Shown in pieces: positions 1-64,000 of a stretch of 64,000 nt of DNA. This DNA comes from Actinoallomurus soli (GTDB lineage: Bacteria; Actinomycetota; Actinomycetes; Streptosporangiales; Streptosporangiaceae), in NCBI RefSeq assembly GCF_024055715.1, contig NZ_JAMXMV010000032.1, positions 1 through 64,000 on the forward strand, written 5' to 3'. A program made the translations under genes and the position numbers. Positions within the stretch are counted from its first letter, which is position 1; each line of letters opens with the position of its first letter. The notes beneath the pieces are model-generated. The model did not search any database and was not told the DNA's origin. It was given only the letters and a program-made list of their open reading frames with translations.

Positions 1-109
1 CAGGTCAAGTCCAAGGCACGCCCTCAAAGGACGGCCAGATCACTGGAGAGTCAACCCAGATCGCCGGGCACCGAGCCTGACAGCACTCCACCCACAAGCG
101 CCACCCAAA

Positions 110-173
110 CACTCACAGATCACTGGCGCCTACCGCCCTTCTGGAGGCAGCGGACGCCGGTGATCTGTCAGTG
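110..173. repeat. Imperfect 19-bp inverted repeat
   Basis: The arms at 110-128 and 155-173 match at 17 of 19 positions and enclose a 26-base loop. The core CAGATCACTGG also occurs directly repeated at 36-46. No T-run follows, so this is not a textbook terminator. It could be a fragment of a dispersed repeat. The rest of 1-292 holds nothing I can assign. Confidence 0.5.
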
Positions 174-292
174 TTCGGATGGCGCCCCGCCCGAAGCCGT
201 GCTTTTCGGGTCTGTCCGGCTTGAAGGGGTGTTTAGGCGATCTGTTCCTCCAGTGGGTAATCGCCGGTCGTCCGCCGCGTAGCTTGGCGGAT

Positions 293-925
293 ATGGCGAC
301 CTTCAGCGGTCGGAGGCGGTCTGGAGAGCGTGCGCGGGCGGTCTTCCGGCCGTCCGTCGGGGCGCTCGCCCTGATATCGAGCGTGGTGCTCATCGGCTGT
401 GGGTCGTCGGGCGTGCGGACGACGGCGTACGGCCGGACGGCGAGTCCCTCGGCGGGCGCGCAGCGCCGGATCACGGTCCCGGGCTCCTTCGACGACTACA
501 CGCGGATGACCGGGCCGGACGCCGAACGGGTCATCCAGGCGATCCGCGACGCCCAGGCGAAGCAGAACGCGGCGTACGCCGCGAAGATGCGGATCGGCAT
601 CTACGAGCGGCGCGGGAACGCCCAGCAGCGGATCGCCTTCCTCGGGCTGGCGGCCGGCGACCATCCGGCCATCGCGAAGGAGCTCCGGGCCAACCCGCCG
701 TCCTTCGAGGTGGACTCCGCCCTCGCGGCCATGCCGCTGACCGGTCCCAAGGACTACCCGCCGGGTCCGCTCGGCGGCGTGCTGCGCTGTGCGGTGGGAG
801 CGCAGGGCGGCGCCGGCTGCGCGTGGGGCGACGGCGCCACCTTGGGCGTGGTCGCCGGGTCGGCCGCCTCGGCCGACGAGCTGGCGAAGACGGCGCTGGC
901 CCTGCGCATGGCCGCCGAGCGCTGA
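293..925 (+). CDS. Putative secreted lipoprotein of unknown function
   Basis: About 210 residues. The ATG at 293 is preferred over the upstream in-frame start at 179 because it leaves a compact N-terminus: a basic stretch, a hydrophobic segment, then a lipobox-like LIGC around residue 35. That predicts lipidation and anchoring on the outer face of the membrane. The mature part has an alpha-helical, Ala-rich stretch and two cysteines near the C-terminus in the run LRCAVGAQGGAGC. I do not recognise the family. It ends 41 bases before the convergent SDR gene, so the two are separate units. Confidence 0.6.
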   Translation: MATFSGRRRSGERARAVFRPSVGALALISSVVLIGCGSSGVRTTAYGRTASPSAGAQRRITVPGSFDDYTRMTGPDAERVIQAIRDAQAKQNAAYAAKMRIGIYERRGNAQQRIAFLGLAAGDHPAIAKELRANPPSFEVDSALAAMPLTGPKDYPPGPLGGVLRCAVGAQGGAGCAWGDGATLGVVAGSAASADELAKTALALRMAAER

Positions 926-966
926 GCGCCCGCCGGGCATGCCACCGGACCATCGCGTTGCGCCGG

Positions 967-1731
967 TCAGTAACCGGCGCCGGTGAGCATGCCGCCGTCG
1001 ATGAGGACCTCGCTGCCGGTGCAGTAGCCGGACTCGTCCGAGGCGAGGAAGACCACCAGCCCCGGCACCTCCTCCGCCTTGCCCATCCGCTTGAGCGGCA
1101 GCGCGTTGAAGAACGCCTCGGCGCTGCTCGCGGTCGCCGCGACGACGTCCGGGTCCATGGCCATCGCGGTGAGGATGGCGCCCGGGTGGATGGAGTTGAC
1201 CCGGATGCCGTACGGGCCGAGCTCGCGCGCCGCCGCCTTGGTCAGCCCACGGACGCCGAACTTGCTGGCGCTGTACGCGGCCAGCCCGGCGGCGCCGATG
1301 AAGCCCTCGGTCGAGGAGACGTTCACGATCGACCCGCCGCCGGCCGCCCGCATCGGCCCGATGACCGACTTGACGCCCAGCCACTGCCCGATGAGGTTGA
1401 CCTCGATGATCCGGGTGCACTCCTCCAGGGTCATGTCCTCGATCGACCGGTGCTTGATGATCCCGGCGTTGTTCACCAGTACGGTGAGGCCGCCGAAGGC
1501 GGTCACGGCGGCCTCGACGGCTTTCCGCCAGTCGTCGGGCCGGGTGACGTCCATCGGCACGAAGCGCGCCGCGTCACCGAGTTCGGCGGCGAGCCTGCCG
1601 CCCTCCTCCTCCAGGACGTCGCCGAAGACCACCCTGGCGCCCTCGGCGACGAAGCGCCTCACGTGCGCCCTGCCCATGCCGCGCGCGCCGCCGGTGATCA
1701 GCGCGACCTTGCCGTCCAGCCTGCCCATCAC
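967..1731 (-). CDS. Short-chain dehydrogenase/reductase (SDR)
   Basis: 254 residues of classical SDR type, predicted to oxidise or reduce a hydroxyl/keto group with NAD(P). Visible motifs are the nucleotide-binding TGGARGMG near residue 14, NNAG near 90, and the catalytic Ser plus YSASK near 140-155. The gene begins GTGATG, and its GTGA overlaps the TGA of the upstream ligase, so it is translationally coupled as the last gene of the five-gene unit starting at 6304. It resembles 3-alpha/20-beta hydroxysteroid or cyclohexanol-type dehydrogenases, but the substrate cannot be read from sequence. The start could equally be the ATG at 1728. Confidence 0.9.
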   Translation of the reverse strand: MMGRLDGKVALITGGARGMGRAHVRRFVAEGARVVFGDVLEEEGGRLAAELGDAARFVPMDVTRPDDWRKAVEAAVTAFGGLTVLVNNAGIIKHRSIEDMTLEECTRIIEVNLIGQWLGVKSVIGPMRAAGGGSIVNVSSTEGFIGAAGLAAYSASKFGVRGLTKAAARELGPYGIRVNSIHPGAILTAMAMDPDVVAATASSAEAFFNALPLKRMGKAEEVPGLVVFLASDESGYCTGSEVLIDGGMLTGAGY

Positions 1732-3959
1732 ACCTCACGCTCCCGTCGCTGGTCGCGGACCTTGGCGGCCGCGACCGCCGTGGCCGCCGCCTCGATGCTC
1801 CGATAGGTCGGTACGCCCGCCGAGCGGGCGATCGCCCGCAGCTCGTCCTCGACGCCGGGCGGTGCGTACTCGGCGTTGCGCAGTACGAGGGCCACCCTCG
1901 TCCCGGTCAGCCCGCGCTGCAGCTCCCCGACCGCGTGCGCGTACGCGAGCAGCGGGTCCGCGCTGTCGCCGAACGTGAAGAAGCTCTGCACGTTCACGTG
2001 GGTCAGCACGTCCGGGTACGGCCGCCGCGCGGCCCGCTGGATCGCCGTGACGACCCGCCCGACGAGGTCCGGTCTGCCGCGCGGGCCCACCGGGATCTCC
2101 AGGGGGTTGCCGGGGACGGCGCCGACCGGCAGGCCGAGGTCCACGCCGGGCAGCGGGGCCAGCCGCAGCCCGGCGCGGTCGAGGGCGTCGGCGGCGAGCA
2201 CGCCGGCCCCGCCGCTCGGCCCGACGACGAGGACGTCGGCGGACGCGGGCACGTCCCGTCCGGCGTGCAGGTCGAGGAGGTCGAGCGCGCCGATCAGGTC
2301 GTCCTGGGCGGTGACCAGCGGCAGCCCGGTCTGCCGGGCGAGCGCCGTCCAGATCCGGGCGTCGCCGACCATCGCGCCGGTGTGCGACACGGCGGCCCGG
2401 TGGCCCTGCGCCGAACGGCCTCCGACGAGGGCGACGACCGGCTTGGTCACCGCCCGCAGGGCCTCGAACAGCGCCCTGCCGTCCCGTGGGTCCTCCAGGT
2501 ACAGGCCGATCACCGAGGTCCCATCGTCGTCGGCGAGATGACGCAGCAGCTCGGCCGGTCCGACGTCGGCGCTGTTGCCGACCGTGGCCACCTTGGAGAA
2601 GGCCAGGCCCCGGCGTTCGCCGACCCGGACGACCTCTCCGGCCAGGCCGCCGCTCTGCGAGATCAGCGCGATCCGCCCAGGCGGCCCCGGCCGCCCGCCG
2701 ATGAACGTCTGGCCGCCCGCCGGGGCGTACACCCCCATGCAGTTGGGACCCAGCAGCCGTACGCCCGCCTCGCGGGCGGCGGCGACGAGGTCCTCCTCCA
2801 GGTCCGCCGCGCCCGTCTCACGGAAGCCGCCGCTCATCACCTGGACGAACGGGACGCCGCGGGCCTCGCGCACGACGTCCGGGCAGCGCTCGGCGGGGAC
2901 GGCGACCAGCGCGTAGTCGACGCCGGCGCCCGCGAGGGAGGGCACGCAGGGCACCCCGTCGATCTCGCCGGCGGTCGGATGGACGGCCACGAGCCGGCCG
3001 GAGTATCCGGCCGCGCGGTAGAAGGCGAGGAACATGTTGCCGAAGTTCGGCCGCTTGGCGGAGGCGCCCACGACCGCGACGCCGCGCGGCGCGAACAGCC
3101 GGGTGAAGTCCTGCGGCCCGTTCCCCGGTCCCCGCCGTCCGGCCCGCTCGGCGGGCGACGGGCGCGGCGGGCGGCCGCCCTCGGCCGTCTCGGCCGTCTC
3201 GGCGGGAGAGGGGCCCGGCAGCCGGGTGTCCCCGGCCTGCCAGGCGGAGAACGGGCGCGGCAGGCGGGCGTCGGCTGTGGGAGGGGACGGGCGCAGGAGG
3301 CGGGCGTCGACCGCGACCGCGCCCTCGGGCGTGCAGATCACCGGGTTCAGCTCGAACTCCGTGAACCCGTCGCCCAGGCTCTCGACCACGCCGCCGGGGC
3401 CGCCGACCGCGAGCAGCACCTTGACGAGGGCGTCCCGGTCGGCCGCCGGTGAGCCGCGGAGGCCGTCGAGCAGGGCGGCGCCGCGCAGCTCCGCGAGCAT
3501 GTCCCGTGCGTCGTCCTCGGTGATGGGGCACAGCCGCAGGGCGGTGTCGCGGAGCACCTCGGTCCAGACCCCGCCGAGGCCGGCCAGGATCACCGGCCCG
3601 AACGACGGGTCGCGCACCGCGCCGACGATCACCTCCACGCCCGGCGGCGCCTGCTCCTCGACGAGGTAGCCCTCGATCGCGACGCCCGAGGCGACCAGCG
3701 CCGTCCGGATGTCGGCCGCGGCCCGCGCGGCCTCGACCGGTGAGCCGAGCCCCAGCCGCACGGCCCCGGCGTCGCTCTTGTGCACCAGCCCGGGGCCGTA
3801 CGCCTTGACGACGAGCGGCGGGGTCAGCCCGCTCGCCGTGGCGGCGACGTCCTCCGCGGCCGGGGTGGTCGCGCCGCGCGGCACCGCGATCCCGAACCCG
3901 GACACCAGGTCCTTGACGACGTGCTCGGCGACCACGCCGGGTCGTTCGGGGTGCGTCAC
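1728..3959 (-). CDS. ADP-forming acyl-CoA synthetase (ATP-grasp + CoA-binding fusion)
   Basis: 743 residues. Members of this family make or break acyl-CoA with ATP/ADP through a phosphohistidine. The ATP-grasp half comes first (about residues 10-220) and the CoA-binding and ligase half second (about 288-743, opening with GVAVVGASAKRPNFGN). SHTG near residue 525 carries the expected phosphorylated His. Between them lies a Pro/Arg-rich linker of about 65 residues with repeated R-L-P-R-P-S-P-like units. GTG start; GTGA overlap with the upstream AMP-forming ligase. Two different CoA ligases in one operon suggests activation of distinct acids or salvage of a released short acid. Confidence 0.88.
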   Translation of the reverse strand: MTHPERPGVVAEHVVKDLVSGFGIAVPRGATTPAAEDVAATASGLTPPLVVKAYGPGLVHKSDAGAVRLGLGSPVEAARAAADIRTALVASGVAIEGYLVEEQAPPGVEVIVGAVRDPSFGPVILAGLGGVWTEVLRDTALRLCPITEDDARDMLAELRGAALLDGLRGSPAADRDALVKVLLAVGGPGGVVESLGDGFTEFELNPVICTPEGAVAVDARLLRPSPPTADARLPRPFSAWQAGDTRLPGPSPAETAETAEGGRPPRPSPAERAGRRGPGNGPQDFTRLFAPRGVAVVGASAKRPNFGNMFLAFYRAAGYSGRLVAVHPTAGEIDGVPCVPSLAGAGVDYALVAVPAERCPDVVREARGVPFVQVMSGGFRETGAADLEEDLVAAAREAGVRLLGPNCMGVYAPAGGQTFIGGRPGPPGRIALISQSGGLAGEVVRVGERRGLAFSKVATVGNSADVGPAELLRHLADDDGTSVIGLYLEDPRDGRALFEALRAVTKPVVALVGGRSAQGHRAAVSHTGAMVGDARIWTALARQTGLPLVTAQDDLIGALDLLDLHAGRDVPASADVLVVGPSGGAGVLAADALDRAGLRLAPLPGVDLGLPVGAVPGNPLEIPVGPRGRPDLVGRVVTAIQRAARRPYPDVLTHVNVQSFFTFGDSADPLLAYAHAVGELQRGLTGTRVALVLRNAEYAPPGVEDELRAIARSAGVPTYRSIEAAATAVAAAKVRDQRREREV

Positions 3960-5530
3960 GGCCGCTCCAGGAGGTCGGCGTAGCGGGTGCGGATCTCACG
4001 GCGCAGCAGCTTGCCCGGGCCGCCGGAGGCGTCCTGGGTGTGCGGCAGTTCGTCCGCCACGACCACGAGGTCGGGCGTCTGGTGGGCGGGCAGCCGGGCG
4101 GCGAGCCGGGCCCTCAGGTCCCCTGGGTCGAGGCTCGCCCCGGCCCGGGGGACGACCGCCACCAGGACGCGCTGCTCGACCGCGTCCTCGCCCTCCGGTT
4201 GCGCCGGGACTCCCACGACGCCCGCCTCGGCCACGCCGTCCAGCTCGAGGGCCGCGTCCTCCAGGCCGCTCGGCTGGGACCACACGCCGCACTTGAGGAT
4301 GGCGTCCTCGCGCCGGCCGAGCACGGTCAGGAAGCCGTCGTCGTCGACGATGCCGAGGTCTCCGCCGACGTACCAGCCGTCGCGCAGCACCTGCGTGGTC
4401 TTCTCCGGCAGCCTGTCGTAGCCCTGCATGAGGTTCGGCCCGGTCAGGTTGATCTCGCCGACCCGGTTCACGATCCGCTCGCCGTCGGGGCCGGTCACCC
4501 GGACCGCCGTGGACGTACGGGCCCGGCCGACGGAGGCGATGTCCTGGCTGCCGTCGTCCTGGCGGCCGATGCAGGTGTACGGCGCCTCGGTCTGGCCGTA
4601 GTAGCTGAAGATCGCCGCACCGGGCAGCCGCTTCATGATCTTCTCCCGGAGGGAGGGGAGCAGCGGCTCGCCGCCGAGGACGATCGCGCGCAGCGACGAC
4701 AGGTCCACGTCGGTGTGCTCGTCCGAGCCGAGCAGGGCCGAGAAGAAGCTGGGGATCAGGCTGACGTGGGTGACGCGCTCGCGCGGCACGACCGTGAGGA
4801 AGTTGGCCGGGCCCCAGTCCTGTTCGAGCACCAGCCGCATGCCCGCGTAGAACGCCGGGCCGACCAGCGCCGGGAAGCCGATGCCCCAGATGATCGCGCC
4901 GGTGCCCATCACCGAGTCGGCGCCGTGCGGGATGTCCAGCCAGATCTGCGCGGACGCCAGGCTGGAGGCGTGGGTGTGCCGGACCGCCTTCGGCAGGCCG
5001 GTCGTGCCCGACGTGTAGAACAGGGCCATCAGGTCGTCGCCGTGCCCGCCCAGGGGCGGCTCGTCCTCCGCCGCCGCGGCGGCCGGCGTGTCCAGGTCGA
5101 CGGCGTCCTCGGCGGGTCCGCCGACCCGCAGCCACAGCCGCACGCCCGGCAGCCTCGGCCGCACGGCCGCGACGAGCCTCTCGACGCTCGCGTCGTACAC
5201 GAAGGCGGTGCACCCGGAGTGCTCGACGACCCGGGCGAGCGTGTCCTCCGGCCAGTAGGGGTTCAGCGCGCAGACCACCGAGCCCAGCTTCATCTGCGCG
5301 AGGTAGACCTCGGCGACGTTGAGCGTCTCGTTCAGCAGGGAGGCGACGCGCTGCCCGGGGCGGATCCCCGCCTCCAGCAGCGCGTGCGCCACCCGGTTGA
5401 CCCTCCTGTTCAGCGCGTCATAGGTGACGTTCGTCCGGCCGCAGTAGGTCAGCGCCACCTTGTCGGGGGTGCGCAGCGCGCCGGCGGTGAGGATCGCGTG
5501 CCCGTAGTTGCCGAATGGTGATCGCGCCAC
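3956..5530 (-). CDS. AMP-forming acyl-CoA synthetase
   Basis: 524 residues of the class I adenylate-forming family, which activates a carboxylic acid to acyl-AMP and then acyl-CoA. The P-loop YTSGTTGLPKAVRHTH, the GWYVGGDLG motif and the C-terminal GGPGKLLRREIR with its catalytic Lys are all present, so the enzyme should be active. GTG start with an AGGAG Shine-Dalgarno just upstream. It is the third gene of the unit driven from the palindrome at 6318-6331 and overlaps the next gene by GTGA. The acid is unknown; cyclic, aromatic and branched acids are all possible. Confidence 0.9.
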   Translation of the reverse strand: MARSPFGNYGHAILTAGALRTPDKVALTYCGRTNVTYDALNRRVNRVAHALLEAGIRPGQRVASLLNETLNVAEVYLAQMKLGSVVCALNPYWPEDTLARVVEHSGCTAFVYDASVERLVAAVRPRLPGVRLWLRVGGPAEDAVDLDTPAAAAAEDEPPLGGHGDDLMALFYTSGTTGLPKAVRHTHASSLASAQIWLDIPHGADSVMGTGAIIWGIGFPALVGPAFYAGMRLVLEQDWGPANFLTVVPRERVTHVSLIPSFFSALLGSDEHTDVDLSSLRAIVLGGEPLLPSLREKIMKRLPGAAIFSYYGQTEAPYTCIGRQDDGSQDIASVGRARTSTAVRVTGPDGERIVNRVGEINLTGPNLMQGYDRLPEKTTQVLRDGWYVGGDLGIVDDDGFLTVLGRREDAILKCGVWSQPSGLEDAALELDGVAEAGVVGVPAQPEGEDAVEQRVLVAVVPRAGASLDPGDLRARLAARLPAHQTPDLVVVADELPHTQDASGGPGKLLRREIRTRYADLLERP

Positions 5531-5570
5531 TGGCGTCTCCTGGTGCGGGGAGGGGATCGGGTTCGGGCGG

Positions 5571-5909
5571 TCAGCGGGGCGCGTAGACGACGAGGGGGTT
5601 GCCGTCCGGGTCGCACAGCACGGCGCGCGTCTCGTGCGGTCCCTCGTCCGGGCCGCCGACGAGCCGCGCGCCGGCCGCGGTGAGCCGCTCCACGGCTTCC
5701 GGGACGTCGGGGACCTTGAACGAGGCGGCCGGGCGCCCGCCGGTGACGTCCTCGGCCGGTCCGGCCAGCGCGAACGTCGTGCCGCCCGCGTCCAGCGCGG
5801 CGAACCGGCCGCCGTCGGTGAACTTCACGGCGAGCCCGAGGCCGTCGCGGTAGAAGGCGACGGCCCGATCGACGTCGCGCACCGGATACAGGACGTTGCC
5901 GATCTTCAC
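5571..5909 (-). CDS. VOC-family (glyoxalase-like) protein
   Basis: 112 residues forming one vicinal-oxygen-chelate domain: MKIGNVLYPVRDVDRAVAFY at the start, and the metal-ligand region CDPDGNPLVVYAP at the end. Such proteins are metal-dependent lyases, epimerases or dioxygenases, or binding proteins. A methylmalonyl-CoA-epimerase-like or ring-cleavage role would suit a CoA-ester operon, but that is inference. The GTG start overlaps the DUF35 stop by GTGA; 40 bases separate it from the next ligase. Confidence 0.8.
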   Translation of the reverse strand: MKIGNVLYPVRDVDRAVAFYRDGLGLAVKFTDGGRFAALDAGGTTFALAGPAEDVTGGRPAASFKVPDVPEAVERLTAAGARLVGGPDEGPHETRAVLCDPDGNPLVVYAPR

Positions 5910-6304
5910 GCTGGCCTCCAGTTGGGGATGCGGCCGAATCCGGGGAGGTCGTCGAAGCGGACCCGTACGGGCATGCCGATCCGCACGTCCTCCGGGGCGA
6001 TGTCGCCGACGACGCTGCCGAACGCCCGGACGCCCTCCTCCAGGTCGATCCAGGCGATGACGTACGGGACCTCGAACCCCGGCAGGAACGCGCGGTGGAC
6101 GACGCTGAACGTGTGCACGCTGCCGCGCCCGGACACCGCCTCGTACGGCAGGTCCGTGCCGCCGCAGTACGGGCAGGCGGGCTCGGGAAGGTGGACGCGG
6201 CGGCCGCAGTCGCGGCAGCGCTGAACGGTGAGCTCACCGCGCTGGCACGCCTCCCAGTAGGGCGCGGTCAGCGCGCTCGGCCGGGGCAGCGGGCGCGGGT
6301 CCAT
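5906..6304 (-). CDS. Zn-ribbon/OB-fold DUF35 protein (ChsH2/Ltp2-partner type)
   Basis: 132 residues. An N-terminal rubredoxin-like zinc ribbon (CRDCGRRVHLPEPACPYCGG) precedes an OB fold. In steroid side-chain degradation DUF35 proteins or domains bind thiolase-like aldolases or MaoC hydratases and handle CoA esters. The ATG at 6304 is preferred over the in-frame start at 6385 because the regulator-type palindrome sits at 6318-6331, inside the longer version. With so short a leader the mRNA may be leaderless. First gene of the unit running to 967. No thiolase is adjacent; the orphan thiolase-like gene at 22869 is a candidate partner. Confidence 0.85.
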   Translation of the reverse strand: MDPRPLPRPSALTAPYWEACQRGELTVQRCRDCGRRVHLPEPACPYCGGTDLPYEAVSGRGSVHTFSVVHRAFLPGFEVPYVIAWIDLEEGVRAFGSVVGDIAPEDVRIGMPVRVRFDDLPGFGRIPNWRPA

Positions 6305-6317
6305 CGAATGCCAAGCT

Positions 6318-6331
6318 AGCGTACGCTTGGT
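6318..6331 (-). promoter_or_regulatory. KstR2-type operator, weak copy
   Basis: AGCGTACGCTTGGT. The right half CTTGGT is perfect and the left half keeps only A and C of AnCAAG, so it differs at three defined positions. An overlapping longer palindrome, CCAAGC-N8-GCTTGG, spans 6311-6330. It lies 14 bases upstream of the DUF35 ATG. Confidence 0.5.
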
Positions 6332-6433
6332 TGGCGGGCAAGAGATGGTGATCTTGTGCTTCCGGCCCGCTTTGACGGCGGCCACTACGATTGTCCGGCG
6401 AGGGGAACGTTAACGCTGGGAAAAACGGGGCCG

Positions 6434-8080
6434 ATGCGTAACAAGAGACTCTGGCTGATCATCGTCGCCGCCGCCGCCGTGGTGGTGGTTCTGGGTGCCG
6501 CGGGCGGTGGAGCGTACGTCCTGCTGCGCACCAAGGGGAGCCCACGGCAGACGGCGGAGGACTTCCTGGCCGGCTGGCGGCACGGGGACCTCGCGGCGAT
6601 GCGGGCCGCGACCGTCACGCCGCCGGCCGACTTCGACCGGTACTACCAGGGTCTGCGCACCGATCTCGGCGCCACGAAGGTCGACGTCTCACTCGGCGCC
6701 GTGACCCACCATGGGAAGCGGGCGACCGCGCCCTTCACGGCGGTGCTCACCCTGCCGGCCGGGGTCTGGAGGTACCAGGGGAGCCTGCGCCTGGTGACCA
6801 GCGACCGTAAGTGGAAGGTCGCCTGGGCCCCGGAGTCCGTCCACCCCGACCTGCACGCCGGCCAGCACTTCACGACTTCGGCCAAGTGGCTCAAACGCGG
6901 CAGCGTCCTCGCCGCCGACGGCACGCCCATCGACGGACCCGACGTGTCCGGCTCGGTCCAGCAGCTGGTCGGGACCACCGCGCCGCTGACTGACAAGCAG
7001 GCCAAGAAGCTCGGCACGCCGTACGTCAAGGGGGACGTCGTCGGGCAGTTCGGCATCCAGCAGCGGTACGACAAGCGGCTGGCCGGCACGCCCACCACGA
7101 CCATCTCGACCGCCGACGCGTCCGGGCACACCGTGAAGGCCGTCGGCGGCTTCACCGGCAAGCCCGGCCAGAACGTCAGGACGAGCCTCGATCTGCACGT
7201 GCAGCGCGCGATGTCCAGCGCGCTCCAGGGCCAGGGCAAGCCGACGTCCATGGTGGCGATCCGCCCCGCGACCGGACAGATCCTCGCGGTCGGCAACATC
7301 CCGGGCGGCTTCGACCGCGCGCTGCAGGGCACCTACCCGCCCGGCTCCACCTTCAAGGTCGTCACGGCGTACGCGCTGCTGCAGGCCGGGCTCAGCCCCT
7401 CGTCCTCCGTCCAGTGCCCCAAGACCGCCAACGTCGGCGGGCAGGTGATCCACAACTCCGAGGGCGAGGGCGGCGCCGCCAAGATGACGTTCAAGGACGC
7501 GCTAGCGGAGTCCTGCAACACCGCGTTCGCGCTGCAGACCCAGAAGCTGCTCAGCGTCTCGAAGCTGTCGAGCGCGGCGAACGCGCTCGGCTTCAACCAG
7601 AAGATCGATCCCGGCGTCACCGCCACGGCCGGCAGCTTCCCCACGCCCACCAGCGACGCGGAGAAGGCGGTCGCCGGCTTCGGCCAGGGCCGGGACCTGG
7701 CCAACGCCCTCAGCATCGCCGGGGTCGCGGCCGGGGTCGCGGACGGCACCTGGCGGCCGCCGGTGTTCGTCACCGAGCCGCAGGTGCCGCAGAAGGCCAA
7801 GCCCGGCCGGCTCGACCCGACGGCGAGGGATCGGCTGGAGGGGATGATGCGGGCCGTGGTGACCTCCGGCACCGCCAAGCCGGCCGGGCTGCCGTCCGGG
7901 ACGGCGGGCAAGACCGGCACGGCGGAGTACGGCTCGGCGCAGAACGGCAAGATGCCGCCGACACACGCCTGGTTCATGGGCTTCCGCGGCGACGTGGCGT
8001 TCGCCGTCGTCGTCGAGGGCGGCGGCTTCGGCGCCAAGGCCGCCGCGCCCATCGCCGCCCGCTTCCTGAAGGCCCTGTAG
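6434..8080 (+). CDS. Penicillin-binding protein (transpeptidase, NTF2-like N-terminal domain)
   Basis: 548 residues. One N-terminal membrane anchor (about 5-30), an NTF2-like/MecA_N-type domain (about 38-150), a dimerisation region, then a transpeptidase domain with all three motifs: STFK (Ser 305), SCN (Ser 360) and KTGT (Lys 493). It should cross-link peptidoglycan outside the membrane, as class B PBPs do. The ATG at 6434 was chosen because it directly precedes the MRNKRLW anchor; the longer start at 6356 overlaps the divergent promoter. This domain pattern resembles low-affinity, beta-lactam-tolerant PBPs, but resistance cannot be inferred. Confidence 0.9.
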   Translation: MRNKRLWLIIVAAAAVVVVLGAAGGGAYVLLRTKGSPRQTAEDFLAGWRHGDLAAMRAATVTPPADFDRYYQGLRTDLGATKVDVSLGAVTHHGKRATAPFTAVLTLPAGVWRYQGSLRLVTSDRKWKVAWAPESVHPDLHAGQHFTTSAKWLKRGSVLAADGTPIDGPDVSGSVQQLVGTTAPLTDKQAKKLGTPYVKGDVVGQFGIQQRYDKRLAGTPTTTISTADASGHTVKAVGGFTGKPGQNVRTSLDLHVQRAMSSALQGQGKPTSMVAIRPATGQILAVGNIPGGFDRALQGTYPPGSTFKVVTAYALLQAGLSPSSSVQCPKTANVGGQVIHNSEGEGGAAKMTFKDALAESCNTAFALQTQKLLSVSKLSSAANALGFNQKIDPGVTATAGSFPTPTSDAEKAVAGFGQGRDLANALSIAGVAAGVADGTWRPPVFVTEPQVPQKAKPGRLDPTARDRLEGMMRAVVTSGTAKPAGLPSGTAGKTGTAEYGSAQNGKMPPTHAWFMGFRGDVAFAVVVEGGGFGAKAAAPIAARFLKAL

Positions 8081-8223
8081 GCGACCGGCGCTGACGGCCG
8101 GGACCCGGCCGGCCGAGCCCCGGCCGACCGGGACTCGGCCGACCAGGGCCCCGGACGGCCGGAGGCCGGACGGACGGGCTCTGACGTCCGGGGTCCAGGC
8201 GCCCGAGGCTTTGACGGACGGGC
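8081..8223. repeat. GC-rich degenerate repeats between convergent genes
   Basis: The 143 bases between the PBP and endonuclease V genes carry three degenerate copies of TGACGGCCGGGAC-like sequence and several CGGCCGACC units. They can fold into many alternative GC stems. A bidirectional terminator role is plausible, but no single clean hairpin with a T-run is visible. Confidence 0.35.
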
Positions 8224-8895
8224 TCAGGCGGCGGCGAGCGCGCGGCGCGACAGGCGGTCCGCGCGCCGGGTGCTCTCCGGCAGGCGGTAGCGCGGCGTCA
8301 GCCGCAGCGTGACGGCGCACGCGGTGTCCAGGTCGACGCGGTGACCGACGGAGACGAACACCGGGCGGACGCCCGTCTGCGTGCGCAACGCGCGGCCGAC
8401 CACCTCGCCGTCCTCCGTGACGGCGCTCCAGGACCCGCGGTCGGTGCCGGGCTCGTCGTACGCGCCGACCAGCCGCGTCTTGCCGACGCCGATCGCCGGC
8501 AGGCCCGTCAGCACGCCCAGGTGGCAGGCCAGGCCGAACCGTTTCGGGTGCGCGAGCCCGTGGCCGTCGCAGATCAGCAGGTCCGGGGTGACACTGAGCC
8601 GCCGCAGCCCCGTGATCAGCGCCGGCAGCTCGCGGAACGCGAATAGCCCCGGCACGTAGGGGAAGGTGGGCCGGTCGAGGACGACGGTCTCCTCGACCAC
8701 CTCGAGACGGTCCAGGTCGAGGACGACGACGGCCGCGGCCAGCCGGTCCTCGGCGTACGCGACGTCGAGTCCGGCGACGGTCCGCACGGACGGCGGGTCC
8801 GCGCAGAGGAGGTCGACGCGGGAGCGCAGCCGGTCCTGTACGGCTTCGGCCTCACGGACGGTGGCCGGCCACGGGGGGAGATCCGGTACTTCCAC
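8224..8895 (-). CDS. nfi: Endonuclease V
   Basis: 223 residues. Endonuclease V cuts DNA near deoxyinosine and starts repair of deaminated adenine. Family signatures visible: GLDVAYAED with the first metal Asp, FPYVPGLFAFRE, ICDGHGLAHPKRFGLA with the second Asp, and IGVGKTRLVG. Length matches the family. GTG start (GTGGAAGTACCG). It stands alone, convergent with the PBP gene and divergent from the isochorismatase-like gene. Confidence 0.93.
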   Translation of the reverse strand: MEVPDLPPWPATVREAEAVQDRLRSRVDLLCADPPSVRTVAGLDVAYAEDRLAAAVVVLDLDRLEVVEETVVLDRPTFPYVPGLFAFRELPALITGLRRLSVTPDLLICDGHGLAHPKRFGLACHLGVLTGLPAIGVGKTRLVGAYDEPGTDRGSWSAVTEDGEVVGRALRTQTGVRPVFVSVGHRVDLDTACAVTLRLTPRYRLPESTRRADRLSRRALAAA

Positions 8896-8944
8896 GAGGG
8901 ATCACGCTACCGGCATCCGGCCGGTCGGCCGATCGGGCTACCCA

Positions 8945-8958
8945 AGCAAGTGCTCGCT
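8945..8958 (+). promoter_or_regulatory. KstR2-type operator
   Basis: AGCAAGTGCTCGCT matches AnCAAGnnCTTGnT with one mismatch (CTCG for CTTG). It lies 17 bases before the ATG at 8975, with TTATCG between them and no Shine-Dalgarno, which suggests a leaderless mRNA. Confidence 0.65.
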
Positions 8959-8974
8959 CGCTTATCGTTGCGGC

Positions 8975-9604
8975 ATGTCGATCACCCTCGCCGAGCTCGC
9001 CGAGCCGGGAGGACACGCCGCCGTCCTGGTGATGGAGATGCAGCGGGGCGTCGTCGGCGATCTGACCGGCTTCCCCGCCCTCGCCGGCGCCTGCGCCGCC
9101 GGCGACGTGATCCGCAACGCCGCGCGGGTCGCCGCCGCGGCGCGGGCCGTCGGCGTCCCGGTCGTGCAGTGCACCGCGGCGTTCCGCGCCGACCGGGCCG
9201 GCAGCCACACCGACAACGCGCCGTTCGTCCGCAGGCTGCTGCGCGACCCGGCGCACATGCTGGAGGGGACCCCGGCGATCGAGGTCGTGCCGGAGCTGTC
9301 CGGCCCGGCGGACCTGGAGTCGCGGCGCTACCACGGCTTCTCGCCGTTCACCGGCACGTCCCTGGACCAGACCCTGCGCTCCCTCGGCGTCCGCACCGTC
9401 GTCGCCGTCGGGGTCTCGCTCAACCTCGGCGTCCCGGGTCTGTGCCTGGAGGCCGTGAACCTCGGCTACCGGGTCGTGGCGGTCACCGACGCGATGGCGG
9501 GCGTGCCCGCCGACTACGCCGACGCCGTCCTGACCCACACGGTCGCCCTGCTCGCCGCCCGCGCCACGGCCGACGAGCTCGTACGAGCCTGGAAGACCGT
9601 CTAG
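8975..9604 (+). CDS. Isochorismatase-superfamily protein lacking the catalytic triad
   Basis: 209 residues with the cysteine-hydrolase fold, but the usual Asp-Lys-Cys triad is altered. The D of the LLVIDMQ motif is Glu 21 (VLVMEMQRG). The Lys region is Arg (SRRYHGFSPF, about 117-118). The Cys of the TNVCV-type loop is Gly 152 (GVSLNLGVPG). Cys 157 is five residues away and might substitute. It may be non-catalytic or use different chemistry. First gene of a two-gene unit with the SDR at 9613, under its own regulator-type site. Confidence 0.8.
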   Translation: MSITLAELAEPGGHAAVLVMEMQRGVVGDLTGFPALAGACAAGDVIRNAARVAAAARAVGVPVVQCTAAFRADRAGSHTDNAPFVRRLLRDPAHMLEGTPAIEVVPELSGPADLESRRYHGFSPFTGTSLDQTLRSLGVRTVVAVGVSLNLGVPGLCLEAVNLGYRVVAVTDAMAGVPADYADAVLTHTVALLAARATADELVRAWKTV

Positions 9605-9612
9605 GAGGCCGG

Positions 9613-10344
9613 ATGGACGGGTTGTCGCTCGCCGGGCGCACCGCGCTGGTGACCGGAGGCGCCGGCGGGATCGGCACGGCGATCTGCGCCGACCTCGCGG
9701 GGCTGGGCGCCCGCGTCGTCGTCGCCGACCTCGACGAGGAGGCCGCCCGCGCGACCGCCGCCGGCCTCCCGGACGCCGTCGCCGAGCGGGTCGACCTGGC
9801 CGACCCGGCCAGCATCGACGACCTGGCGGCCCGCGCCGGCCGGGTCGACGTCCTCGTGAACAACGCCGGGGTCGGCATCGTCGAGCCGTTCGTCGACAGC
9901 GACCCGGCGTCCTGGGACCTCATGTGGCGGATCAACCTGCGCGCCCCGATGTACCTCACGCGCCTGCTGCTGCCGGGCATGCGCGGCTGGGGGCGGCTGG
10001 TGTTCATCTCCTCCGACGGCGCGCGGGCGGGCTCGGGCGGCGAGGGGGCGTACGCCGCGACGAAGGCGGGGCTGTTCGGGCTGGCCAAGACCCTGGCGCG
10101 CGAGGCCGCCCGGCAGGGCGTCACCAGCAACGTGGTCTGCCCCGGCCCGACCGACACCCCGATGCAGCGCGCGGTCGCCGAACGCCACCCCGGCCTGGTG
10201 GACAAGCTCGCCCGGGGGATCCCGCTGCGCCGCATCGGACGGCCCGACGACGTGGCGGGCCTGGTGGCGTTCCTCTGCACCGACCGGGCCGGCTACATCA
10301 CCGGCCAGACCCTGTCCGTCAGCGGCGGCATCACCATGTGCTGA
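9613..10344 (+). CDS. SDR-family dehydrogenase
   Basis: 243 residues. TGGAGGIG nucleotide-binding motif near residue 14, NNAG near 80, ISS...YAATK catalytic motif near 130-150, and a C-terminal GGITMC end. AGGAGG overlaps the TAG of the preceding gene, giving a well-placed ribosome site for the ATG at 9613. It resembles BadH-type 2-hydroxycyclohexanecarboxyl-CoA dehydrogenases and 3-oxoacyl reductases; the substrate is unproven. It ends 10 bases from the convergent hydrolase gene. Confidence 0.9.
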   Translation: MDGLSLAGRTALVTGGAGGIGTAICADLAGLGARVVVADLDEEAARATAAGLPDAVAERVDLADPASIDDLAARAGRVDVLVNNAGVGIVEPFVDSDPASWDLMWRINLRAPMYLTRLLLPGMRGWGRLVFISSDGARAGSGGEGAYAATKAGLFGLAKTLAREAARQGVTSNVVCPGPTDTPMQRAVAERHPGLVDKLARGIPLRRIGRPDDVAGLVAFLCTDRAGYITGQTLSVSGGITMC

Positions 10345-10354
10345 CGTGGACCGC

Positions 10355-11560
10355 TCACAGACTCCCGTACGCCGCCTCGAGCAGGCGGTAGGCGCGGACG
10401 CCGCCGGAGACCTCGTCGCCCATGCGGTTCGGGATGTAGGCGACGGTCAGGCCGCTCTCGATGTCGCCGAGGCTGATCGAGCCGCCCAGGCCCGTGTGCC
10501 CGAACGCCGAGTCCCAGCCGGCCTTGGGCGTGAGGAACACCAGCGACGGCCGCATGAAGCCCAGGCCGAAGGAGCTGTCGATGTACATGACGCGGTCCGG
10601 TCCGGCGACCCGGCGGACGACGGCGTCGCGCAGCGTCGTACGGGAGACGATCCGGCCGGCCAGCAGGTCGCGGTAGAAGCCGGCGAGCGCGCGGGCGGTC
10701 GTCACCATGCCGAGCGCGGGCCAGCCGGCCCGCAGCATCTCGGGGTTGTTGTTGCCGCCGGGCAGGCGGTTGATGTCGGGGTTGCCGAACGTCCGGTTCA
10801 GCAGGCTGTCCGGGTCGCGGAACCCGGCCATCATCTTGGCGAGCGGGTCGTTCGGGTTCATGGGGCGGGGCACCTCCCCGGTCGCGCTCGGCCCGCCCTT
10901 GCGCTCCGAGGCGCCCTTGTCGACCTTACGGCCCGCGCTGAGCCGCGCGGTGCGCGCGATGACGTCGTCGGGCGCGCCGACGTGCAGGTCCAGGTCGAGC
11001 GGTCCGGCGATCTCGTCGCGCACGAACGCACCGACCGTGCGGCCCGAGCAGCGGCGGACGATCTCCCCGGCCAGCCAGCCGTACGTCAGCGCGTGATACC
11101 CGTGGGCGGTGCCGGGCTTCCACTCCGGCGCCTGCGCCGCCAGCAGCGCCGCCACCGCGGCCGGGTCGTGGGCCTCGGCGACCGGGACGTCCCGAGCCAG
11201 CGCGGGCAGTCCCACCTGGTGCGACAGCAGGTGCTCGGCGGTCGCGTGCTCCTTTCCGGCGGCGCCGAACTCCGGCCACCACGACGTCACCGGGGCCTGC
11301 AGGTCGTACAGGCCGCGCTCGGCGAGCAGGAGGGCCGCCGTGCCGGTCACCGCCTTGGTGCAGGAGAAGGCCAGGCAGGTCGTGTCGCGCTCCCACGGCC
11401 GGCCCGACCTGCGGTCCGCGACGCCGCCCCAGAGGTCCACGACGCACCGGTCGCCCGCGAAGACCGCCACGGCGGCGCCGAACTCCTCACCTCGCTCGAA
11501 GCCGTCGGTGAACGCCGTACGTACCGCCTCGAACGCCGGATCGCAGTGACCTTCGATCAT
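10355..11560 (-). CDS. Serine hydrolase, beta-lactamase/family VIII esterase type
   Basis: 401 residues. SCTK near residue 66 provides the nucleophile Ser and Lys; a Tyr in HGYHALTYGW is the likely general base; HTGLGG replaces the KTG box. This pattern fits class C-like esterases (EstB type) that hydrolyse esters or amides rather than true beta-lactamases. No signal peptide, so it acts in the cytoplasm. It diverges from the cyclase-family gene with only 29 bases between start codons. The neighbouring hydrolase hints at joint processing of a lactone or amide. Confidence 0.85.
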   Translation of the reverse strand: MIEGHCDPAFEAVRTAFTDGFERGEEFGAAVAVFAGDRCVVDLWGGVADRRSGRPWERDTTCLAFSCTKAVTGTAALLLAERGLYDLQAPVTSWWPEFGAAGKEHATAEHLLSHQVGLPALARDVPVAEAHDPAAVAALLAAQAPEWKPGTAHGYHALTYGWLAGEIVRRCSGRTVGAFVRDEIAGPLDLDLHVGAPDDVIARTARLSAGRKVDKGASERKGGPSATGEVPRPMNPNDPLAKMMAGFRDPDSLLNRTFGNPDINRLPGGNNNPEMLRAGWPALGMVTTARALAGFYRDLLAGRIVSRTTLRDAVVRRVAGPDRVMYIDSSFGLGFMRPSLVFLTPKAGWDSAFGHTGLGGSISLGDIESGLTVAYIPNRMGDEVSGGVRAYRLLEAAYGSL

Positions 11561-11589
11561 GTACCTGACTCCTGGAGGGGACCGGAATT

Positions 11590-12495
11590 GTGAGCGAGTC
11601 TAATTGGGGCCGGTGGGGAGCGGACGACGAACGAGGCGCGCTCAACCTCCTCACTCCCGAGGTCGTGCGCACCGCCGTGGCCTGCGTCCGCGAGGGCCGG
11701 CCGCTGAGCCTGTCGCTGCCGATCCGCGGTGCGACGTCGTCCCCCGCGCCGACCACCGTCCCGCACCTGCGCGGACGCCCGCTGCCCCAGCACTTCATGT
11801 CCGTCGACGCGGGCGACTACGCCGCGGGCGCCCGGCCGATCGGCGCGGGACTGCGGATGGCCGACGACGCCATCGTGGTCACCCCGCACGGGACCACGAC
11901 CCACATGGACGCGCTGTGCCACATGTGGACCGGCGACGAGCTGTACAACGGGCACCCCGCCGGGCGGGTGCGCTCGTACGGCGCGACGCGGTGCGGCATC
12001 GACAAGGCGGGTCCGGTCGTCGGTCGCGGAGTGCTGTTCGACGTCCCACGGCTCAGGGGCGTCCGTCACCTGGCGGCCGGGGACCGCGTCTCCGCGGAGG
12101 ACCTGGCGGCGTGCGGGGTGGAGGTCCGCCCCGGCGACATCGCCGTCATCCGTACGGGCTGGCCGCTGACCTGGCAGGACTCCCCGGAGGCGTACTGGGC
12201 CGGGCAGCCGGGCCTGTCGGCCGGCGGCGGGCGCTGGCTGGCGGAGCGGGACGTCGCGATGGTGGCGTGCGACAACGCCGCGATCGGCGGGCTCAACGAG
12301 CACCAACTCGCCGACGAGGACCTCGGCGACGACCTTCATCTGCTCTTCCTGTGGCGGCACGGGATCCACCTGGCCGAGATGCTGTGGCTGGAGGAGCTCG
12401 CCGCGACCGGCCGTACGGACTTCCTGTTCGTGGCGGCCCCGCTGGTCATCGAGGGCGGCACCGCCAGCCCGATCAACCCCCTGGCGATCCTGTGA
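11590..12495 (+). CDS. Cyclase-family (kynurenine-formamidase-like) metal hydrolase
   Basis: 301 residues of the PF04199 cyclase family. The metal-binding HGTTTHMDALCH near residue 99 fits the family motif HxGTHxDxxxH, with second-shell ligands in the DNAAIGGLNEH region. Such enzymes hydrolyse formamides, cyclic amides or lactones. GTG start with GGAGGGG about nine bases upstream. Divergent partner of the serine hydrolase at 10355; convergent with the SDR at 12505, ten bases away. Confidence 0.85.
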   Translation: MSESNWGRWGADDERGALNLLTPEVVRTAVACVREGRPLSLSLPIRGATSSPAPTTVPHLRGRPLPQHFMSVDAGDYAAGARPIGAGLRMADDAIVVTPHGTTTHMDALCHMWTGDELYNGHPAGRVRSYGATRCGIDKAGPVVGRGVLFDVPRLRGVRHLAAGDRVSAEDLAACGVEVRPGDIAVIRTGWPLTWQDSPEAYWAGQPGLSAGGGRWLAERDVAMVACDNAAIGGLNEHQLADEDLGDDLHLLFLWRHGIHLAEMLWLEELAATGRTDFLFVAAPLVIEGGTASPINPLAIL

Positions 12496-12504
12496 CCGTC
12501 GAGA

Positions 12505-13263
12505 TCACGCCAGGTAGCCACCGTCGATGTCGAGGACGGCGCCGGTGATGAAAGAGGCGTTCGGACCGGCCAGGAAGGCGATGCCCGCCGCGATCTCCTC
12601 CGGAGTGCCGAAGCGTCCCATCGCGTTGGCGGCACGCTGGACGTCCGCGAAAGGACCGTGCGGCGGGTTCATGTCGGTGGCCACCGAGCCGGGTTGGACG
12701 ACGTTGACCGTGATACCGCGTGGTCCGAGGTCGCGGGCGGCTCCCTTCGTGTAGCCGACGATGGCGGCCTTGGTGGCGACGTAGTCCGCCACGCCCGGGA
12801 ACCCTGGCCGGGTGGCCTGCATGGAGCCGACGGTGATGATGCGGCCGTCGTCCCGCAGGACGACGGCGGCGGCCCGGATGGCGGAGGTGACGCCGCCGAG
12901 GTTGACGGCCAGCTGCCGGTCGAGGGCGGCCAGGTCGGCCTCGGCGTCGTCGACTCTGCCGGTGACGAATACCGCGGCGTTGTTGACCAGGATGTCGAGC
13001 CGGCCGAAGTCGGCGGCCACGCGGTGCACCAGGTCGGCGACCTCGTGCGGGTCGCTCTGGTCGGCGCGGTGGGCGGCGGCGCGCCCGCCCGCGCGCTCGA
13101 TGGCGGTGACCACGTCGTCGGCCTTGGCGGCGGAGGCGGTGTAGCTGATCGCCACCGCGGCGCCGCCGGCCGCGAGCGCCCGTGCGGTCACCGCGCCGAT
13201 GCCGCGCGATCCGCCGGTGACCAGGGCGACCTTGCCGTTCAACGGCCGTTCCGTCGTATCCAT
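12505..13263 (-). CDS. SDR-family oxidoreductase, MarR-linked
   Basis: 252 residues with TGGSRGIG, NNAA and the YVATK catalytic motif; DIDGGYLA at the end is typical of SDRs of the FabG/glucose dehydrogenase branch. It lies 39 bases downstream of the MFS gene on the same strand and is probably cotranscribed with it under the MarR regulator at 14567. SDRs in such cassettes often modify the compound that the exporter removes, but the compound is unknown. Confidence 0.88.
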   Translation of the reverse strand: MDTTERPLNGKVALVTGGSRGIGAVTARALAAGGAAVAISYTASAAKADDVVTAIERAGGRAAAHRADQSDPHEVADLVHRVAADFGRLDILVNNAAVFVTGRVDDAEADLAALDRQLAVNLGGVTSAIRAAAVVLRDDGRIITVGSMQATRPGFPGVADYVATKAAIVGYTKGAARDLGPRGITVNVVQPGSVATDMNPPHGPFADVQRAANAMGRFGTPEEIAAGIAFLAGPNASFITGAVLDIDGGYLA

Positions 13264-13302
13264 GGGTGATCTGTCTCCTCTTGTGATCGCCGGTGACGGG
13301 CC

Positions 13303-14484
13303 TCAGCGCCGGGCGGCGGGTTGCTCAGGGGCGGGTGCGGCGACGGGACGGCGGTCGCGTCGTAGCGAGTAGAGCGCGATGAGCAGGCCCGCGACGGTGA
13401 GAGCGGCGGCGACGGGGTAGATCGAAGCCGGTCCGGGGCCGTCGATGAGCCGTCCGCCGAGCCAGCCGGCGAACGCGGCGGCGAGCTGGAAGCCGGAGGC
13501 GTTGACGGCGATGGCGAGGGTGGGGGCGGCCTGGGCGGTGGTCAGCACCCGCGTCTGCATGCCCGGGATGATGGCGAAGGCCAGGACGCCCAGCACGAAC
13601 CACAGCACCGCGGCGGAGACCTGCTGGCCACTGGCCGGCCCGCCGATAGCGAGCACGCCCGCCAAGGCGGTCAGCAGACCGGCCAGCGAAGGCATGAGTG
13701 CCCTGTCGGCCAGCCATCCGCCCAGCGCGTTGCCGATGACGGCGCCGGTTCCGTACACCAGCAGCAGCACCGGCACCGCCTCCTCGGAGAACCCGCTGAC
13801 GTCGGTGGCCAGTGGCGCCAGGAAGCTGAAGACGGTGACGACCCCGAGGTTCCCCGCCGCGGTCAGGGCGATGGCCAGGATGACGTCCCGTCCGGTGAAC
13901 ACGCGCAGCTCGCCCGCCAGCGAGCGGACGGTCGGGGCGGGCCGGTCGGGGACCGACCGCACCACCAGGGCCAGGGCGGCGGCGCTGAACGCGGCCACCG
14001 CGGCGAAGGTCGCCCGCCAGCCGAGGTCGTGGCCGATGAACGTGCCCAGCGGTGTGCCGGCGACGATCCCGAGGTTCATGCCCAGCGTCAACCGCGCCAC
14101 GGTGGAGGCCTGCCTGCCCGCGGGTGCGGTCGAGACGGCGATGGAGATCGCGACGGCGAAGAAGGTGGCCACCACCAGACCGGCGACGAAGCGCGCGGCC
14201 AGCAGGATCGGGTAGCTGGGCGCGAGGGCCGAGGCGGCGTTACCGGCGATGGAGGTGGCGATGAGCCCGGCGACGAGGGGGCGGCGGGGCAGTCGCGCGG
14301 TCAGCGTGGTGATCACCGGCCCTCCGATGATCATGCCGAGGGCGTAGGCGCTGACCAGCAGCCCCGCCGCCGGAACGGACACCGACAACTCGTGTGACAC
14401 GTCCGGCAGGATCCCCGCGATGACGAACTCCCCGGTGGTCAGGCCGAAGACCACCAGCATGAGAGAGAAGACCGGAAGCGGCAC
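13303..14484 (-). CDS. MFS efflux transporter (DHA1, AraJ/Cmx type)
   Basis: 393 residues with about 12 hydrophobic segments. VFGLTTGEFVIAGILPDVS in TM1 and the motif-C-like LGMNLGIVAGTPLGTFIG in TM5 are typical of DHA1 drug or sugar exporters. GTG start (GTGCCGCTTCCG). The shared intergenic region with the divergent MarR gene holds an 11-bp inverted repeat, so the pair is probably an inducible efflux module. Confidence 0.88.
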   Translation of the reverse strand: MPLPVFSLMLVVFGLTTGEFVIAGILPDVSHELSVSVPAAGLLVSAYALGMIIGGPVITTLTARLPRRPLVAGLIATSIAGNAASALAPSYPILLAARFVAGLVVATFFAVAISIAVSTAPAGRQASTVARLTLGMNLGIVAGTPLGTFIGHDLGWRATFAAVAAFSAAALALVVRSVPDRPAPTVRSLAGELRVFTGRDVILAIALTAAGNLGVVTVFSFLAPLATDVSGFSEEAVPVLLLVYGTGAVIGNALGGWLADRALMPSLAGLLTALAGVLAIGGPASGQQVSAAVLWFVLGVLAFAIIPGMQTRVLTTAQAAPTLAIAVNASGFQLAAAFAGWLGGRLIDGPGPASIYPVAAALTVAGLLIALYSLRRDRRPVAAPAPEQPAARR

Positions 14485-14516
14485 GGCATCGCCCCAAAGT
14501 AGTTCGAGCTGTTGTA

Positions 14517-14545
14517 TTTCGAGTCATAACTATCATGACTCGAAA
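14517..14545. promoter_or_regulatory. Inverted-repeat operator for the MarR/MFS pair
   Basis: TTTCGAGTCAT at 14517-14527 and ATGACTCGAAA at 14535-14545 form a perfect 11-bp inverted repeat with a 7-base spacer, midway between the divergent starts at 14484 and 14567. It is the obvious binding site for the adjacent MarR protein on both promoters. Confidence 0.75.
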
Positions 14546-14566
14546 CAGTTCGACTAGACTGACGCC

Positions 14567-15007
14567 ATGGCGGAGCGACGTGACGCGGCGGCGGACCCGG
14601 TGACGGACGGGCAGATCGACCGGGACGTGTGCAAGCTGATCCACCGGTTCACCCAGAAGCTGGACGTCCATGTACGCGCCGTCGCCGACGAGCTGGGGCT
14701 GACCCCCACCCAGGTGATCGCGCTGCGAGAGCTGTCGGACCCGATCACCGCGCGGGAGCTGGCCAAGCGGATGGTCTGCGAGGCTTCCAACGCCACATTC
14801 GTTCTCGACCGGCTGGAACAGCAGGGTCTGATCGAGCGGCGGCCGCACCCGACCGATCGGCGCGCCAAGCAGATCGTGCTCACGCCCGCGGGCGACCGCT
14901 ACCGGAGCGACGTTCTGCAACGCCTGAACGCCCACTCGCCGCTGGCCGCCCTCGGCCCCACGCAACAGGAGACCCTGCGCGACCTGCTCCAGGCCCTCGT
15001 CACCTGA
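14567..15007 (+). CDS. MarR-family transcriptional regulator
   Basis: 146 residues. Winged helix around residues 45-105 (LTPTQVIALRELSDPITARELAKRM then VLDRLEQQGLIERRPHPTDRRAKQIVLT wing). MarR proteins bind palindromes as dimers and release on ligand binding. Divergent from the MFS-SDR unit with the inverted repeat at 14517-14545 between them, so it most likely represses both itself and the exporter. Confidence 0.92.
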   Translation: MAERRDAAADPVTDGQIDRDVCKLIHRFTQKLDVHVRAVADELGLTPTQVIALRELSDPITARELAKRMVCEASNATFVLDRLEQQGLIERRPHPTDRRAKQIVLTPAGDRYRSDVLQRLNAHSPLAALGPTQQETLRDLLQALVT

Positions 15008-15036
15008 CCACGGCGGCCGACCTGCTCCAAGGACGG

Positions 15037-16542
15037 TCAGTGGCCCGGGTAGCCGCCTCCGCCGTACTCGGCGTCGAGCGCGTCGTAGTCCGGCGTGTGG
15101 CCCTTCTTCGGGATCGAGGCGGCGAACTCCACGTGCCGCGGCTTCTTATACGAGGCGATCCGCGACCGTACGTGCTCGACGACCTCCTCCCGCGTCAGCG
15201 CCGCGCCGTCCTTCGGGACCACGATCGCCTTGACGTTCTGGCCCCACTCGGGGTCGGGCACGCCGATCACGGCCGCGTCCGCGACGCCCTCGTGGTCCTT
15301 GAGCGCGCGCTCGACCTCGGCGGGGTAGATGTTCTCGTTCGCCGACTTGATCATCCGCAGTCTCGGGCCGATGAACGTGAGGGTGCCGTCCGGCTCGCGG
15401 CGGCCGAGGTCGCCGGTGTGGTGCCAGCCGCCCGCCGTCTTCGCCGCGTTCAGCGCGGGCCGGTTCCAGTAGCCGCTGAAGACCGTCGCGCCCCGCGCGC
15501 AGATCTCACCGGTCTCGCCCGGCGGGACCTCGTCCCCCGCCGGGTCCAGGATCCGCACGTGGGCGAGCGGGGACGGCCGGCCGGCGTACCCCCGCCCGCC
15601 GGGCGCCAGGCCGAGGAACGTCAGCATGCCGCCCACCTCGGTCTGGCCGTACCCGCCCATCCTCGACGCGCACCACGGGCTGTCGTCCACCGTGATCATG
15701 GCGTCCCACGCGGGGGAGTGGGAGACGAAGCGCAGGGAGGACAGGTCGTACGTGCCGCCGGCGTTCGCCTCGACGAGCTGGTCGATCATCGGCCCGAACA
15801 GGAACGCCTGCGTGCAGCGCTCGGCCTCGACGAGCCGGCAGACCTCCTTCGGGTCGTACGCGGGCGTGAAGACGTTGGTGCCGCCGAGCTGGAAGGTCGC
15901 CAGGCAGAACATCATCGTCCCGACGTGGAACAGCGGCCCGCAGTTCAGGTAGGTGAAGCCGTCCTCCATCCGCCGGATGTGCAGCAGCGTCATCGCGTGC
16001 GCGACCAGTGCCGCGTGGCTCAGCAGCGCCGCCGCGGGCCGCCCGTCGAACGCCGCCGTGTAGAGGGCGAGCACCGGCAGGTCGGGCGTCACCGCGACGG
16101 CCGGCTCGTCCGGCGCCCCCGCGGCGGCGTACGCCTCGTACTCCTCGCCCGCGGCGATCCAGCGCGCCGGAGCCGTCGTACGGGCGCGGGACTCCCCGGC
16201 CGCCTCGGACTCCTCGAACACGACGACGGCGGGCCGCAGGTCGTCCAGCACGAACGTCAGCTCGTCGGCGCTCTGCCGCCAGTTGGCCGGGCAGCAGATC
16301 GCGCCGAGCCGGGCGGCGGCCAGCAGCAGCTCCAGGATCCGGAAGGAGTTCCGGCCGAGCCACAGGACGCGCTCGCCGGGGCCGACCCCGTCGGCGGCGA
16401 GCGCGTTCGCGAGCCGGTTCACCCGCTCGTCGAGCCGCGGATAGGTCAGCCGGACGTCCGCGTCCACCACCGCCAGGCCGAGCGGCCGGCCGCGCCGGTG
16501 CTCGCCGAGGACGTCTCCGAGGGTCAACCCGTGTACGGACAT
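15037..16542 (-). CDS. Acyl-CoA synthetase-like protein with degenerate P-loop
   Basis: 501 residues. The adenylate-forming fold is intact with YGQTEVGG, TGDLGRREPDG and LRMIKSANENIYPAEVE. The A3 loop at about 161-172 reads YTAAFDGRPAAA where TSGTTGxPKG is usual. The C-terminal PKKGHTPDYDAL lacks the usual GK lysine. An actinobacterial FadD clade with similar A3 loops exists as far as I recall, so it may still be active. Second gene behind the luciferase-like gene and the site at 17745-17758; 126 bases separate them. Confidence 0.85.
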   Translation of the reverse strand: MSVHGLTLGDVLGEHRRGRPLGLAVVDADVRLTYPRLDERVNRLANALAADGVGPGERVLWLGRNSFRILELLLAAARLGAICCPANWRQSADELTFVLDDLRPAVVVFEESEAAGESRARTTAPARWIAAGEEYEAYAAAGAPDEPAVAVTPDLPVLALYTAAFDGRPAAALLSHAALVAHAMTLLHIRRMEDGFTYLNCGPLFHVGTMMFCLATFQLGGTNVFTPAYDPKEVCRLVEAERCTQAFLFGPMIDQLVEANAGGTYDLSSLRFVSHSPAWDAMITVDDSPWCASRMGGYGQTEVGGMLTFLGLAPGGRGYAGRPSPLAHVRILDPAGDEVPPGETGEICARGATVFSGYWNRPALNAAKTAGGWHHTGDLGRREPDGTLTFIGPRLRMIKSANENIYPAEVERALKDHEGVADAAVIGVPDPEWGQNVKAIVVPKDGAALTREEVVEHVRSRIASYKKPRHVEFAASIPKKGHTPDYDALDAEYGGGGYPGH

Positions 16543-16638
16543 CGCTCTCCTGTCGACGTTGGGACGTGCCGTGGGGAGGCCGGCGGGCCGAGGCAGGCCA
16601 CCCGAAGGCCGGCGGCCACCGCCGCGTGAGGCGCCCTC

Positions 16639-16683
16639 TCAGCGGAGGGCCGGTCAGCGGAGGACCGGTCAGCGGAAGGCCGG
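16639..16683. repeat. Three tandem 15-bp repeats spanning the LLM stop codon
   Basis: Three near-identical units of the form TCAGCGGAGGGCCGG lie at 16639-16653, 16654-16668 and 16669-16683. Each unit begins with TCA, a stop codon on the minus strand; the third supplies the actual TGA of the luciferase-like gene. Replication slippage at the 3' end is the likely origin. Confidence 0.7.
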
Positions 16684-17727
16684 CATCACCTCGGCGGCGA
16701 AGAACCTCAGGACCCTCTTCATCTCCTCGATGGGGACGGGCCGGGTGCTGCCGAAGTCGCACATCAGGTGCGTGAACCCGAAGTCGCCGATCATCTTGAT
16801 CTGGTTGATCACCCGGTCGGGGTCGCCGATGACCTCCAGCTGCTCCCAGCGGAAGTCGGCACCGACCTGGCCGCCCTTGAGGTAGCGGTCCTGCCAGTAC
16901 TCGAATCCCTTGGCGACCTGGCCGGTCCTGGAGTCGATGGGCGCGCTCTGCCGGTTGAAGATGCGCGAGCGATCGAAGGAGCTCTCGAAGCGCTCCTGGT
17001 CGGCGCGGGCCTGCTCGACGGTCGGCGCGACGTACACGGACCGGGTGGCGACCAGCTCGGCCCCCTCGGTCTCCACCCCGTTGGCGCGTGCGGTCGCGTA
17101 CCAGGTCTCCGCCGCCTTGGCGATCTTCTTGAAGGGCGCCGCGGGGTCGGCGAGGATCGGCAGTCCGCGCGCGGCGTACAGCTCCACCGTCTCGGGGCTG
17201 ACGGCGGCGACGTGCAGGGGTGGGTGCGGGCGTTGCACCGGCCGCGGGGTGAGGCTCACCTCGTTGCCCGTGCCGTAGTACTCGCCCTGGAAGTGGACGG
17301 TGTCCCGGGTCCACAGCGCGATGATCATGTCGAGGGCCTCGTCGAAGCGTTCGCGTGCCTCGCCGAGGTCGACGCCGAAGCTCTCGAACTCCACGCTCTG
17401 GTAGCCGCGCCCGACGCCCATCTCCAGGCGGCCGCCGGACAGCAGGTCGACCATCGCGGCCTCCTCCGCGACGTGCACCGGGTTGTGCAGGGGCAGCACG
17501 ACGATCCCGGTGCCGAGCCGGATGCGCTCGGTGCGCGCGGCGAGGTTGGACAGCAGCGTGAAGATGTTCGGCACGACGCCGTAGTCGCGGAAATGGTGCT
17601 CGGCCACCCACAGCCCGTCGAAGCCCAGCTCCTCACAGACCTCGGCGATCTCGATCTGGTAGTCGTACACCTCCCGGACGGTCTGCCCCTCGAATCGGTG
17701 GAAGAGCTGGAACGTGGAGAACTTCAT
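16669..17727 (-). CDS. Luciferase-like (LLM-class) flavin/F420-dependent oxidoreductase
   Basis: 352 residues of the bacterial luciferase-like fold. Visible features: GFDGLWVAEHHF near residue 35, IRLGTGIVVLPLHNPVHVAEEAAMVD near 70, and GRLEMGVGRGY near 98. These enzymes use FMNH2 or reduced F420 for oxygenation or hydride transfer. GGAGGTG is well spaced before the ATG. First gene of a two-gene unit with an acyl-CoA ligase, preceded by a regulator-type palindrome. A paralogue leads the unit at 59931. Confidence 0.88.
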   Translation of the reverse strand: MKFSTFQLFHRFEGQTVREVYDYQIEIAEVCEELGFDGLWVAEHHFRDYGVVPNIFTLLSNLAARTERIRLGTGIVVLPLHNPVHVAEEAAMVDLLSGGRLEMGVGRGYQSVEFESFGVDLGEARERFDEALDMIIALWTRDTVHFQGEYYGTGNEVSLTPRPVQRPHPPLHVAAVSPETVELYAARGLPILADPAAPFKKIAKAAETWYATARANGVETEGAELVATRSVYVAPTVEQARADQERFESSFDRSRIFNRQSAPIDSRTGQVAKGFEYWQDRYLKGGQVGADFRWEQLEVIGDPDRVINQIKMIGDFGFTHLMCDFGSTRPVPIEEMKRVLRFFAAEVMPAFR

Positions 17728-17744
17728 GCGGACGGCACCTCCGT

Positions 17745-17758
17745 ACCAAGCGCTCGCT
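17745..17758 (-). promoter_or_regulatory. KstR2-type operator with likely -10 box
   Basis: ACCAAGCGCTCGCT matches the 14-bp consensus with one mismatch and continues into a larger symmetric ACCAAGCG-CT-CGCTTGGT. On the minus strand a TACGCT -10-like box (17764-17769) lies immediately upstream, so bound regulator would cover the start of transcription of the 17727 gene. Confidence 0.7.
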
Positions 17759-17974
17759 TGGTAAGCGTATCAGGTGCCGCGCCCGCGATGGAGTCCCGGC
17801 GGAATTCGCGAAGAGGCAATACCTGCGGTGAATTGCCGCATACAGGCGGTGATAGTCACAAAATATGTCAAACGACGTATTTCCCCGCAGTGATCGTTTC
17901 CCTAGCATTTGTGTCCACGCATCGTCTGGCTCGGGGGAGCGGCACCCTGATCGGCGCCGGGGAAGGAGGCTGCG

Positions 17975-17998
17975 ATGGGCGGCGTGTCCTGGGCCTGA
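17975..17998 (+). CDS. Possible 7-codon leader ORF
   Basis: ATG-GGC-GGC-GTG-TCC-TGG-GCC-TGA encodes MGGVSWA. It is preceded by GGAAGGAGG with a 5-base spacing, one of the best ribosome sites in the window, and followed at once by a 12-bp GC hairpin. No plus-strand gene follows until 18628. It could be a leader peptide of an attenuated RNA or chance. The rest of 17759-18052 holds only a TAGCAT -10-like box near 17903. Confidence 0.25.
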   Translation: MGGVSWA

Positions 17999-18011
17999 AG
18001 GGCCCCGCGAC

Positions 18012-18040
18012 GGGCGGCCGGGCGCACGGCCCGGCCGCCC
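18012..18040. terminator. Perfect 12-bp GC hairpin
   Basis: GGGCGGCCGGGC (18012-18023) pairs perfectly with GCCCGGCCGCCC (18029-18040) around a 5-base loop. It lies 12 bases past the stop of the minus-strand MarR gene, so it most likely terminates that transcript, and would also stop plus-strand readthrough after the 7-codon ORF. Confidence 0.7.
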
Positions 18041-18052
18041 TGTCGTTCGTGG

Positions 18053-18565
18053 TCAGCGCCTGCGCGGAGCCTCGTCGCCGAGGGTGAGGAGCACCTCGCG
18101 GAGGAGGTCCGCCAGCGCTCGTCCCGTCCCCTCCGGGACCCCCTCGAACAGCGTCTCGTGGGCGCGGCCGGTCGCGGCGACGATCCGGCCCGTCAGCTCG
18201 AGGCCCTCCGGAGTCAGGCGCACCCATGAACTGCGCCGGTCGTCCGGATCCGGCTCCCGCCGCACCAGGCCCGCCGCGCCGAGCCGCTGCAGGATGTTGC
18301 TCGTTCCGCCGGTCGTCAGCATCGATGACTCCGCCAGCGTGCCGGGCTTCAGCCGGTACGGCCGGCCGGACCGGCGAAGGGTCGCCAGCACGTCGAACTC
18401 CGCGTAGGTGACGCCGAACTCCTCCAGGGCCCGCTGAGTGGCCTCCGAGCAGAGCGCGGACAGCCGCCCGACGCGCTTGGTCAGCTCCAGCGTCAGTGTC
18501 GCGACCTCGGGGTCCTCCGCGCGCCAGGCCGCGAGCATGGCGTCCACGCGATCCCGCCGTTCCAT
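18053..18565 (-). CDS. MarR-family transcriptional regulator
   Basis: 170 residues. Winged helix at about 50-120 (YAEFDVLATLRRSGRPYRLKPGTLAESSML, wing REPDPDDRRSSWVRLTPEG). Divergent from the amidohydrolase at 18628, with a palindrome in the 62-base gap, so it probably controls that gene and itself. An inducer related to the amidohydrolase substrate is plausible but not shown. Confidence 0.9.
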   Translation of the reverse strand: MERRDRVDAMLAAWRAEDPEVATLTLELTKRVGRLSALCSEATQRALEEFGVTYAEFDVLATLRRSGRPYRLKPGTLAESSMLTTGGTSNILQRLGAAGLVRREPDPDDRRSSWVRLTPEGLELTGRIVAATGRAHETLFEGVPEGTGRALADLLREVLLTLGDEAPRRR

Positions 18566-18594
18566 GGCCGTTGAGCCTAGTCGCCGAGCATGGT

Positions 18595-18610
18595 AGCTTT
18601 CCGAAAAGCT
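18595..18610. promoter_or_regulatory. Palindrome between MarR and amidohydrolase genes
   Basis: AGCTTTCCGAAAAGCT is a nearly perfect 16-bp palindrome, followed by TTTCTTGAAA, a second imperfect dyad. It sits in the short divergent region and is the likely MarR operator. Confidence 0.6.
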
Positions 18611-18627
18611 TTCTTGAAAGGTTAGTG

Positions 18628-19860
18628 ATGTCCCGGATCCTCATTCAGCACGGCCTCGTCGTCGACACCGAGCCCGCACCGCGCGCGATGCCCGCGACCG
18701 ACCTCCTGATCGAGGACGGTGTGATCGCCGCCGTCGGCCCCGGCCTGCCCACCGCGGGCGCCGAGGTCATCGACGCGCGGGACCGCGTCGTGCTCCCCGG
18801 GTTCGTCGACACCCACCGGCACACCTGGCAGAGCGTGCTCCGGTCCACCGCCCCGTACGCCTCCCTCGGCGAGTACCTCGAGGCGATCGTGTACGGCGCC
18901 ACGCCGCGCTTCCGGCCGGAGGACGTCTACGCGGGCGACCTCGCCGGCGCGCTCGAATGCCTGAACTCCGGGATCACCACGCTGCTCGACTGGTCCCACA
19001 TCCAGCGTTCACCCGACCACACCGACGCGGCCGTCGCCGCCCTGCGCGACTCCGGCATCCGCGCCGTCTTCGGCTACGCCCATCCGGCACCGGACGCGCA
19101 GCGGCCCGACGAGGTCCGCCGGGCGCTCGGCCTCGTCGGCGGGCGCGTGTCGATGACGCTCGCCGCCTGGGGACCCGGCCTCGCCACCATGGAGGCCGCC
19201 GAGGCCGAGTGGCGCCTCGCCCGTGAGCTGGGCCTGCGGATCAGCGTCCACGTCAACGGCCCCGGTCCGATCACGCGGCTGCGCGACCACGGCCTGCTCG
19301 GCGCGGACACCACCTACATCCACCTCAACGGGGTCACCGACGAGGAGTTCACGCTCATCGCCGACACCGGCGGCACCGCCTCGGTCTCCCCCGTCCTGGA
19401 GGACCAGATGCGCCTCGGCCGCCCCGAGGTCGGCCGCCTGCGCGCCGCCGGGGTCCGTACGACGCTCGGCGCGGACGCCGTGACCAGCGTCGGGGGCGAC
19501 ATGTTCGGCCTGATGCGCGCGGCCTTCGCGGCGGCGCGTGCCGACGACCCCACCGTCACGGCGGCCGACGTGCTGCGGATGGCCACCCTCGACGGCGCCG
19601 CCGCGCTCGGCCTCGACGACCGCATCGGCTCCCTGCGGCCCGGCAAGCAGGCCGACCTCGTGCTCCTCCGCACCGACACCCCGAACCTGGTCCCGCTGCG
19701 CGACCCGATCACCGCCGTGGTGACGGCGGCGGACCTGAGCAACGTGGACACCGTCCTGGTCGGCGGGGAGATCGTCAAGCGGGACGGGCGGCTGGTGCGT
19801 GCCGACCTGCGGCGGGCGTTCGACCTGGCCGAACGCTCGGCCGCGCACCTCGCGGCGTGA
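18628..19860 (+). CDS. Amidohydrolase (cytosine deaminase/chlorohydrolase type)
   Basis: 410 residues. PGFVDTHRHTWQS near residue 55 gives the HxH metal ligands; further His appear in ISVHVNG and YIHLNGV, and the late Asp in TLGADAVTS. The C-terminal composite beta domain ends with ADLVLLRTD. The enzyme should deaminate or hydrolyse a ring or amide substrate in the cytoplasm. The ATG at 18628 directly follows the operator region and is preferred over the upstream in-frame start at 18496, which overlaps the MarR gene. Confidence 0.88.
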   Translation: MSRILIQHGLVVDTEPAPRAMPATDLLIEDGVIAAVGPGLPTAGAEVIDARDRVVLPGFVDTHRHTWQSVLRSTAPYASLGEYLEAIVYGATPRFRPEDVYAGDLAGALECLNSGITTLLDWSHIQRSPDHTDAAVAALRDSGIRAVFGYAHPAPDAQRPDEVRRALGLVGGRVSMTLAAWGPGLATMEAAEAEWRLARELGLRISVHVNGPGPITRLRDHGLLGADTTYIHLNGVTDEEFTLIADTGGTASVSPVLEDQMRLGRPEVGRLRAAGVRTTLGADAVTSVGGDMFGLMRAAFAAARADDPTVTAADVLRMATLDGAAALGLDDRIGSLRPGKQADLVLLRTDTPNLVPLRDPITAVVTAADLSNVDTVLVGGEIVKRDGRLVRADLRRAFDLAERSAAHLAA

Positions 19861-19933
19861 ACCGGGTGGCGATCGCCGCCCGCCGGAGGCGTTCTCGTAT
19901 CGTCGTCGGCGAAGCATCGATCGAGGAGGCGAC

Positions 19934-20233
19934 ATGGCCGGATTCCGGCATGTGGTGATGTTCCGCTGGAACGAGAACGCGACGGACGAGCGGAAGCGGG
20001 ACCTGGAGCAACGGCTGAGCGCCCTGCCCGGCGCCATCCCCGAGATCGAGGCGTACCAGGTGGGCGCCGACGCCGGAGTGAACCCCGGCAACTTCGACTT
20101 CGCCGTCGTCGCGGACTTCGCCGACCGCGACGCCTACCTCGTGTACCGCGACCACCCGGTGCACCGCGCCGTCATCGACGAGTACGTCACGCCGATCCTC
20201 GCCGAACGCGCCGCGGTCCAGTACGAACTCTGA
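19934..20233 (+). CDS. Dabb (stress-responsive A/B barrel) protein
   Basis: 99 residues with the family opening FRHVVMFRWNENATDERK and the central GADAGVNPGNFDFAVVADFADRDAYLVYRDHPVH. Dabb proteins are small dimeric alpha/beta barrels; some are cyclases or oxygenases, many are unassigned. GAGGAGG precedes the ATG. Its last 47 bases overlap the tail of the oppositely oriented EamA gene. Confidence 0.88.
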   Translation: MAGFRHVVMFRWNENATDERKRDLEQRLSALPGAIPEIEAYQVGADAGVNPGNFDFAVVADFADRDAYLVYRDHPVHRAVIDEYVTPILAERAAVQYEL

Positions 20234-21167
20234 CCCGCGGTGCGTCCGCGGGCCCGTCCGGGAGCCCTCCCGCGCGCGCCGAGCGCCGGGAGGGACGCCC
20301 GGGAACCGAGACCATCACCAGCCCCCCGAGCAGCAGCACGGACCCCGCCGCGACCGGAACGGACATCCGCTCGCCCAGGAACAGGACAGCCAGCGCCGTC
20401 GCGACCAGCGGTTCGGCCAGTGACAGCGTGCCCGCCGTCGCCGCGGTGACCCGGCGCAGCCCGGCCACGAACAACGAGTACGCCAGCGCCGCCGTCACCG
20501 GGCCCAGCCAGCCCACCACCAGGAGAGAGCGCGCCGTGCCCAGGGCCGGCAGCCGCGACAGCGTCCACGGTGCCAGGAACGAGCCGCCGATGAGGAGCGT
20601 CACCGCGACCGCCGCCGTCATGTCGGCGCGGCCGCCGGTGAGCCGCTTGGCCGCCACCGTGTAGACCCCGTAGCAGCCGCCGGACGCCACGCCGAGCAGC
20701 ACGCCGTACGTGTCCACGTGAACCGGTCCGTCCGGTGTCATCACCAGGGCGCAGCCGGCGATCGCGGCGCACGTGCCGGCCGCCCACCCGCGCGAGAGCC
20801 GGGTGCCGAGCGCGAGCCGTTCGACGACGCCGGTGCTGACCGGCACCACGCCGAACGTCACGGCCGTGGCCACCGCCGCGCCGGTACGGGCCACCGAGCT
20901 CATGAAGGCCGCCTGGAAGACCCCGGTGGCGCAGGAGGCGGCCAGCAGGGACGGCCAGGTGCTCCGCGTCAGGGTACGGAAGGCGTCCCGCCGCGTCGCC
21001 AGGACCACCAGCGCCAGCACCAGCCCGCCGGCCAGGATCCGGGCCCCGCCCAGCGCGACCGGCCCGGCCGGCGAGTCCGCGAACACCTGGGCCGGCCCCA
21101 CCGTCGCCCACAGCACCCCGGCCCCCAGCACGAGTCCAACGCCGAACAGGTCATTTCGTTGCTCCAT
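20187..21167 (-). CDS. EamA/DMT-family exporter
   Basis: 326 residues with about ten membrane segments in two EamA repeats (for example LFGVGLVLGAGVLWATVGPAQV and DTYGVLLGVASGGCYGVYTVAAKRLT). Members export amino acids, nucleosides or drugs. The start MEQRND at 21167 was chosen because earlier in-frame codons run through the Lrp gene. The basic 30-residue C-tail reads antisense over the Dabb 3' end. The Lrp gene upstream on the same strand suggests amino-acid export. Confidence 0.85.
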   Translation of the reverse strand: MEQRNDLFGVGLVLGAGVLWATVGPAQVFADSPAGPVALGGARILAGGLVLALVVLATRRDAFRTLTRSTWPSLLAASCATGVFQAAFMSSVARTGAAVATAVTFGVVPVSTGVVERLALGTRLSRGWAAGTCAAIAGCALVMTPDGPVHVDTYGVLLGVASGGCYGVYTVAAKRLTGGRADMTAAVAVTLLIGGSFLAPWTLSRLPALGTARSLLVVGWLGPVTAALAYSLFVAGLRRVTAATAGTLSLAEPLVATALAVLFLGERMSVPVAAGSVLLLGGLVMVSVPGRPSRRSARAGGLPDGPADAPRVRVRTGPRRVRRGSA

Positions 21168-21214
21168 GCCGGAGAAGCTAGGCGAAAGTACGGATAATTG
21201 GCTGAGCCCTCGAT

Positions 21215-21254
21215 GTTCGTTCGGTGCAGTACAGGGTGGCTGTTGTTCATTCGG
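21215..21254. promoter_or_regulatory. Paired direct repeats upstream of the EamA gene
   Basis: GTTCGTTCGG at 21215-21224 and GTTCATTCGG at 21245-21254 are 9/10 identical and exactly 30 bp apart, about three helical turns. They lie between the Lrp and EamA genes. Same-face repeats like this suit an Lrp octamer, so they may be the Lrp site for the exporter. Confidence 0.4.
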
Positions 21255-21276
21255 CTCAAGGCGGGATCGCGACGGA

Positions 21277-21768
21277 TCAGGCGTACGGAGTTCGGCTTCT
21301 CCGGTCATCCGCCGCTGGAAGTTCGGACTGCTCGACCGGCTGCACGTAGTCGAAGACCACCGTGGTCCGGACGTCGACGAACTCCTTGCGCCGGGCGAGC
21401 CGGTCGAGCACGAAGTCGCGGAGGTACGCCGTACTGGGCACCGCGACGTGGACCAGAACGTCCTCGTTCCCCGTGACCACGAACACGCCCAGCGTCTCGG
21501 GCAGCGCCGCCATGGTGTCGCGCACCGACTCGATCGCCTCACGGGACTGCGGCCGGATCCGGATCGAGATCAGCGCCTGCACGCTGCGGCCCAGCGCCGC
21601 CGGGTCCACCGCCGCGTGGAAGCCCGTGATGACGCCGCGAGCGCGCAGCGCCCGCGTCCGTTCGAGCGCGGTCGACGGCGCGACCCCGACCGCCTCGGCC
21701 AGCTCCCGGTTCGTCTGCCGGCCGTCCCGCTGCAGCCGTCGCAGGATCGCCTGATCCACCGCGTCCAT
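21277..21768 (-). CDS. Lrp/AsnC-family transcriptional regulator
   Basis: 163 residues. N-terminal helix-turn-helix (MDAVDQAILRRLQRDGRQTN then GVAPSTALERTRALRARGVI) and a C-terminal RAM ligand-binding domain (about 65-145). Family members sense amino acids and often control neighbouring exporters. It lies 109 bases upstream of the EamA gene on the same strand, with paired direct repeats in the gap. Confidence 0.9.
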   Translation of the reverse strand: MDAVDQAILRRLQRDGRQTNRELAEAVGVAPSTALERTRALRARGVITGFHAAVDPAALGRSVQALISIRIRPQSREAIESVRDTMAALPETLGVFVVTGNEDVLVHVAVPSTAYLRDFVLDRLARRKEFVDVRTTVVFDYVQPVEQSELPAADDRRSRTPYA

Positions 21769-21976
21769 GTGATCCTCCGCACCTCGTCCCTCAAGCCGAA
21801 CGCCGTACGCGCTACGTCGGCCGATCGGCCCTTTCGCCGAAGGATATTCGAGGTGATCGCCGAGCTGGCCGCCTGGACCTGATGGAACGGGACGGCGGCG
21901 ACACCGAACTCGTCGTCGTCAACCCGACGGGCATCACACCGTGATCGGGACAGCGGGCCGGAGCGAGCCTCGGGGC

Positions 21977-22774
21977 TCACCCGGCCGGTTTGCGGGCGAC
22001 GCCCGCGAGCCCGCCCGGGATCTCCGGTCCGTCGGCGCGCCAGCAGGCCATGCTCACCAGGCCCGGCGGCGCGAGTTCGAAGCCTGCGAAGAGCGGCTCG
22101 ATCTGCTCCCGCGTGCGCGGGATGAGCGGGGTCGTGGCGTTCTGGTACGCCGCGGTGACCTTGGCCGTGCTCTCCGGGTCGACTCCGTCGCGGCACGCGA
22201 TGGACAGCACGAGGTGGCTTCCCGGGGCGAAGCGGTCACGGAAGCGCGCGACGATCCCGGCCGGGTCCTCCTCGTCCGTGATGAAGTGCAGCACGTCGAT
22301 GAACAGGATGCCGACCGGCTCGTCGAAGTCGATGACCTTCTTGTCCTCCAGTGCGGCGAGGACGTCGTCGGGCCGCCGGATGTCCGCCTCGATGACCGTG
22401 ACGGCGTCTCCGTCGGCCCGCAGGGCCCTGCTGTGCGCAGCGACGATCGGGTCGTGGTCGACGTACACGATGCGGGCGTCCGGGTGGGCCTCACGGGCGA
22501 TCTCGTGGACGTTCGGCGAGGTCGGGATGCCCGCGCCCAGGTCGACGAACTGCCGTACGCCCTGCTCGGCGACGAACCGGACCGCCCGCTGCAGGAAACC
22601 GCGGTTGGCCACCACCAGTTCGCGCAGCGCGGGGAACGCGGCGAAGATCCGGTCGGCGGTCTCCCGGTCGATCGCGTAGTTGTCCTTCCCGCCGAGCGCG
22701 TAGTCGTACATCCGCGCCGAACTCGGCACCGTCACGTCGATGGCGGTGGACACCCGGTCGTCGTCTGCTGTCAC
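21977..22774 (-). CDS. SAM-dependent methyltransferase, DUF574/Methyltransf_19 family
   Basis: 265 residues from the GTG at 22774. The family opening PSSARMYDYALGGKDNYAIDR is followed by the SAM loop FVDLGAGIPTSPNVHE and the acidic VYVDHDP. This family is expanded in actinomycetes and mostly of unknown substrate. The longer in-frame start at 22843 would extend across the neighbouring operator and add an unrelated stretch. The 208 bases between it and the Lrp gene contain no convincing gene. Confidence 0.88.
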   Translation of the reverse strand: MTADDDRVSTAIDVTVPSSARMYDYALGGKDNYAIDRETADRIFAAFPALRELVVANRGFLQRAVRFVAEQGVRQFVDLGAGIPTSPNVHEIAREAHPDARIVYVDHDPIVAAHSRALRADGDAVTVIEADIRRPDDVLAALEDKKVIDFDEPVGILFIDVLHFITDEEDPAGIVARFRDRFAPGSHLVLSIACRDGVDPESTAKVTAAYQNATTPLIPRTREQIEPLFAGFELAPPGLVSMACWRADGPEIPGGLAGVARKPAG

Positions 22775-22838
22775 GGGGCCAGTATGCCGCTCATGGATCT
22801 TCGAACAGACACGTTCGAGTTTTTTACGCGGCCTGGTG

Positions 22839-22852
22839 AGCAAGCACTCGCT
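22839..22852 (+). promoter_or_regulatory. KstR2-type operator
   Basis: AGCAAGCACTCGCT matches AnCAAGnnCTTGnT with one mismatch (CTCG). It ends 16 bases before the ATG of the thiolase-like gene at 22869 and lies in the divergent gap with the methyltransferase. Confidence 0.65.
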
Positions 22853-22868
22853 CAGGCATGCTGGCGGG

Positions 22869-23978
22869 ATGCAGGGTTTCTCCGGTAAGGCGGCGATCGC
22901 CGGGGTGGGGATGACGGCCCTGTCCCGCGCCTCCGGGCGGACCGAGCTGCAACTCGCCGTCGAGGCCGCCCGCCGTGCGATCGACGAGGCCGGGCAGCGG
23001 CCGGACGCGGTGCTCAGCTACCATCTCGGCGACTCCGCCCCGGTGATCCACGTCGCCCGGGAGCTGCGGATCGAGCTCGGCTGGCACAACGAGATCCACG
23101 GCGGCGGCACCCAGTGCGCCTCGATCCTCGGCGACGCCGCCATGCTCATCGACGCGGGTCTGGCCCGTACGGTCCTGGTCTACCGGGCCCTGAACGGCCG
23201 CTCGGGGCGGCGGATGAACACCCTCTCCCTGAAGCTGGGGGAGGGCGTCGAGGAGCAGTTCACCCACCCGTACGGGTCGGCCGGACCGGTGCAGCAGTTC
23301 GCGCTCGCCGCCCAGCGCTACCTGCACGACACCGGCCTCACCGAGGATGACCTGCGCGCGGTGGTCCGCAGCTCGCGTGCGCACGCCGCCGCCAATCCCC
23401 GCGCGCTGCGCCGCGAGATGGAGGACTACCGGGCGAGCCCGCCGGTGGCCTCACCCCTGCGCCGCGCCGACTGCTGCCAGGAGACGGACGGCGCCTGCGC
23501 GCTCGTCATCACGTCCGCCGACCGGGCACCGGCCGCGCCGCGCATCCACGCCGTCGTACGGGGCGGTGGCCAGGGCGCCTCGGCCATGGACAAGGCCGGC
23601 GACGTCACGAGGATCTTCTCCTCCCACGTCGCCGGCCCCCTCTACGCCGCGGCGGGGATGACGCCGGCCGACGTGGACGTGGCCCTCCTCTACGACGCCT
23701 ACTCCTGGCTGGTCCCGCGCCAGCTGGAGGACTTCGGGCTCTGCACCCGAGCCGACCTCGCCGAGACGCTCCACAACGGCCTGGCCACCGTGAACCCGCA
23801 CGGCGGGCTGCTGTCGGAGGGGTACGTTCACGGCCTCAACAACGTCGCCGAGGCGGTCCGTCAGCTGCGCGGCGACGGGGTGAACCAGGTCCCCGGAGCC
23901 GAGGTCGCGCTCTGCACCGGCTTCGGCGGCTCCTACGGCAGCGCCGCCCTCCTCATCCGCCCTGCCACCGCCACGTGA
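22869..23978 (+). CDS. Thiolase-like (SCP-x/Ltp) protein without adjacent DUF35 partner
   Basis: 369 residues of the non-condensing thiolase/lipid-transfer branch: AAIAGVGMTALSRASGR at the start, HGGGTQCASILGDAAM near residue 80 with a Cys near the usual nucleophile site, VALLYDAYSW near 275, and NPHGGLLSEGYVHGLNN near 315. Relatives are SCP2-type thiolases or Ltp2-like retro-aldolases that need DUF35 partners. None is adjacent here; the DUF35 gene at 5906 is similarly unpaired and shares the operator type. Monocistronic by spacing. Confidence 0.87.
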   Translation: MQGFSGKAAIAGVGMTALSRASGRTELQLAVEAARRAIDEAGQRPDAVLSYHLGDSAPVIHVARELRIELGWHNEIHGGGTQCASILGDAAMLIDAGLARTVLVYRALNGRSGRRMNTLSLKLGEGVEEQFTHPYGSAGPVQQFALAAQRYLHDTGLTEDDLRAVVRSSRAHAAANPRALRREMEDYRASPPVASPLRRADCCQETDGACALVITSADRAPAAPRIHAVVRGGGQGASAMDKAGDVTRIFSSHVAGPLYAAAGMTPADVDVALLYDAYSWLVPRQLEDFGLCTRADLAETLHNGLATVNPHGGLLSEGYVHGLNNVAEAVRQLRGDGVNQVPGAEVALCTGFGGSYGSAALLIRPATAT

Positions 23979-24032
23979 GCCCGGGCGAACCGGCAGGCTG
24001 CGGGCCGCTCCGTACGGGAGAGGAGGGGCTCG

Positions 24033-24048
24033 TACTCCGTGGGGAGTA
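24033..24048. promoter_or_regulatory. Perfect 6-4-6 palindrome upstream of the MMPL gene
   Basis: TACTCC-GTGG-GGAGTA, 96 bases before the MMPL ATG. It looks like a repressor operator, but no regulator gene is adjacent, so the binding protein must be encoded elsewhere. Confidence 0.45.
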
Positions 24049-24143
24049 TGGGGGGCGGGAAGTGTCATCGCCGGGCTGACGCGCGGGGGCACGACCGGCC
24101 GCGACCCTCGGGACGCCATTGACACGTTCCATGAGGTGATCCC

Positions 24144-26291
24144 ATGTACGACGGACCGCTCGCGCGGCTGGCCCGTTTCTGTTACCGCCGCAGGCGTCTG
24201 GTCCTCGCGGCCTGGACGGTCGGCGCCGCGATCGTCATCGCGGTCGGGTTCGGTTTCGCCGCGCCGGCCGACAACGACTTCTCCGGCGGCAAGGCCGAGT
24301 CCGCCCAGGCGCAGGACCTGATCGAGCAGCACTTTCCCGGCCGGGGCGGTGACACGCTCACCCTGGCCGTCCGCGCCGACGGCGGGGTGGAGGCCGCGCG
24401 GCCACGAGTGGAGAGGGTGCTCGGCGAGCTCGCCCGCGCCCCGCACGTCGTGTCGGTGAGCTCGCCGTACCAGGTGCCCGGGCAGGTGTCGCCGGACCAC
24501 CGGACGGCGTTCGCCCCGGTCCAGCTCGACGTGAACGCGGACGACGTGCCGGTCGGGGACGTCACCGCGATGATCTCCGAGGTCCGGAGGGCGTCGGGGA
24601 ACGGCCTCAGCCTCGCGCTCGGCGGCAGTGCCGTCGTGAACGTCGAGACCCCCGGCGGCGGGCCGACCGAGGGGATCGGGTTGCTGGCGGCCGTGATCGT
24701 GCTGCTCGTCGCGTTCGGGTCGCTGCTGGCGATGGGCCTGCCGATCGTGACGGCGATCTTCGGCATCGGCACGGGCCTGGCCGGCATATCCCTGCTCGGC
24801 CACCTGCTGCCCGCGCCGGGCTTCACGCCGATCGTCGCCGGCCTCATCGGGCTCGGCGTCGGCGTCGACTACGCGCTGTTCATCGTCACCCGCTACCGCG
24901 AGACCCTGGCCGAGGACGGCGCCGACCCGGAGCACGCGACCGTGGTCGCGATCGCCACCGCGGGGCGGTCGGTGCTGTTCGCGGGCACGACCGTGGTGGT
25001 CGCGCTGATGGGGCTGTTCGTGATGAACCAGCGGCTGCTGAACGCCGTCGCCGTCGCCGCGTCGCTGACGGTGCTGATGACGATGGTCACCGCCGTGACC
25101 CTGCTGCCCGCGCTGCTCGGCTTCACCGGCCGGAACATCGACCGGTTCGGGCTGCGGTCCCTGACCCGCCGGAACGCGCGCCGGCCCCTGTCCGAGCGGT
25201 GGGCCGGGGTGATCCAGCGGCGTCCGGTCGCCGCCCTGTCGGTCTCGGCGATCGCGCTGCTTGTGCTGGCCGTGCCGGCGCTGTCGATGCGGCTGAGCTT
25301 CACCGACTCCAGCACCCAGCCGCACGACACCAGCGCGTACGCCTCGCACCGGATCCTCGCCGACGGGTTCGGCGCCGGGTACGACGCGCCGCTGGTCATG
25401 GTGGTCCGGCTGCCGGGTGACGTACGGCCGGTGGCCGACGCGGTGCGCCGTACGCCGGGAGTCGCCTCGGTGACGCCCGTACGGACCAGCGGGGACGGCA
25501 CCACGGCCATGTTCGTCGCGTACCCCCGGACGGGTCTGCAGGACGCCGCGACGCCGAGGCTCGTGCACCGGCTGCGCGACGCCATGAGCGGGCGGCACCG
25601 CGCCGGCGGCCCGCGGGTCTACGTCGGCGGGCCGAACGCCGGGACGATCGACTTCGCCGACGCGGTCGTCTCCCGGCTGCCGTGGCTCATCGCGGTGGTC
25701 GTCGGGCTGTCCCTCATCCTGCTGCTCGTGCTGGTCCGGTCCGTGGCGATCGCGATCAAGGCCGCGCTGATGAACCTGCTGTCGATCGGGGCGGCGTACG
25801 GCGTGCTCACCGCGGTGGTCCAATGGGGATGGCTCGGGCACGCGCTCGGCTTCCCGACCGGGATGCCGGTGACCGCGTGGGTGCCGCTGTTCATGTTCCC
25901 CATCCTTTTCGGGCTGTCGATGGACTACGAGGTGTTCCTCATCTCGCGGGTCCGGGAGGAGTACGACGCGGGCCTGCCCACGCGGCAGGCCGTCACCCGC
26001 GGGCTGGCCCGTACCGCCCGGGTGATCACGGCCGCCGCGGCCATCATGGTGTGCGTGTTCCTGTCGGTGCTGCTCGGCGCGGACATCGCGGTCAAGCAGA
26101 TGGGACTGGGCCTGGGCGTGGCCGTGCTCGTCGATGCGACGGTCGTGCGGATGGTGCTCGTCCCCGCCGTGATGGAGCTGCTCGGCGCGGTGAACTGGTG
26201 GCTGCCGGGGTGGCTCGCCCGCCTGCTGCCCGTCGCCGAGCCGCCCGCCGCGGCGCCGGCCGTACCCGCTCGCGTCGAGTCGGGCCGATGA
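24144..26291 (+). CDS. MMPL-family RND transporter
   Basis: 715 residues. Two-fold repeat of one TM, an extracellular loop (about 45-175 and 390-505) and five TM segments. GLIGLGVGVDYALFIVTRYRE in the first half and LFGLSMDYEVFLISRVREEY in the second carry the proton-relay Asp/Tyr (DY) pairs. MMPL proteins move lipids or drugs across the membrane using the proton gradient. ATG 24144 directly precedes the FCYRRRR-basic, hydrophobic start. No regulator or partner is adjacent; a palindrome lies upstream. Confidence 0.92.
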   Translation: MYDGPLARLARFCYRRRRLVLAAWTVGAAIVIAVGFGFAAPADNDFSGGKAESAQAQDLIEQHFPGRGGDTLTLAVRADGGVEAARPRVERVLGELARAPHVVSVSSPYQVPGQVSPDHRTAFAPVQLDVNADDVPVGDVTAMISEVRRASGNGLSLALGGSAVVNVETPGGGPTEGIGLLAAVIVLLVAFGSLLAMGLPIVTAIFGIGTGLAGISLLGHLLPAPGFTPIVAGLIGLGVGVDYALFIVTRYRETLAEDGADPEHATVVAIATAGRSVLFAGTTVVVALMGLFVMNQRLLNAVAVAASLTVLMTMVTAVTLLPALLGFTGRNIDRFGLRSLTRRNARRPLSERWAGVIQRRPVAALSVSAIALLVLAVPALSMRLSFTDSSTQPHDTSAYASHRILADGFGAGYDAPLVMVVRLPGDVRPVADAVRRTPGVASVTPVRTSGDGTTAMFVAYPRTGLQDAATPRLVHRLRDAMSGRHRAGGPRVYVGGPNAGTIDFADAVVSRLPWLIAVVVGLSLILLLVLVRSVAIAIKAALMNLLSIGAAYGVLTAVVQWGWLGHALGFPTGMPVTAWVPLFMFPILFGLSMDYEVFLISRVREEYDAGLPTRQAVTRGLARTARVITAAAAIMVCVFLSVLLGADIAVKQMGLGLGVAVLVDATVVRMVLVPAVMELLGAVNWWLPGWLARLLPVAEPPAAAPAVPARVESGR

Positions 26292-26365
26292 GCGCGAGGG
26301 AATGGCCGATCGCCGGTGTAGATCGTGCCCGCTGAGGTAGGTCAGGGGCGGGAGGTACCAACGCC

Positions 26366-26935
26366 ATGGCCGAATTCCTGACCGACATCAAGACGATCCG
26401 CGAGCGGGCCAAGACCGAGATCGACAAGGGGCCCGTGACCGACGCGTACGGCGCGGACCTGGAGCGCGTCATCCAGGTCTGTAACGAGGCGCTGGCCACG
26501 GAGATCGTCTGCGTACTGCGGTACAAGCGGCACTACTTCACCGCCACCGGCATCCACGCCGAGGCGGTCGCCGGGGAGTTCCTGGAGCACGCCCAGGAGG
26601 AGCAGAACCACGCCGACATGCTGGCCGAACGCATCGTCCAGCTCGGCGGCGAGCCCGACTTCAACCCCGACACTCTCGCGACCCGGGCGCACGCCGAGTA
26701 CGCCGGGAGCCTCGACCTGGTGGAGATGACCAAGGAGGACCTCGTCGCCGAGCGCGTCGCGATCATGTCCTACACCGAGATCATCCAGTGGATCGGGGAC
26801 AAGGATCCGACGACGAAGCGGGTGTTCGAGACGATCCTCGCCCAGGAGGAGGAGCACGCCGACGACCTGCGTGGCCTGCTCGAACGCCTTCCGGAGGAGC
26901 TCAGGAGGCTCAACGAGAGCCCGCGAGAGGTCTGA
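26366..26935 (+). CDS. Ferritin-like (bacterioferritin/Dps-type) di-iron protein
   Basis: 189 residues forming a four-helix bundle. Iron ligands appear as an ATEIVC Glu near residue 44, EHAQEEQNHADM near 75 and a late EEEHADDL near 155, with VAERVA between. Such proteins oxidise and store iron or protect against peroxide. GGAGG precedes the ATG by about ten bases. It ends at a strong bidirectional hairpin shared with the TetR gene. The fold is clear; whether it binds haem (Met in the dimer interface) is not. Confidence 0.85.
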   Translation: MAEFLTDIKTIRERAKTEIDKGPVTDAYGADLERVIQVCNEALATEIVCVLRYKRHYFTATGIHAEAVAGEFLEHAQEEQNHADMLAERIVQLGGEPDFNPDTLATRAHAEYAGSLDLVEMTKEDLVAERVAIMSYTEIIQWIGDKDPTTKRVFETILAQEEEHADDLRGLLERLPEELRRLNESPREV

Positions 26936-26953
26936 CGGCACCGGCGGGACCGC

Positions 26954-26998
26954 GCCGGGCGCCTCGGGCGATGACGGCATCGCACCGAGACGCCCGGC
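26954..26998. terminator. Long nested hairpin between convergent genes
   Basis: Outer arms at 26954-26967 and about 26985-26998 pair almost perfectly (one mismatch) and enclose an inner GCGATG/CATCGC stem. The structure lies between the stops of the ferritin-like (26935) and TetR (27005) genes and should terminate transcription from both sides. Confidence 0.75.
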
Positions 26999-27004
26999 AC
27001 GGTC

Positions 27005-27682
27005 TCAGCGATGCCGGGAGATGCCGTCGAAGAGGACCTTGATGTAGTGGTCGGCGAGGCCCTCGGCGTCGAGCCGGCCCTCGGGCTGGAACCACCGCAC
27101 CGTCACCCAGATGGTGTCGCGGATCATGCGGTAGGTGAGCTTTGGATCGATGTCCTCACGGAACAGTCCGGTCTCCTGGCCGCGCTCGATCTGACCGACC
27201 CACAACCGCTCGGTCTCGCCCTCGGCCTTGGCGAGGTAGTCGAACCGGTCGAACTGCTTGAGGTAGTTCCAGTCGTTCTGCAGCACCATGATGGCGGCGC
27301 GGTGCGGGATCAGCGTGCCGAAGCAGATGCGCACGAGCTCGGACAGGACCTCGCGCGGGTCGCCGCCCTTGGCCAGGGCCGCCTGGTTCGCGGTCGCGAG
27401 CTCGTCGAAGAAGGACGTCAGGATCTCGTCCACGATCGACTCCTTGGAGTCGAAGTGGTGGTAGAGGCTCCCGGACAGGATCCCCGCCTCGTCCGCGATG
27501 TTGCGGACGGTCGTGGCCTGGTAGCCCTTCTCGGCGAACAGCTCGGCGGCGAGCTTCACGAGGTGCTCGCGGCGCTCGGAGGCGAGTGCCGTAGAGCCCT
27601 TCGCGCGACGGCGGGCGCCCCCCGAGGAGCCGGTGCGGGCATCGGCCCGCGGCCGTCCGTTGTCCTTGCGCGTGGTCGTCAC
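27005..27682 (-). CDS. KstR2-like TetR regulator, probable master of the local catabolic regulon
   Basis: 225 residues from the GTG at 27682. The recognition region TTVRNIADEAGILSGSLYHHF near residue 60 and the C-terminal YRMIRDTIWVTVRWFQPEG are strikingly similar to mycobacterial KstR2, as far as I recall that sequence. KstR2 represses CD-ring degradation genes and is relieved by HIP-CoA. A basic N-terminal extension of about 35 residues is unusual. The longer start at 27733 is rejected because the palindrome at 27704-27717 would lie inside it. Identification as an orthologue is inference; the family call is firm. Confidence 0.85.
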   Translation of the reverse strand: MTTTRKDNGRPRADARTGSSGGARRRAKGSTALASERREHLVKLAAELFAEKGYQATTVRNIADEAGILSGSLYHHFDSKESIVDEILTSFFDELATANQAALAKGGDPREVLSELVRICFGTLIPHRAAIMVLQNDWNYLKQFDRFDYLAKAEGETERLWVGQIERGQETGLFREDIDPKLTYRMIRDTIWVTVRWFQPEGRLDAEGLADHYIKVLFDGISRHR

Positions 27683-27703
27683 CCCCTCATTATGGCCTGT
27701 CCG

Positions 27704-27717
27704 CCCAACCGCTTGTT
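27704..27717 (-). promoter_or_regulatory. KstR2-type operator, autoregulatory
   Basis: Read on the minus strand it is AACAAGCGGTTGGG: a perfect AnCAAG half and a second half with two mismatches. It lies 22 bases upstream of the TetR start, as expected for self-repression. Confidence 0.55.
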
Positions 27718-27841
27718 CAAATGATGGGTTCACGTCTGGTCACCGGTTGAACGATCGTCGCGGCCGCCCGCCGTCGCGAGGCGGCGTCGGCACGGCATAG
27801 GCTCGCATCGCCCCTGGTCACCGCCCCGAGGAGAGGACCGC

Positions 27842-28438
27842 ATGCCGCCTGCGATCGTGTTCGACCTGTTCGGTGTCATCGCGCTGCAGCAGACGCCCGA
27901 GGCCAAGCGCCGGATCGAGGAGATCGCCGGAGTCGCTTCCGACACGCTGTGGGACGCCTATTGGGCCCTCCGTAAACCGTACGACGCGGGGCAGTCGAGC
28001 GCGGAGTACTGGACGGCGGTCGCCGATCGCGTCGGCGTGCGGTTCGCGCCCGCGACGATCGACGCGCTGATCGGGGCCGACCTGGCGAGCTGGACCAACG
28101 CCGACCCGGCCATGGTGTCCCTCGTCGGGGAGCTGGCGCGCCAGGGCCGCCGGCTCGGCCTGCTGTCGAACATCATCGCCGACCTGGTCCCGGTCTTCGA
28201 GGAGCGGCACGGGGAGTGGCTCGCGCACTTCGACGCGCGAACGTACTCCTGCGCGATCGGCGTGGCCAAGCCCGACCACCGCGCCTTCGAGATCGCGGCC
28301 GAGCGGCTCGGGGTCGCGCCGGCGGACTGCCTGTTCATCGACGACGCCGAGGTCAACGTGGTCGCCGCACGCGAGGTCGGCATGCGCGCCGAGGTCTTCC
28401 GCTCCGTCGACCAGGTACGCGCCCTCACCACCGCATAG
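27842..28438 (+). CDS. HAD-family hydrolase
   Basis: 198 residues. IVFDLFGVI at the N-terminus is motif I (with Gly where many phosphatases have the second Asp), LGLLSN near residue 100 is motif II, the Lys of GVAKPDHRAFE near 142 is motif III, and CLFIDDAEVNV is motif IV. Like YihX-type phosphatases it should hydrolyse a small phosphoester in the cytoplasm. Divergent from the TetR gene, with its own GAGGAGAGG ribosome site. Confidence 0.87.
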   Translation: MPPAIVFDLFGVIALQQTPEAKRRIEEIAGVASDTLWDAYWALRKPYDAGQSSAEYWTAVADRVGVRFAPATIDALIGADLASWTNADPAMVSLVGELARQGRRLGLLSNIIADLVPVFEERHGEWLAHFDARTYSCAIGVAKPDHRAFEIAAERLGVAPADCLFIDDAEVNVVAAREVGMRAEVFRSVDQVRALTTA

Positions 28439-28454
28439 CGCCCGCGGCGGGGCG

Positions 28455-28994
28455 TCAGGCGACCGAGTGGATGATCGAGCCGGCGTACTCGTCGGCGGCT
28501 GCGGTGTCCGGAATGGAGATCACCAGGGTCGGGCGCCAGCTCGCAGAGTTCTCGCCGCTGCCTTCGAGATGACTGAACGCGACCCGGGGCGTGCTCAGCG
28601 ACTGTGCTCTTCCCCGTGAGAGCTGCCCGGGGATGAAGACGCCGTCGCCGGTCGTTCGAATGGCCGGACCGGACCAATAGGAGATGTGGGCCTTCGTTAT
28701 GGCCCTTCCGCTGCCAGGGCTGAACTCGGTCGCCGACACGGTGGCGGTCCAGTCGGCGGCGCCTGGTCCGCGCGTGTCATCGACCCGGACCGGTTCCAGC
28801 CGGCTCACCGTCGTCTGTCCTGGCCTGGCCGCACCGAGGGAGAACGACGTCGGAGCGGTGATCGTCACGGCTCCGACATGCAGGGCCATCACCGAGTCGA
28901 GGTCGGCGGAGGCGTTGGCCGGCGGTGCCGGCGCATGACCGATCAGGCCGGTCGCCCACAGTGTCAGAACGCGTCTGCGGCGTTCAGGAATCAT
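28455..28994 (-). CDS. WxL-like secreted surface protein, paralogue 1
   Basis: 179 residues. After a basic, hydrophobic N-terminus (weak signal peptide) the protein is a beta-rich domain with DWTATVSATEF, ISYWSG, TTGDGVFIPG and the C-terminal end YAGSIIHSVA. The same landmarks occur in the divergent gene at 29375 (SWTASVSASPF, VTYVPG, TTGDGTFTP, YTGTVTHSVA), so the two are paralogues. WxL domains bind the cell wall and partner DUF916 proteins in Firmicutes. An alternative start at 29045 also has a good AAGGA site, so the N-terminus is uncertain. Confidence 0.75.
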   Translation of the reverse strand: MIPERRRRVLTLWATGLIGHAPAPPANASADLDSVMALHVGAVTITAPTSFSLGAARPGQTTVSRLEPVRVDDTRGPGAADWTATVSATEFSPGSGRAITKAHISYWSGPAIRTTGDGVFIPGQLSRGRAQSLSTPRVAFSHLEGSGENSASWRPTLVISIPDTAAADEYAGSIIHSVA

Positions 28995-29374
28995 CCGGTC
29001 CGCTGCCTCCCGTCGACCGCCGATCGGCTTCCCGGCGGGTCTCATCGCACGATCCTTCTACCTCGGCTCCCGTTCAGGTTCCATCGGGACACGCCGGTGG
29101 TGAATCCCGGGACGTAGTTCGGATCGTCACGGGAGCCGATGAAGTGAAGTGTCTGGATTATTTGGAAATCGGACGCAGACCGAGTGGTGCCCGGAAATGG
29201 ACTTCAAGGCGGCTTACCGTGGTGCTGCGAACGAGATTTCACGCGGTGTAGGCGACGTGTCGAGTGGGTAGCCTATGGCTGCGATCTTCGAGCGACGGCG
29301 AAACGGAATTCTTTGCATCAGCGTCGGCCGGTCGCGTTTCCTTATGATCGAGCATTCCATGCGAGGAGGGATAA
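28995..29374. other. Divergent intergenic region of the WxL-like pair
   Basis: 380 bases between two divergent secreted-protein genes, noticeably richer in A+T than neighbouring coding DNA. No ORF here looks real. It must hold both promoters; TATGAT near 29343 is a possible -10 box for the plus-strand gene. No clear palindromic operator is visible. Confidence 0.5.
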
Positions 29375-29926
29375 GTGCGTCATATCACGCTGACGGTCGC
29401 CGGTGCCGTCGTTCTCGGGGTGACCGCGTCGCAGCCGGTGAGCGCGGGTACCTGTGGGAGTCCGACGGGCTGTTCCACGGGCACCATCACCACGTTCACC
29501 GTCAACGCGGGAGACCTGTCGCTGACCGTTCCGGACACGGCGGCGCTGAACAACGGGGCGCCCGGCGCCACCGTCACGAACCCCGCGGGGGTGTTCGGCA
29601 CGGTGACGGTCACCGACGCTCGGGGCGCCAACCCCGCGTCCTGGACGGCGAGCGTTTCGGCTTCGCCCTTCGACGGAGGAGCCGACGTCCCCGCGATCCC
29701 GCCGTCCGCCGTGACCTATGTGCCGGGCGCCGCCACGACGACCGGAGACGGTACTTTCACGCCGACCACGCAGACCTTGAGCACTACGCCGCAGCCCGTT
29801 TACACCCACACCGGCGGCGTCGGCGGCAATACCGCATCCTGGAGTCCGGCCCTGACCGTGGCCATTCCCGTCACCGCGACAGCGGGGCGGACCTACACCG
29901 GGACGGTGACCCATTCGGTCGCATGA
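29375..29926 (+). CDS. WxL-like secreted surface protein, paralogue 2
   Basis: 183 residues. A clean signal peptide (MRHITLTVAGAVVLGVTASQPVSA) is followed by a Cys pair (GTCGSPTGC) and a Thr/Ala-rich beta domain with SWTASVSASPF and the YTGTVTHSVA end shared with the protein at 28455. GTG start with GAGGAGGG about six bases upstream. It lies 22 bases before the DUF916-like gene and is probably cotranscribed with it, as WxL and DUF916 genes are in Firmicutes. Likely exported and held at the cell surface. Confidence 0.78.
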   Translation: MRHITLTVAGAVVLGVTASQPVSAGTCGSPTGCSTGTITTFTVNAGDLSLTVPDTAALNNGAPGATVTNPAGVFGTVTVTDARGANPASWTASVSASPFDGGADVPAIPPSAVTYVPGAATTTGDGTFTPTTQTLSTTPQPVYTHTGGVGGNTASWSPALTVAIPVTATAGRTYTGTVTHSVA

Positions 29927-29948
29927 TCCCGTATCACCGTGGTCGACC

Positions 29949-30923
29949 ATGATGTTGCTGGTCGTGTTCTCCATGAACACGACCAGCAGTGCGTCCGCGG
30001 CGGTGGCGTCGCACGACGCGCACGGTCGCTTCGGAATCCGTCTGCTGGAAGCACCGGTCGTACGCCGCAAGGATCCCCGTGCCTATTATCAGATCGTCGA
30101 CCACATAGCGCCCGGTACGACCATCCACCGGCGGATACTCGTCGAGAACGCGTCCACCAGGCCGTTGCGAGTACAGCTCTACGCGGGCGCGGCGCAGGTC
30201 CTCAAGCACAGGTTCATCCCACTGATCGGGCGGACCCCTAACGAGCTGACGACATGGATGTCGCTCGACAAGCCGTCGCTCGATCTGTCCCCGCACGGCG
30301 AGGGGACGGCACGCGTGACGATCAAGGTCCCGCCGTCGGCCTCGCGTGGAGAGCGTTACGGTGTCGTCTGGGCTCAGGCCGAGGCTCTGCCGGACGCCCG
30401 GCACAACCTCGGAGTGATCAACAGGGTCGGTGTCCGCACCTTCCTCGACGTCGGACCGGGCGGGGAGCCCGCCTCTGATTTCCAGATCACGAGCCTGACG
30501 CCCGCGCGACGTAAGGACGGCAGCCCGGAGGTTCTCGCGCAGGTCCGTAACTCGGGCGGTCGGGTCCTCGAGATGGGCGGTGCCCTGACGCTGTCGGACG
30601 GCCCCGGCAAGATGAAGGCCGGCCCGTTCGCCGCGACGCTCGGGACCACCCTGGTCCCGGGCGACAGTGCACCGGTGAGCGTGGTCCTGGACCGCAGACT
30701 GCCGAGCGGTCCGTGGAAGGCCCGGCTGACGCTGCAGAGCGGCATGATCAAGCGGACCGTATCGGCGACTCTCACGTTTCCGGCCGTCAACGACACCGCG
30801 GGATCGCCGATCCGGCTGAGCTCCAGCCGGTTGACCGAGGGGCTCATGGTGGGCGGGGCCGTACCGGCCGTCGTCCTGGCGTTGTGGCTCCTGCGCCGCT
30901 ATCGCCCGAGGAGGCGGTCGTAG
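29949..30923 (+). CDS. DUF916-like (WxL-interacting) membrane-anchored protein
   Basis: 324 residues. A short signal sequence is followed by a first beta domain with the family run IAPGTTIHRRILVENAS near residue 60 and PPSASRGERYGVVWAQAEA near 120. A second Ig-like domain (about 175-285) precedes one TM segment near 300 and an RRYRPRRRS tail. The topology is outside domains, one C-terminal anchor. Proteins of this type bridge WxL proteins to the envelope. No strong Shine-Dalgarno; coupling to the 29375 gene is likely. Confidence 0.78.
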   Translation: MMLLVVFSMNTTSSASAAVASHDAHGRFGIRLLEAPVVRRKDPRAYYQIVDHIAPGTTIHRRILVENASTRPLRVQLYAGAAQVLKHRFIPLIGRTPNELTTWMSLDKPSLDLSPHGEGTARVTIKVPPSASRGERYGVVWAQAEALPDARHNLGVINRVGVRTFLDVGPGGEPASDFQITSLTPARRKDGSPEVLAQVRNSGGRVLEMGGALTLSDGPGKMKAGPFAATLGTTLVPGDSAPVSVVLDRRLPSGPWKARLTLQSGMIKRTVSATLTFPAVNDTAGSPIRLSSSRLTEGLMVGGAVPAVVLALWLLRRYRPRRRS

Positions 30924-30948
30924 GCGGCGCGAGGCGAATCCGCGGTGG

Positions 30949-31365
30949 TCAGGAGGCGGACCAGCCGGTCCACTTCTGTACGGTCAGGGCGATGACCGGG
31001 CCTTCCGGGGGATTGGCGCGGTACTGCCGGTAGCGCTCGCAGAGCAGGCCGATCGGCGCGGCCATGGCCTCCGGGTCCTCGATGATCTGGGCGGTGGCGT
31101 CGGCGCGTACCCACCAGAGGCGGGACCACTCGTCCTCGTAGTGGTCGGCCAGCACGGTGACGCGGGGGTCGGCCTGGATGTTCCGCAGCCGTTTGAGATC
31201 CCGGGTGTACTTCGGCTTGGCGTCGACGGCGGAGTAGATCCGGTCGCCGTCCACGGCGAACGTCATGACGACCAGATGCGGACGCCCCGTCTCGTCGACG
31301 GTCGCCATGCGGGCGGCGCGCGCGGCCGCGAAACGAGTGCGCGCGATCTGCTCCGGAAGCCTCAT
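30949..31365 (-). CDS. PPOX-class (F420-type) oxidoreductase
   Basis: 138 residues of the split beta-barrel family: RFAAARAARMATVDETGRPHLVVMTFAVDGDRIYSAVD at the N-terminus and QADPRVTVLADHYEDEWSRLWWVRADATAQI in the middle. Relatives bind F420 or FMN and reduce small molecules. The ATG at 31365 is preferred because the longer frame to 31488 is Arg-rich and unlike the family. Convergent with the DUF916-like gene, divergent from cebE. Confidence 0.85.
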   Translation of the reverse strand: MRLPEQIARTRFAAARAARMATVDETGRPHLVVMTFAVDGDRIYSAVDAKPKYTRDLKRLRNIQADPRVTVLADHYEDEWSRLWWVRADATAQIIEDPEAMAAPIGLLCERYRQYRANPPEGPVIALTVQKWTGWSAS

Positions 31366-31481
31366 TCTCCGAGGTTGCCACGGGTCGGCCGGGCGAGAGC
31401 GCAGGCGGCGGGGGTCGGAGGCACCGTGTCGCCGCAGGGTAGGAGGACGTGACGTCCGCGTAACGAATGTGTTTCGGGCTA

Positions 31482-31529
31482 TTGACATCCCCTACGCCTC
31501 CCGGCTTCCCTTCGTGGGAGCGCTCCCAC
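31482..31529 (+). promoter_or_regulatory. ceb operon promoter and CebR box
   Basis: TTGACA at 31482-31487 is a consensus -35. The perfect 16-bp palindrome GTGGGAGCGCTCCCAC at 31514-31529 contains TGGGAGCGCTCCCA, the CebR box known from Streptomyces, placed over the expected start of transcription. CebR is released by cellobiose in Streptomyces, so the operon should be induced by cellulose fragments. Confidence 0.88.
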
Positions 31530-31599
31530 AGAACACCGCGGGTTCCCGAGGAGCCCGATCAACCCCCCGCCTATGGAGACGACCTGAGAGGGGTCCGTC

Positions 31600-32925
31600 A
31601 TGAGGGTCAACATGCATCGCGGGCGAGTCGGCGCCCTGGCGATCGTGCTGTCCGCCGCGCTCGCGGCGGCGTCGGCGTGCTCCAGCGACGACGGAAAGTC
31701 GGACGATTCCAACGGCTCGAGCGCGAAGGTCACGCTCAACGTCGACGACTTCGGTAACTTCGGTTACCAGGATCTGTTCAAGCAGTTCGAGGCCCAGCAC
31801 CCGAACATCAAGATCAACGAGCGGAACGTCCCCAAGCTCGACGACTACACCCCGCGGCTCCAGCAGTGGATCGCGGCGGGCGCGGGCGCCGGCGACGTGG
31901 TCGCGCTCGAAGAGGGCATCGTCAACAAGTTCATGGCGCAGCCCGACAAGTTCGTCGACCTGAAGCAGTACGGCGCGTCGTCGCTGCAGACCAACTACCT
32001 GCCATGGAAGTGGCAGGCCGGCATCAGCGCGGACGGTTCAAAGCTCATCGGCCTCGGCACCGACGTCGGCAGCATGGCACTGTGCTACCGCACCGACCTG
32101 TTCAAGAAGGCGGGCCTGCCCACGCAGCGCGACGAGGTCACCAAGCTCTGGCCCACGTGGGACGACTTCATCAACGTCGGCAAGCGGTTCACCTCGAGGG
32201 TCGGCGGCGACACGAAGTTCATCGACAGCCCGGAGACGTACTACAACACCATCCTCATGCAGGAGGCCGGTAAGACCTCCAACCAGACGTACTTCGACCG
32301 GAGCAACAAGTTCATCATGGAGTCGAACCCGGCCGTGAAGGCGGCGTTCGACGAGACGGTGAAGATGTCGGACGCCGGGCTCGCCAACGGCGTGCAGTTC
32401 CTGTCCGACCCGTGGAGCCAGGCGCTGAAGAAGGACGCCTTCGCCACCGCGCCCTGCCCGGCCTGGATGCTCGGCCTCATCAAGCAGTACGGCGGCGACG
32501 GCCAGCAGGGCAAGTGGGACGTCGCGGGCGTGCCGGGCGGCGGCGGTAACTGGGGCGGCTCCTGGCTGGCCGTGCCGCAGCAGAGCAAGCACCCCAAGGA
32601 GGCGGCCGAGCTGGCCAAGTTCCTGACCAGCCCGCAGGGCCAGATCGCCGCGTTCAAGTCGGCCAACAACCTGCCGTCCTCCCCGCAGGCGCTCAATGAC
32701 CCGTCGGTCAAGGCGTTCAACAACCCGTACTTCAACAACGCCCCGGTCGGCCAGATCTACGGGACGACCGCGCTGGGCCTCAAGCCGGTCTACCTCGGGT
32801 CCGACAACCAGGAGGTCCGGCAGGCGGTCGAGGCGGACCTGCGCGCGATCGCGCAGAAGAAGCTGTCCTCGTCCTCCGGCTGGAGCAAGGCCGTCTCCGA
32901 CGCCAAGAAGGCGGCGGGCCTGTAG
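31600..32925 (+). CDS. cebE: Cellobiose/cello-oligosaccharide ABC transporter binding lipoprotein
   Basis: 441 residues. Lipoprotein signal with lipobox SACS near residue 27, then a family 1 extracellular solute-binding protein (TLNVDDFGNFGYQDLFKQFE and later SWLAVPQQSKHPKEAAELAKFL). It should catch cello-oligosaccharides outside the membrane and hand them to CebFG. GAGAGGGG precedes the ATG. First gene of the operon behind the CebR box. The assignment rests on box, gene order and family together. Confidence 0.9.
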   Translation: MRVNMHRGRVGALAIVLSAALAAASACSSDDGKSDDSNGSSAKVTLNVDDFGNFGYQDLFKQFEAQHPNIKINERNVPKLDDYTPRLQQWIAAGAGAGDVVALEEGIVNKFMAQPDKFVDLKQYGASSLQTNYLPWKWQAGISADGSKLIGLGTDVGSMALCYRTDLFKKAGLPTQRDEVTKLWPTWDDFINVGKRFTSRVGGDTKFIDSPETYYNTILMQEAGKTSNQTYFDRSNKFIMESNPAVKAAFDETVKMSDAGLANGVQFLSDPWSQALKKDAFATAPCPAWMLGLIKQYGGDGQQGKWDVAGVPGGGGNWGGSWLAVPQQSKHPKEAAELAKFLTSPQGQIAAFKSANNLPSSPQALNDPSVKAFNNPYFNNAPVGQIYGTTALGLKPVYLGSDNQEVRQAVEADLRAIAQKKLSSSSGWSKAVSDAKKAAGL

Positions 32926-32928
32926 ACC

Positions 32929-32978
32929 GACGGGTGGCGCCGGCCTTCCCCAGGACGCGTCGGCCGGCGCCGCCCGTC
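32929..32978 (+). terminator. Intercistronic stem-loop after cebE
   Basis: A 17-bp stem (32929-32945 with 32962-32978, one G-T wobble) around a 16-base loop sits between cebE and cebF with no T-run. Such stem-loops behind binding-protein genes act as partial terminators or 3'-end stabilisers, giving more binding protein than permease. Confidence 0.75.
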
Positions 32979-33017
32979 TCCACGCTCGCCCGTCTTCTTC
33001 GTGAAAGGAACTGCTGG

Positions 33018-33983
33018 ATGGCTGTCGACCTGCGGCCCGCAACGGCCGCACCTCGCGCCGCGCCTCACGAGCGGCGCGGTTTTCGCGCCCGGCTCGCCCG
33101 GATGGACCTGAAGTACTCGCCCTACCTCTACATCTCGCCGTTCTACATCCTCTTCCTGGCGTTCGGGCTCTTCCCGCTCGGCTACACGTTCTGGGTCTCG
33201 CTGAACCGCTGGGAGATCATCGGCGACCACAAGTTCATCGGCCTGCGCAACTACACGCGGCTGATGACCGACGACCAGTTCTGGAACGCCGTCGTCAACA
33301 CGCTCGGCATGTTCGTCATCGCCACCGTGCCGCAGCTGATCCTGGCGCTGCTGCTGGCGAACGCGCTCAACCGGCGGCTGCGCTTCCAGACGCTGTTCCG
33401 GATGGGCGTGCTGCTGCCGCTCGTGACGTCCGTCGCGGCGGTCGCCATCGTGTTCACCCAGCTGTACGGCCGCGACTACGGAATGATCAACTGGATCCTG
33501 CACTTCTTCGGGGTCCACAAGATCGACTGGCAGGCGAACCGCTGGGGCTCCTGGGTCGCCATCTCGACCATGGTCGACTGGCGGTGGACCGGCTACAACT
33601 CGCTCATCTTCCTCGCCGGCATGCAGGCGATCCCGCGTGACCTGTACGAGGCCGCGGCGATCGACGGCGCGTCCCGGCGGCAGCAGTTCTGGCGGATCAC
33701 CGTGCCGATGCTGCGCCCGACGATCATCTTCACCTCGATCATCTCCACCATTGGGGGCCTGCAACTGTTCACCGAGCCGCTGCTGTTCAACTTCGGCTAC
33801 ATGAACGGCGGCTCGCTGCGGCAGTCGCAGACCGTGGCGATGTACATGTTCGAGAACGCCTTCAACCGCTTCCAGTACGGCTACGGCTCCGCGGTCGCCT
33901 GGATGCTCTTCCTGCTGATCCTCGTGTTCTCTCTCGTCAATTTCCTGCTGATCCGCCGCTTCGCCGGAGGTGAGGACAAGTGA
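33018..33983 (+). CDS. cebF: Cello-oligosaccharide ABC transporter permease
   Basis: 321 residues with six TM segments; YISPFYILFLAFGLFPLGYTFWVSL is TM1. The cytoplasmic EAA loop EAAAIDGASRRQQFWRITVPML near residue 215 contacts the ATPase. ATG 33018 with AAGGA eight bases upstream. Its stop overlaps the cebG start (GTGA). No ATPase gene is in the operon; in Streptomyces the shared MsiK ATPase serves this transporter. Confidence 0.9.
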   Translation: MAVDLRPATAAPRAAPHERRGFRARLARMDLKYSPYLYISPFYILFLAFGLFPLGYTFWVSLNRWEIIGDHKFIGLRNYTRLMTDDQFWNAVVNTLGMFVIATVPQLILALLLANALNRRLRFQTLFRMGVLLPLVTSVAAVAIVFTQLYGRDYGMINWILHFFGVHKIDWQANRWGSWVAISTMVDWRWTGYNSLIFLAGMQAIPRDLYEAAAIDGASRRQQFWRITVPMLRPTIIFTSIISTIGGLQLFTEPLLFNFGYMNGGSLRQSQTVAMYMFENAFNRFQYGYGSAVAWMLFLLILVFSLVNFLLIRRFAGGEDK

Positions 33984-34876
33984 AGCACGCCGCCAGACGC
34001 TCCCGGCGCGCCGTCGTCCGCGGCTCCCGGCAGGCCGTCGCCGGCTCGGCGCGGCTGTGGCAGGCCAGCCCGCTCACGTACATCGTGCTGATCTTCGCGA
34101 TCGTGCTGTCCGCGTTCCCGCTGTACTGGATGTTCGTCGTGGCCACGCGGACCAACGCGGTCGTCGGCGCCGTGCCGCCGCCGTTCATCGCCGGTCAGCA
34201 CCTCGGCGACAACCTGCGCCGCGTCTTCGAGAACGAGCAGGCCCACTTCGCCAAGGCGCTGATCAACTCCGCGATCGCCTCGGCCGTCATCGCCCTGTCG
34301 ACGGTGTTCTTCGCGTCGCTGGCCGGCTTCGCCTTCGCGAAGCTGCGCTTCAAGGGCCGCAACGCGCTCCTGCTGATCGTCGTCGCCACGATGATGGTGC
34401 CGGTGCAGATGGGGCTCATCCCGCTGTACATGGTGATGGTGCACCTGCACTGGACCGGCAAGCTCCAGGCGGTGATCGTGCCGTTCCTCGTCACCGGTTT
34501 CGGCGTGTTCATGATGCGGCAGTACGCCTCGCAGGCCATCCCGGACGCGCTGGTCGAGGCGGCCCGCGTCGACGGCGCGTCGACGTTCCGGATCTTCTGG
34601 AGCGTGGTGCTGCCCGCGCTGCGCCCCGCGGCCTCCGTGCTGGCGCTGTTCACCTTCATGCAGCAGTGGAACGAGTTCATCTGGCCCCGGGCCGTGCTGA
34701 ACCCGGACAACCCGACCGTCCAGTACTCCCTGGCGCTGCTGAACAGCGCCTACTTCAACGATTACACGCTGATGTTCGCCGGAACCGTCGTGGCGACCAT
34801 CCCGCTGTTCATCGTCTTCGTGGTATTCGGCCGCCAGATCATCAGCGGAATCATGGAAGGGGCCGTGAAGGCATGA
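33980..34876 (+). CDS. cebG: Cello-oligosaccharide ABC transporter permease
   Basis: 298 residues, six TM segments, EAA loop VEAARVDGASTFRIFWSVVLPAL near residue 195. GTG start overlapping the cebF TGA; ATGA overlap with the beta-glucosidase downstream. It pairs with CebF as the heterodimeric channel of the MalFG type. Confidence 0.9.
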   Translation: MKHAARRSRRAVVRGSRQAVAGSARLWQASPLTYIVLIFAIVLSAFPLYWMFVVATRTNAVVGAVPPPFIAGQHLGDNLRRVFENEQAHFAKALINSAIASAVIALSTVFFASLAGFAFAKLRFKGRNALLLIVVATMMVPVQMGLIPLYMVMVHLHWTGKLQAVIVPFLVTGFGVFMMRQYASQAIPDALVEAARVDGASTFRIFWSVVLPALRPAASVLALFTFMQQWNEFIWPRAVLNPDNPTVQYSLALLNSAYFNDYTLMFAGTVVATIPLFIVFVVFGRQIISGIMEGAVKA

Positions 34877-36300
34877 CGATCCAGAAATCACGCGCGGAGA
34901 CGGAGATCAGGTTCCCCACCGACTTCGTCTGGGGCGCGGCCACCGCGGCGTACCAGATCGAGGGCGCGGCGGACGAGGACGGGCGCGGGCCGTCGATCTG
35001 GGACACCTTCGCCCATACGCCGGGCAAGGTGCTGGGCGGCGACACCGGCGACGTCGCCACCGACCACTACCACCGGTTCCGCGAGGACGTCGCGCTGATG
35101 GCCTCCCTCGGCCTGTCGGCGTACCGGTTCTCGATCTCCTGGTCGCGCGTACTGCCGGACGGCCGCGGACCGGTCAACGCCAAGGGCCTGGACTTCTACC
35201 GGCGCCTCGTGGACACGCTCCTCGAGGCGGGCGTCCAGCCCTGGCCGACGCTCTACCACTGGGACCTGCCGCAGGCCCTGGAGGACGCCGGAGGCTGGCC
35301 GGAGCGCGACACGGCGTACCGCTTCGCCGAGTACGCCCAGCTCCTCTGTGACGCGCTCGGCGACCGGATCGTCAACTGGACGACGATCAACGAGCCGTGG
35401 TGCGCGGCGTTCCTCGGGTACGCGTCCGGGGACCACGCGCCGGGCCGCCGCGAGCCGGGGGCGTCCATGCGGGCCGCCCACCACCTGCTGCTCGGCCACG
35501 GCCTCGCCGCGCAGTCGCTGCGCGGGGAGGGCCGGAACGTCGGCGCGTCGGTCAACCTGTACGCCGTGTCGCCGGCCAGCGAGGCGCCGGAGGACCTCGA
35601 CGCCGCCCGGCGCATCGACGGGCTGCAGAACCGCCTCTTCCTCGACGCCCTGCTGCGCGGCGAGTACCCCCAGGACGTCATCGCCGACCTGGGCGACTAC
35701 GCGCCGGACGTACGGGACGGCGACATGAAGATCATCGGCGGGTCGGTCGACCAGCTCGGGATCAACTACTACAACCGCTTCTTCGTCACCGGCAAGGAGG
35801 GCGCGGCGCGCGCGATCACCTCGCCGTTCGCCGAGGCGTCGCCGTGGCCGGGCAGCGAGCACGTCGGGTTCGTCCAGGTCGGCAAGCCGGTCACCGCGAT
35901 GGGCTGGGAGATCGACGAGTCCGGGCTGTCCGAGGTGCTGACGCGCGTGGCGGAGGAGTACCCGTCCGTGCCGCTGTACGTCACGGAGAACGGCGCGGCC
36001 TTCGACGACGTCGTCGCCGAGGGCGACAACGGCGACGGGCCGCGGGTCGACGATCCCGACCGCGTCGCCTACATCGAGGCGCACCTGCGCGCCTGCCACA
36101 CCGCGATCAGCGCGGGCGTGCCCCTGCGCGGCTATTTCTGCTGGTCACTGATGGACAACTTCGAGTGGGGCTGGGGGTACGCCAAGCGGTTCGGGCTCGT
36201 CTACGTCGACTTCCTGACCCAGGCGCGGATCCCCAAGACCAGCGCGCAGTGGTACTCCTCGGTGATCGGGCAGGGCGGGCTCGGCAGAATGAGCCTGTGA
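34873..36300 (+). CDS. bglC: Beta-glucosidase, GH1
   Basis: 475 residues of glycoside hydrolase family 1. NEP acid/base Glu 174 (TINEPW) and nucleophile Glu 372 (YVTENG) are both present, with the N-terminal FVWGAATAAYQIEG and C-terminal WSLMDNFEWGWGY signatures. No signal peptide, so it splits imported cellobiose to glucose in the cytoplasm, which also removes the CebR inducer. Start overlaps the cebG stop by ATGA. Confidence 0.93.
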   Translation: MTIQKSRAETEIRFPTDFVWGAATAAYQIEGAADEDGRGPSIWDTFAHTPGKVLGGDTGDVATDHYHRFREDVALMASLGLSAYRFSISWSRVLPDGRGPVNAKGLDFYRRLVDTLLEAGVQPWPTLYHWDLPQALEDAGGWPERDTAYRFAEYAQLLCDALGDRIVNWTTINEPWCAAFLGYASGDHAPGRREPGASMRAAHHLLLGHGLAAQSLRGEGRNVGASVNLYAVSPASEAPEDLDAARRIDGLQNRLFLDALLRGEYPQDVIADLGDYAPDVRDGDMKIIGGSVDQLGINYYNRFFVTGKEGAARAITSPFAEASPWPGSEHVGFVQVGKPVTAMGWEIDESGLSEVLTRVAEEYPSVPLYVTENGAAFDDVVAEGDNGDGPRVDDPDRVAYIEAHLRACHTAISAGVPLRGYFCWSLMDNFEWGWGYAKRFGLVYVDFLTQARIPKTSAQWYSSVIGQGGLGRMSL

Positions 36301-36370
36301 ACACTGTCGACCGACCATCGCGTCGCCCGCCGTCGCGGGCACTTCCGGTGCACCGGCTCATTGCGGGCGA

Positions 36371-36382
36371 GAGAGCGCTCTC
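36371..36382 (+). promoter_or_regulatory. Variant CebR-type box before cebR
   Basis: GAGAGCGCTCTC is a perfect 12-bp palindrome sharing the GAGCGCTC centre of the CebR box, with GAGA/TCTC arms in place of GGGA/TCCC. It lies 22 bases upstream of the cebR GTG. A weaker autoregulatory site is the likely role. Confidence 0.6.
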
Positions 36383-36403
36383 GGCGCCCCGGCCGGAGAG
36401 CAC

Positions 36404-37438
36404 GTGACGAGCGGGCGGCGACCGACCCTCGAGGCCGTCGCCGCACGGGCCGGCGTGGGCCGCGGCACCGTCTCCCGGGTGATCAACGGCTCGCCGAAGG
36501 TCAGCCCGGAGGCGCGCGAGGCCGTGCTGCGGGCCATCGACGAGCTCGGGTACGTCCCGAACCGCGCGGCCCGCGCCCTGGTCACGCGCCGTACGGACAC
36601 GGTGGCGCTGTTCGTGTCCGAGTCGGAGGAACGCGTCTTCGGCGAGCCGTACTTCGCCGGCATCATCCGCGGGATCAGCGCCGGTCTCGCGGACACCGGG
36701 CTGCAGCTGCTGCTGGTCATCGCCCAGTCGGAGGAGGAGCACGCGCGGTTCGAGCGCTACCTCACCGGCCAGCACGTCGACGGCGTCCTGCTGATCTCCC
36801 TGCACGGCGGCGACCCGCTGCCGCGTCACCTTGAGGAGAACGGCGTGCCGACCGTGCTCGGCGGCAAGCCCGTCGGCGTGGTCCCGGTGAGCTGCGTGGA
36901 CGCCGACAACCGCGGTGGCGCCCGGCAGGCCGTCGAGCACCTCATCGGCCTGGGGCGCCGCCGGATCGCCACGATCGGCGGCCCGCAGGACATGCAGGTC
37001 GGCGTCGACCGTCTCGACGGGTACCACGACGCCCTCGCCGCCGTCGGGCTCACCGGGCCGGTCGTGCACGGGGACTTCAGCGAGGAGTCCGGCGAACGCG
37101 GCATGCTCGAGCTCCTCGCCCGCGAACCGGCGCTGGACGCCGTCTTCGCGGCGTCGGACCCGATGGCGGTCGGCGCCATGCGGGTGCTCAAGGAGCGCGG
37201 AGTCCACATCCCCCGGGAGGTCGCGGTCGTCGGGTTCGACGACTCCTCGATCGCGCGGCACACCGACCCGCCCCTCACCTCCGTGCACCAGCCGCTGGAG
37301 GCGATGGGCCGGGAGATGGCGCGGCTGCTGGTCGCCCGCATCCGCGGCGAGGAGATCGATCGCCCGGTCGTCATCCTGGACACCCACCTGGTGGCCCGCG
37401 CCTCCTCTCTCGGCAACGGAAGATCGGGGGCACACTAG
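36404..37438 (+). CDS. cebR: LacI-family repressor of the cellobiose operon
   Basis: 344 residues. LacI headpiece at 3-50 (TLEAVAARAGVGRGTVSRVINGSPKVSPEAR with the LacI hinge PNRAARALVTRRT), then a periplasmic-binding-like sensor domain. GTG start with GGAGAG five bases upstream. It directly follows bglC, and both boxes around the operon match the CebR type, so it should repress cebEFG-bglC until cellobiose binds. Confidence 0.9.
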   Translation: MTSGRRPTLEAVAARAGVGRGTVSRVINGSPKVSPEAREAVLRAIDELGYVPNRAARALVTRRTDTVALFVSESEERVFGEPYFAGIIRGISAGLADTGLQLLLVIAQSEEEHARFERYLTGQHVDGVLLISLHGGDPLPRHLEENGVPTVLGGKPVGVVPVSCVDADNRGGARQAVEHLIGLGRRRIATIGGPQDMQVGVDRLDGYHDALAAVGLTGPVVHGDFSEESGERGMLELLAREPALDAVFAASDPMAVGAMRVLKERGVHIPREVAVVGFDDSSIARHTDPPLTSVHQPLEAMGREMARLLVARIRGEEIDRPVVILDTHLVARASSLGNGRSGAH

Positions 37439-37479
37439 AAAGCTCGTGCGAAACGCGGGAGTTGGGGAAGACTGAGCCG

Positions 37480-38763
37480 ATGCAGTCGCTTCTGGCCGGC
37501 CGGTACCGCCTCCGCGAGCGGATCGGCCGTGGTGGCATGGCATCCGTCTGGCTGGCCCGGGACGAGGTCCTGGTCCGCAACGTCGCGGTCAAGCTCATCG
37601 ACCCGGAGCTGGCACGGGACCCGGAGTTCCGCAGGAGGTTCCGGGACGAGGCGCGCGCGGCGGCCGCCCTGTCCCACCCGCACATCGTCACGGTGCACGA
37701 CTACGGCGAGTCCGGCGACACGCCGTACATCGTGATGGAGCTGCTCACCGGCTCGACGCTCGCCGACCTGCGCCCGGTCCCCGACGTCGAGCGGGTGATC
37801 GGACAGATCGCCTCCGCGCTGGCCGCCGCGCACGCCGCGCGCATCGTCCACCGGGACATCAAGCCCACCAACGTCTTCGTCACGGCGTCCGGGGTGAAGG
37901 TCCTCGACTTCGGCATCGCCGGTGACGCGCGGATGGGCACGCCCGACTACCTGCCGCCCGAGAACGACCTGTCGCCCTCCGCCGACGTGTACTCCCTCGG
38001 GATCGTGTGGTTCGAGGCGGTGAAGGGCCGCCGTCCCGGGCCGGGAGAGACCCTCGGCGGCCTGCAGGCACGCTGCGTCGCCCCGTCCGCGCCGGACCGG
38101 CCGACCGCGGCCGAGATCGCCAAGGCGCTGGGAGTGGACGCCGAGCCCGTCGCCGGCCCCGACGCCGTCACGCCGCGGAGGGCCGTGCGCCCGATCACAC
38201 GGGTGCTGACCGCCCCGGCCGTCCAGCGGCGCCGGGTGCCGATCGCCGCCGGCGCCGCCGCCGCGGTCACGGCCGCGGTGATCGCCATCGTGCTGGGCTC
38301 CGGCGACGACGGTTCCAGGGCCGCGCTGACCGCCCCGTCCGGCCCGGTGGGCTCCACGGCCTCCCCGTCGCCCGCGCCCGTGACCTCGGGACCTGCCACG
38401 CCGGGCGCCACGCCCCCCGGATCGTCCTCGGCGGCCCCCGCGGTCCCACCGCCGTCGCCGCCGCCGACGGCCCGCCAGGTCCGGGCCCGTACCGCGCCGA
38501 CCCCGGCCGGCACGGTCGAGGCGCTCACCCGGATGCGGCGCACGGTCGACGAGGGCATGGCCGTCCGGGAGGTCCGGTCCGACGTCGCCGTGGACCTCGA
38601 CAACATCATCACCGCGCTGACGAACGAGGTCGCCGCCGGCCAGCGCGTCGACCTGCGGCAGCGGTGCACGGACCTCCGCCAGAAGATCGTCACGCGCCTG
38701 GGCGAGGGCGGCCTGACGCAGAGCCGCGCCGACACGCTGCTCCACGAACTGCCCGCCGTCTGA
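37480..38763 (+). CDS. Ser/Thr protein kinase with very short activation segment
   Basis: 427 residues. Hanks-type kinase domain (about 8-225): GRGGMASVWLA, VAVK (Lys 38), HRDIKPTN (Asp 126) and DFG (143-145). Only 13 residues separate DFG from PPE (159-161), against 20 or more in PknB-like kinases, and no activation-loop Thr cluster is present. One TM (about 248-272), a Pro/Ser/Thr-rich linker and a small helical C-terminal domain follow outside. Active but not loop-regulated, or a pseudokinase, are both possible. The ATG at 37480 fits better than the TTG at 37462. Confidence 0.87.
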   Translation: MQSLLAGRYRLRERIGRGGMASVWLARDEVLVRNVAVKLIDPELARDPEFRRRFRDEARAAAALSHPHIVTVHDYGESGDTPYIVMELLTGSTLADLRPVPDVERVIGQIASALAAAHAARIVHRDIKPTNVFVTASGVKVLDFGIAGDARMGTPDYLPPENDLSPSADVYSLGIVWFEAVKGRRPGPGETLGGLQARCVAPSAPDRPTAAEIAKALGVDAEPVAGPDAVTPRRAVRPITRVLTAPAVQRRRVPIAAGAAAAVTAAVIAIVLGSGDDGSRAALTAPSGPVGSTASPSPAPVTSGPATPGATPPGSSSAAPAVPPPSPPPTARQVRARTAPTPAGTVEALTRMRRTVDEGMAVREVRSDVAVDLDNIITALTNEVAAGQRVDLRQRCTDLRQKIVTRLGEGGLTQSRADTLLHELPAV

Positions 38764-38790
38764 CCCTTACCCGGCGAGCCTCGCGCCGCC

Positions 38791-38862
38791 CGACCGTCAT
38801 CCGCGAGCCGCGAGCCGCGAGCCGCGAGCCACGAGCCGCTCGACCGTCATCCGCGAGCCGCG
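38791..38862. repeat. Heptad tandem repeats and a 50-bp spaced duplication
   Basis: Four exact CCGCGAG units and one CCACGAG unit run in tandem at 38801-38835. The 20-mer CGACCGTCATCCGCGAGCCG also occurs twice, starting at 38791 and 38841, exactly 50 bp apart. The block lies between the convergent kinase and decarboxylase genes and looks like a slippage product. Confidence 0.75.
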
Positions 38863-38874
38863 CGCCGGCCGCCC

Positions 38875-40296
38875 TCACCCGGTGAGCCGCGCGCCGATCT
38901 CCCGGACGATCGAGACCAGCAGCTCGACGTCGGCCTCGGTGGTCCGCCAGTTCACGATCGCCGGCCGGAGCGCGGTGATCCCTCGATAGACGGTCGTACC
39001 GGCGAAGACGCGCCCGTCCGCGAGCAACTCGGCGCCCAGCCGGGCGTTCAGCGCGTCCAGGTCCGCCACGCCGGGCCGCCGGTAGCGGAAGCACACCACG
39101 CACAGTGTGACCGGCGCGAGCAGTTCCAGGTCCGGGGCCTCCTCGACGAGCCGGCCGAGGTGCGCGGCCAGGTCGAGATGGCGCTCCACCATCGCCCGGT
39201 GCCCCTCGCGCCCGTACGCGCGCAGCGTCGCCCAGATCGGCAGGGCCCGCGCGCGGCGCGAGGAGTCGGGCCCGAGGAACTGGTAGTTGACGTGCTCATC
39301 CCCCTCCCCGGGCAGATAGGGCGCGTCCCACGCCCCGAAGGCCCGGCCCAACAGCGCCGGGTCCCGTACGAACGCGAACCCGCTCTCGTACGGGACGTTC
39401 AGCCACTTGTGGCCGTCGCTGATCACGGAGTCGGCCCGCTCGATCCCGCTCACCAGGTGCCGCGTGCGCGGTGACACGGCGGCGAACAGCCCGAACGCGC
39501 CGTCCACGTGGAGCCACGCGCCGTGCCGCTGGGCGAGGTCGGCCATCTCGTCGATCGGGTCGAAGTCGCCGGTGTTGACGTCGCCGGCGTTCGCCACGAT
39601 CACCGCCGGGCCGTCGGCCTCGGCGAGCGCCCGGTCGAGCGCGGTGAGGTCGACGCGGCCGGCGTCGTCCCGGGCGAACCTCCGCACCGTGTCCCGCCCC
39701 ACGCCGAGCATCTGCAGGGCCTTGCGCGTGCTCACGTGGACGTATCCGCTGGAGAAGACCGGCATCGGCGGCAATCCCGCCAGTCCGTCGGCGGTGACGT
39801 TCACGCCGTGCCGCTCCGCCCACCAGAACCGCGCCGCCGACAGCGCCGTGAAGTTCGCGGAGGTGGCGCTGGTGGTGAGCACCCCGCCGTAGGACTCGGG
39901 GAGCCCGAACAGGTCCTTCAGCCAGCCCAGGACCACCGTCTCGGCCTGGGTGCCGAGGGGCGAGGCCGCCCAGTTGCCCGGATTCTGGTCGAGGAGCGAG
40001 GCGATCCAGTCACCGGCGAGCGCGGCGGGCGTGCTGCCGCCGACGACGAAGTGGAAGAACCGCGGCCCGGCCGAGTGGGTGGCCGCGGAGGTGCCGATCC
40101 GCAGCAGGCGCGCGACGCCGTCGACCGTGCCGTCACCCCGTTCGGGCAGCGGACCGCCGAGCCCGCCGAGCAACGCCTCGGAGCCCGGCTCGTTCACCGG
40201 CCGGGTCGCCAGGGAGTCCAGGTACGGGACGGCCGCCTCCGCGACCAGTTCGAGGGCCTTCCCGGTCGCGTGGGCGTCGTCGAGTGGGTGCGTCAT
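38875..40296 (-). CDS. PLP-dependent decarboxylase (aromatic L-amino-acid decarboxylase family)
   Basis: 473 residues. The PLP lysine is in ISDGHKWLNVPYESG near residue 290; HVDGAFGLFAAVS upstream holds the conserved Asp that contacts PLP. GPRFFHFVVGGSTPAALAGDWIAS near residue 80 is typical of this group. It should decarboxylate (or oxidatively deaminate) an amino acid in the cytoplasm; aromatic acids are most likely but not certain. The ATG at 40296 is preferred over the longer frame. Convergent with the kinase gene. Confidence 0.88.
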   Translation of the reverse strand: MTHPLDDAHATGKALELVAEAAVPYLDSLATRPVNEPGSEALLGGLGGPLPERGDGTVDGVARLLRIGTSAATHSAGPRFFHFVVGGSTPAALAGDWIASLLDQNPGNWAASPLGTQAETVVLGWLKDLFGLPESYGGVLTTSATSANFTALSAARFWWAERHGVNVTADGLAGLPPMPVFSSGYVHVSTRKALQMLGVGRDTVRRFARDDAGRVDLTALDRALAEADGPAVIVANAGDVNTGDFDPIDEMADLAQRHGAWLHVDGAFGLFAAVSPRTRHLVSGIERADSVISDGHKWLNVPYESGFAFVRDPALLGRAFGAWDAPYLPGEGDEHVNYQFLGPDSSRRARALPIWATLRAYGREGHRAMVERHLDLAAHLGRLVEEAPDLELLAPVTLCVVCFRYRRPGVADLDALNARLGAELLADGRVFAGTTVYRGITALRPAIVNWRTTEADVELLVSIVREIGARLTG

Positions 40297-40375
40297 ACGG
40301 GTAGCGGAACACGCCGGTTCGCCGCGTGTCGATGGCCAATCCCCGGGCACCGGCCTCACCCGGCGGCCCTCCGGG

Positions 40376-40915
40376 TCAGCGTTCGCCCGTGCCGTCCAGG
40401 GTCAGCAGGGTGTAGGCGGCCATCGTGCAGCCGTCGACGATCTCGCCCTCGCGGATCATCCGCTCCAGGTCCCGGCGCGCGACCCAGCGCTGCGTCATCT
40501 CCTGCTCCTCAGGGTCGCGATCGGCCGCCTCTCCCGCAGTCAGGCCGGTGGCGAGGAAGACGTCACAGCGCTGGCTGGTGAACCCCGGGCCGATGGCGAA
40601 CGACCCGATCCGCTTCAGCGTCTCGGCGCGCAGGCCCGTCTCCTGGACGAGTTCGGCGCGCGCCAGTTCCTCCGTGCTCGTCTCCCGGTCGTCCGGCCAG
40701 GTGCCCTGCGGGAACTCCAGCGACCGGCGGGAGAGCGTGTAGCGGTACTGCTCGACGAGGTGGAACCCGTCGTCCTCCATCGGGATGATCAGCGCCGCCG
40801 TGGGCTTGTCCACGACGCCGTAGATGCCGGGGGAGCCGTCCGGATGCCGGATGTCGTCCTCGCGGACCGTCATCCACCGGTTCTGATAGACCACGCGACT
40901 GGAGACCTGGATCAT
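40376..40915 (-). CDS. Nudix hydrolase, ADP-ribose-pyrophosphatase-like
   Basis: 179 residues. The Nudix box near 70-95 reads GTWPDDRETSTEELARAELV followed by QETGL; the core REUxEExGU appears as AELVQETGL, so the first Arg and one Glu are changed but the main metal Glu residues remain. It should cleave a nucleoside diphosphate linked to another moiety. GGCGC surroundings give no clear Shine-Dalgarno. 25 bases upstream of it on the opposite side ends the RpiB-like gene, same strand. Confidence 0.82.
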   Translation of the reverse strand: MIQVSSRVVYQNRWMTVREDDIRHPDGSPGIYGVVDKPTAALIIPMEDDGFHLVEQYRYTLSRRSLEFPQGTWPDDRETSTEELARAELVQETGLRAETLKRIGSFAIGPGFTSQRCDVFLATGLTAGEAADRDPEEQEMTQRWVARRDLERMIREGEIVDGCTMAAYTLLTLDGTGER

Positions 40916-40940
40916 GCGGTTCAGCGTGCCACAGGGATCC

Positions 40941-41354
40941 TCACAGGTCGCGGATCAGGTCGATGGTGGCGGTCTCCTCGGGGTCCTCGCGCTCGGTCTC
41001 GAGGAACGCCCGGACGCACTCCACGGCGACGTCCGGGGCGAGGCGCTTGAGGCTGAGCGCCAGGACGTTCGCGTCGTTCCACAGGCGGGCGTTCCGCGCG
41101 ATCCACGGCTCCCAGGCGAGCGCGGCGCGTACGCCGGGGACCTTGTTGGCCGCGATCGACGTGCCGGTGCCGGTCCAGCACATGAGCACGCCGTAGTCGG
41201 CCTCGCCGCTCGCCACCGCGCGGCCGGCCTCCCGGGAGAAGTCGGGCCACGAGGGGAGGTCGTCGATGACGCGCAGGTCGGCGACCTCACGCAGGTGCTC
41301 CAGCACCGCACGGGTGCAGTCGTTCTCGTCGTCCGCGCCGAAGACCACCTTCAT
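40941..41354 (-). CDS. RpiB/LacA-family sugar isomerase-like protein
   Basis: 137 residues. The family core GVLMCWTGTGTSIAANKVPGVRAALAW near residues 54-80 keeps the catalytic Cys and the GTG-SIAANK loop; the usual C-G-T-G is C-W-T-G here. RpiB interconverts ribose 5-phosphate and ribulose 5-phosphate; non-canonical members act on other phosphosugars. The start at 41354 is set by the family N-terminus MKVVFGADDEN. Divergent from the PTH2-like gene. Confidence 0.82.
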   Translation of the reverse strand: MKVVFGADDENDCTRAVLEHLREVADLRVIDDLPSWPDFSREAGRAVASGEADYGVLMCWTGTGTSIAANKVPGVRAALAWEPWIARNARLWNDANVLALSLKRLAPDVAVECVRAFLETEREDPEETATIDLIRDL

Positions 41355-41426
41355 GCCGCCCACCATGCCACGTCCGCGGGAGATCCGGGGACGGCCCGGC
41401 TCCCGTGGGCTGGTAGACATTGGGGC

Positions 41427-42065
41427 GTGACCGAGGACCCCGAGGAGCCCGCCTGGGCGATGCAGCTCGCCCTGCGCATCGAGAAGGCCGCGCCGCCGTC
41501 GCACCTGGCGGTCTGCGAGGCGGCCGCCATGGCCGTCGTCCGGTTGCTCACCGATCCGCGCTCGGCGCCGGGCGGGGAGTGGCACGACGCGGTGGCGGCC
41601 TGGGAGTCGCGGCGGATCCGCAAGGTGGCGCGACGGGCCCGCGGCGCGCGCTGGGAGGCGCTCGCGGCCCTGCCCGGCGTGCTGGTCGACCATGACGGCG
41701 CGCTCGCGCGGGCGTTCGTGCCCGGACCGGTCACGGAGGTGCCGCCGGAGATCTCCAAGCTGCAGGTCGGCGGCACGGACCTGCCACGCGACGACGAGCC
41801 GAAACCCCCGCCCGAGCCGCCGTACGCCCTGGTCACCCTCGACCCCGGCGTCGCCATGACCACCGGGAAGTCCGCCGCGCAGTCCGGTCACGCGGCCCAG
41901 CTGCTGCTGCGCGCCCGTGGCGCGTGGCCGGGGCTGCGGGTCCGGGTGGTGGAGGCGGACGACTGGGCCCGCAGCGTCGCCGAGGCCGACGTGGCGGTGC
42001 GCGACGGCGGCTTCACCGAGGTCGCCCCCGGCACGATGACCGCCGTCGCCCGCCTCATCTCTTAG
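41427..42065 (+). CDS. Peptidyl-tRNA hydrolase family 2-like protein
   Basis: 212 residues from a GTG. The C-terminal third has the PTH2 signature GKSAAQSGHAAQLLLRA and ends in TEVAPGTMTAVARLIS. The N-terminal 100 residues (WAMQLALRIEKAAPPSHLAVCEAAAMAVVRLL) are an extension unlike classical archaeal PTH2 but common to an actinobacterial subgroup, in my recollection. It may release peptidyl-tRNA. Overlaps the convergent MFS gene by 4 bases at the stops. Confidence 0.72.
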   Translation: MTEDPEEPAWAMQLALRIEKAAPPSHLAVCEAAAMAVVRLLTDPRSAPGGEWHDAVAAWESRRIRKVARRARGARWEALAALPGVLVDHDGALARAFVPGPVTEVPPEISKLQVGGTDLPRDDEPKPPPEPPYALVTLDPGVAMTTGKSAAQSGHAAQLLLRARGAWPGLRVRVVEADDWARSVAEADVAVRDGGFTEVAPGTMTAVARLIS

Positions 42066-43552
42066 TCTCCGGTCGGTTCCGCGGTCTCGTTCGGGGAGCG
42101 CAGCAGCGCGAACGCGATCAGACCTCCGACGGCCGAGAGCACGGCCAGGACGACCAGCGACAGGCGGAACCCGGCCGTGAGCGCCGCCTCACGGGTCGGC
42201 GGATGCGCGTGGCCGAGCAGCGCGCCGGTGTGACTCGCGGCCAGGGAGACGAAGACCGCCACGCCCAGGGCGACGCCCAGTTGGAACGCCGTCTGACGCA
42301 GTGCGGCGGCCATTCCCTGCTCACCGCGCGCGACACCGGTCGAGACCGCGACCGTCGTCGCGACCGCGGCCGTGGTGAACGAGAGCCCGATCACCACGAG
42401 CCAGGGCAGCAGGGGCGGATAGTACGGCGCGTGGCCCGGGAGCCGGCTCAGTCCGGCGATCGCCACCGCGGAGATCAGGGGCATCCAGGTCAGCACCGAG
42501 CGGACGCCCAGCCGGGTGATCAGCGGACCCGCCAGGCGAACCCCGGCGATGAGGCCGGCGACGCCGGTCGGCACGAACGCCAGGCCCGCGCGGAGCGGGC
42601 TGTAGTGGTGCGCCTGCTGGAGGAAGAGGCTGCACAGCAGGACGACCGCGCCGTTGAGCGCACCGGTGACCGCCGTCGCGAGGTTCGTGCCGATCAGCCA
42701 CCTGGAGCGCAGCAGCGACAGGCGGATGAGCGGATCGCGCCGTGATCTCTCGATCAGCACGAAGACGCCGAAAAGGGCGATCGAGGCCACCATGACGCCG
42801 ACGAAACCGCCTGATGTCCACCCGTGGCCGGACCCGTACGTGGGCGCCCACACCAGCAGGGCGGCAGCGGACGTGACGAGGACGGCGCCGAGGACGTCGG
42901 GCGCCCGGCGGCCGCCCACCGGGGTGATGCCGGGGATCGACCGTACGGTCAGCGCGGCGGCGAGGACCGCGATCGGCACGTTGATGAGGAACACGCTGCG
43001 CCACCCCACGGTCTGTGCGAGCACCCCGCCGAGGATCTGCCCGGCGACGAAGCCCAGCGACGTGGCGGCGCCGAAGACACCCAGCGCCCGGTTGCGCGCG
43101 GCGCCTTCGGGAAACGTCGTGGTCAGCAGCGCCAGCGCCGAGGGCGCCAGGAGCGCGGCGCTCGCACCCTGCGCGACGCGGGCGATGACCAGGAACGCCG
43201 GGGAGATCGCCAGACCGCAGGCCAGTGAGGTCACACCGAAGGCGAGCAGGCCGGTGACGAAGATCCGGCGGTGGCCGAACAGGTCACAGAGCCGGCCTCC
43301 CAGGATCAGCAGGCCGCCGAAGGCGGTGGCGTACGCGGTGATCACGCCCTCGGCGCCGAGGGCGGTGAAGCCCAGCGAGTTCTGGATGGTCGGCAGCGCC
43401 ACGTTGATGATCGAGGAGTCGAAGATCACCATGAACTGGGCCGTCACCATGAGCGCGAGAACGAGGCCCGTGCCTCCCCCGCGGGGAGGAGCGGTCCGCG
43501 TCGGAGCGGTGGCGGAGGGGCGCGGCGGAGTCTTCTCCTCGTAGGTGCTCAC
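42062..43552 (-). CDS. MFS drug transporter, DHA2 (14-TM, EmrB/QacA type)
   Basis: 496 residues with about 14 TM segments. TM1 has MVTAQFMVIFDSSIINVALPTIQ, the DHA2 signature with a membrane Asp; motif C appears as GFVAGQILGGVLA. It should export cationic or hydrophobic drugs using protons. GTG start overlaps by GTGA the stop of the short reductase fragment upstream, so its translation is coupled to that fragment. The MarR-PDZ regulator is divergent from this unit. Confidence 0.9.
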   Translation of the reverse strand: MSTYEEKTPPRPSATAPTRTAPPRGGGTGLVLALMVTAQFMVIFDSSIINVALPTIQNSLGFTALGAEGVITAYATAFGGLLILGGRLCDLFGHRRIFVTGLLAFGVTSLACGLAISPAFLVIARVAQGASAALLAPSALALLTTTFPEGAARNRALGVFGAATSLGFVAGQILGGVLAQTVGWRSVFLINVPIAVLAAALTVRSIPGITPVGGRRAPDVLGAVLVTSAAALLVWAPTYGSGHGWTSGGFVGVMVASIALFGVFVLIERSRRDPLIRLSLLRSRWLIGTNLATAVTGALNGAVVLLCSLFLQQAHHYSPLRAGLAFVPTGVAGLIAGVRLAGPLITRLGVRSVLTWMPLISAVAIAGLSRLPGHAPYYPPLLPWLVVIGLSFTTAAVATTVAVSTGVARGEQGMAAALRQTAFQLGVALGVAVFVSLAASHTGALLGHAHPPTREAALTAGFRLSLVVLAVLSAVGGLIAFALLRSPNETAEPTGD

Positions 43553-43761
43553 CGCGCGTCGCCGCCGAGGTCCGTGGCGTCCCCGGACGCCACGGCGTCG
43601 CGTACATCGCCGTTTCGTGCACGACGTCCTAAGTCCGCGGCCTTCGCGCGCAGGCGCACCGGGTCAGGGCCGGGGGAGGGGGACACGTCATGGCCTGCGG
43701 CGGCGAACAGCCGCGCGGCGTCGCCGCCGATCCGGCCGGCACCGATGACACCGATCTTCAT
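43549..43761 (-). pseudogene. N-terminal fragment of an NADPH/F420-dependent reductase-like gene
   Basis: 70 codons. MKIGVIGAGRIGGDAARLFAAAGHDV is a good Rossmann start of the F420-dependent NADP reductase-like family, but normal members run to about 200 residues. Similarity fades after residue 50 and the frame ends in GDATDLGGDAR. The downstream MFS start overlaps its stop by GTGA. It looks like a deletion or frameshift remnant now acting as a translated leader for the exporter. Confidence 0.65.
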
Positions 43762-43787
43762 GCTGCCTCACTCGGGGGGAATGCTTG

Positions 43788-43804
43788 GGCCAAAGCTTTT
43801 GGCC
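43788..43804. promoter_or_regulatory. Perfect 7-3-7 palindrome, MarR-PDZ operator
   Basis: GGCCAAA-GCT-TTTGGCC lies between the divergent reductase-fragment/MFS unit and the MarR-PDZ gene. TACACT at 43811-43816, seven bases before the ATG at 43824, is a likely -10 and implies a leaderless mRNA for the regulator. Confidence 0.7.
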
Positions 43805-43823
43805 GCGAGCGTACACTATCGTC

Positions 43824-44714
43824 ATGTCAGATCCCGGCTCGGCGATGAGTGGTCCGCACGACTCGGTGGACCGGCTGCTGGCGGGCTGGGCGGCGGTGCG
43901 ACCCGACCTCGACCTCTCGCCCGTGGCGATCGTCGCGCGGCTCGGACGGCTCCGCCAGATCTTCGACACCGAGCTCGCGGCGACCTACTCCGAGTACGGT
44001 CTCAACGGCGCGGACTTCTACGCACTCGTGACGCTCCGCCGCCTCGATCGGCCCGGCGGCGTCTCCCAGCGCCGGTTGATGCGGGAGCTGAATCTCAGCT
44101 CCGGCACGGTCAGCGTCCGCGTGGAGCGCCTGGTGGAGCGGGGGCTCGTCACCCGGTCACCGGACACGCGAGACCGGCGCAACAGCCTGGTCAGGCTCAC
44201 CGACGCGGGCCGGTCGCTCTTCGAGCGCGTCACTCCGGCGCACGTCGCCACCGAGAACCGCCTCCTCGCGGCGCTCGGCGAGGACGAGCGGGACGCGCTC
44301 GCCGCGCTTCTGCGTCGGCTCCTCATCTCGTTCGAGGGCTGGACGACCGACGAGACGTTCCCGCGCCTGGGGCTGACCCTCGCCCCCGCCCATGTCACGG
44401 TGAAGATCCGCGGCAGCGTCGGGCTGCCCGAGACCCTCGGGCTCCTCGTCCGCGCGGTCGAGCCGGAGAGCCGCGCCGACCACGCCGGCCTCAGGACCGG
44501 GGACGTCCTCGTCCTCGCCGACGGCCGGCCGTTGCGCTCGGTAACCACGCTGTACACGGCCGTCAGCCGTGGCCGTGACGCCGGGAAGCTGACGCTCTCG
44601 GCCGTACGCGGGGCCGATGCCGAGTTCGAGGCGGTCCTGGATCTGCATCCCGGATCCACCGACGAGCGGCCGCCGGGCCGCGCCATCGGCGGCGAGGCGA
44701 CCTATCTCGTCTGA
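43824..44714 (+). CDS. MarR regulator fused to a C-terminal PDZ domain
   Basis: 296 residues. MarR winged helix at about 45-130 (YALVTLRRLDRPGGVSQRRLMRELNLSSGTVSVRV, wing RSPDTRDRRNSLVRLTDAGR), dimerisation helix to about 175, then a PDZ-like domain at about 181-275 with LLVRAVEPESRADHAGLRTG and DVLVLADGRPLRS. PDZ domains bind peptide C-termini, so this regulator may sense a peptide or protein end, not a small drug. Divergent from the exporter unit. The fusion is continuous in one frame with no sign of a sequencing artefact. Confidence 0.85.
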   Translation: MSDPGSAMSGPHDSVDRLLAGWAAVRPDLDLSPVAIVARLGRLRQIFDTELAATYSEYGLNGADFYALVTLRRLDRPGGVSQRRLMRELNLSSGTVSVRVERLVERGLVTRSPDTRDRRNSLVRLTDAGRSLFERVTPAHVATENRLLAALGEDERDALAALLRRLLISFEGWTTDETFPRLGLTLAPAHVTVKIRGSVGLPETLGLLVRAVEPESRADHAGLRTGDVLVLADGRPLRSVTTLYTAVSRGRDAGKLTLSAVRGADAEFEAVLDLHPGSTDERPPGRAIGGEATYLV

Positions 44715-46081
44715 CCCCCTCTGGCCGTTCGCCGCCGGCCCTGGACCGCGCCCAGCAGGTAGCCGTCGCTCACGGCCGACTCCTTGCCGGTGTCGACCAG
44801 CTTCCCGAACAGGGCCGGGCCGAAGATGCCGCCCACCGCCGTGCCGACCGCGTAGAACGAGGCGATCGCCATGGCGCGGGTCTCCATCGGGAAGATCTCC
44901 GAGCCGGTCAGGTACGCGGAGCTGGCGCCCGCCGAGGCGAAGAAGAACACGATCACCCAGCAGATCGTCAGGGTCGTCGCGGACAGGTGCCCGCCGCGGA
45001 AGAGCAGCGCCGTGCCGATCAGCAGTACCCCGGAGACGATGTAGGTCCCGGAGATCATGATCTTGCGGCCGAGACGGTCGAACAGCCGGCTCAAGATGAA
45101 TGCGCCGAAGAAGTTGCCCAGCCCGATCGGCACCAGGTACCAGCCGGTCCGGTCGTCGGGCACCTTGAAGAACTTCGACAGCACCAGCGCGTACGTGAAG
45201 AAGACGGCGTTGTAGAGGAACGCCTGGCCGATGAACAGGGCCAGCCCCAGGACGGTCCGCCGGGGGTACAGCTTCACGGCCGTCCGGACGATGTCCCCGA
45301 AGCCCACCGTCCGCCGCTGCCGGATCTCGATGCTGTCGTCGGGCTCGTCGAGCTTCTCGCCGCTCTCCTCCGAGACGGTCCGCTCGATGTCGCGGACGAT
45401 CCTCTCGGCCTCGTCGTCTCGGCCGTGGATGAACAGCCAGCGCGGGCTCTCCGGCACCATCCGCCGTACGAACAGGATGCCCACGCCCAGCAGCGCGCCG
45501 ATCCCGAACAGCAGCCGCCAGCCCACGTCCTTCGGCAGCACCGAGGCGTTGAGCACGGGCACGGACATGAGCGCGGCGAACGTCGTTCCCAGCCAGAACG
45601 AGCCGTTGACCACCACGTCGACGGTGCCGCGCAGCCGCGCGGGGATCAATTCGTCGACGGCCGAATTCACCGCGGCGTACTCTCCGCCGATCCCCGTCCC
45701 GGTGATGATCCGGCAGGCGTAGAACCAGATCGGATTGAATGAGAAGGCGGTCGCCACGGTGGCCAGCAGATAGACCCCGAGCGTTATCAGAAACAGTTTC
45801 TTGCGCCCGAACCGGTCCGTCAGATAGCCGAAGAACAAGGCGCCGGCGCAGGCCCCCGCGACGTAACAGGCGGCTCCGAGGCCGACCTGGGAGTCGGTCA
45901 GCCCGAGGCCCCCGGCCTTGTCCGTCAGGCGGGGCCCGATGACGCCCACCACGTTCACCTCGAGGCCGTCGAGGATCCAAACGGTCCCCAGCCCGAGGAG
46001 GATCAGCCAATGCCAGCGTGCCCAGGGAAGTCGATCGAGCCGTGCGGGGATGTTGGTCTCGATCGTTCTGCCGTTTTTCAT
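44702..46081 (-). CDS. MFS sugar/metabolite transporter, apparently lacking TM12
   Basis: 459 residues of the sugar-porter branch: FGYLTDRFGRKKLFLITLG (motif A), GTGIGGEYAAVNSAVDELIPARLRG, PESPRWLFIHGRDDEAERI after TM6, and FDRLGRKIMI. The usual last segment is absent: after SDGYLLGA the protein ends VQGRRRTARGGQTR. It overlaps the 3' end of the MarR-PDZ gene by 13 bases, so the tail may have been lost when that gene arrived. Function may be retained or reduced. Confidence 0.85.
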   Translation of the reverse strand: MKNGRTIETNIPARLDRLPWARWHWLILLGLGTVWILDGLEVNVVGVIGPRLTDKAGGLGLTDSQVGLGAACYVAGACAGALFFGYLTDRFGRKKLFLITLGVYLLATVATAFSFNPIWFYACRIITGTGIGGEYAAVNSAVDELIPARLRGTVDVVVNGSFWLGTTFAALMSVPVLNASVLPKDVGWRLLFGIGALLGVGILFVRRMVPESPRWLFIHGRDDEAERIVRDIERTVSEESGEKLDEPDDSIEIRQRRTVGFGDIVRTAVKLYPRRTVLGLALFIGQAFLYNAVFFTYALVLSKFFKVPDDRTGWYLVPIGLGNFFGAFILSRLFDRLGRKIMISGTYIVSGVLLIGTALLFRGGHLSATTLTICWVIVFFFASAGASSAYLTGSEIFPMETRAMAIASFYAVGTAVGGIFGPALFGKLVDTGKESAVSDGYLLGAVQGRRRTARGGQTR

Positions 46082-46184
46082 GCCGGGCTTTCTCCCCTAT
46101 AGAGCTGTTTTATGCATATCCGTGCCGCGACCAGCGCCGATGCGGGAACGGATTAGGCCGAGCCCGGCCGGGTAGCGCTTGAAC

Positions 46185-47216
46185 ATGCGCATCGTGGTCA
46201 CCGGAGCGACCGGAAATGTCGGGACAAGCGTGGTCGAGGCGCTCGGCCGGGATCCGGGTGTCGACTCGGTCCTGGGGCTGGCACGGCGCGAACCCGACTG
46301 GACGGCCCCGAAGACCGAATGGGCGGCCGCCGACGTCGCGACGGCCGACCTCGTGCCCCTCTTCCGCGGCGCCGACGCGGTCGTCCACCTGGCGTGGGCG
46401 TTCCACCCGACCCATGACTCCGCGGCGACCTGGCGGACCAACGTCATCGGGAGCACGCGCGTCTTCGACGCCGTCGCCTCGGCGGGCGTCCCCGCGCTGG
46501 TGTACGCATCGTCGGTGGGGGCGTACTCCCCGGGCCCCAAGGACCGCGCCGTCGACGAGTCCTGGCCCACGCACGGCTGGCCCGGCGCCTCGTACACGCG
46601 GGAGAAGGCCTACCTCGAGCGCGTGCTGGACGCCTTCGAGGGCGCCCACCCGGACCGCCGGGTCGTACGCCTGCGGCCGGGGTTCATCTTCAAGCGGGAG
46701 GCCGCGCAGGAACAGCGCCGGATCTTCGGCGGCCCGCTGGTGCCGAACGTCTCGGCCGGGATGCTGCCGGTCCTGCCCGACATCCCGGGCCTGCGCTTCC
46801 AGACGGTGCACACCACCGACGTCGCCGAGGCGTACCGCCTGGCCGTGCTGGGCGACGCGCGCGGGCCGTTCAACATCGCCGCCGATCCCGTCGTGGGCAC
46901 CGAGGAACTGGCCGAACTGCTCGGAGCCCGGCGCGTCCGGGTCCCGGCCACGGTCGTACGCGGAGTGATCTGGGCGGGCTGGCAGCTCAACCTGGTGCCG
47001 GCCTCACCCGGCCTGTTCGACGCCGTGATCCGGCTCCCGATCATGGACACCGGCCGGGCGCGCCGTGACCTGGGCTGGACGCCGGAGCATTCGTCGCTGG
47101 ACGCGCTGCGCGAGTTCCTCACGGGCCTCCGCGAGGGCGCGGGCTTCTCGACGCCGCCCCTGACGTCACACCCGCGCGGCGGTCGGCTCCGCGAACTGCT
47201 GACCAGCCGCCGCTGA
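46185..47216 (+). CDS. NAD-dependent epimerase/dehydratase family protein
   Basis: 343 residues of the extended SDR family. TGATGNVG near residue 8 binds the cofactor; YASSVGAYSPG and the YTREK motif (Tyr-x-x-x-Lys) near 145 are catalytic. Probably a nucleotide-sugar epimerase-like or dihydroflavonol-reductase-like enzyme; no sugar-nucleotide genes are adjacent except the pyruvyl-transferase-like gene. The start may be TTG 46179 instead. Divergent from the sugar transporter. Confidence 0.85.
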   Translation: MRIVVTGATGNVGTSVVEALGRDPGVDSVLGLARREPDWTAPKTEWAAADVATADLVPLFRGADAVVHLAWAFHPTHDSAATWRTNVIGSTRVFDAVASAGVPALVYASSVGAYSPGPKDRAVDESWPTHGWPGASYTREKAYLERVLDAFEGAHPDRRVVRLRPGFIFKREAAQEQRRIFGGPLVPNVSAGMLPVLPDIPGLRFQTVHTTDVAEAYRLAVLGDARGPFNIAADPVVGTEELAELLGARRVRVPATVVRGVIWAGWQLNLVPASPGLFDAVIRLPIMDTGRARRDLGWTPEHSSLDALREFLTGLREGAGFSTPPLTSHPRGGRLRELLTSRR

Positions 47217-47309
47217 CGGAGCCGCCGGTGGCGTCACCGCTCCAGCGCGGCGCGGGTGGCCGTGCGTCAGGCCGGACCCGGTTCCGCCGCCGTGGGTGGG
47301 GCGGTGGCC

Positions 47310-48203
47310 TCACCGCCCTGGTGCGGCCGGCCCCGCGGCGCGGGCGGCGGACAGTTCCTCGATGAGACGGCCGAGCGCCGCCGGGGGAGCGGCCGCGCGG
47401 TCCCGGGCGGCCCGCCGGCCCTCCTCGGACAGGCACCAGGCCCAGGCCGCGTCGAACTCCCGCGCGCCCGCGCTCGCGGGCAGCACCGGCCACTCCCAGA
47501 CGCCGGCCTGCGCCGACACCTTGCCGCCGCCGTCGACCGGATCGACGGCGAGTGCCGGCACCCCGGCGCGCAGGGCGAGGACCAGCCCGTGCAGCCGGGT
47601 GGTCACCACGACGTCGAGCCGCCGCACCACCGCGACGAACTGGTCGGCGGTGGAGCACAGCCGCCAGTCGCGCGGATCGAGCCGGGTGTCGAAGGGGAGG
47701 GCCGCGCAGTCGCGCTCGCCGAGCCAGCCGGTCAGCCGCGCGGCGACGTCGTCGTGGCGGCGGCGGGCACCGTACTCTCCCTGCCCCAGCGCCAGGACGA
47801 CCCCGGCGACCGGCGGGGCGTCCTCCGGCACCCCCGCCAGGTCGCGGCCCGGCTCGCCCAGCCCGTCGCGGGCCAGCACGCGGTGGAAGCCGGTGACGGC
47901 CGGGTCGGCCGGATCGATCACCGACACGCCGACCGCGACCCGATGGCAGTGCGGGAACCGCTCGTGCAGGTTCCGGACCTGCTCGCCGTGGACCGGCCCG
48001 CACACGAAGACGAGATGGGTGTAGCGCGCCGGATCGGCCTCCTCCAACGACATCGCGCCGGGCCGGAACACCGGACTCCACGCCTCGTCGTACGGGATGC
48101 CGGCCCGCGCCAGCGCAGCGGCCACGGTGTCCAGGGCCAGGGCGTCCCCGGCCGTCACCTCTCCATGGACGAAGCTGAACCATCCGGTCACCAGTACGCG
48201 CAT
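47310..48203 (-). CDS. Polysaccharide pyruvyl transferase family protein
   Basis: 297 residues. VVVTTRLHGLVLALRAGVPALAVDPVDGG near residue 205 is the family hallmark, and the N-terminal MRVLVTGWFSFVHGEVTAGDALAL fits the first Rossmann half. Members add ketal pyruvate to surface sugars, or are related glycosyltransferase-fold enzymes. Intracellular. Convergent with the epimerase; 94 bases between hold nothing evident. The 224 bases upstream also hold no gene. Confidence 0.82.
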   Translation of the reverse strand: MRVLVTGWFSFVHGEVTAGDALALDTVAAALARAGIPYDEAWSPVFRPGAMSLEEADPARYTHLVFVCGPVHGEQVRNLHERFPHCHRVAVGVSVIDPADPAVTGFHRVLARDGLGEPGRDLAGVPEDAPPVAGVVLALGQGEYGARRRHDDVAARLTGWLGERDCAALPFDTRLDPRDWRLCSTADQFVAVVRRLDVVVTTRLHGLVLALRAGVPALAVDPVDGGGKVSAQAGVWEWPVLPASAGAREFDAAWAWCLSEEGRRAARDRAAAPPAALGRLIEELSAARAAGPAAPGR

Positions 48204-48414
48204 GAGTCACCCCTGCCCGTCGGCCCGGGTTCAGAACCGGCCGTGCGTGCCCGCACTGTGAGTCGGCCGACGTGCCGAACGCCCGGTGACCGCGAGCGCG
48301 GACCGGAATCGGAAGGGGCGGATCACCGGTCTGGGGCGGCTTTCGCCGAGCGATCCGTATTCCGACGGCCGGAGGAATCGGAGCGGAGACAGCTGACTCT
48401 CAGTAAGCCGTCGC

Positions 48415-48430
48415 TATAGTCGCATATGTG
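48415..48430 (+). promoter_or_regulatory. Promoter of a leaderless transcript
   Basis: TATAGT at 48415-48420 is a near-consensus -10, with CTGACT at 48393-48398 as -35 (16-bp spacer). Transcription would start at the GTG start codon at 48428 itself, so the mRNA is predicted leaderless. Confidence 0.6.
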
Positions 48431-49549
48431 TCGTTCATCTCGCATTTGTACTTCGGTGAGCTCGGAGAATGGTGCGCCGAACGAATGCCCGGGACCGGCG
48501 AGGTCGCCCAGCGGCTGGCGATGGAGACCAGGGGACGGCCCGCCGTACGGCCGGCCGGACGGGTCGGGAGACGGCACTGGGCCCAGGTGGACCGGGCCTT
48601 CGCGGTGCGGACGGCCACGCTGGTGCAGGCCGCCCCACCGTATTCGGCGCTGTACGGACTCGTGCGAATCGGCGTCGCGGGCCGGGACTGGGCGCACCGG
48701 CAGGCCGGGCGGTATCCGACGCATATTCGCCTCGGCGCGGCCGAACGCCAGAGGGCGCTCGATCTGCGGCCGACGTTCACCGGCTGGACGGACATCGCGG
48801 CCGAGCACGGCGTGAATGCGTATGTCGCCGCGGACGGATCCGCGCAATACGCGAGATTCTCCTATTCTGCGGCCGAGCCAGTGCTCGATGACTTGTTCGA
48901 CAGGATTCGCGCGTATTTCGCCACACACGCGCCCTTCGGGCAGGTCGGAGCGGAGAAGGGCCTCGCCCGGCTGTGCTGGCTGCTGGCGATGTTCGCGTAC
49001 GTCTTCCGGAACGACCCCATCGACCAGCCCTTCTTCGGCCTCTTCCGGGAGAGGGTGCCGACCGTCGAGGAGCTGCACGGCGCGGCGGACGAGGCCGTCG
49101 TGACCGAACTGGTGGAACTCGTGCGCTGCCTGCACACCTCCGGCGGTCTGGAGGAGATGCGGCGCCTGGCGGGGCATCCGCCGCCGGGGCGGCCGTGGGG
49201 CATCGCCTGGCCGATGTTCGGCGCGCATTGGGACGACAACGACATCCTGGTCGGCGGCCCGGACGGCGCGACGCTCATCGACGTCACCTCCGTCCTGAAG
49301 GTCAACGACGCGCGCCGGTCGCGGCGCTGGATATGGCGGCTCGTCGGCTCCGCCTGGCTCGACACCGCCGACGCCTACCGGATCCGGAACGTCGCCGTCT
49401 ACCTGGCCCGCTACGGCGTGCTGACGGCCTGGCCGCTGGCCGACCTGGTCGAGGAACTGCTCGGTGGCGAGGATCCCGAACGCGCCCGCCGCGAGTTCCT
49501 CGACCTGGTGGCCCGACTACGGGACACGGCCCCCGCCGCGTCACCGTAG
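48428..49549 (+). CDS. Uncharacterised protein with degenerate PD-(D/E)XK-like core
   Basis: 373 residues. The C-terminal third reads DDNDILVGGPDGATLIDVTS (268-288), then WIWRLVGSAWLDTADAYRIRNVAVYLARYGVL. This matches the layout of an actinomycete family in which xDLxxG...LIDxKT forms a PD-(D/E)XK core. Asp 272 and Asp 285 are kept, but the catalytic Lys position is Thr 287, so nuclease activity is doubtful. The N-terminal 260 residues are helical and unassigned. GTG start on a leaderless promoter. Function unknown. Confidence 0.6.
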   Translation: MSFISHLYFGELGEWCAERMPGTGEVAQRLAMETRGRPAVRPAGRVGRRHWAQVDRAFAVRTATLVQAAPPYSALYGLVRIGVAGRDWAHRQAGRYPTHIRLGAAERQRALDLRPTFTGWTDIAAEHGVNAYVAADGSAQYARFSYSAAEPVLDDLFDRIRAYFATHAPFGQVGAEKGLARLCWLLAMFAYVFRNDPIDQPFFGLFRERVPTVEELHGAADEAVVTELVELVRCLHTSGGLEEMRRLAGHPPPGRPWGIAWPMFGAHWDDNDILVGGPDGATLIDVTSVLKVNDARRSRRWIWRLVGSAWLDTADAYRIRNVAVYLARYGVLTAWPLADLVEELLGGEDPERARREFLDLVARLRDTAPAASP

Positions 49550-49628
49550 GCGGGCCTTCCCGGTGTCCGCCCGGCCGGCAGGGGCGTGATCCGCTTCGCT
49601 CCGGCCGCCGTCATCGGCATTCGGGCCG

Positions 49629-50798
49629 TCAGCGGTTCCGGTCGAGCATCGTCTCGTCGGCGTTCGGCTCCGCGTCGTCCGACGGCTCGGCGGCGCGCGG
49701 GCGCATGGGCGTGGCGCGCGGGTCGAGGGGGACGTCGCCCCTCGTCAGGTCGCTGTCGTCCGTGGCCCGATCCTCGTCGGCGGACGTCTCGCCATCGGAC
49801 TCGCTCTCTGCCCTCTGGAGGTCCCGCCGGGTCGCGTCGCTCGGGATCCGGTAGCCGTCCCGGCGCGTGACGTCGCTCTCCGAGACTTCGCTTCTCGGGG
49901 CCTCGGTCTTCGGATGGGCGTCGTTCTCCGATACCTCGGCCTTGGGGCGGGCGCCGTCCGATTTCCCGGCCTGCTCGCCGTCGGTGCCCGGCCTGCGCAC
50001 CCTGAGGTCCCGGCGGGTGACGTCGCCGCTCGGCGGCCCGGAGACCGGCTTCGGCGCGGGCGCCACCTCCGCCCGGGTCGCGGAGGGGTCCGCCGCCGGG
50101 AGGGCGGCCGGGGGATCCTGCGGCGACACGCGAGTGGCCGGGGCGTCCTGCGGCGGTGCCGGGGTCGCCGGGCGTTCCGGCGGTGACGCGAGGGTCGCCG
50201 AGGGGTGCGGCGGCGGCGCGAAGGCGAACGAAGGGTCCTTCGCCGGCGCGACGGTGGCCGAGGGCTCCGGCGGCGCTTCCGGGGTCGGGAGGGAGGTCGG
50301 CGCCGGGGTCAGGGGCGCGAGCGCGAGGTGCGCGGGGGAGGGCGCCGCATCCGGGTCGCCCGAAGCGGCGGAGGTGCGCGTGGCCGCGCTCCACCGGTAG
50401 GTGACCGCCAGCAGCACGGCGAAGGCCAGCAGGAACACGCCGTGCTCGACGAGCCGGGACGTGTCACCGGAGACGCCGGCCACGATGGCCAGCGCCAGGG
50501 ACTCCACCGACCACCCGGCGAGGGCGACCAGCAGCCACACGTCGCGGCGGCGGCTCACGGCGAGGACCGCCGCGAGGGTGAGCAGCAGTTCACCGACGGC
50601 GGACGCGCCCAGCAGGGCCGTCACCGTGCCGTCGCCGGCGCCGAGCAGCCGGGCGGCGTCCCGATGGCGACCGGACCAGTCGAGCAGCGAAGCGATCCGG
50701 GTGGCGCCGAAGACGACCAGGAATACGGCCACCGGGTAGTGCAGGCGATGCCAGCCGGCCTTCTTGGCCGGTGACCGTGATCCTGCGTCGAGTTCCAT
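49629..50798 (-). CDS. Four-TM membrane protein with disordered TRRD-repeat tail
   Basis: 389 residues. Four TM segments within 20-135, then a disordered tail. Residues 178-242 are Pro/Ala-rich with P(S)AT-type units at about 10-residue spacing. Residues 255-360 are charged and hold TRRD at 261, 311 and 323 and TRGD at 352, each after Asp plus a small or aliphatic residue. The Thr could be a kinase target or docking site, given the Ser/Thr kinase family in this organism; that is speculation. The N-terminal part resembles DUF-type cation-antiporter-like small membrane proteins only loosely. Unknown function. Confidence 0.65.
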   Translation of the reverse strand: MELDAGSRSPAKKAGWHRLHYPVAVFLVVFGATRIASLLDWSGRHRDAARLLGAGDGTVTALLGASAVGELLLTLAAVLAVSRRRDVWLLVALAGWSVESLALAIVAGVSGDTSRLVEHGVFLLAFAVLLAVTYRWSAATRTSAASGDPDAAPSPAHLALAPLTPAPTSLPTPEAPPEPSATVAPAKDPSFAFAPPPHPSATLASPPERPATPAPPQDAPATRVSPQDPPAALPAADPSATRAEVAPAPKPVSGPPSGDVTRRDLRVRRPGTDGEQAGKSDGARPKAEVSENDAHPKTEAPRSEVSESDVTRRDGYRIPSDATRRDLQRAESESDGETSADEDRATDDSDLTRGDVPLDPRATPMRPRAAEPSDDAEPNADETMLDRNR

Positions 50799-51067
50799 TT
50801 ATGCCCCTCTTCCTCTACCGCCGTCTATGACGTGCGCGCGGCCCGTGGAGTTGGCGGCACGGCGGAATATCCCGGCGAAAGGTTCCTACTGCGAGCATGC
50901 CGGTCGGGATGGGAAACCTGCCACCGGAACGGACCTTCCTCACCCCTCGCAGGTTTGCGTTCGGCAAGTTCATGCGTGTTCGGTGCTGCGCATTGCGCGG
51001 CGCCGTACCACGTGGGAATGCTGACCCTCGGTCGGGACGGATCCGTTCCAGGAGGGGTGATCCCAGC

Positions 51068-51367
51068 GTGTCGAACGAGACCGCCGCCTTAGCGCGGACA
51101 CGCATCCAATATCTCGAACGCCTCGGCGACGAGCTCCGCGGGCGGGGCTTCGCCGTACGGCTGACGGTTCCACGGGTCGGACCACCGAGCCTGCATGTGG
51201 TGAACCCACAGGTGTCGGTTCTCGCCGAGCACATCCTCGCCGAGAACTCCGACGACGGCTGGTGGTACTGGTGGTCGTGGGCCGAGCGGATCGCACGCGT
51301 CGATGATCTCGACGATGCCGTCGAACGCGTACTGCGGGTGCTCGCGACAACGGGCGAGCACGACTGA
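51068..51367 (+). CDS. Small conserved actinobacterial protein of unknown function
   Basis: 99 residues from a GTG with AGGAGGGG ten bases upstream. A helix-strand-strand N-terminus (ARTRIQYLERLGDELRGRGFAVRLTVP) is followed by SLHVVNPQVSVLAEHILAE and a Trp-rich DDGWWYWWSWAERIA, then a short helix. The fold looks like a small alpha/beta domain. Similar proteins are common in actinomycetes in my recollection, without assigned function. The 269 bases upstream hold no recognisable gene. It ends nine bases before a terminator hairpin. Confidence 0.7.
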   Translation: MSNETAALARTRIQYLERLGDELRGRGFAVRLTVPRVGPPSLHVVNPQVSVLAEHILAENSDDGWWYWWSWAERIARVDDLDDAVERVLRVLATTGEHD

Positions 51368-51375
51368 GGAGTGAC

Positions 51376-51407
51376 GGTGCTGGAGGCGACCGACGGCCTC
51401 CAGCGCC
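51376..51407. terminator. 12-bp hairpin between convergent genes
   Basis: GGTGCTGGAGGC (51376-51387) pairs with GCCTCCAGCGCC (51396-51407) with one wobble around an 8-base loop, between stops at 51367 and 51414. It should end transcription in both directions. Confidence 0.75.
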
Positions 51408-51413
51408 GGCCGT

Positions 51414-52565
51414 TCAGGCTCGGGGCAGGCCGAGGGTGCGCTCGGCGATGATGTTCCGCTGGATCTCGCTGGACCCGGCGTAGATGGTGTCGGCGCGGCT
51501 GAAGAGATAGAGCCGCTGCAGGTCCGACAGCTCGTACGGTCCGGCCTCCGCGATCAGGGCCTCGTCGCCGAGGGCTGTCACGGCCAGCTCGCCGAGCCGC
51601 CGGTGCCACTCCGACCAGTACAGCTTGGCGATCGACACCTCCGGGCCGGGTTCGCCGGCCGCGAGGGACGACATGGTGCGCAGCGCGTTGAGACGCATGA
51701 TCTCCAGCTCGATCCACGACTGGACGAGCCGGTCGCGGAACACCGGGTCCCGGGCCGCGCCGGTGCGCCGGGCCGCCGTGACGACCTGCTCGAACTCCCG
51801 GCGGAAGCCGATCTGCTGGCCGAGCGTCGAGGCGCCGCGCTCGTAGCCGAGCGTGGCGAGGGCGACGCGCCAGCCGTCGCCGGGAGCGCCGAGGATGTCG
51901 GCCGCGTCCGTGCGGGCGCCGTCGAAGAAGACCTCGTTGAACTCGCTGGTCCCGGTGAGCTGGACGATCGGGCGTACCTCCACACCCGGCCGGCGCATCG
52001 GCACGAGCAGGTACGACAGGCCGTGGTGGCGCTTTGAACCCGGCTCCGTACGGCAGAGGACGAAGCACCAGTCCGCCAGGTGCGCGAGGGAGGTCCAGAC
52101 CTTCTGCCCGGTGATCACCCACTCGCCGCCGCGCAGTTCCGCGCGGGTCTGCACGTTGGCCAGGTCGGAGCCGGCCTCGGGTTCGGAGTAGCCCTGGCAC
52201 CACAACGCGTCGCCGTACCGGATCGGCGGCAGGAACCGGCGGCGCTGCTCCTCGGTGCCGAACTCGATGATCGTGGGCCCGATCAGGCCCTCGCCGATGT
52301 GGCCGACGCGGTGGGGGGCGTTCGCGCGGGCGTACTCCTCGTGGAAGACGACCTGCTGCTCCAGCGTCGCGTCGCGCCCGCCGTACGCCCCGGGCCAGCC
52401 GAGACAGGTCCAGCCCGCCTCGCCGAGCCGTCGTTCCCAGGCGCGGCGCAGGTCGAAGCCCTCATGCTCGCGGCCGGGCCCGCCGAGCCCGCGGGCGTCG
52501 GCGAACTCGCCGGTCAGGTTCGCCTCGAGCCAGCCGCGGACCTCGGCGCGGAAGCCGGTGTCCAT
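51414..52565 (-). CDS. Acyl-CoA dehydrogenase (FadE type)
   Basis: 383 residues. N-terminal helical domain, then QGYSEPEAGSDLANVQTRAE near 120 (FAD-binding), and a C-terminal domain ending DTIYAGSSEIQRNIIAERTLGLPR. It should introduce an alpha-beta double bond into an acyl-CoA. The start codon shares one base with the flavin reductase stop (TGATG), so translation is coupled. In steroid degradation such enzymes are often hetero-oligomers of two subunits; the second could be the 61994 gene under the same operator type. Confidence 0.9.
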   Translation of the reverse strand: MDTGFRAEVRGWLEANLTGEFADARGLGGPGREHEGFDLRRAWERRLGEAGWTCLGWPGAYGGRDATLEQQVVFHEEYARANAPHRVGHIGEGLIGPTIIEFGTEEQRRRFLPPIRYGDALWCQGYSEPEAGSDLANVQTRAELRGGEWVITGQKVWTSLAHLADWCFVLCRTEPGSKRHHGLSYLLVPMRRPGVEVRPIVQLTGTSEFNEVFFDGARTDAADILGAPGDGWRVALATLGYERGASTLGQQIGFRREFEQVVTAARRTGAARDPVFRDRLVQSWIELEIMRLNALRTMSSLAAGEPGPEVSIAKLYWSEWHRRLGELAVTALGDEALIAEAGPYELSDLQRLYLFSRADTIYAGSSEIQRNIIAERTLGLPRA

Positions 52566-53179
52566 CAGCCCTCGAAGCGGCCGTAGGCACCCTTGTAGAA
52601 GACGAGCGGATCACCGTCGTGGTGCTTGTCGAGATGGTGCACCTGGGCGACGACGATGACGTGGTCGCCGGCGACGTACTCCGCCTCGACGGAGCACTCC
52701 AGCCAGGCGAGCGCGCCGTGGATGACGGGGCTGCCGCCGGGCGATTCGGTCCACTCCAGGCCGGCGAACTTGTCCACGCCCTTCGTGGCCAGCTGCAGGC
52801 AGACCTCGCGCTGCGGCGCGGAGAGGATGTTGACGCAGTGCCGGTCGGCGTCCCGGAGCCGGGGCCAGGTGGAGCTGGTGTGGGCGACGCAGAAGGAGAC
52901 GAGCGGCGGGTCCAGCGACACGGAGGTGAACGAGTTGGCCGCCAGGCCGGTGGGCAGGCCGGTCTCGGGGTCGATGGCGGTGATGGCGACCACACCGGTG
53001 GCGAACCGGCCGAGGATGGTGCGAAAGCGCATCTTGTCGATGTCGGCGACCGGCTCGGTCGTTGCCGGACGGGCTGCTCCGTTGGCCGGGGCGGGCGCGC
53101 GCCGTGGCGTGTTCTGGCCGGAGGATCGTGCGGCCGGACCCCGGGGGATCGGCGTGGCGGCGGTCGCGCCGTCGGGCAT
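52565..53179 (-). CDS. Flavin reductase (HpaC/HsaB-like) with Pro/Ala-rich N-terminus
   Basis: 204 residues. After a 55-residue low-complexity N-terminus comes the flavin-reductase domain: FRTILGRFATGVVAITAID, GLAANSFTSVSLDPPLVSFCV and FAGLEWTESPGGSPVIHGALAWLEC. It should reduce FMN/FAD with NAD(P)H and supply it to a monooxygenase; the two LLM-class proteins in the regulon are candidates. ATG 53179 with AAAGGATC upstream; the longer frame crosses the operator. First gene of its unit. Confidence 0.88.
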   Translation of the reverse strand: MPDGATAATPIPRGPAARSSGQNTPRRAPAPANGAARPATTEPVADIDKMRFRTILGRFATGVVAITAIDPETGLPTGLAANSFTSVSLDPPLVSFCVAHTSSTWPRLRDADRHCVNILSAPQREVCLQLATKGVDKFAGLEWTESPGGSPVIHGALAWLECSVEAEYVAGDHVIVVAQVHHLDKHHDGDPLVFYKGAYGRFEG

Positions 53180-53198
53180 GACCGGATCCTTTCTCTTA

Positions 53199-53245
53199 GC
53201 CAAGCGCTTGCTTGGACGATAGGCGGCGGCCTCGTGAGGTGTCAA
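53199..53245 (-). promoter_or_regulatory. Promoter and KstR2-type operator of the flavin reductase unit
   Basis: On the minus strand TTGACA (53240-53245), an 18-bp spacer and TATCGT (53216-53221) form a strong promoter. The operator AGCAAGCGCTTGGC (53199-53212; one mismatch from AnCAAGnnCTTGnT) starts four bases beyond the -10, over the transcription start, an ideal repressor position. Confidence 0.82.
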
Positions 53246-53416
53246 GTTGACCCGCCACCGCCCCTGCTCCACGTCAATCAGTAAAGCGCCGCCACAACCC
53301 CCACATTCCGGGCGGACCCCGAAATCCGCCCAAAGTCCTAGGTCCTCGTCTCCGGAGGGCTGAACCGGACGTTGTCCCTGAATCGGCCGGTGGCCTGCGG
53401 ATTCATCCTCTGATCA
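53246..53416. other. Middle of the divergent regulatory region
   Basis: Between the two opposed promoters at 53216-53245 and 53417-53446 lie about 170 bases with no credible ORF and no further palindrome of the regulon type. The whole gap between start codons (53180-53490) is 311 bases and carries two separate promoters with one operator each. Confidence 0.6.
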
Positions 53417-53472
53417 TTGACATCCCGGCCGGATGGCCTCTACCGTCCAAGAGATTTGACCGAGCGCTTGGT
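53417..53472 (+). promoter_or_regulatory. Promoter and KstR2-type operator of the thiolase-DUF35 unit
   Basis: TTGACA (53417-53422), 18-bp spacer, TACCGT (53441-53446), then the operator ACCGAGCGCTTGGT (53459-53472; one mismatch) 12 bases past the -10, near or just after the start of transcription. It mirrors the arrangement on the other side of the gap. Confidence 0.82.
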
Positions 53473-53490
53473 GGGTAAGGACGGCGGCGC

Positions 53491-54648
53491 ATGGGGTTGC
53501 GGGATCGGGCGGCGATCGCCGGGGTCGGGTACACGCCGTTCAGCAAGGACTCCGGCGTCTCCACGCTCACCCTCGCCATCGACGCGATCCTCGCCGCGCT
53601 CGACGACGCCGGACTGAGCGTCGACGACGTCGACGCGCTGGCCACCCACCGCGTCGGCGACTCGACGCCGCCCTGGGTGGTGGCCCCGGCGCTGGGCATC
53701 CCCGAGGTGAGCTGGTATCTCGACCAGTTCGGCGGGGGAAGCGTCTCGCACGCGGTGATCGGGCAGGCGGCCATGGCGGTGGCCACGGGCGTCGCCCGCA
53801 CGGTCGTCTGCTACCGCGCGATCAACGCGCGCTCGGAGTTCCGCATGGGCGGCACCGGGCGCGGCGTCGCACCGGTGTACGACGCGCAGTACCAGGCCCC
53901 GTACGGCTACTTCGCGCCGCCGCAGCAGTTCGCCATGTTCACCCGGGCGCACATGCTCAAGTACGGGACGACGCACGAGCAGCTCGGCTCCATCGCGGTC
54001 GGTCAGCGCGCCAACGCCGCGAAGAACCCGCAGGCCCTCAAGCGCGACCCGATCACGATCGAGGACTACCTGGCCTCGCGGTGGATCGCCGAGCCGCTCC
54101 GCCTGCTCGACTGCTGCCTGGAGACGGACGGGGCCTGCGCGGTCGTCGTCACCTCCGCCGAGCGCGCCCGTGACCTCGCCGCCCCGCCGGTCCTGATCTC
54201 CGGCGCCGTCTGGGGCGGGGGCGACAGCTTCCTCTCCGGCCAGGGCGGCGACTTCACCGTCTCGGAGGCCGCGCGGATCGCGCCCCGGCTGTACGCCATG
54301 GCAGGCGTCGGCCCGGAGGACATCGACGTCGCCGAGCTGTACGACTGCTTCACCTACTCGGTGCTCGTCCAGCTGGAGGACTACGGGTTCTGTGCCAAGG
54401 GCGAGGGCGGCCCGTACGCCGCCTCCGGTGCGATCCGGCCGGACGGGGCGCTGCCGGTCAACACCCATGGCGGCTTCCTCTCGGAGGGGTACGTGCACGG
54501 CATCAACCACGTCGCCGAGGCCGTCGCGCAGTTGCGCGGCACCGCCGGCGACCGCCAGGTGAGCGGCGCTGAGGTGGCGCTGTCCACGGCCCAGCCCGGC
54601 TACGTCCTCGCCGGCACCTCGGCGCTCATCCTCCGGGCCGATCGATGA
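53491..54648 (+). CDS. Thiolase-like protein, Ltp2-type aldolase candidate
   Basis: 385 residues. AAIAGVGYTPFSKDSG at the start, GGGSVSHAVIGQAAM near residue 80 with Ser where thiolases have the nucleophilic Cys, VAELYDCFTYSVLVQLEDYGF near 280, and NTHGGFLSEGYVHGINH near 325. Lack of the Cys and the following DUF35 gene (ATGA overlap) match Ltp2-type retro-aldolases, which cleave beta-hydroxyacyl-CoA side chains together with a DUF35 partner. The aldolase reading is inference. Confidence 0.88.
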   Translation: MGLRDRAAIAGVGYTPFSKDSGVSTLTLAIDAILAALDDAGLSVDDVDALATHRVGDSTPPWVVAPALGIPEVSWYLDQFGGGSVSHAVIGQAAMAVATGVARTVVCYRAINARSEFRMGGTGRGVAPVYDAQYQAPYGYFAPPQQFAMFTRAHMLKYGTTHEQLGSIAVGQRANAAKNPQALKRDPITIEDYLASRWIAEPLRLLDCCLETDGACAVVVTSAERARDLAAPPVLISGAVWGGGDSFLSGQGGDFTVSEAARIAPRLYAMAGVGPEDIDVAELYDCFTYSVLVQLEDYGFCAKGEGGPYAASGAIRPDGALPVNTHGGFLSEGYVHGINHVAEAVAQLRGTAGDRQVSGAEVALSTAQPGYVLAGTSALILRADR

Positions 54649-55058
54649 GCCTGGGCGAGCGGCCGAGGCCGCAGGTCGATCGCGACTCCGCGCCGTGGTG
54701 GGAGGCGGTACGCCGGCACGAACTGCTCGTCCAGGAGTGCGTCGACTGCGGGACGCTCCGCTTCCCGCCCCGCGCGATCTGCGGCCGCTGCCGGTCCCGG
54801 CGGAGCGGCTGGGCGCCGGTCCGGGGGACCGGCCGCGTCGCGAGCTGGATCGTGAACCATCAGGTCTTCATGCGCGCCTTCGCGGACGAGGTGCCGTACG
54901 CCGTGCTGCACGTGCGGCTCGACGAGGCCGACGACCTGTTCATGTACGGCGACCTGGCCGGCGCGGACCCCGCCGACGTGACGCCGGGCATGCCGGTCCA
55001 GGCGGTCTTCACGGACATCGACGACGATCTGACGCTCGTACGCTGGCGGCCCCGCTGA
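54645..55058 (+). CDS. DUF35 OB-fold protein, partner of the thiolase-like gene
   Basis: 137 residues. Zinc ribbon CVDCGTLRFPPRAICGRC near 30-50, then an OB fold (GRVASWIVNHQVFMRAFADE to LVRWRPR). Its start overlaps the preceding stop by ATGA, so the two proteins are made together, as expected for a tight complex. The 172 bases after it hold no gene apart from the leader of the next one. Confidence 0.9.
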   Translation: MSLGERPRPQVDRDSAPWWEAVRRHELLVQECVDCGTLRFPPRAICGRCRSRRSGWAPVRGTGRVASWIVNHQVFMRAFADEVPYAVLHVRLDEADDLFMYGDLAGADPADVTPGMPVQAVFTDIDDDLTLVRWRPR

Positions 55059-55230
55059 GACGTAATCGTCACGCCGACGCGACGCTTTTCGCCGGGTCTG
55101 TGTGTCGCATTGAGGCCGATCCGGTATTTTCGTCAACGGCCTGTGCCACCGCACGCCTCCCAGCTCGCAGGCGTCAGCCGACCGCGACGCGTCTCATATC
55201 GCCCCGCTTCCCCGTAGCCCAGGAGGCTGC

Positions 55231-56148
55231 TTGTTCTTCGGCATCATCCTCGCGTTGATCGCGACGGTCCTGTACAACGCCGGCTTCGTCCTGGAGAAGC
55301 GGGCGTTGCGCGACCTGCCTCCGATCAGCGCGCACCGGGTGGGCCACCTCGTCCGTGTCCTGTGCGGCAGCCGGGCCTGGGTGACCGGCTTCCTCGTCAT
55401 GGGGATGGGGTTGCTCTGCCAGCTCGGTGTGATGTCGCTGGTCCCGCTCAGCGTGGGGCAGCCGATCCAGCTCGCCGGCCTCGCGCTCCTGGTGGTCTTC
55501 TCCGCGGTGTTCCTCGGCGAGCGCACCACGCCCCGCGAGTGGACCGGGCTCGGCGTGCTGGCGCTGTCGCTGCTGCTGGTCTGCCTGTCGATGGAGCCCA
55601 CCCGCCTGGGCCTGCGCGCGGACACGGGCGTGCTGCTGGCCGTCTCGGCCGGTACGGTCGTCGTCGCCATGGGCGCGTTCCTCGCCGCGATGCGCTCGGG
55701 GCGGCGCACCGGCCGGCCGGTGCCCGGGGTGCTGTACGGCGCCGCCGCCGGCCTGCTGTACGGCGCCGGCGCGCTGCAGACCAAGGGTGTCGCCGGCTTC
55801 CTCGCCGACCATGCGGGCGGGATCGTCGGCCGCACGCTCGCCTCGCCCTATCCGTACCTGTACGTCCTGATGTCGGGCGCGGGTCTGGTGCTGTTCCAGA
55901 CCGGCCTGCAGCGGGGCCGCGCCTCGATCGTGGTTCCCGTCTCCAGCGTCGTCGGCAGCGTGTACACCGTCATGGCCGGCACGGCGGTCTTCGGCGAGCC
56001 CCTGCCGGAGGATCCCGTACGCCTCGTGCTGCGGTCGGCCGGGTTCGCGGCCTCGATCGTCGTCGTGGTGCTGATGCCCCGGCACGACGAGGAACCCGTC
56101 GAGGTGCTCGGCGCCCCGGCCCTCGTGACCTCCGACCAGGCGGGCTGA
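55231..56148 (+). CDS. DMT-superfamily membrane protein
   Basis: 305 residues, about nine or ten TM segments in two similar halves (GIILALIATVLYNAGFVLEKRAL and GVLYGAAAGLLYGAGALQTKGVAG). It resembles the magnesium/DMT-like transporters with the N-terminal LEKRAL motif. TTG start, supported by AGGAGG five bases upstream and no ATG nearby. It follows the DUF35 gene by 172 bases, so cotranscription is possible but unproved. Substrate unknown. Confidence 0.8.
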   Translation: MFFGIILALIATVLYNAGFVLEKRALRDLPPISAHRVGHLVRVLCGSRAWVTGFLVMGMGLLCQLGVMSLVPLSVGQPIQLAGLALLVVFSAVFLGERTTPREWTGLGVLALSLLLVCLSMEPTRLGLRADTGVLLAVSAGTVVVAMGAFLAAMRSGRRTGRPVPGVLYGAAAGLLYGAGALQTKGVAGFLADHAGGIVGRTLASPYPYLYVLMSGAGLVLFQTGLQRGRASIVVPVSSVVGSVYTVMAGTAVFGEPLPEDPVRLVLRSAGFAASIVVVVLMPRHDEEPVEVLGAPALVTSDQAG

Positions 56149-56152
56149 GACC

Positions 56153-57739
56153 TCAGCGGGCCCGCGCGCGCAGCGCCCGCTTGTCGACCTTGCCGTTGGC
56201 GTTCGCGGGCAGGGAGTCGACGAGCGTGACGTGCCGGGGGACCTTGTAGTTCGCCATGTGCGCGCGCGCCCAGGCGACGATCTCGGCCGGTTCCACGGGC
56301 GCCGAGGGGACCACGAACGCCCACCCGACCTCGCCCAGCGTCCCGTCGGGCACCGCGACGACCGCGGCCTGGGCGACCGCCGGGTGGTGCAGGAGCAGCG
56401 CCTCGATCTCCGCCGGGTACGCGTTGAACCCCCCGACGATGAACATGTCCTTCTTCCGGTCGACGATCGCGAGGTTACCCCGCGCGTCGAGGGCGCCGAC
56501 GTCCCCGGTGTGCAGCCACCCCTCGGCGTCCACGGCCTCGGCCGTGCGCACGGGGTCGTCCCAGTACCCGCGCATCACGCCGTACCCGCCGACGAGGATC
56601 TCTCCGCGCTCGCCGGCCGGCAGGTCCTTCCCGTCGTCGTCCACGACCCGGACCGTCACGCCCGGCACCGGACGCCCCGTGGTGGCGGCGATCACCTCGA
56701 CCGGGTCCTCGGCGCGGGTCATCGACACGACGGTGCCCTCCATCAGTCCGTACGCGTTGATCATCCGGTCCAGTCCGACCCGTTCGATCAGCCGCCGGAT
56801 CAGCTCCGGCGGCACCGCCGCCGCCCCGCAGATCGCGACCCGCAGCGAGGACACGTCGCGGCCGTCGACCTCCTCCAGGATCCGGTGGAACAGCGTCGGA
56901 GGCCCCGCCAGCACGCTGACCCGCTCCCGTTCGATCAAATCCAGCAGCGCGTCCGGCGCGAACACCGAGATCGGCATCATCGTCGCCCGCTTCAGCACGC
57001 AGGCCAGCAGCCCGGCGTTGATCCCGAAACCGTGGGAGAACGGCGCAATGATCGGGTAGCGGTCGCCCGCGCGCAGCGTGACGATCGACGCCCAGTCCCA
57101 GTAGCCGCGCAGCAGCTGCGCGTGATGCAGCATGACGCCCTTCGGCCGGCCGGTCGTGCCCGACGTGGCCATGATCTCGCCGAGGTCGTCCGGGCCGACC
57201 GCCAGCGCGCGGTCCTCGGCGCCCGTGACGCGCTCACCGCCCGCGAGCAGGTCCTCGTACGCGAGGACCGGCGGGGGCGCGCCGGTCCCGGGGAGCGTGA
57301 CGACGTGCCGCAGCTCCGGCAGGTCGCCGTACGGCCGCCCGCCGACCGGTCCGCCGCAGATCTCCTCCAGCGCGCCGACGTAGGAGAACCCGAGGAACCC
57401 CTCGTCGACGAACAGGACCCGCGCGCCGGTCCGGCGCAGCAGGGCGGCGGCCTCGATCCCGCGGAACCGGGTCGACAGCGGCGTGACGATCGCCCCGGCG
57501 TCCCAGACGCCGTACGCGATGACCACCCAGGCCGCGGAGTTCGGCGCCCACACGGCGACACGGTCGCCCGGCTCGACGCCGAGGGCGATCAGCCCGCGGG
57601 CCACCCGCGCGGCCTCCTCACGGAGCGCGCGCAGCGTCAGCGTCGTGCCGCCGTCCACGATCACGACGTCGCCGGGATGGCGTGCCGTCCGGTCGCGCAG
57701 CATCCGCGGGATCGTTCCCCAGTCCGGCACCGGTTCCAT
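56153..57739 (-). CDS. Acyl-CoA synthetase, FadD3-like
   Basis: 528 residues with all key motifs: TSGTTGRPKGVMLHH near 195, NAYGLMEGTVVSM, GWLHTGDVGALDARGNLAIVDRKKDMFIVGGFNAYPAE, and the catalytic Lys in PANANGKVDKRALR. Several stretches (ALGVEPGDRVAVWAPN, DGTLGEVGWAFVVP) recall mycobacterial FadD3, the HIP-CoA ligase under KstR2. GGAGG lies about nine bases before the ATG. Third gene of the unit begun by the LLM gene at 59931. HIP as substrate is inference only. Confidence 0.87.
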   Translation of the reverse strand: MEPVPDWGTIPRMLRDRTARHPGDVVIVDGGTTLTLRALREEAARVARGLIALGVEPGDRVAVWAPNSAAWVVIAYGVWDAGAIVTPLSTRFRGIEAAALLRRTGARVLFVDEGFLGFSYVGALEEICGGPVGGRPYGDLPELRHVVTLPGTGAPPPVLAYEDLLAGGERVTGAEDRALAVGPDDLGEIMATSGTTGRPKGVMLHHAQLLRGYWDWASIVTLRAGDRYPIIAPFSHGFGINAGLLACVLKRATMMPISVFAPDALLDLIERERVSVLAGPPTLFHRILEEVDGRDVSSLRVAICGAAAVPPELIRRLIERVGLDRMINAYGLMEGTVVSMTRAEDPVEVIAATTGRPVPGVTVRVVDDDGKDLPAGERGEILVGGYGVMRGYWDDPVRTAEAVDAEGWLHTGDVGALDARGNLAIVDRKKDMFIVGGFNAYPAEIEALLLHHPAVAQAAVVAVPDGTLGEVGWAFVVPSAPVEPAEIVAWARAHMANYKVPRHVTLVDSLPANANGKVDKRALRARAR

Positions 57740-57781
57740 GACACGCGCCTCCGCTCCTGTGGGGTGGGGAACGGCCTGTCG

Positions 57782-58870
57782 TCACACCGTGACGGCCGCC
57801 CTGTCCCGGCCCAGGTGGTGTCCGCGCAGATCGGTCACCGTTCCGGGCCGGGACTCCTCCGCGACGTCCTCCTCGACGACGACGTCGATGGCGACCGGCG
57901 TGATCGCGACGAGGGCCTGGTGGATGCGCGACCGCCACATCGGGTTCTTCACGAGCGTCGCGCGGTTGAACGTGACGTGCAGCGCGGCGGCGTCGAGCGT
58001 GCCGGCGCGGGAGACCCGCAGGTCCCAGTGGGCGATGCCGTCGATCCGGGCCAGGGCCGCGGTCACCCGCGGGATCGAGAGCCACCGCCCCCGCACGAGG
58101 AGGTGCTCGCCGACGGTGTGGTCCGGCGCGGGGATCCCCGTGCCCCCGGTCAGGCGCACGACCTGCCCGGTGCGCAGCGTCGCGCCGCCCAGCGTCGAGT
58201 GCCAGGCGGGGGTGACCACGATCTCCGCTGCTCCGGCCTCGTACGGCGGTTCGAGCAGCACGTCCTTGCCGACCGGCGCGACGCCCAGCAGCCCGTCGCG
58301 GGCCGGGGTGTACGCGGTGTCGCGCGCGGAGCGGTGCGCCGTCGGCAGGCCGAAGAACGGGTCGACGTACAGCTCGCCGACCTCGGCCTCGAACTCGGAC
58401 GCCAGCTGCGTGTACGTGCCCGGCGACGGGATCTCCCCGGCGAGCAGGATCCGGCGCAGGCCGAGGTCGAGCGGGTCGAGGAGGAACTCCAGGTGCAGCC
58501 GGGCGAGCAGGTCCATCGCGCCCGTGGGCGTCGCGATCAGCGTGGTCGCCCGTACCGCCTCCAGGGCGTGGTGCAGGCGGAGGCGGCCGCGCGGCCCGGG
58601 CGCGGCGGCGGCCCGGGCGACCTCGGCGCACGCCCGGGCGATCAGGGTGCCGGTCGCCTCGCCGTCGTTGTTCAGCGCGACCACCACCCGGTCGGCCGGG
58701 CCGACACCGGCGGCGCGCAGCGTCGTCGTCGCCAGGTCCAGCGCCGCCGCGCGGTCCCCGGCGGTCAGCGGCAGGACCACGTCGGCCTCGGGAGAGACCA
58801 GCAGCAGCCCTGCCGCGTCGCGGGCGGCCGGGAGGGCGTCGCGGGCGGTCCAGTTCATGTCCCGGGTCAC
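57782..58870 (-). CDS. PaaK-like adenylate-forming protein with degenerate P-loop
   Basis: 362 residues from a GTG overlapping the LLM stop by GTGA. The overall layout matches phenylacetate-CoA ligases: LRRILLAGEIPS, VGELYVDPFFGLPT, and a C-terminal domain with HLLVRGRWLSIPRVTAALARI. The N-terminal region is shorter than in PaaK, and the A3 P-loop reads LPLTAGDRAAALDL with no SGTTG. It may be a ligase of altered specificity or an inactive helper. 42 bases separate it from the FadD3-like gene. Confidence 0.8.
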   Translation of the reverse strand: MTRDMNWTARDALPAARDAAGLLLVSPEADVVLPLTAGDRAAALDLATTTLRAAGVGPADRVVVALNNDGEATGTLIARACAEVARAAAAPGPRGRLRLHHALEAVRATTLIATPTGAMDLLARLHLEFLLDPLDLGLRRILLAGEIPSPGTYTQLASEFEAEVGELYVDPFFGLPTAHRSARDTAYTPARDGLLGVAPVGKDVLLEPPYEAGAAEIVVTPAWHSTLGGATLRTGQVVRLTGGTGIPAPDHTVGEHLLVRGRWLSIPRVTAALARIDGIAHWDLRVSRAGTLDAAALHVTFNRATLVKNPMWRSRIHQALVAITPVAIDVVVEEDVAEESRPGTVTDLRGHHLGRDRAAVTV

Positions 58871-59931
58871 CCCATCACCTCGTCCATGAACAGCCGCATC
58901 GACGCGGTCACGTGTTCGCCGGCCAGGCCACCGACCTGGGCCTGGAGGATCAGGTCGGTGGCCCCGGCGGCCTGGATGCGCTCGACGGCCTTGCGGGAGC
59001 CCTCGACGTCGTCCACGACCACCATGTGGTGCTCGCGGAGGGTCTCCATCGCCTCCTCGGGCGGCAGCCCGGCGGCGAGCTGGCCCAGCACCCGGTGGGT
59101 GGCGTGCCGGGCGTCGTAGTAGTCCGGGGGAGTGACGAGGTTCACCTGGCGCCGGATGTACCAGAGGATGGCGTCGGCGGCCGTCGAGACGGCCTCGTCC
59201 TTCGATGGCGCGACGTGCCAGGGGATCATCAGCGCGATCCGCCGGGTCTCCGGGTCGAATCCGCTGCTCGCCAGGCACCTCTTGTACTCGGCGATGTCCT
59301 CGGCGACGTCGTCGAGGCCCTTGAGCATCGTCATGCCGAGCAGGTTGTAGCCCTTGCGGGCCGCGGCGAGGTAGCCGTCCAGGGAGGTCGAGGCGACCCA
59401 GACCGGCGGGTGGGGCTCCTGCACCGGGCGCGGGTAGACCGCGACGTCCGGCACCTCGAAGAACTGGTTCGACCTGGACACCGGCTCGCCGTCGGCGGTC
59501 CAGATGGCCAGCACCGCCTCCAGAGTGTCCTCCCAGATCCGCCGGGACTGCTCGAAGGGCCGCTGGAACGCCTGGTACTCCAGTGGGGACGCCCCGCGCC
59601 CGGTGCCGAACTCCACCCGCCCGCCGCTGAGAACGTCGAGGGTGGCGACCCGCTCGGCGGTGCGCACGGGGTGCTGGAACGGCAGCAGGACGACGCCCAG
59701 GCCCAGGTGGATCCGTTCGGTCCGCTGTGAGCAGGCCGCCAGGACGAGGTCGGGCGCGGAGGAGTGCGAGAACCCGCGCGTGAAGTGGTGCTCCACGAAC
59801 CACGCCGTGTCGTAGCCGAGGCGGTCGGCCAGGACGACCTGGTCGATGACGTTCTGGAAGGCCCGCCGCTCGACCTCGCGGGTGCGCCCGCGCACCTCGA
59901 GCTCGTAACCCACGCTGACCCGTAGGGACAT
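58867..59931 (-). CDS. Luciferase-like (LLM-class) oxidoreductase
   Basis: 354 residues, same fold as the protein at 16669: LGYDTAWFVEHHF near 40, IHLGLGVVLLPFQHPVRTAERVATLDVLSGGRVEFGTGRG near 75-115, and PRPVQEPHPPVWVAS near 180. ATG 59931 with GGAGG five bases upstream; the GTG just before it is too close to the ribosome site. First gene of a three-gene unit with two ligase-family proteins. A flavin- or F420-dependent oxygenation or dehydrogenation of a CoA-pathway intermediate is the likely role. Confidence 0.88.
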   Translation of the reverse strand: MSLRVSVGYELEVRGRTREVERRAFQNVIDQVVLADRLGYDTAWFVEHHFTRGFSHSSAPDLVLAACSQRTERIHLGLGVVLLPFQHPVRTAERVATLDVLSGGRVEFGTGRGASPLEYQAFQRPFEQSRRIWEDTLEAVLAIWTADGEPVSRSNQFFEVPDVAVYPRPVQEPHPPVWVASTSLDGYLAAARKGYNLLGMTMLKGLDDVAEDIAEYKRCLASSGFDPETRRIALMIPWHVAPSKDEAVSTAADAILWYIRRQVNLVTPPDYYDARHATHRVLGQLAAGLPPEEAMETLREHHMVVVDDVEGSRKAVERIQAAGATDLILQAQVGGLAGEHVTASMRLFMDEVMG

Positions 59932-59958
59932 CACGCCTCCGGCGGTGTGCTCCGAATG

Positions 59959-59983
59959 ACCAAGCGCTCGCTTGGGAAGCGTA
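59959..59983 (-). promoter_or_regulatory. KstR2-type operator with promoter
   Basis: ACCAAGCGCTCGCT (59959-59972), identical to the copy at 17745, one mismatch from consensus. On the minus strand TACGCT (59978-59983) is the -10, with TTGTTG as a weak -35 17 bp further upstream. The operator lies just downstream of the -10, as at 53199. Confidence 0.75.
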
Positions 59984-60088
59984 GCAGCGAGATCGCACGG
60001 CAACAAGGCGTGTACGGCCGACCGGGCGGGCTCCCGTTGATCGGAAGGCCCGGTCGGGGGCGCTCGGCTGGAGGGCGGGCGGTACGGA

Positions 60089-61231
60089 TCAGGCGGACTC
60101 GGCGGAGTCGGGCGCCGGGACGGGGGCCGCCGCGCCGACCGGCATCAGCGCGGCCGGCGGCGACGTCTCCACATCGCCGAGCGCCCCCCACCCGCGAGTC
60201 CGCGGCAGGTCCTCGTCACCGAGCCTGATCGCCAGCCACGCGAGCCAACCGGCGCCGATGACGCCCCAGAAGGACGCGAGCCGGTAGAGCGCCACCGCCG
60301 TACCCGCCGGGACGGCCTGCGCGCCGAACGCGACCAGCGACGCGGTCAGGCTCGCCTCGATCGCGCCGAGCCCGCCCGGCAGCAGGGGGACGACACTGCC
60401 GGCGGCCTGGGCGGCGTAGTAGGCGAGTGCCGCGGCGTACAGCGGCGTGTGCACGCCCACCGCCCGCCCGGCGGCCGCCAGGGAGAGGATGTCGAAGGAC
60501 CAGTTCAGGACGGCCATCAGGCCGAGGACGCCCCAGTCGAGAGTGCTCAGGCGCAGCGCGCCGCGGCCCTGCCACATCTCGGTGAGCGGCGCCGCGAGCC
60601 GGTGCCGCAGCAGCGGCCCGAACACGCGCAGCGCCAGGCGGTTCATCGCGTCCCGCCGCCATCGCCACAGCAGGGCGACCGCGCACAGGCCACCCGCCAG
60701 GGCCGCCAGGCCGGTGATCGCCATGGACCGGGAGTGCGGCTCGGCCACCAGGGCGGTCAGGCCCACGACGGCGTACCCGAGGTTCATCACCACGCCGCCC
60801 ACGACGATCACGGCCGTCGCCAGCCGTGGCGTCGCCCCGGCACGGCGGAACCGGCGGAACGTGAACGCCACGCTGACCGCCGGGCCGACCGGGAGGGTGG
60901 TCGACAGCGCGTTGCCCGCGTAAGTGATCTGCAGCGCCCGGGACAGCGGCAGCCGGACGCCGCCCGCCCGCAGCAACCGCCGCTGCACCCGCGTGAACAT
61001 CGACATCGACGCCAGCTGCGTGAGGACCATGACGACCAGCCACCGGGGATCAGCGCCCGTCGCGACGGACCACAGCGCACCCGCGTCGGGCAGGCTCCCG
61101 CGGAACGCCCAGGCCGAGACGCCGACCGCCCCGAGCATCGCCGCGCGTCCCGCCCAGCGCGGCCATCGACGGCGCGCCGGCGGGCGCGGCCCGGGCGGGG
61201 GGTCGCCGGGCCTCGGGGGGACATCGCTCAC
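60089..61231 (-). CDS. Flippase-like/lysylphosphatidylglycerol-synthase-TM membrane protein
   Basis: 380 residues from a GTG with GAGGTG upstream. About eight TM segments; the family run GGVRLPLSRALQITYAGNALSTTLPVGPAVSVAF near 85-120 and AQAAGSVVPLLPGGLGAIEASLTA near 275. Members (UPF0104/YbhN type) are thought to flip or modify lipid-linked groups. The N-terminus is Pro/Arg-rich and the C-tail Pro/Ala-rich. Not linked to the regulon by any operator I can see. Confidence 0.82.
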   Translation of the reverse strand: MSDVPPRPGDPPPGPRPPARRRWPRWAGRAAMLGAVGVSAWAFRGSLPDAGALWSVATGADPRWLVVMVLTQLASMSMFTRVQRRLLRAGGVRLPLSRALQITYAGNALSTTLPVGPAVSVAFTFRRFRRAGATPRLATAVIVVGGVVMNLGYAVVGLTALVAEPHSRSMAITGLAALAGGLCAVALLWRWRRDAMNRLALRVFGPLLRHRLAAPLTEMWQGRGALRLSTLDWGVLGLMAVLNWSFDILSLAAAGRAVGVHTPLYAAALAYYAAQAAGSVVPLLPGGLGAIEASLTASLVAFGAQAVPAGTAVALYRLASFWGVIGAGWLAWLAIRLGDEDLPRTRGWGALGDVETSPPAALMPVGAAAPVPAPDSAESA

Positions 61232-61328
61232 AGGGGGGCACCTCACGGGGGGAGTCATGGAGCCAACGAGCCGCGCGCGGGCCGGCATTCCCCGACGTCG
61301 GCTCCGCAGGGGGCGGAAGTGTCTCAGG

Positions 61329-61640
61329 TCACCGGCCGGCGGCCCGCGGCATGATCTCGTCGAGGTGCCGGCGCAGCGCGGCCCGCAGGCTCTCCGCGTC
61401 GAGACGCCCGGGCTGCAGGACGGAGTGCAGCGCGAGCCCGTCGACCAGCGCGTACAGGCGTTCGGTCTCGATGTCCACGTCGATGCCGTCCCGCAGGACG
61501 CCGGTCCGCTCCGCCGCCGCGAGCACCTTGTGGACGAGCTCGCGGGTCTGGTCGTACAGCCGCTCGGCGTACGGTCGCAGTTCCTCGCGGGTGCGGGCGC
61601 TCACGGTGAAGGCCAGCCAGACAGGTGGCAGGAGGCGCGT
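61329..61640 (-). pseudogene. C-terminal fragment of a TetR regulator
   Basis: About 100 codons match only the ligand-binding domain of BetI-type TetR proteins (VWLAFTVSARTREELRPYAE to SLRAALRRHLDEIM). Upstream in frame (61641-61841) the residues are Arg/Pro/Gly-rich with no helix-turn-helix, so the DNA-binding domain is gone. A decayed regulator next to the small membrane protein and acyl-CoA dehydrogenase genes. Confidence 0.75.
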
Positions 61641-61825
61641 CGGTACGCCGAGCCGCTGCTTCGGGCGCTCGCGCGGGAGGACCGGGACGGCCGTCCGGCC
61701 GGGACTCCTCCGGGTCGGCGGAGCGCGGGTGGCGGCGCCCGCCGCGCGGCGGCCCGCGCCCTCCTGGGATACCTCGAAGACCGCCCGGCGCGGGACGGGA
61801 AGGGGACGGACCGGTGAGCCGGGGC

Positions 61826-61993
61826 ATGCCGATCCTGTCATCCGGGGGCGCCCGGGCCGTCGCGGAGGGAGACGGAGACCGGGTCCTCCACGAGCTCGCG
61901 ATGGACTACCTGATCAAAGGCGCGATCGTCATCGTCGCCCTGGTCGTCCTCTGCCTCGTGCTGGTGATCGTCTACCGGAGGGTCGGCAGGTAG
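61826..61993 (+). CDS. Small single-TM protein
   Basis: 55 residues from the ATG at 61826, or only 30 from the ATG at 61901 (MDYLIKGAIVIVALVVLCLV and on to RRVGR). One strong TM helix followed by a basic tail, so N-out/C-in is likely. Neither start has a good Shine-Dalgarno. Its stop abuts the stop of the convergent acyl-CoA dehydrogenase. Unknown function; coding status is uncertain. Confidence 0.45.
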   Translation: MPILSSGGARAVAEGDGDRVLHELAMDYLIKGAIVIVALVVLCLVLVIVYRRVGR

Positions 61994-62998
61994 TCACAGC
62001 GCCAGGGCGGCGGCGAGCCGGGCGCGGTGCGCCTCGGGCGTCCCGAAGAGCCGCGCGGACGCGGTCGCCCGCTTGAGATGCAGCTGGGCGTCGTGCTCCC
62101 AGGTGACGCCGATGCCGCCGAGGATCTGGATCGTCTCGCCCGCCGTGTGCAGGTACGCCTCGGCGCAGTACGACCCGGCGAGCGCGGCGTACACCGGAAG
62201 ACGCTCCGGCTCACGGTCGGCGACCCGCGCCGCCTCGTACGCGGCGGACCGGGCCGACTCGACCCGCAGGAGCATGTCCGCGAGCTTGTGCTTGATCGCC
62301 TGGAAGGCGCCGATCGGCCGGCCGAACTGGACCCGGGTCCGCGCGTGCTCGACGGCCGTCTCCAGGCAGCGCTGGGCGCCGCCGACCTGCTCGGCGGCGA
62401 GCGCGGTCAGGGCGAGGTCGCGCACCCGGCTCAGGTCGCCGTCGATCCGCTCGGCCGGGGCGCCGTCGAACCGAAGGCGCGCCAGCCGCCGCGTCTGGTC
62501 GAGCGTGACGTGCGGAGTCCGCGTGACGTCGGCGCCTCGCACCGCGTAGCTCCGGCCGGCCACCGCGCAGACGATGACATCGGCGAGGTGCCCGTCGAGG
62601 ACGTACGGGGCGGTGCCGGTCAGGTGGTCTCCCTCCGCCGTCAGCTCCCCGTCCAGGACGACGGCCGCGATCAGGGAGCCGTCGGCGATTCCGGCGAGCA
62701 GGCGGCCGTCCCGCACGGCGTACGCGGCGAGCACCGCGGTGGCGAGGTAGGGGACGGGGGTCAGCGCCCGGCCCAGCTCCTCGCAGACGACGGCGAGCTC
62801 GGTGAGCCCGCGGCCTGCTCCGCCGTGCTCCTCGGGGACCGCCAGGCCTGTGAGCCCCAGCTCCCCCGAGAGCCGTCGCCACAGCGCCGCGTCGTGCGCG
62901 GCCGGGTCGGCCATGAGCCGCCGTACGGCAGGGGGCGGGCATGCCTCGCCGAGGAAGGCACGGACGACCGCCCGCAGGTCATCGAGTTCATCGCTCAC
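61994..62998 (-). CDS. Acyl-CoA dehydrogenase, short form
   Basis: 334 residues. LTGLAVPEEHGGAGRGLTELAVVCEELGRALTPVPYLAT near 50-85, RVQFGRPIGAFQAIKHKLADM near 225, and GGIGVTWEHDAQLHLKRA near 300 with a likely catalytic Glu. Shorter than the 383-residue enzyme at 51414, a size contrast seen in the alpha/beta subunits of steroid-type heterotetrameric dehydrogenases. Here the two genes are 9 kb apart but share the operator type. Monocistronic. Confidence 0.88.
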   Translation of the reverse strand: MSDELDDLRAVVRAFLGEACPPPAVRRLMADPAAHDAALWRRLSGELGLTGLAVPEEHGGAGRGLTELAVVCEELGRALTPVPYLATAVLAAYAVRDGRLLAGIADGSLIAAVVLDGELTAEGDHLTGTAPYVLDGHLADVIVCAVAGRSYAVRGADVTRTPHVTLDQTRRLARLRFDGAPAERIDGDLSRVRDLALTALAAEQVGGAQRCLETAVEHARTRVQFGRPIGAFQAIKHKLADMLLRVESARSAAYEAARVADREPERLPVYAALAGSYCAEAYLHTAGETIQILGGIGVTWEHDAQLHLKRATASARLFGTPEAHRARLAAALAL

Positions 62999-63010
62999 GA
63001 GACGATCATA

Positions 63011-63024
63011 ACCAAACGCTTGCT
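63011..63024 (-). promoter_or_regulatory. KstR2-type operator
   Basis: ACCAAACGCTTGCT matches AnCAAGnnCTTGnT with one mismatch (A for G). It lies 12 bases upstream of the acyl-CoA dehydrogenase start at 62998, implying a very short or absent leader. The remaining bases to 63184 hold nothing recognisable. Confidence 0.68.
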
Positions 63025-63184
63025 CGGGGATCGTTCGTGATCCGGCTCACGCTGCTCCGCCGTCGCGACGACCACGTCCTCGCCCCTGGGGCCTGCGGCG
63101 TCCTCACCGTCGGGGTGGTCACGTCCCTGTCGTCGTTGCAGGGGCGGTGACGGGTTCGCCGGTCCGGTCAGGACGACGCCGACG

Positions 63185-63640
63185 TCAACGTGGCCGGTTG
63201 ACCCGGCCGGAGGGCGCCTGGGCGGCGACAAGCCGGGCGGCGATGCCATCGAGCAGGTAGGCCAGGCCCTGCGTGAAGGTGGCGTCCCAGTCGTTCCCGC
63301 TGACGTGACCGTGCTCGGCCAGGGTGGGGTACCGGTCGCGTCGCTCCCGTAGGTGCTCGTCGGCGGCTCGCCGGATGGCCGCCTCATCGTGTCCCTGCCA
63401 GGCGGCCTGCATCATCGTCGACCCGATGACGTAGTTGGCCAGCCCGTAGGCGGCCGCGGTCAGATCCGGGCCGGTGAGTCCGGCCCGGACGAGCGCGGCA
63501 TGCAGGAACTCGGTCCGCTCGAGCACGTTCGGGCCCATGAGCGGCCGGCCCAGCAGGGTGGCCGACCACGGGTGACGGAGCATCGCCACCCGCCATTCGC
63601 CGACCAGCGCGGTGACGTCCGCGCGCCAGTCCCCGGCGGG
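63185..63640 (-). pseudogene. C-terminal fragment of a TetR/AcrR regulator (TetR_C-like)
   Basis: The frame encodes only a TetR C-terminal ligand domain: DWRADVTALVGEWRVAMLRHPW, then GPNVLERTEFLHAALVRAGLTG and NYVIGSTMMQAAWQGHDEAA. The first start codon in the frame is GTG 63589, well inside the domain, and no helix-turn-helix is encoded upstream. Recognisable TetR sequence stops near 63631-63646, exactly where ABC-F-like sequence begins on the other strand. Broken by rearrangement. Confidence 0.75.
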
Positions 63641-64000
63641 TGGCCCGGTTCGAAGAAGCCGGGCCTCCGCAGAGCGCGCCGCGAGAGCAGCGCGTCCGGA
63701 TGCGGCTGCGCGGGGGCCGGACCGGCAAACGCGCGCTCATCTGTGAGCGGTTGGAGCTGACCGGTCTGATGCGGCCGTTCGACCTGGAGGTCTGGTACGG
63801 CGAACGGATCGCGGTGCTCGGCTCGAACGGTTCCGGCAAGTCTCAGTTCCTTCGTCTCCTCGCCACCCTGCCCGCTCCGGAAGTGCCACACCGTGGCCTG
63901 GCACGGCTCGGCGCTCGCGTGGTCCCCGGCCACTTCGTCCAGACCCACGCCCGTCCCGACCTCGACGGGCGGACCCCAGCAGAGATCATCATGACCGAGC
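63640..64000 (+). pseudogene. 5'-truncated ABC-F-like ATPase (partial, runs off the window)
   Basis: The frame reads ARFEEAGPPQSAPREQRVRM, RTGKRALICERLELTGL, then PFDLEVWYGERIAVLGSNGS GKS with a Walker A. This is the interdomain linker and second ATPase domain of an ABC-F protein. TGA at 63613-63615 closes the frame, so the first ATPase domain is missing. ABC-F proteins act on ribosomes and often give antibiotic resistance; a half protein is unlikely to work. The 3' end is outside the window, so its completeness there is unknown. Confidence 0.7.

Follow-up and report, generated by a model that had tools for sequence, protein, structure and literature searches.

A stretch of 64,000 nucleotides of Actinoallomurus soli DNA (the window) most probably, at roughly 80%, carries a dispersed KstR2 regulon, in which a TetR protein would repress about eight units of HIP-type genes and accessory steroid-acid genes until released by a CoA thioester. 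KstR2 is the known off-switch for breakdown of the last two steroid rings, and in mycobacteria the thioester that releases it is HIP-CoA, made by FadD3. Computation supports the assignment of the regulator, the presence and conservation of the operators and the connection between the units and C/D-ring (HIP) catabolism; binding of the operators by the TetR protein and the CoA-thioester inducer are inferred. KstR2 has been described as controlling a small regulon, whereas the operator here precedes a larger set of genes, among them those for CYP125 and for luciferase-like oxygenases, in genomes that yielded neither KshA nor HsaC.

Operators and catabolic units in the window

Nine 14-mers with one to three mismatches to AnCAAGnnCTTGnT, seven of them with a single mismatch, had been proposed by a sequence-only reading and are indeed present (palindromes, given without strand):

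6318-6331: weak operator, 9.5 bits in the relatives' matrix, three mismatches to AnCAAGnnCTTGnT
8945-8958: operator AGCAAGTGCTCGCT, upstream of g09-g10, one mismatch
17745-17758: operator ACCAAGCGCTCGCT, upstream of LLM17, one mismatch
22839-22852: operator AGCAAGCACTCGCT, upstream of Ltp23, one mismatch
27704-27717: weak operator in the kstR2 promoter, 9.8 bits in the relatives' matrix, two mismatches
53199-53212: operator GCCAAGCGCTTGCT, upstream of HsaB48-FadE47, one mismatch
53459-53472: operator ACCGAGCGCTTGGT, upstream of Ltp49-DUF35_50, one mismatch
59959-59972: operator ACCAAGCGCTCGCT, upstream of LLM54-w53-FadD3_52, one mismatch
63011-63024: operator ACCAAACGCTTGCT, upstream of FadE58, one mismatch

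As that reading had stated, the operators precede eight catabolic units and the TetR gene. Operators of the units are kept in relatives. The genes are:

967-6304, minus strand: operon g06-g02 (DUF35 protein, VOC protein, AMP-forming ligase, NDP-forming ligase, SDR)
8975-10344, plus strand: isochorismatase-like hydrolase and BadH-like SDR (g09-g10)
15037-17727, minus strand: LLM17 (luciferase-like) and an AMP-forming acyl-CoA ligase
22869-23978, plus strand: Ltp23, lipid-transfer/thiolase-type protein with a YDAY motif
27005-27682, minus strand: KstR2 orthologue (TetR family), assigned by phmmer, helix, tree and relatives' loci
51414-52565, minus strand: FadE47 (g47), acyl-CoA dehydrogenase, at the FadE30 position in relatives
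52565-53032, minus strand: HsaB48, flavin reductase, start uncertain
53491-54648, plus strand: Ltp49, relative of the Ltp2 aldolase (PDB 6ok1, 1e-89), with a YDCF motif
54645-55058, plus strand: DUF35_50, with zf-ChsH2 and OB_ChsH2_C domains
56153-57739, minus strand: FadD3-like acyl-CoA ligase (g52), NF005801 match
57782-58870, minus strand: w53, very remote AMP-ligase-like protein
58867-59913, minus strand: LLM54, luciferase-like protein
61994-62914, minus strand: FadE58 (g58), IpdE2-like acyl-CoA dehydrogenase subunit

In the proposed mechanism the TetR protein encoded at 27005-27682 would repress these units through CAAGCGCTTG-type promoter palindromes and would let go as a CoA thioester of the pathway accumulates. 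The units would join HIP-type genes (FadD3-, FadE30- and IpdE2-like) to an accessory module located either next to an ipdAB/echA20-type cluster or in trans to it. This module may oxidise and cleave a steroid-derived acid, with LLM54 supplied by the flavin reductase HsaB48 and with Ltp49 and its presumed partner DUF35_50 as a retro-aldolase-type pair.

Operators stand upstream of the HIP-type genes of the window, namely the FadD3-like operon, the FadE30-position gene and the IpdE2-like gene, and in relatives also upstream of fadA6- and echA20-type genes. In five relatives (G025, G059, G003, G051 and G027) FadE47 lies immediately ahead of ipdF, which is the place of FadE30; the same arrangement is seen in canonical HIP clusters, and HsaB48-FadE47-ipdF gene runs occur in five relatives. 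Curated cut-offs were missed by the FadD3-like g52 (NF005801, 603.2 bits vs 657), by FadE58 for IpdE2 (NF050027, 243.7 bits vs 450) and by HsaB48 for HsaB (NF045630, 178.6 bits vs 230), which counts against the dispersed regulon.

LLM54 shows 79-90% identity to its counterparts in 14 relatives, and w53, whose best PDB profile match has an E-value of 0.009 and whose Pfam AMP-binding match is under its cut-off, adjoins it in 14 of 14 relatives' loci. The DUF35 protein of the g06-g02 operon has a ChsH2-type zinc ribbon and an OB domain. Like the Ltp2-ChsH2(DUF35) aldolase and Sal, as far as the available text of PMC12329534 describes them, Ltp49 is a relative of Ltp2 chain 6ok1 with an adjoining DUF35 gene, and its YDCF resembles the Sal/SLP motifs. 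Unlike Ltp2-ChsH2 in that text, Ltp49 lacks the catalytic YDHF of Ltp2 (Ltp23 lacks it as well), its DUF35 protein is stand-alone and a KstR2-type operator lies upstream; the Ltp2 homologue on contig C9 of the same genome has YDHF. In the Caenibius tardaugens pdc cluster, the available account (PMC12239570) describes a luciferase-like Baeyer-Villiger monooxygenase that is thought to need a flavin reductase. LLM54 is likened to it by description, not by sequence, as a luciferase-like enzyme of steroid catabolism, whereas phylum, regulators and neighbours differ.

Link of the units to HIP catabolism

Other HIP genes of this genome lie on contig C55, together with a second KstR2. Their names there (EchA20, FadA6, IpdF, IpdA, IpdB and IpdC) are our assignments, made from gene order according to the available Crowe table (PMC5380842), from generic-name NCBIfam models above cut-off for three genes and from Pfam CoA-transferase/NMO domains for three. 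An EchA20-type gene was found in all 15 genomes with LLM54 and in 14 of 46 others (61 genomes; Fisher 1e-6, kinship ignored), and ipdF- and FadD3-type genes occur in operons together with LLM54. In G003, G051 and G059 the window-type KstR2 adjoins a fadA6-type gene, and both the HIP genes and the module are preceded by CAAGCGCTTG-type sites. CYP125 carries the same operator in this genome and in the same-genus genome G052. Ltp49/HsaB48 units with operators also occur in Nonomuraea glycinis CGMCC 4.7430 and Nocardiopsis potens DSM 45234, in 20-kb loci that did not contain LLM54.

The mycobacterial/rhodococcal KstR2 regulon comprises three promoter regions and 15 genes, according to the available text of Kendall 2010 (PMC3068626) and Crowe 2017 (PMC5380842). 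The present set resembles it in the regulator family, the operator, the FadD3-, FadE30- and IpdE2-like genes and the ipdAB/echA20-type cluster elsewhere in this genome; it differs in having nine sites across 57 kb and an operator at CYP125 too. Relative to that regulon the set gains LLM proteins, a flavin reductase resembling HsaB, pairs of Ltp and DUF35 genes and additional ligases. As worded, the statement that the gene content is unlike that of the KstR2 regulon is not supported, given the FadD3-, FadE30- and IpdE2-like genes; in a new sense it is supported for the LLM and Ltp proteins, the flavin reductase and the DUF35 components, which are absent from the mycobacterial KstR2 gene table as available (PMC5380842) and may form an undescribed branch of steroid catabolism.

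Markers of the A/B-ring route

Among 29 genomes with an EchA20-type gene, 14 have LLM54 and neither a KshA hit nor HsaC at 50% identity or more, 13 have KshA and HsaC without LLM54, one has both and one neither. This complementarity is a new point and suggests, from gene presence, that the module may replace part of the classical A/B-ring route. In this genome no match was found to HsaC at 1e-20 (all 33 candidates scored) or to KshA/KstD, sought with one joined query, at 1e-60 (14 of 55 candidates scored); the pair KshA plus HsaC, taken as the criterion for the classical 9,10-seco A/B-ring pathway, was not found there. The 2,3-seco genes are AtcABC. Of the reference genes, HsaA, HsaD, KstD and FadA5 exceed NCBIfam cut-offs and KshA is named by PDB; the HsaC reference, located between HsaD and HsaB, matches 2zi8, which was deposited as BphC and which we take to be HsaC.

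KstR above the NF033703 cut-off (280 bits) was found in none of the 15 LLM54 genomes. Absence of KstR from them was nevertheless rejected as a description, since nine give weaker matches, of 1e-40 or better (G001, G003, G025, G027, G028, G044, G051, G058 and G059) and this genome has a diverged KstR-like TetR protein (C9:109672-110268, 137 bits) that at 5.1e-40 falls narrowly short of the 1e-40 limit.

We tentatively propose, at odds well short of even, that in part of the Streptosporangiales the classical KshA/HsaABCD 9,10-seco opening of rings A and B is replaced by a KstR2-controlled route of luciferase-like monooxygenases, HsaB-type flavin reductase and Ltp-DUF35 aldolase that feeds the ordinary HIP pathway. 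Such a replacement would take the steroid nucleus apart in a new way. Should the module provide HIP by a different route, Actinobacteria would have a second solution to aerobic steroid ring opening; surveys with KshA/HsaC markers would overlook these organisms, and new oxygenases and aldolases acting on steroids would become available.

It is also possible, albeit at odds well short of even, that rings A and B are not opened at all and that the module serves only in breaking down HIP, or compounds close to it, released by other organisms that degrade steroids. The FadD3-like gene within the LLM54 operon would fit such a scavenger, as would the 14 of 15 LLM54 genomes in which an EchA20-type gene is accompanied neither by a KshA hit nor by HsaC at 50% identity or more. 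However, sterol side-chain homologues on C9 (CYP125, ChsE, ChsH, Ltp2 and FadA5; the reference names ChsE and ChsH are from gene order, ChsH2 also from Pfam) would be superfluous to a pure HIP feeder, KstD-like hits occur in 5 of 15 LLM54 genomes, and the oxygenases and aldolase are missing from the HIP gene table available in PMC5380842.

An unrelated ring substrate, for instance a terpenoid, handled under a borrowed KstR2 switch is distinctly unlikely. Although LLM, BadH-like SDR and isochorismatase-like genes would suit alicyclic or terpenoid catabolism, the confinement of LLM54 to genomes with an EchA20-type gene (15 of 15 among the 61) makes a pathway unrelated to HIP less likely, and together with the operons shared with ipdF/FadD3-type genes it led us to drop such a pathway as first choice. 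From the earlier suggestion of an undescribed pathway under a KstR2-type switch, the switch is retained and the unrelated pathway is considered less likely.

Identity of the regulator

On sequence comparison the TetR protein of the window is a KstR2 orthologue; its start is probably GTG 27682, as judged from relatives. The resemblance to KstR2 noted earlier was borne out by phmmer (4w97, a solved KstR2 chain, at 4.6e-46 and 2ibd at 1.5e-51, the next protein being at 3.5e-22) and by the stretch GILSGSLYHHF, identical in 4w97. In a tree it falls within the set of HIP-cluster KstR2 proteins, on a branch separate from those of 4w97 and of the C55 protein. Inner nodes have support of 94-95; support for the set against five outgroup rows is 76, with long outgroup branches, and weighs against the dispersed regulon. 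The gene is neither in nor beside a HIP cluster, since no ipdAB, ipdC, echA20 or fadA6 gene was found within the window, whereas in 10 of 45 Streptosporangiales loci its counterpart and a fadA6-type HIP-cluster gene are arranged divergently, with an operator between them.

The second KstR2, of Streptomyces type, has a near-identical recognition helix (GILGGSLYYHF on C55 vs GILSGSLYHHF), so that it could bind some of the sites, a point against the dispersed regulon. That it binds the operators in place of the window's TetR protein is nonetheless improbable. In named loci, where lineage is a confounder, proteins with SGSLYHHF are mostly associated with CAAG cores and those with AGSLYYHF mostly with CAAA-half cores (13 of 14 sites), a comparison that suggests how the helix of KstR2 and the core of its operator change together; the two C55 operators have CAAA halves, whereas 63011 is the only one of the seven strong sites in the window to have one.

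Operator statistics and conservation

For the regulon under the window's own TetR protein, at most two mismatches to AnCAAGnnCTTGnT gave 25 matches in the window vs 4.70 expected (sd 2.39; maximum of 100 shuffles 13), 17 of them outside the nine. With at most one mismatch there are exactly seven, all noticed by the sequence-only reading, where the genome rate would predict 0.99 (P 8e-5; P 6e-4 at the control rate). A genome scan gave a divided answer: the loose pattern (at most one mismatch) is not enriched genome-wide (146 places vs 204 for the reversed-pattern control), which tells against the dispersed regulon, whereas the narrower ANCRAGYRCTYGNT, picked after the sites had been seen, occurs at 19 places (control 8), five of them in the window (P 6e-8 vs the rest of the genome). 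The case therefore rests on the narrower motif and on conservation.

With a matrix from relatives (119 sites, 36 distinct sequences), collected with the matrix of the seven window sites and hence not fully independent, the window has nine places of at least 9 bits, identical with the nine listed, and seven of at least 15 bits. By comparison, 40 random Markov windows gave means of 0.65 (maximum 3) and 0.025 (maximum 1), respectively, and the real window reversed gave two places of at least 9 bits, one of them at 15.7. All nine sites are intergenic in the gene model (14.3% of bases, with model-chosen starts); with the longest possible starts, four (6318, 27704, 53199 and 59959) lie inside an N-terminal extension.

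The seven strong sites contrast with 6318 and 27704, whose weakness again speaks against the dispersed regulon. The outer arms of 6318, CCAAGC-N8-GCTTGG, are preserved in G052. In some relatives a second, proximal site has a spacing to the start similar to that of 27704, and the operator is strong in 34 of 57 relatives' TetR promoters. The 17745 operator is a portion of the 18-bp palindrome ACCAAGCGCTCGCTTGGT.

Among the orthologues examined, an operator stands upstream of LLM54 in 13/13, Ltp49 in 15/15 and LLM17 in 6/6, vs 132 of 2189 other genes, in genomes that are related to each other and are not independent samples. For SDR02 the count is 9/10, for HsaB48 14/20 and for FadE58 5/8. Strong sites are less regular at FadE47 (17/34), Ltp23 (5/11) and SDR10 (1/2, with a site identical to that at 8945 in G052) and were found at 0/1 for DUF35_06; their absence from many of these orthologues also counts against the dispersed regulon. 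Chance palindromes, for which the unenriched loose motif and the one site above 15 bits in the reversed window would speak, are very improbable and were rejected for the seven strong sites, because their position upstream of orthologues is conserved. The initial observation of the nine palindromes is confirmed. The relatives' loci hold 120 motif hits vs 12 in the same loci reversed, and ACCAAGCGCTTGCT, a site found in relatives, is contained in an EMSA probe from PMC3068626, where, in the text available, KstR2 was shown to bind its three motif regions.

The catabolic units and their operators

The unit gene products were compared with known enzymes of steroid catabolism. The thiolase-like Ltp49 (g49) is similar to chain 6ok1 (1e-89), which we take to be the Ltp2-DUF35 aldolase, and its motif YDCF is closer to Sal and SLP. 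FadD3-like g52 and IpdE2-like g58 (FadE58) both scored under the curated cut-offs, and sequence matches identified g48 (HsaB48) as a flavin reductase and LLM54 as a luciferase-like protein. FadE47 (g47) lies immediately before ipdF in five relatives and in canonical clusters, the order of mycobacterial Rv3559c-Rv3560c according to the available text of PMC5380842. The same text cites an earlier proposal of a Baeyer-Villiger step for HIP degradation, and a luciferase-like Baeyer-Villiger enzyme with progesterone as substrate is described from Caenibius (PMC12239570, in the portion available). The protein w53 (57782-58870), encoded between g52 and LLM54, is a conserved neighbour of LLM54 with no more than a faint AMP-ligase resemblance.

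The nine 14-mers described in the sequence-only reading were all found, and a matrix of 119 relatives' sites (36 distinct) returned these nine and no others at 9 bits or more in the window.

Operator sites in the window, scored with the relatives' matrix
8945, 17745, 22839, 53199, 53459, 59959 and 63011: 19-23 bits
27704: 9.8 bits
6318: 9.5 bits

The reversed real window also yielded two matches above 9 bits, one of 15.7 bits, and 6318 and 27704 are therefore unproven by score alone. G052, a genome of the same genus, retains the CCAAGC-N8-GCTTGG arms of 6318 with one change between them, and it has the 27704 site again with the same two mismatches. At 17745-17762 and 59959-59976 the 14-mer lies inside a longer palindrome, ACCAAGCGCTCGCTTGGT, with a 4-base register (59959 differs in the last base), which could accommodate two overlapping repressor dimers.

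With the published KstR2 consensus (Kendall 2010, PMC3068626, as given in the available part), 25 window matches had at most two mismatches, versus 4.7 in shuffles, and seven had one. Genome-wide this loose pattern showed no excess (146 places versus 204 for the reversed control); the narrower pattern ANCRAGYRCTYGNT, picked from the sites themselves, had 19 genome places versus 8 in the control, 5 of the 19 inside the window. The pattern scan covered the whole genome, and the matrix scan about 435 kb of its 9.42 Mb. In 80 named relatives' loci (1.55 Mb), a matrix of seven window sites gave 120 matches of at least 15 bits, against 12 in the reversed loci.

Conservation of sites before orthologues

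Genes in the fetched relatives' loci with at least 50% identity to a window gene and 300 available upstream bases were searched for sites of at least 15 bits, identical upstream stretches being taken once. The loci form a non-random sample, centred on TetR, LLM54, Ltp49, HIP or KstR genes.

Orthologues with an upstream site
Genes: LLM54 13/13; Ltp49 15/15; LLM17 6/6; SDR02 9/10
Further genes: HsaB48 14/20; FadE47 17/34; FadE58 5/8; Ltp23 5/11; TetR 34/57
Further genes: SDR10 1/2; DUF35_06 0/1; EndoV 0/9
Downstream operon genes: FadD3 0/14; w53 0/13

All remaining genes of these loci, HIP genes among them, had a site in 132 of 2189 cases. Further window genes taken as controls gave 0/1 to 0/11 each, except g27 (5/7) and g30 (2/3), both of which can use the same intergenic region as the TetR in relatives.

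The regulator and a second KstR2

The window TetR (27005..27682, minus strand) matched the solved chains 2ibd (1.5e-51) and KstR2 4w97 (4.6e-46), the next protein following at 3.5e-22. Its proposed membership of the KstR2 clade was supported by a rapid 88-row tree, which placed it in a 52-row branch (support 94) of the KstR2 set, separate from 4w97 and the second KstR2 of the genome; five rows with long branches served as outgroup, and support for the set against them was 76. The TetR counterpart is divergent from a fadA6-type gene, with an operator between the two, in 10 of 45 loci from Streptosporangiales (Nonomuraea, Streptosporangium, Planotetraspora). The L055 TetR was missed by the gene model and positioned by sequence match.

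Second KstR2 of the source genome
C55:160568-161149: regulator, 46% identical to the window TetR
C55:162009 and C55:168186 (L037): its sites, with CAAA halves

This protein clusters with Streptomyces proteins (support 99) and sits within a cluster showing HIP gene order. Across loci, helix letters and operator core co-vary: in the named loci SGSLYHHF helices mostly accompany CAAG cores, and AGSLYYHF helices accompany CAAA-half cores at 13 of 14 sites, with lineage as a confounder.

A possible wider regulon

Strong sites were also found outside the window.

Sites elsewhere
C9:96982-98202 (L034:1982-3202): CYP125, operator ACCAAGCGCTCGCT, conserved in G052
C44:478847 (L042:10847): ACCAAGCGCTTGAT, 338 bases upstream of a Mce4-type operon (MlaE and Mce4_CUP1 domains)
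L211:2316-6527 (G052 C83:62316-66527): two operators, one ahead of a zinc alcohol dehydrogenase, the other ahead of an alpha/beta hydrolase that is accompanied by two luciferase-like proteins

CYP125 matched solved CYP125 chains at 2e-111 and 8vxi at 2e-158; its operator lies 55 and 56 bases upstream in the source genome and G052, respectively. Its neighbours are homologues of the sterol side-chain proteins FadA5 (67%), Ltp2 (73%), ChsE and ChsH, and a diverged KstR-like TetR. The source genome has further strong sites upstream of an LLM gene and of the PhyH-phosphotriesterase-P450-SDR run divergent from it, and others upstream of an aldehyde dehydrogenase and a CoA transferase. Certain strong sites lie within coding sequence (e.g. 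C33:337443) and are probably due to chance. The hydrolase and luciferase-like set of G052 fits what one might expect of oxygenation followed by lactone opening; the fetched source-genome stretches (about 435 kb) contained no orthologues of the C83 genes.

Distribution of the LLM54 module

The regulation itself is a variation on known KstR2 control; the point of interest is the possible replacement of A/B-ring opening by the module, if true. No paper combining 'KstR2' with 'luciferase-like monooxygenase' was found in the library searched, and literature listings showed nothing on KstR2 in Streptosporangiales or on HIP without HsaC or KshA. Nonhomologous steroid pathways are invisible to homology surveys, as stated in the available part of Bergstrand 2016 (PMC4810484).

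Among 61 genomes of the family, LLM54 occurred in 15 and Ltp49 (at 1e-110) in 15, with 14 in common. The EchA20-type family NF005925 was present in 29, including all 15 LLM54 genomes. KshA (at 1e-60, 14 candidates per genome scored) and HsaC (at least 50% identity) were found in the same 14 genomes; at E<=1e-20 HsaC matched 20, including G027, a member of the LLM54 set, at 40%. LLM54 alone was present in 14 of the 29 EchA20-type genomes, KshA/HsaC alone in 13, both in one (G028) and neither in one (G010), a split with a Fisher probability of 2.9e-6, uncorrected for descent. KstR exceeded its cut-off in 8 of the 61 genomes and in 0 of the 15 with LLM54, nine of which had weaker KstR-like matches; the proposed replacement therefore does not extend to KstR, and its likelihood was left as before. 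HsaB exceeded its cut-off in five of the 61, none with LLM54, and g48 was the only HsaB-family match at 1e-40 in the source genome. KstD-like matches within the LLM54 set were found in G059, G025, G058, G003 and G028. In G028, the sole genome of the 61 with both gene sets, KshA/HsaC lie on contig C15 and LLM54 on C5.
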